A stretch of 64,000 nt of DNA from Bolinopsis microptera. Taxonomy: Eukaryota > Ctenophora > Tentaculata > Lobata > Bolinopsidae. The DNA is taken from NCBI RefSeq assembly GCF_026151205.1, contig NC_087081.1:2919246-2983245 (forward strand), given 5' to 3'. A model generated the notes under the pieces. The model worked only from the letters and a program-made list of their open reading frames with translations. It made no database searches and was not told the DNA's origin. Made by a program: the position numbers and the translations under genes. Positions 1 through 64,000 of this stretch are shown in pieces. Each line of letters starts with the position of its first letter. Position 1 is the first letter of the stretch.

Positions 1-2997
1 TAATAAGGCAAACGTTCTGTTTTCGAAAGATTTCACCCCCGCTAATATCGTAAGTAAATCAACTTAATGATAAGTAAATCGAATAAATTTAATAAAGTAA
101 ATTCGGTCAAAGGTTATGTAGATTAAATTCCCGATAAAAACCCACAAAAAGCAATATCGCAGACGACCAATTAGACAGCCTCCGATCATATACACCAACT
201 AAAAGATATTCAGAGAGTTCAGTAATGATAACACTTAACAAAAGGAACAAAAAGAGCAGAGTCAGACAGCACTTAGAAAACAAAGCTAACGACCAGTGAG
301 GAGGGTACAGCGATGTAACGTATGGAGGAAGCGTCGGGTTAGTCTATATCTGATATTTAAAGATGTATCATTGTGTTTAGTATCTGATTTGTAGTGAGTT
401 TAAGAGCTTATTTTGAAGCTTGTTTCGTCCCAAGAGTGATATTGAAGACGGCAAATACTGAATGATTATATCAGAGAAGGGTGAAATACGTGTGAAAATA
501 CGTGAGCTATGGATAGCACATTGCAATTATCAAGGGTAAAAGTATAATTTGATGAGCAGACGGAGAATAGACATGGTATGATACAGAGTGCGTCTGTAAG
601 TCTATAACAAGCGGCAATATGGTGAAGCCAAAGAGACGAATAAAACGTTCAATATACAAATCACAAAATGTTAACCGATCTAAAGTTAAATGAACAAGAC
701 ATTTTACCTGCATGTTAAAAGAGAGGTTATGCCCAGTCGCGAAATTATGTAATTTACGGACCCAAAAGACGCAGCTCTAAAGATTCAAGGCTTGAAACCT
801 GTTTTTAAATACTTTTTAATAGTTTCAAAATTTCTGTATGGCAGGTAATATTTTAACGTCTCAATATGATGTGTTAAATACGATTATTTTGTTATCCTAA
901 AATATGCTGTAGAGTCGTAAAAGTAAGATAATTACAAAGCAAGGGCCCAGGAGAACTAGCTGTCAACATTAACAGACGGCACTGCTGCAGTAACAGCAAA
1001 AATCAATTGTATTCAATTTCTGAAGAACCGCTCGTAACACTATCCTCAGAAACTTTAACACAAAAATTTAAAAATTTCGTCAAAAAAATGTACAGTTAAA
1101 AAGTGACCCACTCAAATAAAACAGCGACACGATGTGGTCACACAGATGCGGCAGCGACAAGGAATATATCAATACAACAACTGTCTCTCGTCTCATACTA
1201 ACATGCAAGCTTGTAGATTGTCACTAGTACTACGTTCTAAGGCTCAACTGAAGTAGTGTTGAAGTAGAAGCACGATCAGGGGAATTGCATGTGTGGGCGA
1301 GGACTTGTGATGAGGTTATTTGAGAATTAGCATTTTTATATTTTTATAGAGCTCAGCGGTTAAAACTGAATACTGTAGCAGGCTTGGCAATAAGATGTTA
1401 CATATACTATTGTTAAGTCGTATAGGTCGTAGTTCAAGTTAGTTTTGTCAAAGTGTGAGTCCTCCCGTAATGTTCTAGGGTCCCCCATAAAGTTTGAAGC
1501 AAAATATCAATATTCAACTAAGGTATAGGACGATATAATAATAATGATAATAATAACGGTTGCGAGACTGACAGCAACAGCTTGACTGATAATACCAATA
1601 ACCAATAATAATTATTATCATTATGACCACTATTCTAATCAGTTCCCAACGGTCGGCAGCAGCACTGATCTCATCTTAATGTTGAGATGAATTAAAATGA
1701 AGCACCAGGTACAGCTTGATGACAGACGATCACGTGATTATTTTGTATATTCTAGAAAGTGGTTCCTGACTTTTTGATAACGTTGGGTTTGGAAACATTA
1801 CCATCTAAAGTTGCAATCAGAGGCTTGATCTCAACTCATTACTGTAGCTACATCTCGATGTAATTGTAACTGTAAGGTGAGAGCAGCATGATCAATGACA
1901 AATCTACGGCATAGGCCTGTTATAAGTTACAAATTTAAATTCTGCGGAGATCAAGTTGTAATTAGTTAGGAAGGAGCGTGTAACATAGGAATTAAACAGG
2001 AATTAAAAAGGAATTCAACAGGAATTAAACATAAAACATAAGTGTCAGTGCCATTTGAGAATTAACGACATAGTTCTCAAACCATACAGCCAGTGTCAGC
2101 ATTTATATAGGCTGAGCCCTGAGATGATTGTTACCCTGCCTGGCCTACCTGTATTTTAATTGGCGCTATCAAACACTCAGTTACAATTTTTATCGAAGTA
2201 GTTATTAACAGTATACAGACTGATATCACCATTATTAATTACCCCAAATTGTTTTTCGCAAGTTGGCAGTTGATATTTTATTAGCAGAATTAGACAAAAT
2301 AACAGGTAGACAAATACCATCGGTGGTACTGGCCACTGGACACTGGACACTGGACACAGACATTCAATCAGTCATGCCATTAGTGTTATTGCTCAATTAC
2401 CCATTCAATACCATAATTGCCAGCAGATAATATCGATGTTAGCCATGATAATAACGATAGTAGTCCAAGCCAGACGAACATAACCATGATGATAATTTCC
2501 GAGGTTCAGGATAATTTCCGAGGTGAGACTATGTACGGAGCAGCTGAGACTGATAACAGGAGGCCGATAAGGGCGAGGAATGTGGCCCTGATAGATACTC
2601 TGGAGAGGAATGTGGAGTATAATTAGCATAATTAGCATAGTATGTAATTATCATATTACGTAATTATTATGTAATTACACAAGGGGCGAGGCATCACAAT
2701 TAACATATTAAGATCATATAGACGTTTAATTATCGTCTTATTTGAAGCCGATAGCCTTAGGTATACAAGTGATAAGTTGTAAAGTTGAGGGTGGGCCGCG
2801 AAACTGATCTTAAAATGAACGAAAGATGGAATGCCTAAATTAAGTAATGCGAAACGGAATGAAAACAGGCGCCCAAAATCCACAAAACTATTGAACTATG
2901 TCGACGAAAGAACCATCACTTGACTCACTTATTGAATGATGAATCAGAACAAAAACTACTCTCCAGCACACACTGACCTCCAAAAGAGCTGTATTGC
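1..2997. other. No gene recognised
   Basis: AT-rich sequence with short unrecognised frames only. It contains an ATAATAATGATAATAATAAC-type repeat and its inverted partner at 1535-1625, a lone ATCACGTGAT at 1729, GGAATTAAACA-type repeats at 1986-2030 and GGACACTGGACACTG-type repeats at 2336-2358. Confidence 0.6.
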
Positions 2998-3023
2998 AGT
3001 CACGTGACCACACCAACCAATCA
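2998..3023 (+). promoter_or_regulatory. E-box/CCAAT composite
   Basis: GTCACGTGACC at 3001 with CCAATCA at 3017, 16 bp start to start. Confidence 0.55.
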
Positions 3024-3606
3024 GGACACAAAAGGTAAGGACACCTCGACAGTCACTGTAAATGGTAATGCAATCCCGAGATGGCATCCAACATGTGAGC
3101 TCCGACTAAATCAGGGACTGCTTCCGACATTGTATTGGAGGAGGAGGAGGGATTCAAAGTAATAATGACTGAGGTCTTACGGAGCAGCTGCACTTCAACT
3201 AACGCATCAATAATTCATTATAACATACCTTGAGACCCCACATCCATCATCCATCAAAGACATCATTACGTTGCAGTGTAAAGATCAAATTCCCTTTTTT
3301 GGGGTCGTAATTTGGTGGAGATCCACCGAAAGATTGTATCAAATTTAATCAAAAAGAATCAACTTAATGATTTGGGCCCTGTAATTTAGTGTAATTACCT
3401 CTAGTAGGTAGATTTACAGCTATTAAGATTGTTTTGCTACTTAGACTGATATATAATGTCACGTAATCTTCCGAGTATTCAATAACACGGACAGAGGAAT
3501 AAGGAGACAAATAATAAAATGCCAAGAGGCAAATTAGGACAATTATTTAACAATCATTTAATGTATAATCATAAATACCCAGACGTTCACTTTAATCAGG
3601 CAGAAA

Positions 3607-3721
3607 GGCTACCGGACAACTGAACCCAATTTAGACAATTTAGTCATTTAGACTAACCCTAACCAATAAAGCTGATTGGTTAGTGGGAACTAGGTTCAAT
3701 TGGGTTCAGTTGTCGGTCACC
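3607..3721. mobile_element. 115-bp foldback (MITE-like) insertion flanked by a 23-bp direct repeat
   Basis: The ends are inverted repeats of about 24 bp (left GGCTACCGGACAACTGAACC; right arm ends GGTTCAGTTGTCGGTCACC). CGTTCACTTTAATCAGGCAG+AAA stands on both sides (3584-3606 and 3722-3744). The interior contains CTAACCCTAACC, two telomere-type repeats, and an inverted pair around ACCAAT/ATTGG. Confidence 0.75.
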
Positions 3722-3744
3722 CGTTCACTTTAATCAGGCAGAAA

Positions 3745-4472
3745 TTATAACGGGATTAAATAAAATCTTAAATCTTAAGAAAAGTGGGAATGTTGTGAAC
3801 TGTATTTTTAAACCTCCAGTAATTATTGAATGTTATAGGCAAACTTGTGAGAACTGTTGAAATTAACAAGCAACATTAGGAACGAATATTTAAGTTTTAA
3901 AACTGTTCCATTAACACTAGTATTATATGAGATGATTTAAGAAATGAAAACAATCCCGAAACTAGGTTAAACAAAGCCAGCATCCACTTACTAACAACTT
4001 AACAGACTCAAGATAACCAAAAAATTATCTTGAAAATGAAAATAAAATCTTTCAATTTTGACATGTAGAAACCAGATAAGACCCACCAGACTGCAACATT
4101 GTCCTACGACAATGAAACCCACAAGTGAACCGGATTCTAAATACAATTTAAACAGCCTCTGAGTGGCACTAAATGAATCTTCAATTTAAACAGTCACCAA
4201 CACTACAACATTGTTAGACTCCCGCCACAATTGCACGCAATTTACCCGCAGAATTCTTCTGTAACAAAATAACACGTCCAACAATCCGACATCATACTTT
4301 CATAGACCCGAAATGTTAAATAAAGGTCCTTTGTTATAGACCAGAATGGTAAATAAAGTCTAGTAACCCATGTGAGAAGTGGCTCAGTTTTATAACAATG
4401 TCTAAACAACTCTAACCTGTAAACTAACCATGCAAGGTTAACGATACTAACAACCCGTATCAATTTACATTT
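3745..4472. other. No gene recognised
   Basis: AT-rich sequence between the foldback element and the 17-bp array; nothing distinctive seen. Confidence 0.6.
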
Positions 4473-4826
4473 CACTACAATTTACATTTCACTACAATTT
4501 ACATTTCACTACAATTTACATTTCACTACAATTTACATTTCACTACAATTTACATTTCACTACAATTTACATTTCACTACAATTTACAAAGAAGATGCTG
4601 CTAATTTAGTATTTACATTTCACTACAATTTACATTTCACTACAATTTACATTTCACTACAATTTACATTTCACTACAATTTACAAAGAAGATGCTGCTA
4701 ATTTAGTATTTACATTTCACTACAATTTACTACAATTTACAAAGAAGATGCTGCTAATTTAGTATTTACATTTTACTACAATTTACTACAATTTACAAAG
4801 AAGATGCTGTTAATTTAGTATTTATT
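4473..4826. repeat. 17-bp tandem array with interspersed spacer
   Basis: Unit ACATTTCACTACAATTT, repeated in runs that are broken four times by a spacer ACAAAGAAGATGCTGCTAAT+TTAGTATTT. A GA-rich microsatellite follows at about 4833-4855. Confidence 0.97.
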
Positions 4827-4899
4827 ACTGCAGAGAGAGAGAGAGAAAGAGAGAGGCTTCACAACGTGTTAAGCCGCATTTAATTGCAATATATGACGG

Positions 4900-5600
4900 A
4901 GAAGAAGAAGGACACGGCACAGGACGTAACACCTTTACAGTACTACGCGGTGATGCTAATCATTGCTAGTCGTTTGGAAAAACACCTCATCAGATGAAAA
5001 ACGTACATTCATGAAATTCAAATAAGGATCGGTTTTCTGGAAGGGAGGAGCGGTACCTAGGCTTCTTAAGTGCATGATGGTGAAGCTAATTTATATGAGG
5101 GTTTGGGATTAGGATTGCTAGGTCGTTTGTAAGATATTGATATCTTCAACACGATCTCGTATTTATTAAGACGCGATTACGTCCTCATTTGAAAAACGCA
5201 TAACTAATGGCCTAACTCTATTAATTAAATACCAAGAATGCATTAGGTACCGGGGCTTGTTGACCACTCCTATAACTCTATAACTCTGCTGCTATAAAGA
5301 TATCTAGATGTGATGATGTCCCGATCACTGGAATTCAATAACTAGGTTCTTAAAGAGCATGGCGGTGTATAGCCGCATAGGATGGGTTTATAAGATTCTA
5401 TTAGCGGATGGTGCCGATAAACCGAGTTTTATGATATCTCTCGATGGAGCTAACAGTAATATCAGTGATTTCTGGAGAATACAGCTGAGTGTTTCCCCAA
5501 ACAGCTGCGTCCTGGAGAATACAGCACCTGTATTACAGCCGATAAGCCGGTGTTCCCCAAGGCCAAACAGCTGTGTTGAGTGTTGACCACTCCCTAGTCA
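4900..5600. repeat. Degenerate repeat region
   Basis: Loosely repeated words about 310 bp apart (TAGGCTTCTTAAGTGCATGA against TAGGTTCTTAAAGAGCATGG; GTTGACCACTCC at 5259 and 5581), plus local repeats of CTGGAGAATACAGC. A 75-codon frame at 5359-5586 has no recognisable domain. Confidence 0.5.
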
Positions 5601-6313
5601 CTGCATGTATTAAGATACGTAAAATACCGAATAGCCGATAATGGAATTGTGTCAAACTACAGAAACCAGGATAAATTGAGATAAGAAAATCCGGAAAATG
5701 ACCTTACAATTAGTCCATAAAGTACAGACCCCAGTCTTAAAGTCTAGTCCTAATATAGGGGAGAGTGCACTAAACCTACCAGAACGAACAAAAAGTTAGA
5801 CTCAACCGAGAATAGGTACTGAAACTAGTGTTAGTCAATTAAGGGTTCTAAACTTGGTACAGGAGACCGAGCTGCCGTTAATATACCCACATTACCTGTC
5901 AATCACTGAGGTAAAGTGAGGTTAATTAACAACCATAGTAATTTGATATGAAGGAGGCAAGGTGAGGTCAAATGCCACAGCAACTTAACAATATCCAACT
6001 TAAACGGGCAAGGTGTTAGGCTGAAATGAATGGCCTTCCTTGACACTACATTCATTTTTCGCTTGATTACGCTTTGACGGTTTTAAGGTGATGATTTTGC
6101 ATTTATAGTGCTTCATGTAAGAAAAGGAACAGGCTTGGTGCATGGCACTGTCGAATACGATAAAAACCTTGCTAATATTCATTACTCATTGTTCACAAAT
6201 GAATTATGTATGGCAAAATGTCTCAGACGGTTATTAGCGCATGTCGAGTAGGTGTAAAGTTTCAAAAATGATTATAAAACATTTTTCTAAAACATTTTGC
6301 CGCTTATTAAACG

Positions 6314-6415
6314 TCCAGACGAAATAAACTCACACATTTTCATCAGATGCTCCATTTAAAGTCCTGATATTGACGAAATAAACTCTGAAATTTTCATAAG
6401 ATGCTCCATTTAAAG
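6314..6415. repeat. Direct duplication of about 55 bp
   Basis: GACGAAATAAACTC and AGATGCTCCATTTAAAG occur twice, just left of the hAT-like element. Confidence 0.85.
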
Positions 6416-6433
6416 ACTGATACTAGGTAATAT

Positions 6434-7718
6434 TAGGCTATCCATTATCGGTATGAAATCTTTTATCTAGATAAACAGATAAAGATTTAGGTTTTATCTA
6501 GATAAAACCGATAAAACCGATAATTTTTATGCTGAAGGCCAAAGCCAAAATGTTTTCCAAATTTCGCAAAAACTAATTGTCGACCTTTATTACTGTTTAC
6601 CAGTAATCTTTCTAAAGTACCACTTCCTTTCTTTTGAAAATATTAGAGCATCAGTTTTCTTCTCCGGGGAGCATAAGTGCACCAGTTTTCTTCAAAACAG
6701 TAGACAAACGGTTTTCTTCTCCTAAGAACAGTAGTGTACCAGTTCTCTTCAAAACAGTAAACAGACGGTTTCCTTCTCCTGAGAACAGTAACGCAGTAGT
6801 TCTCTTCAAAACAGTAGACCCCACTGGTTTTCTTCTCCTGAGAACAGTAACGCACTAGTAGTTCTCTTCAAAACAGTAGACCACCGTTTTTCTTCTCCTG
6901 AGAACAGTAACGCAATAGTTCTCTTCAAAACAGTAGACAGACGGTTTCCTTCTCCTGAGAACAGTAACGCAGTAGTTCTCTTCAAAACAGTAGACCAAGG
7001 GTTTCCTTCTCCTGAGAACAGTAGTGTACCAGTTCTCTTCAAAAACAGTAAACCACTGGTTTCCTTCTCCTGAGAACAGTAGTGTACTAGTTCTCTTCAA
7101 AACAGTAGACCAAGGGTTTCCTTCTCCTGAGAACAGTAGTGCACCAAATACCAAATCTCCTCGAAACAGTAAAGCATTTAAAGTGATTCAGTGAACCGTT
7201 TTCTTATCCTGTTGATAACTTGGAGCAACAGATTCCTTCTCCTGAAGACAATGTTTCACGCCCAGAACACTTACGGAATTCAATTGAGTGCCCTGCCGGT
7301 ATTTTTGACTCTTGTTAACAGTAACATGCTCGTTCCCGTCTCCAGAATGATTATAAGGTAAAACGCCAGCACCTCAATACAAGAGAACAATGTCAATAAC
7401 CTTCTCTGGATTTCAACAGTTCATACAGTTCTACAGTTCCATAGGTATACAAATGTAAATAAACCTCTTAAGCTCACATCTAAGTAAACTACCTCTTCTA
7501 TTATACTAGAAGACGTTTGGGACTGTTTCTTGGATTGCTTGGGAAGGCAAAAACACTAATATTTCTTTACAATTGTACGGTATTGTGGCAGTATTTTCGG
7601 TAATATCTAGTGAATTTTTATACCGATAAAAATATGTTTTATCTAGATAAACAGATAACTTTTTTTAACGAATTATCGGAGATAATTATCGGTTACGATT
7701 ATCGGAGTGGATAGCCTA
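6434..7718. mobile_element. Non-autonomous hAT-like DNA transposon with 8-bp target duplication
   Basis: The element begins TAGGCTATCC and ends with its exact complement GGATAGCCTA. Both sides are flanked by GGTAATAT (6426-6433 and 7719-7726), an 8-bp target duplication as made by hAT transposases. Subterminal regions on both sides are rich in TTATCGG/CGATAA and share TTTTATCTAGATAAACAGAT in direct orientation. The interior holds a 57-bp minisatellite and no transposase. The terminal sequence was not matched to a named family. Confidence 0.85.
6640..7170. repeat. 57-bp minisatellite inside the hAT-like element
   Basis: About nine copies of a unit containing GTTCTCTTCAAAACAGTAGA and CTTCTCCTGAGAACAGTA. 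Starts of GTTCTCTTC fall at 6742, 6799, 6861, 6918, 6975, 7032 and 7090, mostly 57 bp apart. Because 57 is divisible by three, minus-strand frames stay open with 19-residue repeats; I regard these as a by-product of the period and not as genes. Confidence 0.9.
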
Positions 7719-7726
7719 GGTAATAT

Positions 7727-9187
7727 CAGTATTTTACAAACTCAAATCTGTTGGTGGCAAGGCACAGCTGTCATGAGGGTTACAAAAGAAAGCCGTGTTA
7801 GGAGATTGTCTGGAAATAAACTGATAAGTCAGTACTGCCGCTCTGAACACAATAGCACAATATAACGCAGTATATTCGTTATCTGCTAAAACCTGAGCAA
7901 CAATGGCATGATGTGATGCTGGAGAAATGTCAGGGGATTGGCAATTGGCATTTGTCGGAAAATGGCACATGAAAATGATGTGGCACATGATATCATCATT
8001 TTATACCGACTCGACATAAAGCGATGACATAATATGCCGACCATTGTCTCCGTTTGATGTTTATTAATATTATGGTATGTGAACATTTTGAGCGTTTCGT
8101 AAGAGATGACTCTTATGACAAATTTTTCGGGACACAAAGGCCAAAAAAGAGACTTCCCTTGTCATTTTCTGACGGCCAAACCCAATGAAAACAGCGCTCA
8201 AGAGACAAATCATAGACAACGAATAATCCTAAAGATGGTCTGATTATTACAACACAAACACAAATAGAAATTAAATATTTTTCAAGAGTCCACTAATATT
8301 CATCTATCTTTATTTACACAATGATTTCAATCCATTCGTCAGTCCACTGGAATCATGGCTTTTCAAAAAATAGTTTTTAAAATGAAAAAGGCTTTTCAAC
8401 CCTGTCTTAAAAAACATTCTCAAACTCTAGAAAAGAAGGCGCTGTCGAGATCAACTGGTTCCCCGATGCGTGCCTTTAACAAAATTGACGCGCACTGAGA
8501 ATATCAGAAAGAGCAGCGGATAATTAACTTTTACAGCAGTTAGTTTAGGCTGGAACAAAGTAATTCACCTTTATTTGAAGTTATTTTATTTCGGTCACCA
8601 TGCAGCCTGTATTAATTATTAAAGTTATACAGGCCATGGTAAATTTCGTAAGTAAATTAATAATATTGATAAAACATTTGTGCTGAGTAAGAAAGAAAGT
8701 ACTGATGTCAGTAAATATTTTTAATTGTATACTGGAGGACTTTAAAAATTGTTAACGAAGTTCTCGCTAATTTTCATGTCGCGCTTAATGACTACCATTC
8801 GCATTTTGTCTTCTAGATAATTACTTTTTAAAGACGCGTCCCTGCATTCTTGAAATAACAACTTCATAAATTATAGAGTCTGACTCTATTACATTCATGA
8901 GAAAAAAAGTGAAATCAACGAGGTCGCAAGAAGCACACTGTACAGCTTGTGCATTAAACCACAGATGGAGTTCGTCAGAAATCAGCAGAGAATGGCAACT
9001 GTATTTACGAAACTTGCAAAATCTATTGTAATAAACAATATCTCACAATTTGAAGAAATTCTGCTATTATCCCAAGAGTATCTCTCTAATAGAAACTCCT
9101 CAAGTTTCAATATCTTATAAAACAAATAGCAAGCAAGATTAACCTCAGCACGATCCGGGAACCACCTCAGACCAGTTTGAGCAACTG
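7727..9187. other. No gene recognised
   Basis: Only short frames without domains. No repeats or splice-supported exons were seen. Confidence 0.6.
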
Positions 9188-9260
9188 ATCACGTGACAAG
9201 AAGGAACCAATCACAGTGGAGGTAACTGAAGTGAAGACCAATAGCAACTGTCCCAGGACA
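9188..9260 (+). promoter_or_regulatory. E-box/CCAAT cassette
   Basis: CACGTG at 9190, CCAATCA at 9207 (17 bp), another CCAAT near 9238, then TGTCCCAGGAC at about 9249. The whole order is repeated in the cassette at 9726-9805. Confidence 0.6.
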
Positions 9261-9680
9261 AGATACAACCAAGATATAACCTCAGTGCAGCTTTAAACAT
9301 AGCGAAACTGTAGCGCTTGAGACATGAGAAACGCTTCAAGTTGCAAGAAAGATACATGCCACAGGTCAATATTTTATTATTAGAGCTTCGCTCGAGGGTT
9401 ATACCGACAAATTTTCCAAAGATAATTGGATAAAAGTCGAACAAAACTCGAGTCCAAGATGGATGAAACTGAGAGTAAACGGTCAACTTGATACTATTAC
9501 TTATTACAAGAAATCTCCAAGAAACTGAAGACGTATATATTTCAATCTAGATATTGGAAATCCGATCGGACCCTTACGGAGCCATGTCCATCTGGTGCAT
9601 CTATAATACAGCTCGTCAAGTATAAAACTCTTCAAACACAAGCATAGAGTACTGTCTTACTTGTGCTTTACAGGGACTAG

Positions 9681-9805
9681 CCAATCTAGCTAGGTCTATT
9701 TGGTCACGTGCTTTGAACGACTGGTCACGTGACCAGAAAGAGCCAATCACAAGCAAGGAAATGGAGGAGACGGCCAATGGTAAGACAGAGAATTGTCCCA
9801 GGACT
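9681..9805 (+). promoter_or_regulatory. E-box/CCAAT cassette
   Basis: CCAATC 9681, CACGTG 9705 (24 bp), CACGTG 9726 (21 bp), CCAATCA 9743 (17 bp), CCAAT near 9773, TGTCCCAGGAC at about 9794. Confidence 0.6.
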
Positions 9806-10794
9806 CGATCGGAGAGCCATTAAAATTGTACTGATGGACCGGAGATTTAGGGACAAAACTAAACTGTAATCTGGAAATATCATAATATGATGAATTGATC
9901 AACTACGAATATATCAAATATATCAGATGGATTGTCAAAAATAGATGGACCAAAATGTAGGGTGGGGGCTGACACTTTAGAATTTGAGGTCAAAAGCTAC
10001 AATAAACTGAATTAAGGAGAGGTATAATAAAATAAACCGATCGAGGGATGGAAATCATCACTTCTGGCCACAAACCATTCGAGAAATAGACATTAGACAA
10101 GTTGACATGATTTGACATGTTATTTTACATATTTTGGAGTAATATAATTGGGTTTGCGGCAAATATACGACCAGACGTTCTGACGGTTTGAGCATAAAAA
10201 TTACAGACTTGAATTCAAAAAATTTCTACCAAATAGCGAGCAGAATATTTCAAGCAAAGGACTTATTATTTGTCGTCTGTTGATATGGATCTATCTGCAG
10301 GATAGAGCCTTGAATGAGAAACAACTCCTGAATTTTACCACCCCCACCCCCTCATGATTTAGTGGAAATCTTTACAGTGACTACACACGTTAAGAGAGTA
10401 TAAATGACAAATAGGCCGATTTAGCGACAAATTTCAAGAGAGTCGCACTGACCATGTATGTGATATGCTTTCTGCAAACATCCTGACAAATGTTAGCTAT
10501 GAATATTCGGCAGAATCCAGATAGCCCGACCCCTGTTCGCGAACAGGTGCCGAATATTTGATATAAGAGATTGTAAATCCAAGCCATGGTGTGGTGGAGG
10601 TTTAATCTCAGTCAACAGTCCACTGACGCCACAATAGTATAAATCTCCATTAAAGTGAGCGATGGGTAATGGCACTCTGGGTTGACAAATGAACACTATA
10701 CCCGGTAACGTTTTAACTTTTTAATGGATTGCGTACAAATACTTACAGTAAAGCAGGCGTCAAATTAAGGTGTTCACAGAGGGTTAAGGAGCAG
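9806..10794. other. No gene recognised
   Basis: AT-rich, with short minus-strand frames near 10390-10696 that lack a convincing domain. Confidence 0.55.
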
Positions 10795-10867
10795 CCAATC
10801 AAACTTGAGAATTTGGTCACTTGTCAAATAAACGAACCAATGAGAGGCTTGAGAAGTAGCACGTGAT
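10795..10867 (+). promoter_or_regulatory. Alternating CCAAT/E-box cluster
   Basis: CCAATCA 10795, CACTTG (decayed site) 10818, CCAATGA 10837, CACGTG 10860: spacings 23, 19, 23. The last 35 bp closely resemble 45224-45255. Confidence 0.65.
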
Positions 10868-12147
10868 CCGTAGCGGGGGTTTATTGTTTAAGAGGAAGGG
10901 ATCGCTTATCTTACTTTACCTTTGAGCGGTATAACTTTCATGTTACAGTAATGTGAAGATTGTGATTGAGTGGTTTAAACTTAAACGAATTCTGAGAGAG
11001 TTATAAATGTAAACCAGATGATTTGCTTATCTTAATGAATTCACTGAAAAGTTAAACAGTTAAACAGTTGGAGCAGATCAATTTCAAACAGAATACTGCT
11101 GTGATGGGGTACAAGTTGATAGATTCACGTCAGATTTAACGTTACTGAAGTTAAATTCAACGACCAATAAGAAAATCAAGTTAAAGTGGTGAAGGATAAA
11201 CTACTACGATGGTTTACCAGATCGCAACAAAAATTAGCGCCGACAAGTATAACAGAATGAACACCAAGACAATTTCTGGTGGTATGGCTTCAAGAAATAC
11301 TGGTTGAGGAAGTGGTTTCAAGTATACTTGATTACAACCAAATTATTTGGTACTGGTAGTGAGAATTGCTGCTCGACGATTCCTAATAATTTGGTTATTC
11401 TGCCGCAACATTGGAAAGTATCCTGAAATCCGCTAATTATTTGGTCACTATGCGTCAATATTGAGACAAATCCTTGTTCTGCTACACATCAATTAGTCTC
11501 CTATCGACTTGAACGATAGAGGATCGCTTTTATCATGCAATCACGTGGTCAATAAACCTGAGACAACCCTCAACCACACCCGATGAAATCTGAAAACCTT
11601 TAAAATGTCAACAAAATTGCTTTCAGAGCTCGAAATATAAAGGTCAGATTCTTGCACCCTTGGGATAGAAGGCGGACATTTATAAGGTTTGGGATATTTG
11701 AAGGGGAGGTATGTACGGATCTCCAACTATGCAGGACTTTCCTAGGGTGAAATGGAGTAAAACAAAAAAAAACACGTGCTATCTGCCGTGCTATCTTATT
11801 GATTTGGAGACAGAAGAGATCTACTGCAATCTATAAATGAAGCCAAGCAATCAAATTTTGCAAGTGGTACCTCGTGCCGAGTACATACCTATAAAACAGA
11901 GGATCAACTACAGGTGGCAGGACAACAAAAGGGCCTGCTTCAAGCTACACTCTATCCACAACCAGTAATAAATTAACATGATCAGGAGGGAGTCCTGTAG
12001 TGATAACGCATCATCACCGCACTAAACAATAAACATACGTTAAAAAGAGAAGCGTTCAAGCGAAACAAATCAGGGAATTAAGGGGTTGCACTGCTTCATT
12101 GATTGCTCCACTGTCATATTATGGTGAAATACGAAACAATCACAATC
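10868..12147. other. No gene recognised
   Basis: Single CACGTG hexamers at 11542 and 11773; otherwise nothing distinctive. Confidence 0.55.
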
Positions 12148-12218
12148 CATGTGATTAAAGGAAACGCTGTGATTGGTTTATCCAAATAGCACGTGATAGA
12201 AGGAAACAATCTGATTGG
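12148..12218 (-). promoter_or_regulatory. Alternating CCAAT/E-box cluster, minus orientation
   Basis: Read on the minus strand: CCAATCA from 12218, CACGTG from 12195, CCAATCA from 12176, CACATG from 12153: spacings 23, 19, 23, the same geometry as the plus-strand clusters. Two more CACGTG sites lie at 12299 and 12327. Confidence 0.65.
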
Positions 12219-12332
12219 TCACCCCTGGCGCACGGTCCGTGCTTACCTTGTTATTAACTGGAACATTTTCAAACCACATAAGTAGTACACGGGACGCGCA
12301 CGTGTTTATATTAGATGTATGAAGTGCACGTG

Positions 12333-13628
12333 CAAATTGGGCCGCGTGGTTGATGGTTGGGGACCCACAGGTGCAGGGTAGCAACCACTTAATCAGTGGA
12401 GCATCACGATAATTGGGTCATTGGTTAGCTGCCGATGATACCAGAAGGATACTGATAAAACAGTTATTGTGTAAGATGGGACCAGTTATTCAAACCGTAG
12501 TTATCTGTATGCGATAAAACAAGACGTGCACCTGTGCACCATGATAAGTAAGACAGATAAGAGTTTGTTATCGTATTAGAAGATAGTAGAGATGCAGATA
12601 ACATGAGTAGGTAAACTTTATAGCTCAAGGGATAGCATTCCTTTCGATGAGACATCTTTAAGTACTCATATATCGTATGGGTTCAAACAACCACGTTAAG
12701 GTATGTCATATTTTAAATGTTTTGATACAATTATAACAAGCATTAATTGTGTTTAAATCAAAGCCATGAAACCTTGCATTGGCAGGTCAGCATGATAAGG
12801 AGCAACATAAACTATTTATTTTCAGTTATTTTAGGATTTTAAAAATTTCTCAAACTATAAATTCGAAAACTTCAAAACACCTTGCGCCTGCGATTTACTA
12901 CAAAAACAAGGCAGTACAATAAGGGCACAATAAGGGACACACTTATACTTATAGGGACACAATGGAGGTTTTAGCAAGGTTATCAAGCTGCTGTAGCCGG
13001 GTAACCATGGTGACCAGTAGCTATGAGTACGGTAACCAGTAGCTGAGGCTTCTGGGGGCTTGGTCGACTGCCGGAAGTCAAACGTCACTTTTCCAGAGAA
13101 TTAATTATGCCAATAATTTGGGAGCGTCCTCTGCAATGTTTTGCATTGGATCAAATTTGTAGCGAAAAAGGGACAATAACCTTTGTCCGAAAAACGTAAT
13201 ATTCGCGACAACTTCAGTAATTATGCTGCAAACACTTCAGAGACAATGTAGCTGATATAATTCGAACAGACTGGAAACTATTGACAATTATTGCATCGTG
13301 CAAACAGAACAAAAACGTTGGGAGAAAACTTATAGAGACCTCAGCTACATGCCACGACAAATTATATAATTTAGTTATGACGATAAAAATCATAATTCCC
13401 GGCCAGGAATTGATACCCAATATCGGACAAACGCTCTGTGGGCTGCAATTGCCATTCACCAAGTACCAGCCACTAGAATACGTTAGAAACTTATTACAAC
13501 ACTACAAATCTATTACGTTTTTTGAGAATTATGTAATGTAACGTGATGGAAATATTTTAAACGGGCATGTCCTGTCCAAACCCATAATTCGTTGTAACTT
13601 TGTTTGAAAAGCATTAATAAAGAGGGAT
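12333..13628. other. No gene recognised
   Basis: Short frames on both strands without domains, up to the retrotransposon insertion. Confidence 0.55.
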
Positions 13629-13637
13629 ATACATTAC

Positions 13638-14247
13638 GAGTAGTCTTAATAGCTGTTCTGGAAACCAGCTGGAAAAGGTGACAGACTTTGTTTACCTTGG
13701 AGCTTGGATAGCAACAACAGAGAGGGACCTGCGGGTCAGAAAAGCTAAGGCTTGGGCAGCCTGCCACAAGCTAAAGAAGATGTGGAAGTCTGACCTTAGA
13801 AGAGGACTAAAGATCCGTCTATTTGTTGCTACTGTGGAGTCAATACTTCTTTATGGTTCTGAAACGTGGACGTTGACAGAGCAATTGAAGAAACGCATTG
13901 ATGGCTGCTACACTAGAATGCTAAGGATGGCACTTAATGTGGATTGGAAGCAGCGAAAAACCAACAAAGAAGTCTATGGCAACCTACCGAGAGCAACCAT
14001 GAAGATCCAAGAGCGCAGGATGCGACTAGCAGGCCATATCCACCGGCACCCAGAACTAGTCGCAAACCGCTTGCTACTCTGGGAACCAACTCATGGGGTG
14101 CGGAGTAGGGGGAGACCAGCCATGACCTATGTTGATAGCCTACGAGCTGACACGGGTCTCAACGACACTGGAGAAATGGGCGGACTTATGGCGGATAGAG
14201 TTTTATGGAGACAGCGCATCAATACTCGGACGCTGAAGCCGCCTTAA
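13638..14247 (+). pseudogene. Retrotransposon polyprotein fragment: C-terminal region of the RT ORF
   Basis: An open frame of about 200 residues has no start codon of its own; similarity begins near 13655 (GNQLEKVTDFVYLG). It carries landmarks shared by many animal LINE polyproteins downstream of the polymerase core: DFVYLGAWI, LLYGSETWTLT, YTRMLRMAL, RRMRLAGHIHRHPE, GRPAMTYVD and a final DRVLWRQRI. The nuclease and catalytic RT motifs (FADD-type) are missing because of 5' truncation, so it cannot encode an active enzyme. There is no stop or frameshift. The genomic stop is TAA at 14245. Confidence 0.93.
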
Positions 14248-14259
14248 GTCAAGTAAGTC
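13638..14259 (+). mobile_element. 5'-truncated RTE-type non-LTR retrotransposon with 9-bp target duplication
   Basis: ATACATTAC occurs at 13629-13637 and again at 14260-14268, exactly bracketing a segment whose only reading frame is the C-terminal end of an endonuclease/reverse-transcriptase polyprotein. The 3' end carries a short AAGTCAAGTAAGTC tail, as in RTE-like LINEs that end in simple repeats instead of poly(A). The 5' truncation and target duplication are the hallmarks of target-primed reverse transcription. The uninterrupted frame suggests a recent insertion. Confidence 0.9.
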
Positions 14260-14653
14260 ATACATTACTCGATCGAATTTATAAACCAAGTTAATTGATC
14301 TAGAAAAAAACCCGGGGGTCAAGTGAGTAGAAAGAGTAATGAGTATGTACTCATTTAATTGAGACATTGAGACAGGGTATTAAGTATTTAACTAGGTAAC
14401 GAGGTTATGTGTCCCTCTGTTTCACGGGCCAACAGACTATTAACTGGATTACACTTCCATTCCGCATGGGATTATTGCCCTATTCGTGGTATTATTATGG
14501 AAGAGAATCGGGACAAAACAACCTTGTGGATCAATAAGATTCTATAATTTAAAGAGAAAGGAATGTCCATAAAACTTGCACTTATGTTTCAAAGAGGACA
14601 ATGTAGACTGGAGGTGAACCAATGATGTTGACGGTGTCGGGTCATTGATAGGG

Positions 14654-14730
14654 CACGTGACACAGATGGAACGTTTTGATTGGCTGATAGAAAACGCATT
14701 GTGTTGTGATTGGTTGTCGTGAGTAACGTG
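14654..14730 (-). promoter_or_regulatory. CCAAT/E-box cluster, minus orientation
   Basis: On the minus strand: CACGTT from 14730, CCAATCA from 14713 (17 bp), CCAATCA from 14684, CACGTG from 14659 (25 bp). The expected E-box between the two CCAATs is absent. Confidence 0.55.
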
Positions 14731-15637
14731 ATGAGAATTTATCGAAGGTAAAGATTGGTTTGAGATTTCACCTCGGAGAAGATGTGAAACTTGAACTGTG
14801 GGAGCGGATGAAACTTGCGGAATAAGACAACGAATCTAACTGTTAAAATGCCGCCCGAGTAAAAAATCGAATTGAAAATTGAATTGAATTAAAAACAGAA
14901 GGCAAGTATTACATAATTACCCGGAAATTGTAATTTGAAACAGAAAACTTAGTCGACAGTCACAAGAAGTCTCGTATTCCTGTCAACTGAACTCGGAATC
15001 ACTCAGCCTGATACTGTAAGGGCTATAACCAGCTATAAACGCAAGAAGTGGTTAAACTGCCAACCTCCTGGCTATGAGAACAACACTCCAGTGCAGGAAA
15101 CGCGGTAATCCTTATAAAAGTGCGGGAAAATCTGACAAAATAATTGGTATTAATAAACAGGGAAGATTATTATCAATCCGTTTGACATCATGCTTATCAT
15201 GAGAACGGCGGACGAGAGGCACAAAGCGAGATTTACGTGTCATAGATGAGGTTTACGGGTGACGAGTCAGGAAGAGGAGAAGAACAAGGCCAGAAGAGAA
15301 GCAGATCCAGATTAGTAACTTGTGAAGCGTTATCAGACGGTGTCTGGCTGTCTGCCCATTTGATGGGTTTCTGATAGAGGACTGGTAAGACATTAGTAGA
15401 GGAAGTATAGTTTTGATTATATAACTTACTACTGGTGTCTATTTATTGTGTTGGTGACCCAGCCCAGACTCAGATGAATTGTTGTAATGGAAAACATAAT
15501 ACCTTTATATTGTGTTAAAACCTCTTTCTAATACTATATTCCTTTACAAAAACAACCAAAAATACACCTCATCAGGGAAACTGATGCTGTATATTGTGTA
15601 ACACAGGCTCGCCGAGAAGATAAGTGAATCCTGTGGA
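14731..15637. other. No gene recognised
   Basis: Moderately GC-richer around 15180-15400 but without an exon-like frame. Confidence 0.55.
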
Positions 15638-16005
15638 GTGCACCACGGAGTTCACCACGTGCACCACGGAGTTCACCACGTGCCCCACGGAGTTCACCAC
15701 GTGCACCACGGAGTTCACCACGTGCCCCACGGAGTTCACCACGTGCCCCACGGAGTTCACCACGTGCCCCATGGAGATCACCACGTGCACCACGGAGTTC
15801 ACCACGTGCACCACGGAGTTCACCACGTGCCCCACGGAGTTCACCACGTGCACCACGGAGTTCACCACGTGCCCCACGGAGTTCACCACGTGCACCACGG
15901 AGTTCACCACGTGCCCCACGGAGTTCACCACGTGCCCCACGGAGTTCACCACGTGCCCCATGGAGATCACCACGTGCCCCACGGAGTTCACCCCGTGCCC
16001 CATAC
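15638..16005. repeat. 21-bp minisatellite carrying CACGTG
   Basis: About 17 copies of CACGGAGTTCACCACGTGCAC, with two main variants (GCACCACGG and GCCCCACGG) and a rarer GGAGATCAC variant. The variant order shows a partly duplicated block of 7-9 units. Frames on both strands stay open (7-residue repeats such as TTCPTEF, HGVHHVP and NSVGHVV) because 21 is divisible by three; this is an artefact of period and not evidence of a protein. Nearly every unit holds CACGTG, so the E-boxes recur every 21 bp. Confidence 0.97.
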
Positions 16006-16861
16006 TGCCTGATGTGATGGTACCAGGTATTGACAGATAGTCAGTGGAGCGGAAGTAATAACATGCACAGATCGTGGGAAAACGGTGAATACTTATGATA
16101 TCTTGTGAACTGTCTGTGATAGTCAAAACATGGGGGAACTTCATCAGAATCATCGTCATCGCATACGGCTTAGAAACGTCATCCTACGCAGCATTCGGCA
16201 ATCTAATTTGGATATTACGAGGCCAATAAACATCACGAAGCCAACAAAAATTAAACTTTGCAGCAATTGTTCGACGAGTAACAAGCCCAAAAGTAAGATA
16301 AAAGTAATATGACAGAAATTGCGGGAACATGATAATGTAATCTTTAGGGCAATGCAGTGCGTTTTAAGGTAAAGCTTAAGTATTACCACGGCTTAACGGC
16401 GTAAAAGACTATTTGTTTAAAACTCGACTGTGCACTTAAATCGATTACATACTTTTTTCGCTAACTAACTGAATTTGAATACTTTGTGGAATTCAAAGGG
16501 AACATAATGACTTTACAGAGTTCGAGGCGCTTAAAGGGAACAATTTGGTTGGCTAGACATGATTACCATAGAGAAAATTAACCAAGAATTTAATCTCTGA
16601 AATGGAAGACTGACCTAGAGGACGCATTAAAAACTCAAATCAACAAGCTCTAAAATTAGGACAGTGGTTAACCCAAATCTTCTCCCCAGGTGAAGAAACA
16701 TGGAACAAGCACTGGAAATGAGTGGAAGTTCTTTTACAGCATCAAATTAAAGAAGTTAACAAATTGGTATAAAACTGAATTTGTTGTTGTTCTCTAAAAG
16801 GTCGGCGCCGGCCGGGACCAACTGGAACTTAGGAGAATTTAGATAAAGCAGGTCTTTACTC

Positions 16862-16909
16862 CTGACAGAGGTATTAAATCATGAACTGACAGAGGTATTA
16901 AATCATGAG
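16862..16909. repeat. 24-bp direct repeat, two copies
   Basis: CTGACAGAGGTATTAAATCA+TGA in tandem. Confidence 0.95.
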
Positions 16910-17330
16910 CAGGGTACATGCAATGATGAATACCAGGAACGTTGACACTCTAACTGCTAAAAATTCGAGAAATGTTCTACTTTTACTGGTCATGCCATCC
17001 TCCTCCTTGAACGGAACACCTAATAGTTGGGACTAACGAAGAGTAAAAATTCAATCTGCTGGTGACATAACGGCATGGGTACGTTCCCCTTTTTTGCCAT
17101 GAAATAGATAGATGATCAAATTGGCAGGAGAGTTGACAATACCTATTAGCCGTTCCTTCCTGAACTTGCCTTCAAATATTTTCATAACCCGTCATAAAAT
17201 GCAAAAGAGGAGTGGGATACCTAAAATTCCGTTAAGAATCTCCATCATCAACACACGGACTACTATAAATCACAAACCAAAATAGTAAAATAAGTAAAAT
17301 AAGCTGTCATGTCGTGGGAGGAGTTTGAAG

Positions 17331-17433
17331 GGCTAGACGACCCTTTTTGGTTTGTTGTTGATATAGAGCTGCTTGCCACTTAGGTCCAGGATCAATATAA
17401 TACATAACGCCGGACTTCTAGGCTAGACGACCT
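17331..17433. repeat. GGCTAGACGACC direct repeats bracketing about 77 bp
   Basis: The 12-mer GGCTAGACGACC occurs at both ends of a short GC-richer block. It may be a small insertion with a long target duplication; no inverted ends were seen. Confidence 0.5.
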
Positions 17434-18522
17434 ACTCCGCTGTCTAATATAATACAAATGGGTGATTTCCATTCTTATCAATGGGACCATACCGACATAT
17501 TCCATAGATCATGATAAAGGAATACTGACAAATTGTTAATTTATGGGTAGGTGCATTGGGTAAGGTCTATTCAATAAAGGCTTGTAGCAGACGGACAGAA
17601 GTTGGAGAACAAGATATAACAAGACATAATCCAGTAAGTCCAAATGATGTAAATAATCTGTATTCAAGCGACAGAATTTTATTCAACTAGTGAAATCAAC
17701 TAAGAAGAATTGTGATTCTAAAGAATAAACTATGTTTATGCTAAACTGTCCATTCTAAAAATATGTGGTGATTTTAAAATTTCCGTCCAACAAGTAGGTG
17801 TGACACAAGAGAAACAAGACCTGTTAGGAATATTTGTTTTACACCGCAAAATCAAATTTATAACAAATATTTTGAGTAATGGCGGAGTCTTAGCCAGCAC
17901 GTTTAAAAGACGAACCTTTAAAGAGGAACTTTAAGAGACAAACATTGCACCTCAACCACCGCAACCGTGCTCAACTATTGTGTTCTGGTGAAAGTATGAA
18001 GACTCGAGAGTTATAATGCACAACAGTAAACGAGTTAAGTAAAAACACCTTAAGCGCTAATAATCTACATGCCCGTTAGCAGTTGGTAGTAAACTACAAC
18101 ACCAAAATAGAACTAAATCAGAACTAAACTAGAACAGCAAAACTAGATACTTACATTCCAAACATTCTAACACCAGTGAAGCGTTAAAAGGAAATGAACG
18201 TAAATTTGTATCTATGCAGCTTAATTACTTCAAGCGTAACGTAATTACAACTATTATCATCGATTAAAACGTTATAAATTACAGCTTCTACGGAATTATT
18301 ATTTCTGAAATTCATACTATTTAGGTGAGCGCGAGCGTCAGCAAATTATTTTCTAATCGATCTCAAATTTTATCCAGCTGTTTACATCAGAAGGGTAAGT
18401 GATCGTGGTTATTAATTTTAGATTTAATTAATTTAATTCACGTGTTAGCAGCTTATTAGCTAATAAAAGTGGAAAGTCGGAGGCAGATGTGTATTCTAGT
18501 GCTGGAAATTGAAATATCAACT

Positions 18523-19062
18523 TCTTACGTATATATAAAGCGAGACGATATGGATCCGTGCCATTTTACTGACACCACGGCATCCACGTTAACACGACTT
18601 TCCGCAAAAACAGTAAAAGATATGCAACTGAAACTTTTTCGACTGGGTCAAATGCTTTAATGGCCTTCAAATCAGCATGGAAAAATAAAAAATATGCCAA
18701 GGAATAAGAATTTTAGTGCCCAAAATTTGAACTCCCAGGTGGTGTCAAAAACGAGAATTAAATAGGTAATAATTATTTTAGCCTCTCGAGTCTTAAATAA
18801 TGATATGAACTCAAAAGCGGACGCTTTTGAGTTCAAATCATTATTTACTGTATCATTGGAACCTAGTAAACATTTGTTAATTTTCTGTTGTTAACAACAA
18901 TTATTTCTTTCCTGTTGACCTTAACAACAACGATAGATTTAATTATGAATTGCCCAATATTAATAAGTAACTTAAATTAATAAAACATTAAGTGAGTCAG
19001 TTATACCCAAGCTGAATCATTCTTGCAATTTGTAGTCCTGCTGTTAGACGGGTTCCTGCTAG
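18523..19062 (+). mobile_element. Non-autonomous Helitron-like copy 1, with internal insertion
   Basis: It starts TCTTACGTATATATAAAGCG and ends ACGGGTTCCTGCTAG followed by T, the TC...CTRR pattern of Helitrons. It shares more than 250 bp with copy 2, including ACTGACACCACGGCATC and GTGTCAAAAACG. Relative to copy 2 it carries about 250 extra bases near the 3' end, starting with a 52-bp palindrome at 18795. The 5' flank is T, not the usual A. No Rep/helicase ORF is present. Confidence 0.7.
18795..18846. repeat. Palindrome, 25-bp arms
   Basis: Arms AAATAATGATATGAACTCAA+AAGCG and their complement, with one mismatch and a 2-bp centre. It marks the left edge of the extra sequence in Helitron copy 1 and may be a nested MITE. 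Confidence 0.85.
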
Positions 19063-19080
19063 TGAGACTAAATATTAGGC

Positions 19081-19432
19081 CCACAGGCACCTTATTCGTC
19101 GAAACTCGAAAAGAGCTATAAGAGCCGATGGAATTTTAATCCATCTTGCTATTTCTAAAATATGTGTTACCATGGTGATAGAGTAAAAGTGATACATCAT
19201 ACAACAACCCTGATACAATGTTCCTCTTTAGACTAAGCTCCGTGAGAAAGTCACTTGTAGAAATTACAATGCCTTAAGTTCAAATAAAGGCTCACAGGCA
19301 CTGCAAAATGACGTTCACAGGCACCTTATTCGTCGCTTTCCCGCTATATTCTATATCTGTGTTACCATACCGACAGAAGGAATCTGAAAAAATGCTCCTC
19401 TTCCAACCAAGTTCGATCATAACTTGTCGTAT
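19081..19432. repeat. Diverged tandem duplication, about 235-bp period
   Basis: CACAGGCACCTTATTCGTCG occurs at about 19081 and 19317, followed in both by TGTGTTACCAT, TGTTCCTCTT/TGCTCCTCTT and further similarity. Function unknown. Confidence 0.75.
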
Positions 19433-19932
19433 CCTGCCCGGATTTTTTTCAAATTATGCTGTTAAATTATAAAATTACATACTGCGTGGTTAGTTAAAGA
19501 TGGAACGAGTTAGATTTTCATGAACTAAATTAAAAGCGACAAAATTACTCTGTAACAGTGCAATAACTGCGCTAAACTCATAAAATTGCTAAAATAGAAT
19601 TCCCACCGTGCGGCTGGTATGCTATAATTGAATTTACCACACATCCAGTGTATACCTTATGTACTGTAATTTGGAAATTGGACCGCATGCTTTTATTCGC
19701 GGTAAATACCATCCAATTCAAGCCTACAAGTATTGGTGATTAATTGGCTTGAAAACCTCAAATTGTTAAATTGCCAAAAATAATCAGACCATGATATGAA
19801 GCACAACTCAGCTATTTTAGTAAAATATTCGGAGGATGTGAGCCCGGGGCAAGGTACGTTGCAGATAACAATGAATTGTTGAACAATACTAAAATATAAC
19901 GAATACAACAGGTCCATGCTGGCTAGCCTGAT

Positions 19933-20006
19933 AGCTAAATTAGTCCCCAACACTGCACAATGATAGCTAAACTGCTAAATTAGTCCCCAACACTGCACAA
20001 TGATAA
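19933..20006. repeat. 40-bp direct repeat, two copies
   Basis: TAGTCCCCAACACTGCACAA+TGATA is repeated at 19941 and 19981. Confidence 0.9.
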
Positions 20007-20356
20007 TTATAATAGGTAGGGGGCTGGTTGAGACAGCTGTGGAACACATGAATAGCCATGAGGTTGCACAAGTTGAGAATGGATACTGAATAATAAACTG
20101 AAATAGCTCCAAGGTCCGTTGTTATCGATTATAGTATTGTGTACTGGACGACGGACGCTCCGAGGTGAATGTAGGACGATGAAGCAAACAGACAGTTTCT
20201 AACGAGTAGGGACAAAGGAAGAGGAGAATTTAAATGGTGAACTTGAAATAAGCTAAGAGCTAAAGGGTGATCTGAAATAGACAAAAGGGGTTTAACCGAG
20301 CAAAAAAGTCTTGCAGCAAATAGCAAACTATCGCACGACAATCACAATGCGAGGGT

Positions 20357-20600
20357 CACGTGGCAAGCCTGTCACGTGACTAACCTAGAACCTACAAATG
20401 ATAACGTTCGATGGGATCATCTGAAACAAAACAAGGCGGAAGGTGTTTTGTTTGGGAAAAAGTTCAGATAAAGGAGCTCTGAACAAGTGCAACAATAGGG
20501 GTTAGGTAATCCAATCAGCACATTTCGTTTGATCACGTGACTCGCCAAGTCCAATGACCGAGCTTTAATTTATCACGTGATTTTGCAAAAACAGCACGTG
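20357..20600 (+). promoter_or_regulatory. Dense E-box/CCAAT cluster
   Basis: CACGTG at 20357, 20373, 20534, 20574 and 20595; CCAATCA 20511 and CCAATGA 20551. Order and spacing: CCAAT 20511 -23- CACGTG 20534 -17- CCAAT 20551 -23- CACGTG 20574 -21- CACGTG 20595. Confidence 0.65.
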
Positions 20601-23311
20601 GCTTTACTGTCCAGGGAACCTTGAAACATGGAGAGTATAGATAGAACTAAAACAGTTGATGTAGTAACAAGCAATGTTGAAAGTAAGTTTACAAGACGAA
20701 AATAGGAGTGTGTTAAGGTGAGCTGAATTAAGCAGACGGAAGGAAGTTAATTTTGAAAAGTCAGTCAAGGGTGTGAAATGACAAATTAGGAATTAAAATA
20801 CCTTCAGTCCTTTCGAAATCATCCAATAATCAGGGATGATAATCGCATTGAAAATCATAATAATATAATTTTCACTCGAGCGGAGCTGTGACGTAGTTTC
20901 TACCGTTGGAGAAGACTTTAAAAATCTTTTAATCACAAAGATAAGCAAGAAAACACTATGACGGGAAAATTAATTTGAGGTAGGAGGTTAGGATGAGGTT
21001 AGAGTTGAGGTTGGAAATAGGATAGTGAAGACGATAACCCGTATTAGTTATACGGATCGTGAGATCTCTACTTAGTATCCTTACCATTGTTAAAACAAGA
21101 TCCAGGAGATATGGAGTCTTAGAATAGTTTTTATTGAATTATGAATTGCAACATCGACTCATTAATTTGTCATGTGGTAACTGAACTTTAAAGATATAGC
21201 CAGGTTCACTTAGACCTCCGATAATGAAGATGAATCATTGATTACGACAGATTGCAGCAAGGTAGCGTTTTACAGTAGACAATACAAAGCCAACCTTTCA
21301 CAGGTAAACTCTCAAGTAGTACTCACAACCTTCGCACACCAAACCTCAACATATCACGTGATAGAAACCATAGTAACCACGTGATAGAAACCAGGACTCC
21401 TTGTTGGCTGGGTATATTAATGCACGTCTGCTATCGGCGGATGAACAGTTCGAGAGCGTGAGTACCATTAGCTCGTTATTAAGTATTATCACCGGGCTAA
21501 AAACTACTTGACATCAGTTACAGAACCGCAGGGGTTAATTAGCTGAAATTAGCTACTTATTTGAGGATCAGTAGGCCAACGGGTATTATATTTATCTCCG
21601 TCCGAAATTAATATAATCAGTGCAACTACTTAAACAATCAAAATTTCAGGGCACGAAACGACGAAGAAATAAAAAGGAAGATAAAATAGTAAAGATTTAA
21701 TGCACAGAGTTAAGTTTATTAGAAGATAATATAATAAAGAAGTGCCATAGATTAAGACGGACCTCAGACATGACCAAAAGACTAATGATATTGGCACTAA
21801 ACTGATAAAAGGGTCTGCCATTTTAGACCTGCCAAGATTCCAATGAGTGGGAAATGCCATCTCCGATCCCAAGACACGATTGTTGAACCTTATACCACCG
21901 AATTTAAACCACTGACTTTATTAGAAGTCTGTCTTACTTATAATTTGAACCTTGAGCTACACAATGCTAAAATGTGTCAGGAATCAGGAACCATAGAAAA
22001 TGCAACCTCTTTGCTGGAGCCCGATTGGCTCCAAATCATAAAGGAGGCAAGAAATAGAAAGCAATCGGCTACTACTACTACAAAGCAAGTAATATAAACT
22101 TGAGAATGGAATGAATGAGGTACGAGCCCAACTCCATTTCGCCCCGGGGCATTTTAGAGGAAAGCACTTAAAGAAAACATAGGACCAGTCCCCCCTCATT
22201 CAGCGGGCACCATTACCTGAGGAGACCAACGCAATGAAAGCCAAACATAAATGTAGCGAGAAATATTACGTTATAATATTGCGATGTGTGCCCTGTTGCG
22301 AGTTCTCGTATAAATGCAGATTTGTTGGTTTGGGCATGTGCCTTGCAGCGCTGTATAATGGGACGTTACGAGAGGGTGCAGTGTAATGACGGCTTTATGT
22401 GAGAAGTAACTGTACGTGTTGACTATTGACTGTTGTGGTATAACACACATCGTACTTATAATTACGATTAAATACGATTGGATGTTTGACAAATTATAAG
22501 CGTTTAGTTATATAATAAGTAATGTTGTTAAGTAATATAATGTGTCACCACGATAAGTACTTTATTAAATATTCTATCTGGGAAGGCACGAGGTGACATG
22601 TGACTGCTGGGGGATATTCGTAATAGAAAGGCAAATAGCCGATGTGTTATTTAAGAATACAATAGTTAAACCGATCGGAATCTGGCATTTTGACCAAGAG
22701 TCGTTTCACGTGCAAAAATAAGGATGAAATGAGGAGTCGAGGGAAATTATAGTTAATATAAAAGAGTAAACAATAAGTAAGACTGGATTGACTGGGAGGC
22801 ATTATTATCATATTGGATCCCACCTCTGACCTCACCAAGTATTTCAAGAATTAGCTTGTAGGAATTTTCTCGGATTCTATGGACATCCGAAATATAAATA
22901 TTATATTATTATTTAAATATCATATTTTATGAAGTATTGAATATAGGCAACTGAATGTTGCAACACCAGCACATGAATCTCGTTATATACAAATACTATA
23001 CGTTGTTTATATAATCAAATAATATAGAATATGTGCGAATGTTGATTGATGAACAAGTAAATCAACGAAACTTTGAAACATATTTTATTGTTTCAAACTA
23101 CAGAAATTCGTGCTGACAGGTAACTGGTACGAGTAAAAAAAAATTTATATTGATGAAAAATGTTAGAATTTATGGTTCCGATTAGCAAGAGTCGTAAAAT
23201 TTTTGCTCTTGAAACAGCGAACTTAATTTTAAAATAGCAGAAGTTTTAAGACAAACATCAATAAAATAACCACAATCATGATAATAATCAGAATCCTAAT
23301 TTTTAAGCCAA
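20601..23311. other. No gene recognised; expected 3' exons of the Ig gene not seen
   Basis: Short frames only, for example an 84-codon plus-strand frame at 21843-22097 without a domain. A CACGTG occurs at 22707. No Ig or fibronectin half-domain was found. Confidence 0.5.
21355..21425 (+). promoter_or_regulatory. Tandem TCACGTGA sites with TATA-like box
   Basis: CACGTGATAGAAACCA-type units at 21355 and 21378, then TTGGCTGGG and GTATATTAA near 21411. A promoter is possible, but no gene was found downstream. Confidence 0.4.
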
Positions 23312-23900
23312 AGTTTTAACTGATCGGAAGACTCAGAGTCGGACACTAGTCAGTAGTGACAGGCACATTTATTAATTTCCATACCACAAAGCCATAACTA
23401 TACAGTTTACTATACAATCACTGACGAATTACAAGTCAACACGTGCAGAATACAAGCAAAAAATCATAGTTTTAACTGATCGGGAGACCCAGAGTCGGGC
23501 ACTAGTCAGTAGTGACAGGCACATTTATTAATATCCATATCACAAAGTCACAACTTTACAGTTTACTATACAATCACCAACGAATTACAAGTCAACACGT
23601 GCAGAATACAAGCAAAACACAAGAGGAATACAAGCAGAACAAAGACAGGACACTCTTTCAGAGAATTCCAACGAAATTTAACACGCCCCCCTCGTCACAA
23701 ACAAATTTAGACTTTCCCTAAAAACAAACTTCCCCAGACTTAAATCCTCGACTAGATATCGCCAATCTGGTGCGACTGGTAGCCTCCTCCCAGCCACAGA
23801 CAGTGAACACGCCATGAAATGCGTGCTGTAAATCATTTTCACGAGCAGTTTCCCCCTTATCGTTGCACGTTGAGGTAGTTTAACCCCGACACAGATCTGC
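23312..23900 (-). mobile_element. Possible LTR-retrotransposon 3' remnant
   Basis: Read on the minus strand, a purine run (GACGAGGGGGGCG near 23690) is followed by TGTTAAATTT, the layout of a polypurine tract and LTR start. The LTR-like part contains AATAAATGTGCC, a polyadenylation-type signal. It also holds two tandem copies of a 156-bp block (23312-23467 and 23468-23620), each with a CACGTG. No integrase or polymerase frame remains. The assignment rests on layout only. Confidence 0.4.
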
Positions 23901-24434
23901 CAGTATCATTATCGTCACAACCGCAAAACGCAGTTACTCATGTTCAGTGTTTACAATGGTTGGAGGGTGGGAATCGGCGTGATTTGTTTTTCAATAGTAA
24001 CAGAAATATGCTAGTTTTGATCAGGGATAGCATGGCGAAAGAGGGGAAAGAGGGAATTATATTTTAGGCATGATAAAATCTGTGATGCATTCGGTAACAT
24101 TAACTAATGGGGCGTTACTTAATTCGCATAATATCGAAAATCTCAAAGCCAGTATCATTTTCGACATAACCGCAAACATGAGTAGTTAAGTATTTACAGC
24201 GGTCGGAGGGTGGGAATTGTCGTGACGTTTTTTGTAAGTTAAGATCGTGGTCTGTGACATGGTCACATCTTTTAAACGGGGCGACAACAGGGGAATATGG
24301 GAGTTTTTTGTTTGATTTGGAGATAATCTAAAGAGCCAGGGTTGCTAAATACTGAATAACAGACAAATTCAAGCAAGCTTTTCATCGGCGAAAAGCAAAA
24401 TAATCATTTTAATAAAAATGTAATTTGCACATAC

Positions 24435-24543
24435 CTTTGACTTGGACAGCGAAAGTAGCTTGGGCGTTCCCAATTTCATTGGTACAGTGACATTGGTACA
24501 TCCCACTCGATATCGCCTTCACGTCAAACAGTGTCAGAGATTT
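24435..24543 (-). CDS. Exon 11: Ig4, second half (last exon recognised)
   Basis: The 109-nt exon runs phase 0 to phase 1. It encodes SSGMYQCHCTNEIGNAQATF, including the second Ig4 Cys and an extra Cys two residues on that could pair with the extra Cys of exon 10. Acceptor TTCCTCAG and donor GTATGT are consensus. The phase-1 end demands more coding sequence to the left, which was not identified in this window. Confidence 0.94.
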
Positions 24544-27500
24544 CTGAGGAAGGGATAAGGATAAAGTTCAGTGCTTCCACGATGAAGGGTAGTGTTTGAT
24601 CTAGAAATTCTATGGCTAATTTTTTTCATAAACAAAAACAATGAGAAGAAGATATGAGTAGAGCTCAAGCTTATAGAACAAACTAATAGCCAATCAAAGC
24701 TTCTCAGAACTCCTGAAATTTGAAAATTCATGGAAGTGGAGCTTTCGATTTAAAATTTGATTCTGAAAATAGAACTATTAATAAACCAATACTTACATCT
24801 TCGTTAATGTTGTTATTAATAGGTTCGGTGTTCTTGAACCATGTAACTTCCGGCTCGGGAATGCCTAAACAATCACACGGAACGTTCAGATCTCCCCCTT
24901 CCATAACGGTCAGGTTTCTGCTCGGCAATGGGAATTCTGGTGGCTCTGAAATTTCGTGTGGTTAATTCTTCATTCGACAAGGAGAAAAGGGTTATTCACT
25001 CGAGATATTTAATATCTGTTATCAGATCGGTTCAGTTACTCGATACCTGATCATAAGAAATAATTCTTAATACTGATAGATGAGTCATGAGAAATGTATG
25101 TTGTGGGCACGTGTAGACAGTGAATCAGACTTTAACAAACATGTACAAACATAATAATATGTGCATTGGCCATTGTGCAATATAAAAGTCTTCAACTTCG
25201 ATACAAGATCGTGTGCACGAAACACAGTTAATGAAAGTTCGTAAAATTTAAGCGGGCCAGAAAAACGAAATATTCGATCTCGTGGCCGGTAACGCGCGCA
25301 CATGTTATAGTCGATGTTGTCAACAAATTGCATACCTTTAGATACTATTGTGATTTTCGCGCGCTACGTAAAATCTACCAACTTGTGGTCCAATTTCTAA
25401 TAGTGAACTCAAGCAATTTGCGGCTTATGATTCCAGACAGTTTTCAGATAACAGACAACACCGTAATTCAGCATAAACAACCTAATTACAGACAACCAAA
25501 AAAGAGTTTAACGATCGTTCAAAACCGCCCGAAATTGAAGAAGCTAACTGAAAATTTGTCTGAAAACCGACCAGATATACTCAGACACAGTAAGCTTTAC
25601 CCTTAATATTGCATGTGCAATCACTACGGACTTAAGGACATGCTTCATTGCCATTAGAGACCGTTGGGAAGTTCTTATCAACCTATAAGATCTATTAACC
25701 TGGATGAACTCGATCTTAACCTGATAGCCGATAGATCCAAACACTGAATCATCTGTAGATCCAAGGAGAAGATATGAGTCAACAAGTGTGGAAGGATAAG
25801 TGATGTTACTTGATATTATTGAGCTTGTGTCTGATGATTGACTCCTTAGGTACAAGGTCGTGAGTCTCTGATTGGTCTGAGACACAAAATATATCATTAT
25901 TCCGATACAAATCCATTCCACAGAAATTGTACGCCAGACCAAATGAAAGCATGCACATAATTGAAGAGACTCTTTCACAATTTGATTTATCAATCAAATC
26001 ACAGATTGCATATTATGGAAGCATGTATCATTATTTCGTATGCAAACTAAACCTATTCAAGTGTGTTAACATACTCTAAAGATTACACGGGTAGTAGCTG
26101 ACTGGGGTGGTGAGCAATGACTGTTGACCTACACACAGTTCGATTACATATTCAGTGGTCACTGGTCATAATTTTTTCACTCAAAGTTCAAGTCGGATAT
26201 GCGGATATGCGGATATGTGACATAATTAGACGGCAGACTGTGGAATGCGTAAACCGTAAAACCACGAAACTTAAAGCTCACGTACTCAGTTCTCATGCAG
26301 TTGTTTGTTGACTTGAGGAGCACAAGTTTAATGCTGGGATCAGGACTCAAGGAAAAAGCTTAATAATTTAATGTAATTTTAAAAGTGTGTTCACTGAATA
26401 TTGGCCCAATATTTGATAGGGCGAGCCTGAATTCGTTCAGAAGACAGTCTGGATCTGATTTACCAACTCATTCGTATCTCTTAGGCTAGAGGATATGGAG
26501 TCTCTAATGATTCGTCTAAGTACAGGATTCAGCCTAATGCAGACTCCAGAAATAGACCTACAGTGCAATGGGAGACTTCTAACTCACTTCCGTGTAGAGC
26601 ACGGAAAGCAAAGTATAGTACACACTCCAGATCTTGTTTTCAAGTACGATCTGATGCAACATTCCTAATGTATCTTGTTTGGAAATCTAGGATGATATCT
26701 CCAGGATTCAGTCGTGAAATATCAAATGAGGATGAACTTGTAACATATAGTTTCGGATTAAGGCGATTAAATCAAACAAGGACTATCAGACAGCAAAATG
26801 CAGCGAATTTCTTAATCTCCCGCCTCAAAAAGTCAAAAATGCAGTGAATTTCTTAATCTCCCGCCTCAAAAAGTCAAAAATGCAGTGAATTTCTTAATCT
26901 CCCGCCTCAAAAAGTCAAAAATGCAGTGAATTTCTTAATCTCCCGCCTCAAAAAGTCAAAAATGCAGTGAATTTCTTAATCTCCCGCCTCAAAAAGTCTA
27001 AAATGCAGCGAATTTCTTAATCTCCCGCCTCAAAAAGTCAAAAATGCAGCGATTTTCTTAATCTCCCGCCTCAAAAAGTCAAAAATGCAGTGAATTTCTT
27101 AATCTCCCGCCTCAAAAAGTCAAAAATGCAGTGAATTTCTTAATCTCCCGCCTCAAAAATGCAGCGAATTTCTTAATCTTTCGACTCAAAATTCAGCGAA
27201 TTTCTTAATCTTTCGCCTAAAAATTACTCACGCAATAAAGTGAGGTCAATGAGACTGACTCTGACTTTGTCGTTGTTCTGAATAGCTGTACAGTAGTACC
27301 GTCCCTCGGCGTCAGATCCAAAGTTGGGTATAGTCAGGAGAACCGTGTTGTCGCTAACTATAGATCGATCAGGTAACTCACCTCCGTCCTGTTAAAGGGA
27401 TTAATTTAATTCACTTTGTAACCACACAGTAATTAAATAGTAATTGAATAGGTTAAGTTCATTAGATTTAGAAAATCAAACAAAGTGTAAGATTTAGTAG

Positions 27501-30500
27501 GAGATTTATCGGCGAATAAGTGGGGCCGGTAAGTAACTGATCATGTGGTATATTTCATCATCCGTCCTGACTAGAAAATGTTTCAAATGGTAACAAAGTT
27601 AAGATGCCACATAACCGCTGAAGATTTTAGCAGCAATTAAGCAATTAGTTTGAAATTTGAATCATATCAACTGTCCGACTTTCCAGTTTACCAATCAATC
27701 TTTAATTTGGAACGTTAGAGATAAAATAATCGGTAAGTATGAGAATATATTCATCATCGTCTACTGTTATCTGAGGCATGATCGTGTCATCGAGTAAAAT
27801 GTCTGGTCTGAATCTAGTTTCAATCCCAAAATTGGATTTCAATAACTAATGAGATTTTTCCAAATAAATCAGTGAATTTACAGTGGAAATCACAGGAAGG
27901 GATAGCGAAGACCTAATACTTTCAATAGGTATTATTATGTAATGCCGGTAAGGAATTGATTTACCATTACGGACTTGTGAAATGCTGTATAAGGGAACTT
28001 ATATATTGAATTGCAGTCTCGTGCATTTTCCGCTTCGCAGTAATAATATTTTAGTAATTATCTCAAGTGATTTTTTATCCCAGACGATATCTCTAAACGT
28101 TTTAATCGAAATATTGTTTATTGTCTGATCAAATTATCCAAATGGATAGAACCTTTTTCAGCAGAGAAGACATGCGAAAAACTATTTTTTTCAACTGTCG
28201 CGTCTTCAGTCTTGAATAATCGATGTATATATTACAACATCAGTGGACTCTAACTTTAATATAGCTTTACATTATAGGTCACTGGGATCCGATTCCATAA
28301 TAACTTAGAATGAATATCATAAGGACAGACATTCTAAAAATTCTAAAAATCTGTTGATTATACCTGTTAATGTTTTTACAATTCCCATCGATAAATTAGA
28401 TATTCATATATAAAAAAGAAATGTTACGTACCTTGGACCAACGGATGGTAGGGGTTGGTGTGCCATACGGGATACACTCCAATATTGCCGTACTCCTACT
28501 CACAACCGCAATGTTATCCAGCGGCACGTATATGTCCGCGGGTACCTCTTCTATTCTACCTGAGGTATTGGGCGTTAAGATGCGGTTCTGTGCGGTTAAA
28601 TGAAGTGTTGTGCGGTAATATACCAGTATTGTGCGGTTTTTAGCACAGTGTTGTGAAATTTTTAGCACATTCACGACACTTCTCAAGCAGTCAACCATGG
28701 TTGGATGGTTTTGGCTGGGTTTAAAACCGCTACAAAGCTAAGGATGGTAGACACTAAAAAGATTTAAAATTTACTTCACACCACTGCCCAGCCTGATGGA
28801 AATATTTGAATGTGAAACGGTGTGAAAAAAACAACTGCATAGTTTTTGTAGAAGTCTGTATGCGTCTGCAATTAATAAGACAACAAGAGCGTCTGCAATT
28901 AATAAGACAACAAGAGTGGCTTCTTGACCACTAGCTTGCTATGATCGACCAAATATTCACCATTGTGAGGTTTCACGTAGTATGGGACGGTTTGATGCAG
29001 TATTATGCGCTCTTCATGACGTACTGCACGACTTTGTATTGTAAAATTCTCAACATTTTAGATCTCATTATCCTTAAAAGAGACCCACGAAAAACAGTAT
29101 AATTTCCAGTAATTACAAGAGTGTACCATCACATAACACTGTTCATCATCAGATGATCGTTTGGTTAAGATAAGGGTGATTCAGTGTGAATTAAAACCAC
29201 ACAATTCCTCCATCCTATGTTACTTCCTGTATTATTCCTATATTACATTTAATCGTGTAATAACCGAATCTAATCGTGGCAAGAGTAAATGAAGCTAAGA
29301 AAATACCCTCTTTCTTGGAGCACACATTCGCAAACTATAATTGAATTGTCACCCTCTGCTAGAGGTGTTTAACACATGGCCTCCATTGTTCGAATAACTG
29401 AGGACCATTGTTAGGGTAAGTTAGTGTGGTTGGGATAACCGGAATATCTGATAACCTCACCCCACATTCTATAAAAACATTACAAGAGGGTCATTCATCA
29501 TAAGGTCCATTCATCAAGTTCATCAAGTTCATCATTGTTATAATATTTGGAGATATACGTAATATGGGCAGTAATTGTGAGTACAATTATCGGCTACTAC
29601 AAATACTTGAGTATTATCCATTTATTCACCATTTTATTTTGAGTTAGTCCTGATGAAGTGATATCGAGAGATAATGGAATGGCATACGTCACACATATTG
29701 GCGAAACATTTTTGGAAAATGCTACATTCAACCCGTTTAGTACTCGCGGCCTGATAAGTCGTTCAATCGAAGTTTTGTCACAACTTTAAGGAACAGTGTA
29801 AACTATAAATCAAAATAAAGTAACGAAAGTTGATGAAAATACCACAAATCACTGTTGGTGGTTTTTATAGCTAATAGTTTTCATCATACTGATGAAAATG
29901 GCGATCAAGCGAGTCATGACTACCCACTTTTAACGGTCTTATCGGCGATGTACTGAGTTTTGGGACTCTTAAAACTATTACCTTTCTCCACCAACCTCTA
30001 GAATAATCTAACTCTGATCCGTGAGATTTTACCCCTAAAAAGGTAACCGACAAAAAATGATTATTATAGTTACAGAGGTATTTGGCTAGTGTAAGTTACA
30101 TTGCATAACTCTTACCAAGAAATCTGTACACTGCTATTTCATTGACTGCGGCCTTCTGTAATCAAATAAGCGTTATTATTTAGAATACCCATCAGCCATC
30201 TTCAGGTTAATATCAAATTTGATAATTTTATCAAGCTCTCTTTGCATTGTTCACCAAAATGCGGACAGACACCCTAAAAGCACTCTATTGTACGTGCTGT
30301 GAGAAAAGAGCAGATACAGTCCCTCCTGTAGAAATATTTCCTGGCTTTTATATAAATTAGTTAGGATACTTTCAGCCATGTTTATTGTTTATGTCTACAT
30401 CGTATTTGATTTTATCAAAAGTTTATCTGCATTACATATTATCTGAGATCAACCCATATCATGAGTACAGAGGTATAGGGACAGAGGTATATCACATACA

Positions 30501-33500
30501 TAACTACTACATAACTACTACAGAGTACAGACAGTTTTAACATTTCTTCACTGCCCTCCTGTACGGGACTGCTGGAATGGTTACCTGGTTACCTGGTTAC
30601 CTGGTTACCTGGTTACCTGGTTACCTGGTTACCTGGTTACCTGGTTACCTGGTTACCTGGTTACCTGGTTAGTTAACTACTACAGAGTACAGACAGTTTT
30701 AACATTTCTTCACTGCCCTCCTGTACGGAACTGCTGGAATGGTTGAGTTGAAGTCGCCACTTTACAGTTTACACAATATATTCCCTGGCTTTCATCAATA
30801 CAAGGGCGATCTCACACACGACTCTCACATAACATAAACAGTAAAACACCGGACATTCTTGTAACTTTGTTAAGGGTAAGAAATCTCCACAAATTGTCCC
30901 GCTAGCCAAACAGTATGATGTAATACTACATTACCTGCATACCTTACCGGACGGGAAAACGAAATTAGATATATACAGCATAGTATTACAGGTTGTATGT
31001 TATGAATATCATCATTGCCAAAATAAAAACCAACCCAAAAAATTAGTTGATTTTCGATTCGAAAGAGTTAAATTCTAAATCATCCATGTCAGATAATTCG
31101 TCGGTTTTATTTGTGGTATTTCTAATGCACAATAAAATACCTTACCGGACCCATCTTAGTTGCAATAGTAGCGAGATTTTCGTGATTTAAAGCGGGCTTT
31201 TCCATTAACACTGTTTCTATAAGGGCCTGAGTTATACATCTAACATACCGCAGACAGTACATACTTGTAGGCTGAAGATTTTAATAGCATGCAGGTAATA
31301 CCCTCGACAGAAAGGAGACTACAGTTCAAACTTACAGGGTGACTAAATTTTACTACTTTGAAATGTCTAAAAGTAAAGTTACGAATGTTGGGGGCCGAGT
31401 TAACATGTTTGGGTACGGGAGAAAAGCAAAAGTTTTAAAGCGTTTCATTGCTCTTACTAAGAACAATGAAACGTTTTAAAACTTTTGCTTTTCTACCGTA
31501 TTTCTAAATTTAAAAGTTATATTTTCCTAAGAATCTTAGGAAAATATAACTTTTGAATATGGAAACAAATAAATTCAACAGATTCGTTTTCCCGTTTTTG
31601 TTAAAACATTTTTGACAAGCACCAAAACACATCTTTGTCAAGCATTGGCCATGATCTTACTCGCTTTTTTACAAAAGACGTGGAATGATCTAGTTGGTAC
31701 ACCCTAGAAATGAATAATGAATTATTAACCACATAACTCAAACTGCGGTCACGATAGTGGGGAATCATTTCAAAACCACGACAAATTCCTGGCACAGCTA
31801 CCGTGTTCCCAAACCATTATTGTAACCCAGATATTGTAAAATGTAAATGCTACAATTCATCTCACAAAATATTTTTAACACCACACCAGACTCTCACTAC
31901 TGATGATAAATCCATATCAGTTTGGCACTTTCTAATCCTTTGTCTCATTGTTCTAGCAAATCAAACAAATCAATCATTCTATTGTCTGGTACACAATAGT
32001 CAGGTTAAGAACGCGGTGTGTACTGGATCACATGCGGGTGTATGTGTTCAGAGTGATCGATCAGTTTTATTGTAGCCAGTAATTGAACTGCAATAGATTT
32101 CTACGTTTCATTGCACATTCTTTTTATATCATGATATTGTGTACGAGGTAAAACCAGTGCATTTGGGTTGGGTAGATGGTATTATATTCTGTAGAAGGAA
32201 CCAGAGTGGTGTATGGTAGTATGGGCACTGGTCAGTGATGGAAAAGTGCGGGGATACTAATGATGATAGTAAATGCGGATCCTGACTGTTGCCTGTTGAA
32301 CCAGACCTGGATCATCATTGGAAGTTTAGATCATCGGTAGCTTTTGAATAGAATTATTTATTTTGAGAAAAGACGAATAATTCAGTTCCTCAGTACCACA
32401 CTGAAAAATAACCACGCCGACTTAATAAACGCTGGTTTAGCTTCAAAATATCCTGGCTTTTGCTTGAATGAAGTAATTAGGAGGATGAATATTTGAAGTG
32501 AAAATAACATACTGGTGCAAGAGGATTACATTTTGCTTTGTGTTCTAGCGTATTAGAATACCTACTTAGGTATTTAGGTAGAGCTATGGTGCCCACTTAA
32601 GTAAATATAAAGAGCCAAGGAGATTATATTAATCTGCAGCCGATATGAAGTTACCGTGATCTTCTGTATTTGGTTTGAATGTATAATTTATGACCAACAT
32701 ATTATATATATTTATTTCTGGTATTCACATTTATTCGAAGTGCAAGGTAAGGTAAGGCACCATTGAGGTGCTGTACTGCATACAATTCAAGTTAGTGTTT
32801 TGGAGCCAGCGAGAACTGATTATGCCAAAAAAACTGATTTTTGGCAAATTTTAACTTTTTTCCGTGACAGATGTTTTTGAAAATGCCTTACTGTACTACA
32901 TGCAATTCAAGTTAGTGTTTTAGAGCCAGCGACAACTGATGTTTGCCTCCAGGGGATGGAACAAATTACTGAAAACTGTAGACTTCAGACCTGTAGACAA
33001 TATTTCAGTTTGCAATTTAAAGATTACCAACAAGCAATTAAACTTAGACTTTATCGCGTGTATCAACACGTTCAAACCTCTAATTTTTCTAGTAGTATGA
33101 ATTAAATTTAACCCCTTGATACTACAATAAAATTGTATCTGTCTTGCTCTGCATGTTGGCCAGGTCCAAGCCCACAAGCAAACAAGACTTCTGATTGGTT
33201 GGATAAAGGACGACTACGATATCCTTGAATTTGGTTGGTCGGCGTGCCCTTCTTGCAAGATTTGATTAGTTTCAAGCAAATTGAGAAGTGATTCCTCGTG
33301 TAGTAAAGGAGAGAGGTGGTACATATTATAAACATTACGTTAAGTTTTAAATTTAATTTGGTTATTTTTCAATACTTTTCCTGATTCAGAGGACGGATAT
33401 AGGAATTATTTTATCAGATAACTAATATTCACGGATAGTAGTATAAATAGCACATAGATCGTTATACACGGACTGGGATTAAATTACTATGATTGTTGGC

Positions 33501-36500
33501 GGCAGATTTAACCAGTACATCATATTATAGTAGAGTTCTAATTATATAGTTATATAGAATTGAAATGATACTACAATTACACTTGACATTCAATCTTTCC
33601 AGGTTGTTCAACAGTTCAAAAAGTATACGTCTGTACTGGAAGTGGAAGGAATGAACTAAATACGTTCGTGAGTAGTGACGCAATCAAAAGTTTAGGGCTG
33701 CGAATTGTGATTAATTTAATTATAAGTTTAATCGGAAATCAAATAAATACCTGATTCAACAACGAGTCGAGCTTTATCAGATTCTGATATCGTTCCCATT
33801 ATCGCATTTCGAGCTCCACATCTGAGGAAACCACAATTTAAATAAAGAAAGTAACATCAGAATTAACAAAGCCTGTGACTATAATACCATCAGCATTATA
33901 ACAACTTGTCCTGATTAACCGATTAATAAATTGACTGGTCGACTAACCTATAAGTGCCAGAATCCTCCGATTTGGTCTGAGCGATGACCATGGTTCCTTT
34001 GAGTTGGGAGATAAACCTTGACTCGGTGGGCCAAATGTTATCAAACCGTTCATCCTCTATCAACTGAGTAGAATACTGACATAAAATTAACTTCCCATTC
34101 CGTGAAGATGCTTTAAAGATGCTACCAGAGTGTTCACACATGACGTCATAAGGTAAAAATGGGCTTTTTTGAAATTAGGACCGTAAATGGTCAATTTAAT
34201 GAATTTTATGGAAATTTTGAAGGAAATTTAACAGCCAGGAGACAAATATATAAAAATGGGAAGGAAGCGTTGTAGTTAAGAGAGTTTTTTATGATTGAAA
34301 CCTATAAATTCAAATTAATGACGTCATTTGGGAACACACTCTTTAGAAGTAAAACAGAAATTTTTTCATCAAGACGAAAATCAGATCGAGAGATTGACAA
34401 AGGTCTGATTAGATGAATATTCCGATTAATAAAAACATGCACTATGTAATAAAATACCGTGATAAATACCATCCAATCAAACTTGATCATCCTTTGAAAG
34501 GTATCCAGCAGGGTTCGGAAAGATGCTAAAATCTTGTTATAAATACGACTCTAAATAAGAGATCGCAGTGCGGCATTTTCCCTGCAAATTAAGCAATGCC
34601 GCGGACGCCAGAGGAAGGCGAAGCCGAAAGGCGGCAAAAAGACAAAGACCCCAAGAGTTTATTGAGATAGGTGGGCTTGTTTTTTCAGCGTTGAATGATT
34701 TGTATGCTTATCATTCAAATCAGCGATCATTGGGGAATCAATAGACCACAAGATTATATTGTGTCAACACACGTGAACACATATCATATTATGGGACGCA
34801 TAAGTGAACACTTAATAAATGTCATTTAAAATCAAATGGGCACATCATAATATGTGGTCACGTGCGGACATGGAAATTAATCAAGCGGTTCATTAATCAA
34901 TAGTTACCTTTCTCCAGAAGATTTGAGCTTGGGGCCAAGAAGCTGCAGGGTCAAACTCGCAGTGGATGATGGTTCCTTGCCCGGGGGAGGCGGTGTAGGT
35001 GGGGAGAGGGTTCTTGGTGAAGTAATCCTGGTCTTTCAGGAAATCTGGGGAGGAGAGGGGGTTAGAAGTGGGGACTGGTGTGGGGTTTTACTTTGTTATG
35101 ATTTTTGGTTCAGGTACGAGGTGTTAATTATTGTTAATTAATTAGTGTTAATTATTCTCACGCATCAAAAGAAGTATAATACCCGTAACCCACTATTGAT
35201 CAAGCGCATTAAGATGCCCTAATATATAATACAAAATGACAGGCGATGAATTAAAATTTGGAAGCAGACAACTTTCACTGAATATATAATATATTGTGGG
35301 GTGCCATGAAAAATAAATTGACAATTTGACACCAAAGCACAAGCTGCTACCACGTGACTAGCAACTTTGATTATTTTGCTTCTTGGCCACGGTTTTGGAG
35401 GAGAGGTGATTATTGACAAAGAGCGCGTTTAATTGGTGTGGGTAACCACTAACTTCGGTATAGGACCGACAAAAAGCAAGCCGATATGTGTGATTTATCA
35501 CATTCAGTGGAAACTGTTACACATCAATGTTTTATTTATTTAAATTGGAAAACCGAGAAATATTGCAATTTGTTGAAGATTGTGACACACCCTTAAACAT
35601 CAAAAAGAAATAACAGATATTCGTGATTTGCGAATGTTTTAATACAAATTAGGGTAAATTTGTTTGTCGATGTTCATTTTCTTCATCTCCAACAAATATG
35701 GACAATTTTCAATACTAAATCAATTGCACAATTTTAGAGGGGCTGTAACAAGTCAATATTAGTCGCTTCAAGACATATTTTAGCGGATCTGCCTGACGGC
35801 CAACCACCAGTAATAATAATATATCCCAAACCGCAGATAAATATTAATAAATCTTACTATATATAAAGCGAGACAATATATATATATATATCTGTGCCAT
35901 TTTACTGACACCACGGCATCAACTTTAACAAGACTTTCCACAAAAACTGTAAAAGATATACAACCGAAACTTTTTTTACTGGCTCAAATGTTTTAATGGC
36001 CTCCGAATCAGCATGAAAAAATAAAAAATTGGCCAAGGAATAATGATTTTAGAGCCCAAAATTTGGACCCCCAAGTGGTGTCAAAAACGCCAATTAAATA
36101 GGTAATAATTATTTTAGTCTCTTGAGTCTTGACACCGTTTAGGGTTATATTATACGGGTTCCTGCTAGTATTAATAAATTGTAACGCGGACACTGGTACT
36201 TATAGTGCGGACCCTGTTACCAGGACTCCTGTTACCAGGACTCCTGTTACCAGGACTCCTGTTACCAGGACTCCTTAAATTACGCGGTCTGTTACCAGGA
36301 CTCCTTAAATTACGCGGTCTGTTACCAGGACTCCTTAAATTACGCGGTCTGTTACCAGGACTCCTTAAATTACGCGGTCTGTTACCAGGACTCCTTAAAT
36401 TGCCGGTCTTTTACCAGGACTCCTTAAATTACGCGGTCTGTTACCAGGACTCCTTAAATTACGCGGTCTTTTATGGCAATTTTGTTCTTTCTAGAACCGT

Positions 36501-39500
36501 GCTATGATGAGGTCTCAGTGTAAATGCAATTGTTTCAATCGATTTCTTTGACTGAAGTAATTTTAACATCTTATTGGAGGTAAGAACTGAATTTCAGCAC
36601 TCGGCAAGACAGTAATTTCAAATCACCTCATCAAATTGAATCAAAACCCAGTATGTCTCACTCACTAACAGTAGGTATTTCAATAAAGAGAATAAATTGT
36701 GGGCATCTGGTACACTGAAGACTTATCACCTAGAAGAGCCGATCACCGACCCATGCAAATAAAATCAAGACCCTTTCAGAACACATAATACATGATTAGT
36801 GATTCCAGATGAATCATCAAATCAACTATAATAAGGAGCTGCAATAAATTATTGGATCATGAACAGTAAATATCATTTAATCACAATTTAGTGGGCAGGG
36901 AAGGCTGCTAGTGAAGCGGACATGACTCATGTCACGTGATCCGTTGTGAGGGTCACGTGATCCGTTGTGAGGGTCACATGATCCGTTGTGAGGGTTACGG
37001 TTTGTAACTCTGAAGAGCGCCAGGTTTGAGACAGTAGTGGATAAGATAGTGTGGCGAGGACTGAGGGGAAGTTTAACCAGGTAAACTTGGGCCCGACTTC
37101 ATATGCCCCCGCCCCCCGCACCGCCCTCGCCCCTCTTCCGAATCATATCCGTCTTTGGTTTTCCCTTTTGCGGATATAGACATAATGAAGTAATGACTAA
37201 AGAGAAAGACTTAAGAGAAGGCTGGGTGTTTATGGCACTATGCCAATGACATCGTCGGATACTATTTACCGTGAAAATATTGTGATAGATGTAATTATAG
37301 CCTTCGAGTAGATTGAACGTAGTGATATGCCTGTTGGCATTTTGTTCATCTTTGATTTCTGGAACTGCTTCTAAAATCAGTTGAGACCATTTTTTTGAAC
37401 TGTATTTACTGTAAATCTTAAGGAAAACTAGAAAATAAGAATGACGTGCCATTTCAGCTTTTTCCAGGTACTGGGAAAACATACTGACTAATTGATTTTG
37501 TATCGCCCAGTAATACCAAATCCAGGCCCACAAAACTAATGTAAAACCGTAATTGAATTTGATCTAAGATATCATAATGAAATGAAAAAACTGATCTAAT
37601 TTTTTTTTTCTATTTGTAGAACAACAAAATTGATACGCAACATTGAATATGAAGAATGAAGTCCTGAACTAAGGTAAATCTAATTTTATGGTCCATTTTT
37701 ATTATGGTTCTAAATTGGATGAAATATGAACCACACCTATATCTCATCAGTTTTGATTATAGATAAGAACAGGTACGTTAAATCCAAATTTATGATAAAC
37801 AGGAGAACTTACTAGATTAGATCATAATTGTACCTTTTAGGAATTTGAAATATTGTGTTCTGTTCAAACATGATAAAAATAGGACATGACGCCCTTGAAA
37901 TTTTATTTGACCATACTTTAAACCAATTGCCAGATTATGCAAATACTCCAATATTATGTAATACTTATCGGGACATACTTATCAGGTGATAATAATATAT
38001 ACTAGATAAAATCACTTGTCGCTATGCATTCGCAGAGTAGAATAACCACAAGTCACTCAACTTGATTTTAAAGATTCACTCACTACACGCAATTCTTTTG
38101 AATGAAGTACTCATATTATTGGGAAACCAGCTGCTGGTTAGCAACACCCTGGCAACACCCTGGCAACACCCTGGCAACACCCAGATAAGATATCCTGACC
38201 CTATCAGTGTCATGGAACTTGGTGTAACTTTAAGTAGCAAGTTATAGGAGACATGGTCTCCCCTGACTAGCAGACCATTCTGACCGGTCTTATACCCGGT
38301 TAAATCAGCTGTAAGTTACGTTATAATATAAGAGCTGGTGTGTTATCACAGTGGACTAACTGTTAAAAGCTAAATATAAGAACTCAGCCAGTTGACAATT
38401 CAACCTTCGTCCCCATAGTTGTTACACAGTTGTTACACAGTTGTTACACAGTTGTTACACAGTTGTTAGACAATTCTTACAGAGTTCTTACAGAGTTCTT
38501 ACAGAGTTCTTACAGAGTTCTTACAGAGTTCTTACAGAGTTCTTACACAGTTTATACACAGTTTATACATAGTCCTTACACAGTTCTTACAGAGTTCTTA
38601 CACAGTTCTTACAGAGTTCTTACACAGTTCTTACACAGTTCTTACACAGTTCTTACACAGTTCTTACACAGTTCTTACACAGTTTATACACAGTTCTTAC
38701 ACAGTTCTTACAGAGTTCTTACACAGTTCTTACACAGTTCTTACACAGTTCTTACACAGTTTATACACAGTTTAAACACAGTTCTTACACAGTTCTTACA
38801 CAGTTCTTACACAGTTCTTACACAGTTCTTACACAGTTCTTACACAGTTCTTACACAGTTCTTACACATTTTATACACAGTTTATACACAGTTCTTACAC
38901 AGTTCTTACACAGTTCTTACACAGTTCATACACACAGTTCCATTGAAAGTTGAGGATCAGCTGAGGAGCAAGGAGCTTCAAACAGTGCTCGGCAAAACAT
39001 GAGCTGTAAGTCCTTAGTAAGAAAAGTCTAGAACGTTTGGCATACGTAATACGCTCAAACAGTGGCCGTCTAAGATCAAACGATCCTTCGGATGAACTGT
39101 AATTGGGCAGTTTCCTATTTAGGCAAACAGTCGGCAAATCTCTTTCTTATTCTCATATGAAACCATACTGATAACTTTGTTGCTTTTATGCTATCGACAG
39201 CGACAGGGCGTTATACCGAGTAACGCTCTATCGATAGCATAAAGATATATAGGTGAATGTAAGTACTGACTACTAAAAGTAAAGCAATCTTTAAGTTTCT
39301 TAGGAAGACGTTTACTTATCAGCTGATGTGTGTGAATTCCCTTTCAGAACTAAATAAAGTCATATTTGGTGGAACCACAATTATTATTCATTTGAGAACT
39401 TTCTCACTTTATTAATCAATTATGCTGATTGAAATCCGATCATTTCAATCATGATTCGAAAATCAGACATATTATTTTCGTGCAGGGAACAAATTTAGGG

Positions 39501-42500
39501 CATACATTCACTGGAATGAATTTTAATCTTAATCAGACGATCGAAATTGTTCTCAAAATTGCGTAATCTCGGTTGTCGAGGAACTCTGACGAAAGTCACA
39601 GCTTTCGGCGGGATTGTTAGGAAAATCAGTCTTATTCTCAGTTTGTACTTTGGCGGTGATCTGCAAAGTATAAGTACAGTTCAATTGAACCGTTTCTCGT
39701 AAGTTTTAACTCAGGGCGTCATGATCCTAACAAATATGTGTTCCAGGTAGGACATGGCACAATAATTACAATAATTAACATGATAACTATGATTATCACA
39801 ATATAATTGCACCAGACCATGTAATATAATGGTGGCCTTGTACAAAACCAGTGAATTCAAAACACATAAGCCGATATTCAATTGCTTACACGCTTTCCAA
39901 AAATAGAACTGCAAAGAAGAAACTTGTAGCTTAGACCATGTTAAATTGCGGGATAAAAAACAATTGCACACGGAAGTTCGTAATGAATGGGTCGAGCGTT
40001 TGTCGGGCACATTTCATTTTTACATTCGGTGTAAGAGCGTTGAAAGTGAATGTATGGCAGTGTGACTTGTGTGTGTGTATGTCTGGTGAAACAAAAACCT
40101 AACATATTATAATGGATATTTAACTTCTGCGAAAAATATATATTATCCTGTATGCGGTGACAACTGACTGAAATCAAAATTATAAATAATTTCAAAGAAA
40201 AAACAAACGGGCGTTGTTAAAACAGGTGAAAATAGATAAAGATAGATAAGACAAGTGTCAAGTACTCACAAGGCGCAGTCAGCGTTGCTTTACGGGAACG
40301 AATAACCCCCATCTTGTTTTCTGCTTCACACGAATACTCTCCGGCATCCTGGAGATAACATTCATATAATAATTCCTGGTAACTTGCCAAACATTCATAC
40401 AATTCCTGGTAACTTGCCAAACATTCATATAATTCCTGGTAACTTGCCAAATATTCATATAATTCCTGGTATCTTGCCAAACATTCATATAATTACTGGT
40501 ATCTTGCCAAACAGTCATATAATTCCTGGTATCTTGCCAAACATTCATACAATTTCTGGTAACTTGCCAAACATTCATACAATTTCTGGTAACTTGCCAA
40601 ACATTCATATAATTCCTGGTAACTTGCCAAACATTCATACAATTCCTGGTAACTTGCCAAACATTCATATAATTCCTATTTCCTGATATCTTGCCAATCG
40701 TATCAATATTACTTAAAGATATTCATGATATTATAATCCGACACATTCATACACCTAGAATCAAAGACTTGGATAATGGATATCAGGGGGCCGGCGAAGC
40801 ACGCATCTTTTCGTCTGTGACAGCAATAATCCTTTTTGATTGGTAACTGCTACTAGTATAGCTTGAGCCGACAATACCTTATCAAGCAAATATTTCTTCT
40901 AGCTTTATTATGGTTATGCAACACATATTTTCCCATCCATAATTCCATATGTCAAATATTATGCAAACTGATTGGAATCTTACATAGGACAGTTTTTTAA
41001 ACCTGGACAACTCGCTCGTCACGACCGTTTAACTTGTTAAAGTGGTATTTTTTCCTAACAACTGTGGCTGAGCTGTAATCACCTCCGCCAAAAATAAAAA
41101 CTCGATCAATTTATTTGGGTTTTAAAAACTTACAAGTTAGAAGCTTGCTTCAGAGCCTTCTTAATCTAAGAAATTCCTAACATAATTTACATATTATTTA
41201 GCATATGTTTTGCATATTATGACCACGTACCGTGTTATGGCGGACACCGGTTATAGTCAGTATTCGGTGGTTGTAAAGGCCGTCCACCGCGGCGTCACTG
41301 ATGTGTCCCTTCGCTGAAATGACATCCAACGTTACATTATATAAATTTTAACCTATTTTGATAAGAAAATTAACAGCATCAATGAAAAAACCAAAACGTT
41401 AATTAGATCATAAATGAAGCGTCAATTTCAATGAAATATTAAAGCCAAAGCTGTTCTTTTAACAAACGATAAGCAAATGGTGTTATTCAATATTTATAAT
41501 AAATATGTTAACATTCCTAATTCTGAAGATAAAATACCCGAACCATCCTTTGAAAAGTAACACCCCCATTTTAATGAAACAAGAACCGAAAATTTACGAT
41601 TATAAATAAGTTTTTATAATAATTGGAAAATCGAAAAGTGTGGGAACTCACGGATGAGACGCTGGGAGTCCTTGTACCAGACGATAACGGGGGCTGGGTA
41701 TCCGCGCGCACTGCACGTGAACTGTACCTGTCCTCCTGTCCTGTTCACCTCAACTGGACTAGGTTCTAACGAAAAAAACGGGCCTGAAAAGAATTTATAT
41801 ATTAGTATATTATTTACTGTTTGAATTATCGGAAATTGATAGTTATTGAGTTAGTGGAAGTTATTAATTAGTTGATGTGTCGGGATGGATATTGGGTGCA
41901 TAAGTACGAGGTAGTACGAGTGTAAATATAGCCGTGTTAAAGTTTCTTGTAAGTTAAACATTTCTGAAACATGAGATCATTCTTGCTGTAGTGAAAGCAA
42001 AACTACGCATCAACATGAAATCATAAACCCACATGACAAAATTACACTAAGTATTCATGTTCGACATTCTTGAATGATACTTAGTGATCATTGCATTAAA
42101 TAAATTTATAGTCAGTAAGATTAAGAAGTTTAACATCTTTCCTGATGAAATAACTCAAAATTCGAGTCAAGATCTGCAAATTGAAGAATTCAGACTCATA
42201 AAACTTGTCATCACTCGCTTCTCCAACAGAAATAAAAACAAGGTAAATCCATCAGTGTAGCAGATGGGTTACTGGCTTCTCCAACAGAAATAAAAACAAA
42301 GTAAACCCATCAGTTTAGCAGATAAGGAAAGCGGACTTATCTTACCCGTCACATTTGAACCTGCTGTATATTTCTTTACCGTCCCATGACCAACTTTTTG
42401 AGTTGGGCTGGCGACCGTTTTATCTAATTCTGATACGATCAGAAAATCAGACTCATTTCATTTTCATGATCAACTTTACATTCAATTATTAACATAATAT

Positions 42501-42831
42501 GAGAATCTTTGAACAGTCGTCATAGTATTTTGTTCTTGTGAAATTATTTGTGATAAATTTTGGTTTAAATTAATTACACTTGTGGTCTTCCAAAGTTAAA
42601 AGTGTACTTAAAAGTGACATCTAACACATTTGGAGTGTATATTTCATCTATCAATCATATTTTAACAATTTATCCAATTATCCAATCACAATATTAATCA
42701 ATCAATTATCCAATTACAAGATTAATCAACCAATTAAATCCAATTAATAACTTTTTCATAAAATTACCTGACTCGGAAAGAGACAGAACGATAAGTGTCT
42801 CAATTAGAACGACATATCGGAAGGCAGTCAT
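24435..42831 (-). CDS. Robo-like immunoglobulin-superfamily receptor, 5' part (12 exons, 3' end not found)
   Basis: Joined exons: 42768-42831, 42346-42429 (tentative), 41652-41783, 41231-41313, 40270-40348, 34908-35044, 33948-34075, 33751-33821, 28432-28559, 27232-27388, 24797-24945, 24435-24543. They give about 440 residues: signal peptide (1-21), Ig1 (about 51-147), Ig2 (148-259), Ig3 (260-354) and Ig4 (355-440). Each Ig domain has its Cys, Trp and late Y-x-C. Phases agree at every junction: phase 1 between domains, phase 0 or 2 inside them. The Ig1-Ig2 linker (LKDQDYFTKNP) and the Ig3 stretch IRWSKDGGELP resemble Robo from my memory of the family. Sidekick, L1/neuroglian and contactin are alternatives. 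Robo proteins are membrane axon-guidance receptors with five Ig and three fibronectin domains, whose Ig1-2 bind Slit. The rest of such a protein is not seen here. IgSF membership is nearly certain; the subfamily is an inference. Confidence 0.9.
24797..24945 (-). CDS. Exon 10: Ig4, first half
   Basis: The 149-nt exon runs phase 1 to phase 0. It encodes the linker QPPEFPLPSRNLTV with an N-L-T sequon, then VPCDCLGIPEPEVTWFK, giving the first Ig4 Cys and core Trp plus one extra Cys. Acceptor AAATTTCAG and donor GTAAGT flank it. Confidence 0.95.
25544..25993 (-). other. Unrecognised 149-codon open frame in an Ig-gene intron
   Basis: A non-repetitive 149-codon frame lies on the same strand as the Ig gene, between exons 9 and 10. 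It has a hydrophobic stretch near residues 18-38 and no recognisable domain. A frame this long is uncommon in AT-rich DNA, but nothing else supports it. It could be a transposon remnant or chance. Confidence 0.15.
26795..27224. repeat. 41-bp intronic tandem array abutting a splice donor
   Basis: About ten copies of a unit containing TGCAGTGAATTTCTTAATCT and CCCGCCTCAAAAAGTC, degenerating toward the right end. The array stops 8 bp from the GT of exon 9's donor. Each unit carries GGCGGGA on the minus strand, resembling an E2F-type site. Confidence 0.95.
27232..27388 (-). CDS. Exon 9: Ig3, second half
   Basis: The 157-nt exon runs phase 0 to phase 1, beginning DGGELPDRS and containing SDAEGRYYCTA, the second-cysteine region of Ig3. 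Acceptor TTTAACAG and donor GTGAGT flank it. Eight bases past the donor begins a 41-bp tandem array that fills about 430 bp of the following intron. Confidence 0.94.
28432..28559 (-). CDS. Exon 8: Ig3, first half
   Basis: The 128-nt exon runs phase 1 to phase 0. It encodes the first Ig3 Cys (AILECIPYGTPTP) and the core Trp (TIRWSK), between acceptor TACCTCAG and donor GTACGT. A 5.2-kb intron with transposon-like palindromes and minisatellites separates it from exon 7. Confidence 0.94.
28862..28915. repeat. 27-bp direct repeat, two copies
   Basis: GCGTCTGCAATTAATAAGAC+AACAAGA occurs twice in tandem. Confidence 0.95.
30512..30744. repeat. GGTTACCT array between two 71-bp direct repeats
   Basis: TAACTACTACAGAGTACAGA through CTGGAATGGTT occurs at 30512-30582 and 30674-30744 with one difference. 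Between them lie about 11 copies of GGTTACCT (30579-30670). Confidence 0.95.
31414..31500. repeat. Large palindrome, about 37-bp arms
   Basis: The left arm TACGGGAGAAAAGCAAAAGT through CGTTTCATTG is repeated inverted after a 13-bp loop, ending CTTTTCTACCGTA, with two mismatches. It lies in the intron between exons 7 and 8 of the Ig gene. Confidence 0.9.
31512..31554. repeat. Perfect palindrome, 21-bp arms, 1-bp centre
   Basis: AAAAGTTATATTTTCCTAAG+A, one A, then the exact complement. It begins only 12 bp after the preceding palindrome, so the two form a double cruciform-capable block. Confidence 0.95.
33751..33821 (-). CDS. Exon 7: Ig2, end
   Basis: The 71-nt exon runs phase 2 to phase 1. 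It starts with the R-C-G of Ig2 and encodes CGARNAIMG and the final strand ARLVVES. Acceptor TTTCCTCAG and donor GTATTT flank it. Only a 126-bp intron separates it from exon 6. Confidence 0.93.
33948..34075 (-). CDS. Exon 6: Ig2, middle
   Basis: The 128-nt exon runs phase 0 to phase 2. It encodes the middle strands of Ig2 and the run KGTMVIAQTKSEDSGTY, ending immediately before the disulphide Cys. Acceptor TTAATTTTATGTCAG and donor GTTAGT are good. The codon split across the next intron is Arg (AG/A). Confidence 0.93.
34908..35044 (-). CDS. Exon 5: linker and Ig2, first half
   Basis: The exon is 137 nt, phase 1 to phase 0. It encodes the Ig1-Ig2 linker YFLKDQDYFTKNP, close to the Robo linker pattern, then the first Ig2 Cys (TIIHCEFD) and core Trp (AQIFWRK). 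The acceptor is TCCCCAG and the donor GTAACT. It stands out as GC-rich against its surroundings. A 5.2-kb intron separates it from exon 4. Confidence 0.92.
35852..36168 (+). mobile_element. Non-autonomous Helitron-like copy 2 (complete, 317 bp)
   Basis: It begins TCTTACTATATATAAAGCGA after an A and ends CCTGCTAG before a T, the A/T insertion context expected of Helitrons. Just before the end, ACCGT and ACGGGT can form a short imperfect hairpin. It lies inside the 5.2-kb intron between exons 4 and 5 of the Ig gene. A 15/30-bp tandem array starts 46 bp downstream. Confidence 0.75.
36214..36472. repeat. 15/30-bp tandem array
   Basis: Four copies of CTGTTACCAGGACTC-type 15-mers, then about seven 30-bp units that add TTAAATTACGCGGT. 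It starts shortly after Helitron-like copy 2. The open plus-strand frame (LLPGLLKLRG repeats) follows from the period. Confidence 0.95.
36931..37000. repeat. 21-bp tandem repeat carrying TCACGTGA
   Basis: GGTCACGTGATCCGTTGTGA+G in three copies (CACGTG at 36933 and 36954, CACATG in the third), then a decayed GGTTACGG copy. It lies in the intron between exons 4 and 5. Confidence 0.95.
37099..37533 (-). other. Unrecognised 144-codon open frame in an Ig-gene intron
   Basis: An open frame on the strand of the Ig gene, between exons 4 and 5, with an aromatic-rich start, a basic middle and a Gly-rich end that comes from a C-rich DNA run. No family is recognised and no splice support was seen. Confidence 0.12.
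38141..38184. repeat. 11-bp tandem repeat
   Basis: GCAACACCCTG four times. Confidence 0.95.
38416..38938. repeat. 12-bp tandem array (TTACACAGTTCT)
   Basis: About 43 copies with GTTGT, GAGTTCT and TTTATACACAG variants. The 190-codon open frame across it (VLTQFLHSSYT-type repeats) is a by-product of the 12-bp period. It lies in the Ig gene intron. Confidence 0.97.
39187..39243. repeat. Imperfect hairpin
   Basis: TTATGCTATCGA and GGCGTTA pair with TAACGCTC and TCGATAGCATAA around a short TACCGAG loop. Confidence 0.8.
40270..40348 (-). CDS. Exon 4: Ig1, end
   Basis: The exon encodes DAGEYSCEAENKMG and the last strand of Ig1, 79 nt, phase 0 to phase 1, with acceptor CCAG and donor GTGAGT. A 30-bp tandem array begins within a few bases of the acceptor, so the likely branch-point region lies in repeat sequence. 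Confidence 0.93.
40352..40682. repeat. 30-bp tandem array abutting a splice acceptor
   Basis: Eleven copies of AATTCCTGGTAACTTGCCAA+ACATTCATAT. It begins within about 5 bp of the AG acceptor of exon 4, so intron 3's 3' end consists of repeat sequence. Confidence 0.97.
41231..41313 (-). CDS. Exon 3: Ig1, middle
   Basis: The 83-nt exon runs phase 1 to phase 0 and supplies the strand before the second cysteine (NHRILTITGVRHNT). Its donor is GTACGT. The junction to exon 4 gives VRHNT-DAGEYSC, the standard Ig D-x-G/A-x-Y-x-C region, which confirms both borders. Confidence 0.9.
41652..41783 (-). CDS. Exon 2: Ig1, first half
   Basis: The exon encodes the N-terminal half of Ig1, with an N-R-T glycosylation sequon, the first disulphide Cys in VQFTCSARGYPAP and the core Trp in VIVWYKD. 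Acceptor TTTTCAG and donor GTGAGT are both consensus. It is 132 nt, phase 1 to phase 1. A CACGTG hexamer at 41714 lies inside the coding sequence. Confidence 0.92.
42219..42330. repeat. Direct duplication of about 57 bp in intron 1b
   Basis: CTTCTCCAACAGAAATAAAA occurs twice, followed by GTAAA-CCATCAGT-TAGCAGAT. Confidence 0.9.
42346..42429 (-). CDS. Exon 1b, tentative 84-nt in-phase exon
   Basis: An 84-nt open block lies between a good acceptor (TTTTCTGATCGTATCAG) and a GTAAGA donor. It enters and leaves in phase 1, so it can be included or skipped without shifting the frame. It would add 28 Ser/Thr/Lys-rich residues, including an N-V-T sequon, between the signal peptide and Ig1. There is no domain signature, so the support is splice sites plus phase only. 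It could be a cassette exon or chance. Confidence 0.5.
42768..42831 (-). CDS. Exon 1: start codon and signal peptide
   Basis: ATG at 42831 opens a 21-residue hydrophobic leader (MTAFRYVVLIETLIVLSLSE) followed by a GTAATT donor. The exon ends in phase 1, matching the next exons. The start has A at -3. An upstream ATG at 42850, also with A at -3, opens a 16-codon frame that overlaps this start out of frame and could dampen translation. This would be the first coding exon; a further upstream non-coding exon cannot be excluded. Confidence 0.8.
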
Positions 42832-43403
42832 CCTCTCGCTGCGACCGCATTTTGTTCACAGAGAAAGTGGGTACCGGAATAGCGGGGAGTCATGGCAACA
42901 TTCCTTACATTTTATCATGCTAGGTAAAGAGGGAGGGGTTAGGTTATCTGTGGTATTTCTAAACGTAATAGCAAGGTAGATCATAATAATATATCATCAT
43001 ATTATCACAAATGGGCCTTAAGTGCAGTGTTATGTACGAAGTACGCACAAACATACATACACGCACCCATACAAGTCTGTACACTGTTTTGGGTGGAAAA
43101 TTCGTCAATAAAAGTGGGAAAAAGATTAAGATATCCTCAATTTTATATAGAATATGAGGGAAACCGAACCTAACCTCCAAATTCACTAAGGAATCACAGA
43201 AACAGTTGCTACGTGGATAAAAACCAGTGTCAAGTAGACTAATTTCTAGAGTTATAATTTTAATTGCGGACATAAGGATGAACCTTATAAAATGTAAGGG
43301 AAGCTTAATTGGAGCTTATTAGAATTTAAAGTGGGCGATGACACACTGAAAGAATAAACAGGGAATTGAGAGCTCGTGCAATTATAACATGTAACCACAT
43401 AGC

Positions 43404-43946
43404 AGGGGAGGAGGAGGGGAGGAGTAGGAACAGAGGGGAGGGGAAACAGGGTGTAGAGGGGAAAGAGGGGGTAAGGGGTAGAGGGGGTAGAGGGTGTAGA
43501 GGGGGTAGAGGGAAAGAGGGGGTAGACTGTAGAGGGGGTAGAGGGGGTAGAGGAGAAAGAGGATGTAGAGGGGAAGAGGGGATAGACGGGAAAGAGGGGG
43601 TAGGGGGTAGAGGGGGTATAGGGGTGGAGGGGGTAGAGGGGGTAGAGGGGGTAGAGAGGGTAGAGGGGGTAGAGGGGTGGAGAGGGTGGAGGGGGTAGAG
43701 GGGGTAGAGGGGGTAGAGGGGGTAGAGGGGGTAGAGGGGGTAGAGGGGGTAGAGGGGGTAGAGGGGGTAGAGGGGGTAGAGGGGGTAGAGGGGGTAGAGG
43801 GGGTAGGGGTAGAGGGGGTATAGGGGGTAGAGGGGGTAGAGGGGGTAGAGGGGGTAGAGGGGGTAGAGGGGGTAGAGGGGGTAGAGGGGGTAGAGGGGGT
43901 AGAGGGGGTAGAGGGGGTAGAGGGGGTAGAGGGGGTAGAGGGGAAG
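43404..43946. repeat. G-rich 9-bp array (GGGGGTAGA), upstream of the Ig gene
   Basis: Nearly pure GGGGGTAGA units from about 43616 to 43941, with diverged G-rich sequence on the left. Runs of five G every nine bases on the plus strand can form G-quadruplexes. The array lies about 570-1110 bp upstream of the Ig gene's ATG. The Pro-Leu-Pro frame on the minus strand is a repeat artefact. Confidence 0.97.
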
Positions 43947-45183
43947 GATGAAGAAGAGGAGCTCTTTTACGACAACTCAAGCAAACTGATGAAATGGTTA
44001 GAAGTCTCAACTTATATACTGGGACCTGGGTCTTTGATAAGGCAGGGGGAAGACAATCTATGAAGTTATCATTTCAAGGGGAGCGGCTTCATTATTCAAA
44101 ATGCAGGCCCTTTGTGATCGCCTGTTGCAATGCGGGGGACAATAATTGGAAATACTAATTGAAAAGCTGCAGATCCCAATAATACTGCAATACAATTACA
44201 CACAAACTAAGAACTGGTGCAACCATCTATGGTGCAACCAACTATGGTGCAGCTGAGAGCTGAACACGTGACATTAACAAAGCAGAGGGTATGGCAGGGA
44301 CTAGGGAGTGGAAGTAACAAGTGTCAAAACTCTGGAAATCATCGTGTGATTACCACCTTCGTGTGAGTCCGAGTCAACCAAATGAATTTACAATCTCAAA
44401 ACTCGTGAGGGGTGTTCTGAAATACAGTTAGGAGCTTCGGTGACCTGAGGCGGCGGGTGGCGCTCGTTAATTTCTGTAAGTAAACAAATTATATTAAATT
44501 TAATGATGCGTAAATTGAAAATAGACTGTCGATTGCCTAGTCTATTGAATAGGGAGAATAGTAGGGAGATCTGCACTTCTTTTATTATCGTGAACTTCTT
44601 CTTTTCTCAAGAACGTGAGATTTACTTATTTATAAGTAAGGTACTGTATTTCTATTATAATAAATTCGTTTGAAAGTTAAATAATTGTCCTAATTATTTC
44701 TTGCAGACCATGTGGAAAATATTGACAAAATTCTGCAAGAAAAAATGACGATAAGGAAATCCCATGTTCTCGAGAAAAGAAGAAGTTTAAACCTCCATTC
44801 TATTCGCGATGAACACAGACCTGCACAAATCTCAAGTTCTTAAAAATACATACGTTCTGCAGATCTCGAATAATGTTAATACAGACGCGTTCTGCAGATC
44901 TCTATTTCTGATGAACGCAGAAGTGCACAGATCTCAAGTGAACGTCGCCGAAACGTGAACCCAGTGACGAAAGACCGTGTCCGGCTCGACTAAGGCTCAA
45001 AATCACGAAGCAGCAAAATCCAGACATCCCGGCAGCCTACCATTGGAACATGACCAGACACGTGACCCTTCACTGACCCGTGAGTGGCCAGTGGGTCTGC
45101 GCTGGCTGAGGTAATCCTATATAGGACGAGGGGATGACGGTGGGGAGCGTACTTTATGTTGTAATCCCCAGGAACGGGTCCGA
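43947..45183. other. No gene recognised
   Basis: CACGTG at 44265 and 45059. At 44780-44950 a loose repeat of TTCTGCAGATCTC and GCACA(A/G)ATCTCAAGT. Confidence 0.55.
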
Positions 45184-45252
45184 CCAACCACAAACCGATA
45201 CCTCATCTCACGGGTCATGTCAGAACCAATGAGAGGGCGTGAAAAGCACGTG
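45184..45252 (+). promoter_or_regulatory. Alternating CCAAT/E-box cluster
   Basis: CCAACCA 45184, CACGGG 45209, CCAATGA 45226, CACGTG 45247: spacings 25, 17, 21. The older members look mutated. A further CACGTG lies at 45059. Confidence 0.6.
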
Positions 45253-45790
45253 ACTCAAGTATGTGGAATTGGTGTTTAATACAATCAAGAGGGGATTTTA
45301 ATAACCCACTCCCTGTAGTCCAGTGAATAGTGGGAGAGAGAAGAGTAGTAGATAGTTTCTACTGGTCCCTTTATAAGGAGGTTTGAAATGGAGCACAAAT
45401 TGCTGGGGGGGGCTAGGTATCAGTATCACACGTGTAATCTAGAGGGTGGGATCAAGAGGATGATCTAGTCGAAACAGCTGAAAGTGAGACCCTTGTCCGG
45501 TCCACCAGGATAGATTTCATTAAAATAGTGAGCTGAGACTGAGAATAGACCGATAGTGCGGTTAATTAAATCAAGGTCAGCCTGCTGCTGCTGCTGATGA
45601 AAGTTAAGCTATTGAAAACCACTATGACATGTTGAGTGGTGACCGCACGAAAATAGTCGGGTGGTTTTCTGTTCAAGATATATCATTGTCAGCAAAGTGG
45701 TTGGAGATATTGGTTGATGCTACGAGGAGAGGCCTGTGAACCATTTAGGCATATTTAAAAAGGAACGTATATATCAGCGGTATGGTATAA

Positions 45791-45999
45791 TCTTACTATA
45801 TATAAAGTGAGACGATATATAATATGTGTTTATCCTTACCATTTTACTGACACCACGGCATCAATTTTAACGCGACTCTCAGAAAAAACCGTAAAAGATA
45901 TACAACTGAAAATGTTTTGACTGGGTCAAATGATATAATGGCCTCCAAATAGGCACGAAAAAAAATAAAAATTGGCCAAAGAATAGGAATTTTAGAGCT
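45791..45999 (+). mobile_element. Helitron-like copy 3, 3'-truncated or diverged
   Basis: It starts TCTTACTATATATAAAGTGA after an A and follows copies 1 and 2 through CACCACGGCATCAATTTTAA and GGAATTTTAGAGC. Similarity stops near 45999 at CTAAT, which could be an alternative CTRR end or simply a truncation. Confidence 0.6.
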
Positions 46000-48900
46000 A
46001 ATACTAAATCTGTATCGCACGTATTGTTTTAAAAAATAAAAATATTAAAAAAGCTTAATTTTTTGCTGATAGAAAACGGGCCTTTTTAAATTAAAATATT
46101 AATATTTAATATTATCTTATAAGTTAAATTTTCGAAACCAAGTCAGAACGTGAATATATTATGAAACAACCGTACTACTGGATGCGCACTGCTGAAACAG
46201 TTCGAAATTAATCACATAACATTTAAATATGAAAATCGATTAATTTAAATGAGAAAATCATGGATTAGTATACGCGTTCTGTTCGAGAACTCCAGAATTA
46301 GTTATATACTGTAAACTGTAACATGAAAATTAGCTATCTTTGAGAAAATCGGGGAGAGACGAGCCCGGATTCCTGCCTGCAAAGCTTCTTAAGTATACCG
46401 GCATGATTATAATAAAGTTTAAACGGCTTAATTGGTAAAGGAACACGGCAGTCAGCTATACGGTAAATATACACCTCAAAGCAGCGCAGCTACAAGCAAT
46501 TATAGTCCTCTCTGTTTAAGTGAACGAAATATAAATCATTAAAAACACCGACAAACGCTGACTTCGAGTTCAAGGGTTGATGATGGCACCTTCATGTAGT
46601 TTTACGCACGCAAGTTGTGATACAACTTTAAACGGACACTGTATTAGTGCAATCAGTGAATTAGAAGTTCCCAACCGAATGTTCTCTTTATGGCAATGAG
46701 CTATAATACAACGTATGGTATGACTATGAAATTTACGGTAGAAAACTGTGCCAGAGAGTCAGTTGAAGTGTCGTTAAACCTGGTTTGACGAAAAACGAGG
46801 TTCAAAGTGTGGTAAACAAATTAGATACCATTTGTGGAATGGAGGGTGCACATTGCACAACGGTCTATGTTGTCAGCAGCCTGTGTAAGATAAGGGTTAC
46901 AATTGTGGATTTATTGCTTCTGCAGTGTGATTTTAAAATTCTTCAGAGAAATAAAGATTACAGTTCTTTTGTAAATCGTAATGAAAGCCGTCGTACTAGC
47001 GTATATTTTGAAGTTAACCTAATATGTCATATATCAAGTTACTGATTTAATGTGTTAATGTTAAAAGGTAATGTTTTACAGTTAGACAGATAAGCGATCA
47101 TGCAATAAAACGGTGCATTTCACACGTTTTATCTCATATTCCTCCCTTTTCCGCACACTAAACGAGTTATTTGACAACCCGACATAAGATGTGTTGAATG
47201 TTATTTCTTTTAACAACTTGTTGAACAAATTAATACGACGTCTTCATTGGAGTGGAAAATTGATGATAAAAATTACGAGTAAACTTATTACGATCGAGCC
47301 CCAAAAGAATTATATGGCAATCCAAAATAAACTTATCCCGCATATAAGTACAGCTCCAACAAGGTTAATTAATCGTGTAACATAAACTTGTTCCCAGGAA
47401 AGTTGCTTTTACGTTTAGTAATCACATCATTGGTCAGAATCCTATCACAGACAGTCCTTCAGACGAATGAGTGATACTATGAGTTTAGATTGAAATTGGC
47501 TAATCTCCTCTGAATTGAATACAAATAACACACGTTAGTGCCGACGTTTCGCCTCCATGGCTTCTTCAAGGCGGAACAAAAACTTTGTTACATAGTGACC
47601 TCAATAAATGTAATAGATTTGTAGTGTTGTAATTAGTTTAAAATTAAATTAAAATTAAATTAAAATGAGTGATACACTGATACGGCCAAGAAGACAAAAA
47701 ATAGGTTTAATCGATCTTTAAACGTATTATTGAAGTGCGGCAACCTCCTGTGTTGAATCTGTGTTACAATTAAGTCTTATATTCAAATAATATCTTGCCG
47801 TTTGCTAACTTATATTTAAATAATATCTTGCCGTTTGCCAACTCCTTATCTACTACAACTGCGTGCTTGACTACCAAGAGAAACAAACGCTAAAATCGTA
47901 TTTAATGTTGACTTCGTGAGCGGGCCACGGAATCAAGAAAGATGAACTACCAATTAACTCAAACTTGTACTCTCAAAGTGGCTCAATTTGAGAACTTGCT
48001 TAAAAAGACATTATTTCTTCTGAAGTAAGTTTAAAAGATTGCAAGTATGAGGTGTAACATCTACACGTTCTAAAGTGCGTCATGCACAATGCGTGTTTTA
48101 AATAGTACGGGACGTAAATAGATTGTTGGGTGGGACAATGTATGCAAGTGGGACAATGTCTGCAAGTGCTTGACCATCATGTTAAGATACTGTATAAGAG
48201 GACAATCATACCCTGTATTAATAATGAATATGGGACTCAGATTGGGAGTATAATAGTTGGGGTCGATGGCAAAAACACTAAAAATCTGGAACCGATACGT
48301 TGAAGAGAAGTTAAATTTCAGGGTAAGCAAACCTTTCAGAAGGGAAAAAGCGTTGGAAAAACATATCGCAGATAGAGGAAGTTCACACTTAAACTTTTCA
48401 GAGTAATTTGTTAATCCGTATAAACAATATTTTATCAACACTCACTGAAATAGAGCCCAAGAATTGAAAATTTAAATTTAAGTTACTTTAGCTCATGCTA
48501 CAAATATGCTCATTAGGGGTTGCTGAGTAATACTAATGTGGTTTACCACAAACGTTTTAATTCCTTACTTAATATAATATGAATATGTAATTTGAAACAT
48601 TTCATATTTGATCCAGGGATAACAATATGATATGGAATATTTTAGACAGGTCACCGCGCTACCCATCCCAGTGTCATCCCAGTGTCAAGCTGTTTTATGA
48701 TCAGTGACACTCCTTTTAAATCGTATCTTTAGATCACGAAATAAGCGACTAATTAAATGCAATACGGTAAATAGAGTAAGGATTTAAACTTACTTCAGAT
48801 ATATAATACCACACAATTTTAATAAGAATAACAACTATTAACGAATTAATTGCACATGGGTTATGTATTACATAATATATATAGGTCGTTTCACAGATTC

Positions 48901-50120
48901 ATCCGAATGTCAACGTTTTCATCGCAGAAAATATGGCATATTCGCAGATTCAGCGTGCATAATATTTTACAAGATTAGTTGAACGAGAAAATAAATATTT
49001 GATTGGAAATGTGATTCAGACAAGTGTGGCGAGTCCAAAAAGCAAGGCTTCAAATCTAGGCTTTCTATAAATTTTGGTTCCTAATTTTGGTTATCAGGCC
49101 GGCCGGTGCTAAAAGATCTTATAAGCGACCAATTCGATCCTTACTGATAAAGTACAAGTAATTCCAGCAAAGAATACCCAACATTTGAAACGATATGACG
49201 ACAACAAGCAAAAAACTGTTTACTTCACAACAAGGAGCCCGGGTGGTGACGCAACATAACAATACCACTCCAGTGATCCCAATTAAAGCGCACAAAAGTG
49301 CATCGAATAATACCATTAGCTGAGATAACTACAGACAACTAGTAGCTCTCTAGCTCTACACACACATAGACCTTTATAAATAGCACTATACTGTGGGTTA
49401 TCTTGTACAACACCCTTATTAGTAGAGGGGAATAGAGACCGGTATGGAATCTAAAAACCTTAAAAACTGTCTCCTTTATTTCAGTAAGTGAACTTGAGGA
49501 TCTCCGATATTTTCTCAGTCATATTATAATCCCAGTGGAGGTTGAACGTGTGTTAACAAGACTTAATCAGAACGATTAACGAAGGAAAAACGAAAACGAA
49601 TATTTTCATATTCACAAAAAGATGCTTCTTTAATTCTTAAGAAAACTAGAGAAGGAATGAGACGACTGCTTGCAGCAACGAAAAACTATTAAAAGGGTGT
49701 GTTGAGGTAATATTGGGTATGTATTGTGCAACATAAGGGACCGCGACCGCCCGGACCAATAGAAAGCCACTACGTAATGGGAACTCGAAGTTTCGTCAAA
49801 ACTGAATCTTTTGCTGTTTGTATTGTTGCGTCTGGCATTATGCCAGTGAGCAATACACCAAAAGACTAATATTGGAGTCAGCAATATCAACACTACACAA
49901 TATTAGGAGAACTACCCATCTCTAGGAGGGAATAAGTAAGAAAGAGTGCGCATAAACAGAAGAGTAGATGAAATTAAGTGAAAGTGTAAGTGAAATTATC
50001 TCGTGTCAAAAAATAAATCAGCACTGAAATAGAACTGAAAACAAGAGCGATATGGTGTGCTATATTATGAAGTAAAGAAAGGATGTAAAGTTATGAGGTA
50101 TCTTCCAGGCATATTTCAGC
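46000..50120. other. No gene recognised
   Basis: Contains the Penelope-like relic and unrecognised frames at 46785-47045 (plus, 86 codons) and 48070-48441 (minus, 123 codons), without domains. Confidence 0.5.
47533..47575 (-). mobile_element. Penelope-like element relic with degenerate hammerhead motif
   Basis: On the minus strand: CTTGAAGA, then a GCC-ATGGA-GGC stem-loop, then GAAACGTCGGCACTAACG. This is the stem II-GAAA-stem III core that marks Penelope-like terminal repeats, with CTTGAAGA in place of the catalytic CTGATGA. No reverse transcriptase frame was seen nearby. Confidence 0.5.
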
Positions 50121-50180
50121 CACGTGATCCACCACATGGTGTGTCACATGATCTACCACGTGGTGCGTCACGTGGTGTGC
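50121..50180. promoter_or_regulatory. E-box cluster
   Basis: CACGTG at 50121, 50157 and 50169, plus CACATG sites between; TCACGTGGTGTG is partly tandem. Confidence 0.5.
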
Positions 50181-51282
50181 CAGGTGGTATGAAGGACAAT
50201 ACGGTTACGGAAACTGAGCTACAGTTGAGATAGCGACCAACGCTTGCTTGTGTCACTTGACAGTGAAGTGAAGTAGCAGCAGCCTCGTACCACACGAACT
50301 GTCAATTCCCTGTGAAATGGGGCTGGGTCCTATGTGACGTGGTGACTGTATTAGTACAACTACTAGAGTACTATAACTAAGCTCCAACTACTACAGTCTG
50401 ATTCATAATAGACGATATATCTCAACATCAAAGTTTGTCTGTGTGAACCCACTGTCTATTGCTCTACTTAAACGACCATATCAGACTTCATATCAGACTT
50501 CAGACACCACTCACTTCAGTCCTCCCCTGAAATAAGGGAAACGGGACAATTGGCTGACAAAGAAAACACAACAAAGAAACCAGACAACAGCTAGCCAACT
50601 AAAAGTACAAATAAAGCATGTCGTCCACTGTCCAGCACTTACCAAGAACCTGTCTATTTGGTGAAAGTGGAGCAAGGTTTTCTTTGAACAACACAGAGCA
50701 TTTGTCGTGTGCATATAATAGCTCCAAAAACTCGAAACTTCTCGAACTTATAGTTAATGAGCAATTTAATCGGTCATATTGTTCGGCATAAAGCCACATT
50801 GTATGCCACATTATAGTTCGGCATCAGGCAATATATGAAAATAACAGTCGATGTTACAAGCATTGAAGCAATAACGGTATAGGTTCACGCGGTGAAGTAG
50901 TACTATAAGCGGCACGTTAAATGTAGGGTCCGTTAAATGGCTATTATTGCCAGATCATGATAATAACGGTTCTGGTAGACAATATGAGACAATATGAGAG
51001 AGGGAAGTATACAGTGATAACCGTTTCGAGGCAGATAAGAATTTGAGAGAGATAAGATCGTACTGACACCCATGTGATCTTATTTTGTTAAATAGATATT
51101 ACTAAAGTAGATATTACTGAAGTAGATATTATTATTACGTAGATATATTATTACGTATGATCATGGCACGTAAGTTTGCTGTAACGATTACTGCACTAGA
51201 ATCGTTAGCCTTAAGACCTCTTCAGAGCTATTAGTGGCTGGTGGTTTGCTCGGAGTACCCAACTTCATGGGCAGTACCAGGT

Positions 51283-51316
51283 CACGTGACATTGTGGCGT
51301 GACGTCATGTCACGTG
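51283..51316. promoter_or_regulatory. E-box pair
   Basis: GTCACGTGAC at 51281 and TCACGTGG at 51310, with a GACGTCAT CRE-like site between. Confidence 0.5.
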
Positions 51317-51719
51317 GGTCGTGGTGGCCGGCAATCTGTAATAATATTGGAATATTTGGCTGATGACTGACGTAAAGGAATGGTAGGTTCATAAGGGATG
51401 GGTCAAAATGAAACATTCGTATTGTTGTAATATTATGTTGATTGCTAATCAGAAATGGTCTAGTGTAAAGTATTCAGTACAAAATTATAGGACTTTTAAA
51501 AGCCCCATTGAAGGAATACACCTTCAACATGAACTTGTCAATGAATTGGATAAAGTACAAAATGATAGACTTACCGAAAAGGGGCTCAGTTTAAACTAGA
51601 GGACGACACCTAGGGTACAAAAGCGTGCCGGCAGCCGTTCTAATGTCAAAAACTATGGACATAGCAACCTCTGACAGGATTACGGAAGATAAGTGTTTTA
51701 AGCTAGTGTGCGTTTCTCA

Positions 51720-51811
51720 CACGTGAACATTCTTTATGCCTGATACGAGGAGATAAGCACGTGTGATGTGCGCGTGTGCACGTGCTGGTTTTACAGACAT
51801 ATACCCACGTG
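51720..51811. promoter_or_regulatory. E-box cluster
   Basis: CACGTG at 51720, 51758, 51779 (21 bp apart) and 51806, in CG-containing sequence unlike its surroundings. Confidence 0.5.
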
Positions 51812-52796
51812 GGCAGTAGACGGAACACGTACTTCAGGTTCTGTTTATTATTCGCTAGCTCGTGCTATTTGTTATTTAATGCGAACATAATATTTTAGAC
51901 TACTGATATCATTATTATTAAATTAAAGTCCTTCAAATAATATAACTAAATATCAAAACTACTGATATGTGTACTATTTTGAGGAGTATTAATGGTAGAA
52001 TATTTTACCCACAAATGATTCATTAGTCGGAGTCAGATTGGTTCGCTCATGGTATAAGCAATAACAATAACAACTGAATTTGTCAAAGTAAATTCAACCA
52101 GAAAAGAGCAGTACAATGGAGTACGGATAAAAGTTACATTGAATTATCGGCATAGGGAGGAAAAATAATAAATAAAACTATAAAAATCGTCTAGCAAAAT
52201 CAAGGATATAATAATATTCTCAAACCTAAGGGACCATAACGTGATACTTTACTCCGTTTATAATATTGTGGTGTAGAGTTCTATTTCGTTACGAGGCTGA
52301 GGAGTTGTATGGGACCATGTCAACGCACAACCAAACCTTATTAAAACCAGAGGAATGCATTAAATGTCACGTGCCAGAGCTTTACCTACATGATGGATTT
52401 GGGCCACTTTGCGAACCAAAAAATGAGAAGTAAAATATTGAAATGTAAAAATCGTGAGATCTAGCTTGACTGGATACGTATCAGACTGGTACCAACCATT
52501 AAGTCATTTCCGATATTCTCAATTGTTGAATTGTATGACCTAGTACCAAGTAACAATTTATGCCGCTATTATCCTTTGTAAAAACCGCACCAACAATTTC
52601 AACCAAACCTCATAAAACCTAAAAACGCAGTACAAGTGTTGAGAACTGTAGTAGAAAGTTAACCTCGCAACAATACAATTGTCATACACACACACATACA
52701 GCAGGACCTGACTCGACCTAACGAGGTCACATCTAGACAACATCACGCTACTACCACACCTCTCAACCAACCACAACCCTCCAATACAGTCATCAG

Positions 52797-52869
52797 CCAA
52801 TCAGAGAGCAGGATTCTGCCCACGTGACCAAGCTGTCAGCCAATCACCGGACAGTATTGTGCCCACGTG
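52797..52869 (+). promoter_or_regulatory. Alternating CCAAT/E-box tandem of 43 bp
   Basis: CCAATCA 52797, CACGTG 52821, CCAATCA 52840, CACGTG 52864: spacings 24, 19, 24. Two similar 43-bp units begin CAGCCAATCA and end GCCCACGTGAC. Confidence 0.7.
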
Positions 52870-53652
52870 ACAAGTTGGAGACTTTGAAGGGATTAGTCAT
52901 GTGATGAGCGGGAGGGATGTACATGTTGGGTGTAGAAAAGGTAGCAATCTGAGCGAGCAAGATATTTTCCGCTAGACCGGTGGCAGGTTAAATACTTTAA
53001 CTTAAATTAGACCGCGACGCGGTGGGTACGATCATCTGCTCAGACGTTAGACAGGATCCGTTCAAATGGAAGCAGTAAGTTTTAAATGGAATTCCTCTTT
53101 CCATGACAATTCTGAAAGCCCGCCCACTTCTAAAGCATATTTTTAATTAACTGCAACTTAAGTCATCATCAGCCACTAGACGTAATTCAAAGGTTCATTA
53201 AAAAGTGATAAATTATTGCCATCCTAGATAGCAGATTCTGATCATTTTCCTGACTGATGTCCTAATTATAATTAGTATTACTTATTACGGTGTTTCTTGT
53301 TCCCAAAATCTCAACGTGACTTCCCGTCTAAGGTCTAAGAGGCATGCCGTAATTTAGATGGAAAAACTGTTAACTGAATCCCCATGAGGCTGTGTACCCA
53401 CGAGGGCACTCAACTGGAACAGGTTGAGGTATGCAACTTTAGATGACACCCACGAAGAATAAAAAAGATAAAAGCTAGTGGCACGGATAAAAGTTAAGTT
53501 ATTCAGGCTATTTCAGGGAAAACCCATAGACTGTACGTACACGTGATGTACGCACTTCAGCAGTGATTCCAAAGACTGGAATTATCAATCACACTAGCTT
53601 CATCACCGTGAGGACTGAGGGATTAAAGGCTTCGCATAGTTCTTGTCATGAT

Positions 53653-53698
53653 CACGTGACGCAGCTAGCAGTTTTACGGGCAAACATCGTGTCACGTG
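53653..53698. promoter_or_regulatory. Two TCACGTGA sites
   Basis: GATCACGTGAC and GTCACGTGAC, 40 bp apart start to start. Confidence 0.5.
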
Positions 53699-56522
53699 AC
53701 GTTGAATTTTCTTTATGTCTAGAGTCAGTAAATGGGCTTAATAAATTATAAAAGGAAAGTTGCCAATAAAAGTCCTCAGATTTAAAACTTTGAGCTCACA
53801 GTACTCTGTAATATTTGAGAACTACGATTGCATACCTATTAAAATGTCATTTAAGAAGGAAATATTTCTAGAAATTCCCTTTCGGCAAAAGTTTTTAACA
53901 ACCTGACCAATGGAAGAGCGTTCAAATAAGCATTCAGATTGATTTAAATTAATTAACCCCACTCATTAAATTCAAAGGTTAAACTTAAAGGATGAGCCAA
54001 TAGTTTTAAATGTTTAATAGGATTTAGAACGATGACCGTGCTCCTACCCCAAGGCGTAGTGTCCTGATCCAGGTTATTTATATAATTGTGGTTGTATAAT
54101 GAGCAACTTTGTGGTTAGGGTTAGGCCTAAGTTGGAGCTGTCACTTTATTATGGTTCGTATAAAGGTTTACAGTACGAATCTAACGGCATACATTTTTCA
54201 AACTAGATGAAAAGTGTCGACACAAATGTAACTCATACTGTTAGAAAAAACAGGTTGTAAAGTCTAGACTTTCAACAATAGCACACCATATTACCATAAT
54301 GCCATAGAATATTATCATAATAAAACGCACTCTCCAAAGATATCAGCCTACTCTGAATAACAAAAGTTACAGCAGTAATGTCGGCCTTGAGATATTATGA
54401 TAATCACTAAAATTACGATAGTGCATCTACACCGTTTGCTTCTTTAAAGATCAGTAAAATATGTCCAAACGAAAACCTACTGATACCCCGAGGTCATGTT
54501 GTAGCATAGAACCAATAATGACAAGGCAAGCCGTGAACTACAAGCAATACACACGGGAGCGTCCTCAACACAATACTACAATAAGGCAAATGAGACAAAT
54601 GAAGGAGGAAGACCTAATGTTGATATATCATGTATGTTGGATGAATTGGGCTATTGAATTGCTACAGGGATCCCTCAATCGATGAAGGAGAGTGGTGTAT
54701 TGTATTGGACCTTGGTCATTGGGAAAGTCCCATGTCATTAGGAAAGCTGGAAACATATAGGCGGCAGTGGAACTTCCGGAATGTGCCTTCTCGTGTACAA
54801 GTGATTTCTGGAGATCCTGGACACTTTGACACTCCTAAGAAACATGACTAGGTAGTAGGTATGTAGTATGTAGTAGGTATGTAGTAGGTATGTAGTATGT
54901 AGTAGGTATGTAGTAGGTATGTAGTATGTAGTAGGTATGTAGTAGGTATGTAGTATGTAGTAGGTATGTAGTATGTAGTAGGTATGTAGTAGGTATGTAG
55001 TATGTAGTAGGTATGTAGTAGGTATGTAGTAGGTATACTGTCTCTGTTTGCATCTTAACCGTAATATCATGAAACTCGTCAGTGGAATTAAAAATGAAAG
55101 TGTCCAGGCCCAATCTGAACTACAGTTCACGATGATTGTGGCACGGACAATCTAATTATACAGACTTTAAATTAAAATACACTACTTCACAGTAACGCTG
55201 GAATAGCAAAATAAATAAATTACAAAACAACCAACATCAAGAGATTGTGCTATGAAGCACAAAGGAGATCATAAAGATTGTTGATTTCAACTCACGACAC
55301 TAAAACCTAAGGTAAAACACAATTATTGTACAACTAAATATAGATTGTTTTAAAGCACTGAGGTACGAATTCAAACAAATTGTAACAAACGATAGCATGT
55401 GAAAACAAAACAGAAGGCGAGGATAACTTTTAACAGTACGTGCCACAAAGAAGCGTAAATATGCCAGAAATCAACTGGAAAGATTGCAGGAAATGGAACA
55501 AAAGTTCATAGACAGTGAAACATGACACACACCGCAACAGTAAATTCTAATAATCAACCCTAATTGCCAGGAAACAGATCATGATCTATTAACTGTTAAG
55601 TCAATTGACTCTCAGATCATTTGACTCTAAGTTAAGACAACAAAGTCCTGATTTGAAGCTGACACCACGTTTTACGCTTACATAGTTGTAATTCCGCCGT
55701 GCTCCAGTTATTGGTAATGGTATTTACCAATATAAAGTCATCAGTATCTTCTACCTCCCTCCTTTCATGCAATTCTAGTAAAATTGAGGATAATTACAAA
55801 TTATTCGTTACAAATTCGTTTATCTGATGCAGGAAACACTAAATTACACTCAAAATGATAATAACTGCAAAAACACCATCTTACAGTAAATGCTATCAGA
55901 TCCACGAGCACTCCGGAGATCCGATGGATAGCACACACCAGATTGTGGGGAAACAACAAAATCTGATGAACTGGCTAAATCATTACAACCAAAATATTAC
56001 TACGATTGTCAACTTTGCAACCTGCACCAAGCGTCTCATTGTTTCCCGAAGCACTGGATTAGACCGGAGTAACCTAAGGCCTATTTTACGACATCGGCCG
56101 GTGCCGTAAAGAAAACAACAATTAATCAAGAAAACAACTAATTCTATTAAAATCTAAAATTATTAAAATTATTCAGGAATGTACGTGGGGTACTCGCAGT
56201 AAGCTGTGGCACAACATTAAATGCTACTGAAACGTCCTAAGACTCTGAAAGTATTTGAATAATACGAGGACTGTGCGAAAGTAGAGACTTTGAATATATT
56301 TATAATAACCAATAAATTAAACATGTAACGATATTTGAATAATGTGACAGTACTTAAAAGTTCAAATATGAAATAGTATTCAAGCCGGTTATCTGACAAA
56401 TAGGCTCGTAATAATAAACCTCGCAGCATAACAGCAACTGAAAGGCAAGCCGCTAGAACCTGACCCCGTAAATTTGGTGAACGATCCCGCACAAAGTGTT
56501 TACTGATGGGTTTGTTGAGGAA
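53699..56522. other. No gene recognised apart from the 11/7-bp array
   Basis: Short frames without domains. GGTTAGGGTTAGG at about 54116 is a two-copy telomere-like word. Confidence 0.5.
54852..55034. repeat. 11/7-bp tandem array (ATGTAGTAGGT / ATGTAGT)
   Basis: Alternating ATGTAGTAGGT and ATGTAGT units. Minus-strand Tyr/Thr-rich frames here are by-products. Confidence 0.95.
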
Positions 56523-56604
56523 CACGTGACACGTGTCACGTGACAGGTAACGAACAAGTTAGTGATTGTCACGTGACGGGGTAGTTAGAGGGTCACGTGA
56601 TTGG
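56523..56604. promoter_or_regulatory. Five CACGTG sites in about 80 bp
   Basis: CACGTG at 56523, 56530 and 56537 (7-bp steps with 1-bp gaps), then 56570 and 56594. The last runs straight into ATTGG (CACGTGATTGG). Confidence 0.6.
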
Positions 56605-57173
56605 CTTGTTTTGAGTAATTGAGGGTGACGGTTTTGTGTGAGGGTAATTGACCAAATAGAGGGTCAGAGGAGTAGTTCTTGAAACGTTTGTATTTTAACA
56701 ATTTACTTGCATGACAGTGCGGGCCAGGGATATGAACTGAGTTGTATGCTTACTCACAGTCCAAAGCAATAAATCAATAGCGTTTAAATTTGCAAGTTTA
56801 GCGCGGAAACAAAATCTAAGCAAGCTTTCAAAATGACGGAAGACCGTAACAACTACAAAGACAAAGTCTTGACCATCACACAAAAAGCCCGTCCGCAAAT
56901 GTCTCGAGCAAGTCTTTTACTAGAACATTACTAGAATTACATGTAACATTGTTAGAGTTGCCAAGAAGTTGGCTAAGTGTTGCACAAGATAGCTAAACAA
57001 TAATAATAAATGTATATTACAAAAATACAGTTCAACAGGAAATCAGATAATCTGATAAAGATAAGAATGAAGATATGAGTACATAATATTATTAATATTA
57101 TTATCTATTATTATTACATAGCAAACAAATAGTAAAAACAGCACCAAAAACAGCAAACAAAAGGCAAATAGGT

Positions 57174-57310
57174 CCGGCTGTTACGGTAACATCCCTCTAA
57201 CAGCCATAACAAAACAAAAGTAAGCGTCGGCTGTTACAGGGTCGTTATAGGGCTGTAAGGTATTTGTCCCCTCTAAATGGCTGTTAGAGGGCTGTTACCG
57301 AAACAGCCGG
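57174..57310. mobile_element. MITE-like element with 32-bp terminal inverted repeats
   Basis: Left end CCGGCTGTTACGGTAACATC continuing to CTCTAACAGCC; the right end is its complement with about 29 of 32 matching. The interior repeats GGCTGTTA-type words. No clear target duplication was found, so the family is undetermined. Confidence 0.7.
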
Positions 57311-59070
57311 CTAATAACCGGTCGGCATTGTACCTTTTTGCCCAGAATAACAGTAAACACTGTAGTTCCAGTTGCTCAGGAATGTACAAACTCCTTCAGC
57401 ATGATGAGAATTCCTAACACGATTACTAGGTTTATCAGCATACATTCCAATAAATCAGTGAACACTTTAGCTTGAATACTCATTACCTAAGAAAAATACG
57501 TGTAATTTAATAATATATAATGTAAATGTGGACCGTGGGTAATATCGGGGAGATGATGCAAGTTTGTTTTGACACTTGATAGTGGAACTGGGATGCTGCC
57601 TGCTGATATGACGTTTAAATCTCTATAACGTGTCAACAACAAAAATCTCGAGCCAATCTCCCACTCTCCACGTTTTCATCCAATTTCTGATAATTTCGCT
57701 GATTTCGCAGAGTATGCCACCAGTAAACAATCGTTAGACCGAGATGTGCAGTGTTAATTAAAATCTCAGTTCTTCGTTTCAAAATCAGAGTACCCCTCGG
57801 GCCTCGGTCGGCGGTAGAAGTTCTACTTCTGTTGATGAGAACTATGCAATCTTCACAGACGGCCTTCAGTTGACGGACGTGACCCCTATAATTTACAGTT
57901 AACACTAAACACCGCTGTGGAAAAAGGGGAAGAAAGATTCAATTTTAATTCCACTCCCAGTTTACAGATCACAGATCTGTAAAATAAACATTCTTGAAAA
58001 TCTTTCTGATCTCGTACAGTAATTGGTTAACTGATAAAGCAATTAAGTATATTGACAACCTCTCATAATTCACATATTTCCTCATTTCACTTGAAATGGA
58101 AATACAATTTTTACATATATATACAATTTTGCTTAGTTCCTGATCGTTGTTGTTGTTCCTGATCGTAAGAAGGATTATTATATACACTAAATTAAGATAA
58201 TGTTCCGAGTAAGCCATATCCATAAACATTGTCAATTATCCGTACTCAGTAATTTGTCGAAATCCGGGAAAATTCAATGTTTTATTTTGACCGTCTGATG
58301 AGATCTAATTTTTCTCGATCTCAATGGTGTAAGTGCGTAACCGGGAGTGTTATATTTATAACTTACTTAACCTATATAATATTATTATATAAACTATGTT
58401 ATAAACTATGTGCAAACTGTAAGTAACAGTGCTGAAAGTGTATTGATACCAAAGTTCAACACTTTGTATTAATAGTTCTCTACTTGCAATGTACTTGCAC
58501 GCGTATGCTTGATTAGGGTGTGTGCTTGTATAAAACCTGTAGTGTGTTGCTGTAAATATATGATTTCTATTTACTTGGTTTATCTACTGCATTCTTTCAC
58601 TTATTGAGGCTAAGATTTAAAGTTTCAGGGAGCTCTCAAGTCCTAACAGAGTACATACATGAAGGATTTTGTTCACCCCACCCCACCCCACAATTATCAA
58701 CGAAAATTTTTGGCCCACAAATTTACACAATCAGAATGTACAGGACTAAAGGAACAAAAATAACATCACTAAACCGTCAGTCTTATTATGAAATAAAGGT
58801 ATCGTATATAATATATTACATAATATGATACATTTATTTTATAATAAAAATCTCGTTTTATAATAAAACTATACATATTATCATAATATATAATAAGTAC
58901 ATACTCTACAGCTTTAGACAAATTCTAAAGAACGAACTTGAGGAATGCCACAGTTCAGGGCCTTAATTTTAACAAAGCATTGGAAACTCCATGGTTGTCT
59001 GAGGATCGGAGTTTTCCGATAACCTTTACCAGTAAAGTCTTTTAATAACCCGATAAGCCGCTTATCTAAT

Positions 59071-59141
59071 ATGATTTCCTGGGAAGCCATTAAACGCTTA
59101 TCAGAGAAGCGTCTAATCGATATGGCTTCTCGGGAAATCAT
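59071..59141. repeat. Nested inverted repeat
   Basis: Outer arms ATGATTTCCTGGGAAGCCAT and their complement (two mismatches); inner arms AACGCTT and AAGCGT. Possibly a short MITE. Confidence 0.85.
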
Positions 59142-60352
59142 AGCAGTTTAAAACTAGTTAACGATGAGAAGCAAAATTATGTTTATATATATATTTAATC
59201 GTTATCATATTTATATAAGAAAAATATAACAATAGATCTTTATAAAGAAAAATATAACAATAGATGATAATATAATATGCAAGAACTCAAATCTCGTGTC
59301 AAAAGCAGCGGTGCTAATAACTGTAAAAACTAAAAATATTTAGAAAATTGTAAGATATTGGTTATTTATTAAATACTTTATTTTAGAAAGTGAGGTGGTA
59401 GGTCACTCTATCCATTAGTCATCCCGTATAAAGCGTATTTGTAAAACTGTTGCGAAACTTATTTATAATAAACTGTGCGATGAGCTTTACTTTTCTTCTA
59501 AAAGCCAACTTGCTCCAGAAAGAAGTTTAATAATGAAAATAGGCTGCACTACAAGTTTGGTATATAATATGCAGGACCAATGAGAAGAACTGAATAAAAC
59601 ATGAAGGAATTTAAACCCTCCAAATCTGCATCATTCCTAACATTGTTTAGAGATAAAATTCCCAGAACTTGAACTGAAAATGATCAAAAGTGCTCAGTTT
59701 TGAAATCCAAACTTGCAGGATATTTTAATCGGGATCAGGCGTCTGAAATTGCATTTAAACCACATTCCGCAGACTCCACGAATCAATACTGAAGGGATTA
59801 AGATGTATTTAGCATAACCAAAAGTGAAACGACTCTCAAACGAGTTGGGCTCCCATTTCGATTAGATGACGTAAACTGGATGATTTATAGGAGCTTTCTA
59901 AACTGGTTAGAGTTTAAATATCTTGATGTACATCAGGAAATGCAAGGCGGATGTGCATTGTGCAATGCTATAAAAATACGCTCAATAATATCGTTCAAAA
60001 CAAAAATACCCAAAACACGATCGTAAAACACTGCTAATCGATCGAATAGCTGACAATTGGACAGTCACTGTTAGATCGAATTAGCGGCGTCTACCAAAAT
60101 TTAAACTGCAAAACGTGTAGTTGCCCACTGGTCTACCAGTGTATTATTACATGAATCTAACCACTAAACGGCAGCAAGAAACTGTAATGAACTGAGAAGA
60201 AGACGTGATGTCTGGAAAATGCAAGATAAAGAGTCTTCTAAATGGTGAAAGTGAGGGAAGTGTAGTGAGGAGAAATCAGGAAGGCTGGGTCAGCGAGGCG
60301 AGTACTGATTGTGTAGGGTAAGTGGGTGCTAGGTAAGATAGCCGAGTAAGAG

Positions 60353-61926
60353 GGTAAGTGGGCAGGATGTTCAGGGGAGGGTGACTAAGGAGGGTGACCA
60401 GAGAGGATGGTGACCAGGGAGGAGGGTAAGTGGGCAGGATGTTCAGGGGAGGGTGACTAGGGAGGGTGACCAGAGAGGAGGGTGACCAGGGAGGAGGGTA
60501 AGTGGGCAGGATGTTCAGGGGAGGGTGACTAAGGAGGGTGACCAGAGAGGAGGGTGACCAGGGAGGAGGGTGACTAGGGAGGAGGGTGACTAGGGAGGAG
60601 GGTGACCAGGGAGGAGGGTGAACAAGGGAGGAGGGTGACTAGGGAGGAGGGTGACTAGGGAGGAGGGTGACTAGGGAGGAGGGTGACTAGGGAGGAGGGT
60701 GACCAGGGAGGAGGGTGAACAAGGGAGGAGGGTGACTAGGGAGGAGGGTGGCTAGGGAGGAGGGTGACTAGGGAGGAGGGTGACTAGGGAGGAGGGTGAC
60801 CAGGGAGGAGGGTGACCAGGGAGGAGGGTGACCAGGGAGGAGGGTGACTAGGGAGGGTGACCAGAGAGGAGGGTGACCAGGGAGGAGGGTGACCAGGGAG
60901 AAGGGTGACCAGGGAGGAGGGTGAATAGGGAGGAGGGTGACTAGGGAGGAGGGTGACTAGGGAGGAGGGTGACCAGGGAGGAGGGTGAACAAGGGAGGAG
61001 GGTGACTAGGGAGGAGGGTGACTAGGGAGGAGGGTGAATAGGGAGGAGGGTGACTAGGGAGGAGGGTGACTAGGGAGGAGGGTGACCAGGGAGGAGGGTG
61101 AACAAGGGAGGAGGGTGACTAGGGAGGAGGGTGACCAGGGAGGAGGGTGAACAAGGGAGGAGGGTGACTAGGGAGGAGGGTGGCTAGGGAGGAGGGTGAC
61201 TAGGGAGGAGGGTGACTAGGGAGGAGGGTGACCAGGGAGGAGGGTGACCAGGGAGGAGGGTGACCAGGGAGGAGGGTGACTAGGGAGGGTGACCAGAGAG
61301 GAGGGTGACCAGGGAGGAGGGTGACCAGGGAGAAGGGTGACCAGGGAGGAGGGTGAATAGGGAGGAGGGTGACTAGGGAGGAGGGTGACTAGGGAGGAGG
61401 GTGACCAGGGAGGAGGGTGAACAAGGGAGGAGGGTGACTAGGGAGGAGGGTGACTAGGGAGGAGGGTGAATAGGGAGGAGGGTGACTAGGGAGGAGGGTG
61501 ACTAGGGAGGAGGGTGACCAGGGAGGAGGGTGAACAAGGGAGGAGGGTGACTAGGGAGAAGGGTGACTAGGGAGGAGGGTGACTAGGGAGGAGGGTGACC
61601 AGGGAGGAGGGTGACCAGGGAGGAGGGTGACTAGGGAGGAGGGTGACTAGGGAGGGTGACCAGGGAGGAGGGTGACCAGAGAGGAGGGTGACTAGGGAGG
61701 AGGGTGACCAGGGAGGAGGGTGACTAGGGAGGAGGGTGACTAGGGAGGAGGGTGACTAGAGAGGAGGGTGACTAGGGAGGAGGGTGACTAGGGAGGAGGG
61801 TGACTAGGGAGGAGGGTGACTAGGGAGGAGCGTGACTAGAGAGGAGGGTGACCAGGGAGGAGGGTGACTAGGGAGGAGGGTGACTAGGGAGGAGGGTGAC
61901 TAGGGAGGAGGGTGACTAGGGAGGGC
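60353..61926. repeat. 1.6-kb G-rich 18-bp minisatellite with higher-order repeats
   Basis: About 80 copies of GGGAGGAGGGTGACTAGG-type units (variants GACC, GAAC, GAAT, GGCT). The left edge has a 72-bp higher-order unit containing AGTGGGCAGGATGTTCAGGG. Rare variants (GGCTAGGG at 60751 and 61183; GAGAAGGG at 60901 and 61333) are 432 bp apart, showing a 24-unit duplicated block. Confidence 0.97.
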
Positions 61927-62131
61927 TGTACAAAGGTAGCAGGCAGGACCGGGGAGGAACAAAAGAACTAACTATCTCACTAACAAACTAACTCAGCGCG
62001 CAATGCGCATATATTGACACAATGGAGCGACCTGACACCCACAATGGGAGCGCGGAAATTGAGGGAGTTCCTCTGACAAATGGAAAGAGGGTGTTGGGGG
62101 AGCTGGGAGTCACGAGGTTTGGTGGTGATGA

Positions 62132-62161
62132 CCAATCACAGGGCGAGTAGGCGGTCACGTG
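62132..62161 (+). promoter_or_regulatory. CCAAT/E-box composite
   Basis: CCAATCA 62132 and CACGTG 62156, 24 bp apart, just right of the 18-bp minisatellite. Confidence 0.55.
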
Positions 62162-63205
62162 GTGTGTGTCCTCCAGTGGGAGAGAAGAGAGACCACTGGA
62201 CTATATAATGTATCATGAGATCTTAACAGAAGTGCGATATATAATTATATTATTCGGACTGTTTAGTACCTGCAATCTGCATGCTTTACACGATATACGT
62301 ACAATTTAGATAAGCCACGCAAGGTTGTTCGAGGCCTACATACTTACACAATATATTATATAATACGTTATTAAGAATAAGATTAATGTAAATGTAGCTG
62401 GATATTAGATATGAAATATTTTATATTAAATCCATAATTCACCGAAGAGCCTCCATTTGTATTCTGAGTTACGAAACGTTTTGAATTTGTCTTCATATCG
62501 ATTACAGCATTTAAACAATATAGAATTCAGTTTACAGGTAAATACCTTCACAAATGTGGACAAATTATGTTTTAAGGAGATTTTGTGGCTAGAAATTCAC
62601 AAATTGGGAAATTCAACAGTATACCTAGTTCTTTTATTAAGTTGAACCCATCTTGCTGCAGTATTAATTCGTGGCCAATTTTTCCAGTATGAAATATGTT
62701 GGCAGGATAATTCTATCAAGTTTCCAGTATACAAACAAAATTTCGTTAAATAATCCGTTTTACCGAACATTCCTAGTCCATAGATTACATCACCTCTCAT
62801 TTCCGGAAAGAGGGAACCGTACCAAATTAGAAACATTTTATCCGAAAATAAAAATCATACGTCTAAGATGAACTTCCATCGATTCGAGGACCGGAAATAC
62901 AACTTAAACACGGCAACTTTTGTCTTCAACAAATACAATACGTTCCTACAGAGTGCAGACAAGGTGCCTTGTACTACAACGACACTTGAACAACCTCAAA
63001 ACTGAAGATGAAGCGCCATTACCCAAGTTCCTAGCAGTTACCATTACTATTACCACGTAAGGTAGAGAGAGAGAGATGAGCATCAGAAAACAAAGCGTCA
63101 ATACTAAGTTCAATAAACAGAGTGGGTGGAAGTGTAGCCATCAAATGAGTCGTTATCGAAACTGTAGGCATAACACGTCTAGACAAAATTATTACCAGCA
63201 AGCAG

Positions 63206-63253
63206 CCAATCATACTGTCGAGTACTCGTCACGTGGCGAGGGGGATCCAATGA
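63206..63253 (+). promoter_or_regulatory. CCAAT/E-box/CCAAT composite
   Basis: CCAATCA 63206, CACGTG 63230 (24 bp), CCAATGA 63247 (17 bp). Confidence 0.6.
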
Positions 63254-63834
63254 GAAAGCAGAGAATTTAAAGTTGAAAGTGGCAATTACAGGAGGTGCAT
63301 GCGCTCAAAATATATTTGGAATTTCTGAACAGTGGTAGAGAGGAATGCGAACGGGAGAGCAAAGCACGGCCAGGTACGGGTAAGAACTGAGAAGTGACTA
63401 GTGAGATGAAGGTGGTGAAGAGTCACTAGTTACTAGTGCCGTAGTTACTGGTACCGTATACCGCAACATATGGGTGGACATTTCAAGACATCAACAGGAG
63501 CGCCATGATGGAATTCATGGGAGTAATCCTGGTTTTCAGAGCGAGCTAGAGTAAGTCTGAGCTTGGGGGGTTGGGGTTTAGATCCGGTTAGAGGAGGACA
63601 GGGTCAGTTCGGATAAAATGGCACCTCAAAAATATTACTTAGTATTACATACTAACATAAGTAATACTAATTACATATTATCATGACTTTATTATACGAG
63701 CAGGCTTGTAGCAGGCTTGTACGCACAGGAAGCAGACATATCTGGTGGGTTGGTGCATTAATTCATCACTATTGAGCTGGTGATGGTTAAACGTTACTTA
63801 ATCAAGCCCAGCGGGAATAAGGCTTCCTTTTGGC

Positions 63835-63859
63835 TTTTTTCGTGGCTGTCACGAAAAAA
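63835..63859. repeat. Short perfect hairpin
   Basis: TTTTTTCGTG, loop GCTGT, CACGAAAAAA. Confidence 0.85.
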
Positions 63860-64000
63860 ATAGAAATAAGAAAGAATGCGGGTTATTAAAAGATTTTTTG
63901 AGAGGTGATTGGAACATTTGAACAAGGAGGTGATCAAATGTAGGTATAATAATAATGATCAGATTGTTGGACAAGTGTTACCAGAGGTGTGACAGGCAGC

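Follow-up and report, generated by a model that had tools for sequence, protein, structure and literature searches.

The window, the whole 64-kb stretch of ctenophore DNA that was analysed, carries clusters in which CCAAT and CACGTG (E-box) sites alternate, together with tandem arrays that hold E-boxes and a group of immunoglobulin-domain frames. Glutamate-receptor genes identify the genome as that of a ctenophore, perhaps Bolinopsis microptera: one receptor, from another clade, had chains of other animals as its top PDB matches, and two of 10 additional receptor pieces settled the phylum. Distances between motifs are start-to-start offsets throughout, and pairs within 80 bp of each other were considered. 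The features are as follows.

2999..3023, plus strand: GTCACGTGAC then CCAATCAG, offset 16
9189..9213, plus strand: TCACGTGA followed by CCAATCA at offset 17; an extra CCAAT at 9238
9681..9749, plus strand: CCAAT 9681, 24 to CACGTG 9705, 21 to CACGTG 9726, 17 to CCAATCA 9743
10795..10865, plus strand: CCAATCA 10795, decayed CACTTG 10818 (+23), CCAATGA 10837, CACGTG 10860 (+23)
12148..12220, minus strand: CCAATCA 12218, 23 to CACGTG 12190, 19 to CCAATCA 12176; decayed CACATG 12148
14654..14713, minus strand: CCAATCA 14713 and 14683; CACGTG 14654 (+24 from 14683)
15638..16002: 21-bp minisatellite, 17.4 copies, 16 CACGTG, excluded from the counts
20357..20600, plus strand: E-boxes 20357, 20373, 20534, 20574 and 20595, CCAAT 20511 and 20551; order CCAAT, 23, E-box, 17, CCAAT, 23, E-box, 21, E-box
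23312..23617: 156-bp tandem duplication, one E-box per copy (23440, 23596), without a spaced CCAAT
24731..41850, minus strand: immunoglobulin-domain frames at 24731-24961, 28399-28737 (below cut-off) and 41617-41850
36931..36999: 21-bp minisatellite, 3.3 copies of GTCACGTGATCCGTTGTGAGG, two intact E-boxes, without a spaced CCAAT
45042..45272: loose cluster of minus-strand CCAAT 45046 with CACGTG 45059 (18), CCAATGA 45226 with CACGTG 45247 (21), and minus-strand CCAAT 45272
50121..50174: degenerate 24-bp repeat, three E-boxes, without a spaced CCAAT
52781..52869, plus strand: CCAATCA 52797, 24 to E-box 52821, 19 to CCAATCA 52840, 24 to E-box 52864
56523..56604: E-boxes 56523, 56530, 56537, 56570 and 56594 and a minus-strand CCAATCA, without a pair at 23-24 or 16-19
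62132..62161, plus strand: lone CCAATCA, 24 to CACGTG
63206..63253, plus strand: CCAATCA, 24 to CACGTG 63230, 17 to CCAATGA

The three minus-strand immunoglobulin-domain frames are probably exons of one Ig-family gene. E-boxes occur in four arrays detected by TRF, starting at 15638, 23312, 36931 and 50121; the array at 15638-16002 was excluded from the counts and CACGTG in the other three was retained. The window has 72 CACGTG, 16 within the excluded minisatellite and 56 outside it, one fewer than the approximate figure of 57 in the initial annotation, whose count of 16 TCACGTGA octamers outside the 21-bp minisatellite was exact. GTCACGTGAC was found seven times. In 30 runs on a first-order Markov background, CACGTG was expected 7.5 times on average (maximum 16) and TCACGTGA 0.6 times (maximum 2), close to the expectations of about 7 and 1 given earlier. 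Since 20 arbitrary 10-kb stretches of the genome hold only 11 copies of TCACGTGA in their 200 kb, and the genome mean is 6.8 per 64 kb (28,279 in 264.65 Mb), the window is a rich spot for this octamer.

Spacing of the two motifs in the window was determined in both orders. CCAAT is followed by CACGTG at offset 23 in four pairs and at 24 in six, and CACGTG is followed by CCAAT at 16 (one pair), 17 (four), 18 (one) and 19 (two), while every other offset up to 80 bp has one or two pairs. Across 2000 circular shifts these two classes averaged 0.26 and 0.55 pairs, and across 2000 local jitters 0.50 and 0.90; the observed 10 and 8 pairs were not equalled in any of the 4000 randomisations, which bears out the spacing of 23-24 and 16-19 bp first noticed by eye. 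All 14 site pairs for which coordinates had been given were correct, and the decayed sites were present at 10818 (CACTTG), 45209 (CACGGG) and 12148 (CATGTG, the minus-strand CACATG). In the scan with no k-mer preselected, from which CCAAT-containing k-mers and offsets -5 to +4 were omitted, the commonest combination of hexamer and offset around CCAATSA in the window was CACGTG at +24, +23 and -17, plus one-base shifts of these. The gap from E-box to CCAAT is 10-12 bp in six of eight pairs and 13 bp in the other two. All 18 spaced pairs lie outside tandem arrays, and 42 of the 56 E-boxes are without a CCAAT at a preferred offset. The flanks of the E-box do not separate spaced sites from others, the TCACGTGA form being present in 5/14 spaced and 11/42 other E-boxes. 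R-CCAAT-SA is the binding consensus of NF-Y, and these flanks are found at 11/16 CCAATs picked by spacing alone versus 16/138 of the rest.

The genome-wide check of spacing proposed in the initial annotation was carried out, and a sharp peak was obtained at offset 23-24. The pattern CCAATSA-N6..32-TCACGTGA has 886 matches, 642 of them at N15-16, which are two of the 27 spacings allowed; with the pattern reversed, 1/52 fell at N15-16. Among the 100 CCAAT-to-E-box matches listed, 76 have offset 23-24, and 55/79 do so once similar linkers are collapsed. An exploratory pattern restricted to offset 25 gave 70 genome matches versus 5 reversed. Triples of the form CCAATSA-N14..18-CACGTG-N8..14-CCAATSA number 1084 genome-wide versus 0 reversed. 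Of the 33 triples analysed among those listed, 27 have a first linker less than 60% identical to the 41-bp satellite described below. In these 27 the first offset is always 23-25 (21-25 allowed), and in 25 the second is 16-18 (14-20 allowed) with a mode of 17, the E-box-to-CCAAT gap being 10-12 bp in 25/27 with a mode of 11 bp. Dropping three triples whose second linker is satellite-like leaves 24/24 for the first offset and 22/24 for the second. Repeats supply part of the genome-wide counts: the 100 E-to-CCAAT matches listed collapse to 36, with a broad spacing (start offsets 15-21 in 25/36). In the 20 arbitrary stretches (200 kb), offsets +24 (three) and -17 (two) recur, as do +45 (three), +26 (two) and +56 (two); this sample is weak by itself because other offsets are about as frequent and array repeats give the top hexamers.

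Replacing the E-box by a CRE-like octamer gave no such peak, with 2/100 listed matches at the corresponding lengths. The octamer has 315 genome matches versus 78 reversed; by eye, a single repeat family accounts for about 79 of the 100 listed, and almost all of its members share one other spacing. A general tendency of CpG palindromes to cluster close to CCAAT was rejected as the source in view of this family's share of the matches listed. Chance as the source of the spacing is ruled out by the shifts, the jitters and the genome-wide controls.

A short repeat family spreading such sites had been offered as the alternative to a composite element. The genome does hold several arrays of a 41-bp satellite (unit CCAATCAGAGCACAGTATTCACACCACGTGACACAAACCAA) with the same pair geometry, and dispersed families carry the pair too, with 32 and 12 members among the 100 E-to-CCAAT matches listed and 9 and 4 among the 100 CCAAT-to-E matches. 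The pairs could thus be decayed, functionless copies of the satellite or of transposon ends that inherited their geometry, which we regard as improbable. In the window, the linkers of the 52797 and 52840 pairs resemble the satellite (65% and 59% identity), and no other linker of the ten tested exceeds chance; the remaining eight are at 24-35% identity, where the chance mean is 33%. Neutral decay would not be expected to leave both motifs intact around such random linkers. Collapsed linkers show a weak common base preference, and further copies exist for two of the 14 fetched sites: L039 is locally duplicated with another copy 18 kb away, and C2:14278478 has the L047 pair with a single mismatch. 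Flanks of the 14 fetched loci had no match at the site in other sampled DNA, and those of 13 window clusters had no relative except one self-match within one cluster, in a collection of about 306 kb (window, 14 fetched loci and 20 stretches), a sample size at which low-copy families may escape. Because most linkers are unrelated, the window pairs are chiefly not a repeat family; a single family as the whole cause is rejected for the window and retained for part of the genome. Tandem duplication is unlikely to be the sole source of the 23-24 offset, since 4/62 CCAAT-to-E pairs listed on C1 recur as triples (by eye).

E-boxes also recur by themselves. Pairs of TCACGTGA no more than 38 bp apart number 5449 genome-wide versus 337 reversed, and many of those listed form short arrays that repeat in tandem every 18-24 bp. 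The lattice might be mainly architectural or selfish, its arrays opening chromatin or attracting recombination with CCAAT as a passenger, but such a reading predicts neither the sharp CCAAT offsets of 23-24 and 17 bp nor the R-CCAAT-SA flanks, and we hold it to be very improbable. The 41-bp satellite and the E-box arrays with 18-24-bp units liken this genome's sites to minisatellite and satellite DNA; the spaced pairs of the window differ in being single or double copies with mostly unrelated linkers.

Genes for the factors predicted to read these sites are present in the genome. NF-YA is encoded at three loci, and the protein on contig C7 matches human NF-YA (4awl) with 88.9 bits. The NF-YB/C histone-fold family has six matches, one with a stop, which may include other histone folds. 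At least two USF-like genes are present, and the best PDB matches of the C7 USF-like protein are USF2 (8ia3) and USF1 (1an4). In L026 a segment FYVM...IAP, outside the PDB chains found, stands just ahead of the basic region, and its letters may resemble those of the human USF-specific region. The USF-specific region is placed N-terminal of the basic region in the accessible part of PMC4332324.

In human cells, the available portions of two ENCODE-based studies describe stereo-aligned NF-Y/USF1-USF2 elements of CCAAT plus CACGTG, in which the E-box is followed by CCAAT at 17 or 18 bp (PMC7046753) and USF1/2 and MITF lie 10-12 bp 5' of CCAAT (PMC7793273); the ctenophore gap has its mode at 11 bp. 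Repeats (HERV/LTR) hold part of the human NF-Y/USF sites according to the same portions, and part of the ctenophore sites likewise lie in repeats. A functional NF-Y/USF promoter, mouse Miwi, has a different spacing in the accessible part of PMC3355075. Relative to these accounts, the ctenophore adds a second and sharper arrangement, with the E-box 3' of CCAAT at 23-24, and chains the two into lattices of about 41 bp and a satellite; no description of the 18-19 bp gap or of a 41-bp lattice was found in the portions of the human NF-Y/USF literature available.

The spacing peak, the NF-Y flanks, the NF-YA, NF-YB/C-type and USF genes and a human E-box-to-CCAAT gap equal to that found here support a composite reading. 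On these sequence grounds it is likely that the sites are cooperative cis-regulatory modules at which binding of NF-Y and a USF-type factor is predicted. The interpretation in the initial annotation is thereby supported in part: its composite of NF-Y and a bHLH-ZIP factor with fixed geometry gains support, and the modules would probably act as enhancers. An NF-Y trimer on CCAAT would sit beside a USF-type bHLH-ZIP dimer at fixed distances, one E-box preceding CCAAT by a gap of about 11 bp, as in human NF-Y/USF, and another following it after a gap of 18-19 bp. Together the two arrangements would place two E-boxes about 41 bp apart, near four helical turns, flanking one NF-Y, and head-to-tail repetition of this two-sided arrangement would produce the observed lattice. 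NF-Y bends DNA and USF is able to bridge two E-boxes; both properties may act in cooperation through the fixed geometry. A bolder version, which we consider rather doubtful, would have the syntax kept since the ctenophore-human ancestor and elaborated in ctenophores into a two-sided sandwich, with USF dimers on either side of one NF-Y linked by USF tetramers across NF-Y-bent DNA. The USF dimers, about 41 bp apart, would be in helical phase, and the resulting lattice of enhancers, being self-similar, would have been duplicated in tandem into the 41-bp satellite.

The E-box reader could be MITF/TFE, MAX or another factor. CLEAR elements are E-boxes of lysosomal promoters and are not known to have a fixed CCAAT; CLEAR/M-box sites of MITF/TFE have the palindrome GTCACGTGAC / TCACGTGA in common with those described here, and fixed CCAAT spacing is the feature of the ctenophore sites. 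That the same modules are bound by MITF/TFE in a CLEAR-like manner, or by another bHLH-ZIP protein in place of USF, is a tentative possibility to which the 16 full TCACGTGA and seven GTCACGTGAC of the window point, as does the identical MITF-to-CCAAT distance in the human data seen in part of PMC7793273. Against it stand the naming there of USF1/2 as close NF-Y partners in human cells and the USF-like genes of the genome. A USF-type reader is preferred.

Rules for the spacing of transcription factors are generally held to turn over quickly. The near-fixed spacing, partly as in humans, may reflect a gene-control grammar as old as animals; an E-box-to-CCAAT gap common to human and ctenophore would be a rare example of a regulatory syntax that extends across animals. 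The distance dependence of NF-Y and USF could be measured on the natural series that the second spacing and the satellite of binding sites provide.

Most of the putative modules may be distal or intronic enhancers. In the accessible part of PMC12221973, loop enhancers of Mnemiopsis are mainly intronic (69%), and the CTEP1/CTEP2 loop-anchor motif is likewise a widespread distal regulatory motif of this ctenophore. As described there, the CTEP motif is GC-rich with two CpGs, unlike CACGTG with one, and was rejected on this description as the identity of the sites; the terms 'E-box', 'CACGTG', 'NFY' and 'USF' have no occurrence in the main text as available. By eye, two sites of the 14 fetched have what seem to be internal exons nearby, a Sec23/24 trunk in L046 and an EF-hand frame in L050. 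A scan of ten frames from seven of the 14 loci placed known domains close to four sites, and a reverse transcriptase is among these domains.

Across the window, 56 copies of the E-box CACGTG were found outside the 21-bp minisatellite (15638-16002) against 7.5 from a first-order background, and 16 copies of TCACGTGA against 0.6, in agreement with the excess (about 57 CACGTG) in the initial annotation. CACGTG follows CCAAT at a start offset of 23-24 in 10 cases, and CCAAT follows CACGTG at 16-19 in 8; these numbers were reached in 0/2000 circular shifts and 0/2000 local jitters. Hexamers around CCAATSA were surveyed at offsets -30 to +45, with CCAAT-bearing hexamers and the offsets -5 to +4 excluded. 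The leading hexamers in the window were CACGTG at +24, +23 and -17 and its one-base shifts. In 20 arbitrary 10-kb stretches +24 (3) and -17 (2) recurred, yet so did +45 (3), +26 (2) and +56 (2); since array repeats also supply the top hexamers there, this sample by itself proves nothing.

A genome-wide spacing peak had been set as the test of the proposed fixed geometry, and the peak is present at the CCAAT-to-E-box offset of 23-24 (642/886). The pattern CCAATSA-N6..32-TCACGTGA gave 886 matches (reversed-pattern control, 52) and its N15-16 form 642 (reversed, 1), i.e. 72% of the matches occupy 2 of 27 spacings. Among the 100 matches listed, from contig C1 and part of C2, offsets were 22 (3), 23 (22), 24 (54) and 25 (8), with 1-2 at each of the others; when similar linkers (the bases between paired motifs) were collapsed, 79 matches remained, 55 of them at 23-24. 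The order E-box then CCAAT occurs 2306 times against 67 reversed. Its 100 listed matches are headed by dispersed families (32 and 12) and collapse to 36, with 25 at offsets 15-21. TCACGTGA alone is frequent (28,279; reversed, 4,201) and, among the matches listed, many copies belong to arrays whose units measure 18-24 bp. Plain count ratios therefore exaggerate the pairing; the reliable evidence is the spacing peak. A real genome-wide site grammar exists in this ctenophore.

The initial annotation also considered a short repeat family as the source of the sites. This holds for dispersed families elsewhere in the genome, which carry the same CCAAT/E-box geometry, and for a 41-bp satellite whose unit is such a composite, with arrays of up to ~1.3 kb among the matches listed:

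C2:10945048-10945792, 41-bp satellite array
C2:10991166-10991910, 41-bp satellite array
C2:22904583-22905901, 41-bp satellite array
C1:12028576-12028869, 41-bp satellite array

It does not hold for most window pairs, as the linkers of 8/10 match the satellite at chance level; those at 52797 and 52840 are satellite-like (identity 0.65 and 0.59; chance 99% point, 0.53). None of the 18 spaced window pairs belongs to a tandem array, and the flanks of 13 window clusters and 14 genomic loci showed no homology at the site within 306 kb of sampled DNA. One fetched locus (L039) is a local duplicate, and the pair of another (L047) reappears on C2 with one mismatch.

CCAAT-E-CCAAT triples number 1084 genome-wide (reversed, 0). 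Of 100 listed, 33 were analysed, the other 67 being further satellite copies or same-array neighbours. In 27 of the 33 the first linker has below 60% identity with the satellite. First offsets in these 27 were 24 (16), 23 (8) and 25 (3), second offsets 17 (18), 18 (6) and 16, 19 and 20 (1 each), and the two sum to 40-43. In three of them the second linker is 67-100% like the satellite; on their removal the first offset is 24 (14), 23 (8) or 25 (2), and the second 16-18 in 22/24.

One half of this grammar is already known from human cells. In the available parts of two accounts, CCAAT lies 17 or 18 bp downstream of the E-box centre in most NF-Y/USF1 regions of K562 (PMC7046753), and USF1/2 and MITF are located 10-12 bp 5' of CCAAT (PMC7793273). 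The E-box-to-CCAAT start offset of 17 found here is an 11-bp gap, in agreement with that 10-12 bp gap, though not necessarily with identical histograms, because different ways of measuring the distance may shift it by a few bp. The 3' arrangement, with the E-box 3' of CCAAT (18-19 bp gap), is absent from those parts of PMC7046753 and PMC7793273, and no description of it or of the lattice was found in the literature searched.

From the observed sites, spacing, linkers and genes we infer occupancy by NF-Y and USF and its geometry. NF-Y covers ~30 bp at CCAAT and bends DNA. A USF dimer could fit on either side of NF-Y, with a gap of 11 bp when upstream and of 18-19 bp when downstream; with both sides filled, E-boxes would lie ~41 bp apart, near four turns. 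Such a unit would be repeatable head to tail with every spacing preserved; this is consistent with the lattice and would account for how it might turn into a satellite. Candidate genes for both factors are present:

C7:5786332, NF-YA locus
C11:8466648, NF-YA locus
C4:10257949, NF-YA locus
C7:4445715, USF-like protein
C3:9481866, USF-like protein
C10:12730516, USF-like protein, partial

The C7 NF-YA is a single open frame including the whole DNA-binding region and an asparagine-rich tail. The NF-YB/C histone-fold family has 6 genomic matches, 1 interrupted by a stop. The best PDB matches of the C7 USF-like protein are USF2 (8ia3) and USF1 (1an4). Four E-boxes spaced 20-22 bp lie in a 3-kb USF gene locus (L026 2643-2712), and three, 21 and 27 bp apart, in a 3-kb NF-YA gene locus (L001 1060-1113); both genes might possibly regulate themselves through their own E-boxes.

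An enhancer role of the modules is weakly favoured over a promoter role, because the window has 34 groups of at least one E-box around one probable immunoglobulin-family gene and 2/14 genomic sites adjoin apparent internal exons. The loop enhancers of Mnemiopsis are mostly intronic, according to the available part of PMC12221973. This probable gene is represented by:

window 24731-41850, minus strand, immunoglobulin-domain frames (Pfam: two above cut-off, one below)

An open frame at window 13621-14244 resembles by eye the terminal part of a protein from a non-LTR retrotransposon; Pfam gave DUF6451 alone, below cut-off, a domain that also adjoins reverse transcriptase in another fetched locus (L041). 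Minisatellites are abundant in the window, and its long tandem arrays include:

window 60376-61924, 16-bp array
window 38417-38934, 11-bp array
window 43448-43943, 9-bp array

Among the matches listed in the first 2.6 Mb of C1, several minisatellites whose units differ (18, 19, 22, 24 bp and further lengths) have TCACGTGA in common, and E-boxes mostly lie 18-24 bp from one another. The CCAATGAGCGGGAAAC...TGACGTCA repeat often occurs as opposite-strand pairs ~1.6-2.8 kb apart, resembling the terminal inverted repeats of DNA transposons, with TCACGTGACCTCAGACCCAATCA near some copies (C1:14038007). Examples are:

C3:2410529/2413079, opposite-strand pair
C4:2355936/2358207, opposite-strand pair
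C2:14419705/14422316, opposite-strand pair

Two glutamate-receptor ligand-binding domains encoded in the genome have as their best matches the chains ML032222a of Mnemiopsis (231 and 241 bits) and 4zdm of Pleurobrachia (191 and 210 bits), with the next chains much lower (108 and 120); the ctenophore origin of the DNA is thereby well supported. The genome also has 32 glutamate-receptor ligand-binding matches, and several of the clustered genes have long open frames:

C12:11782391-11809362, glutamate-receptor gene cluster
C3:15860547-15936263, glutamate-receptor gene cluster
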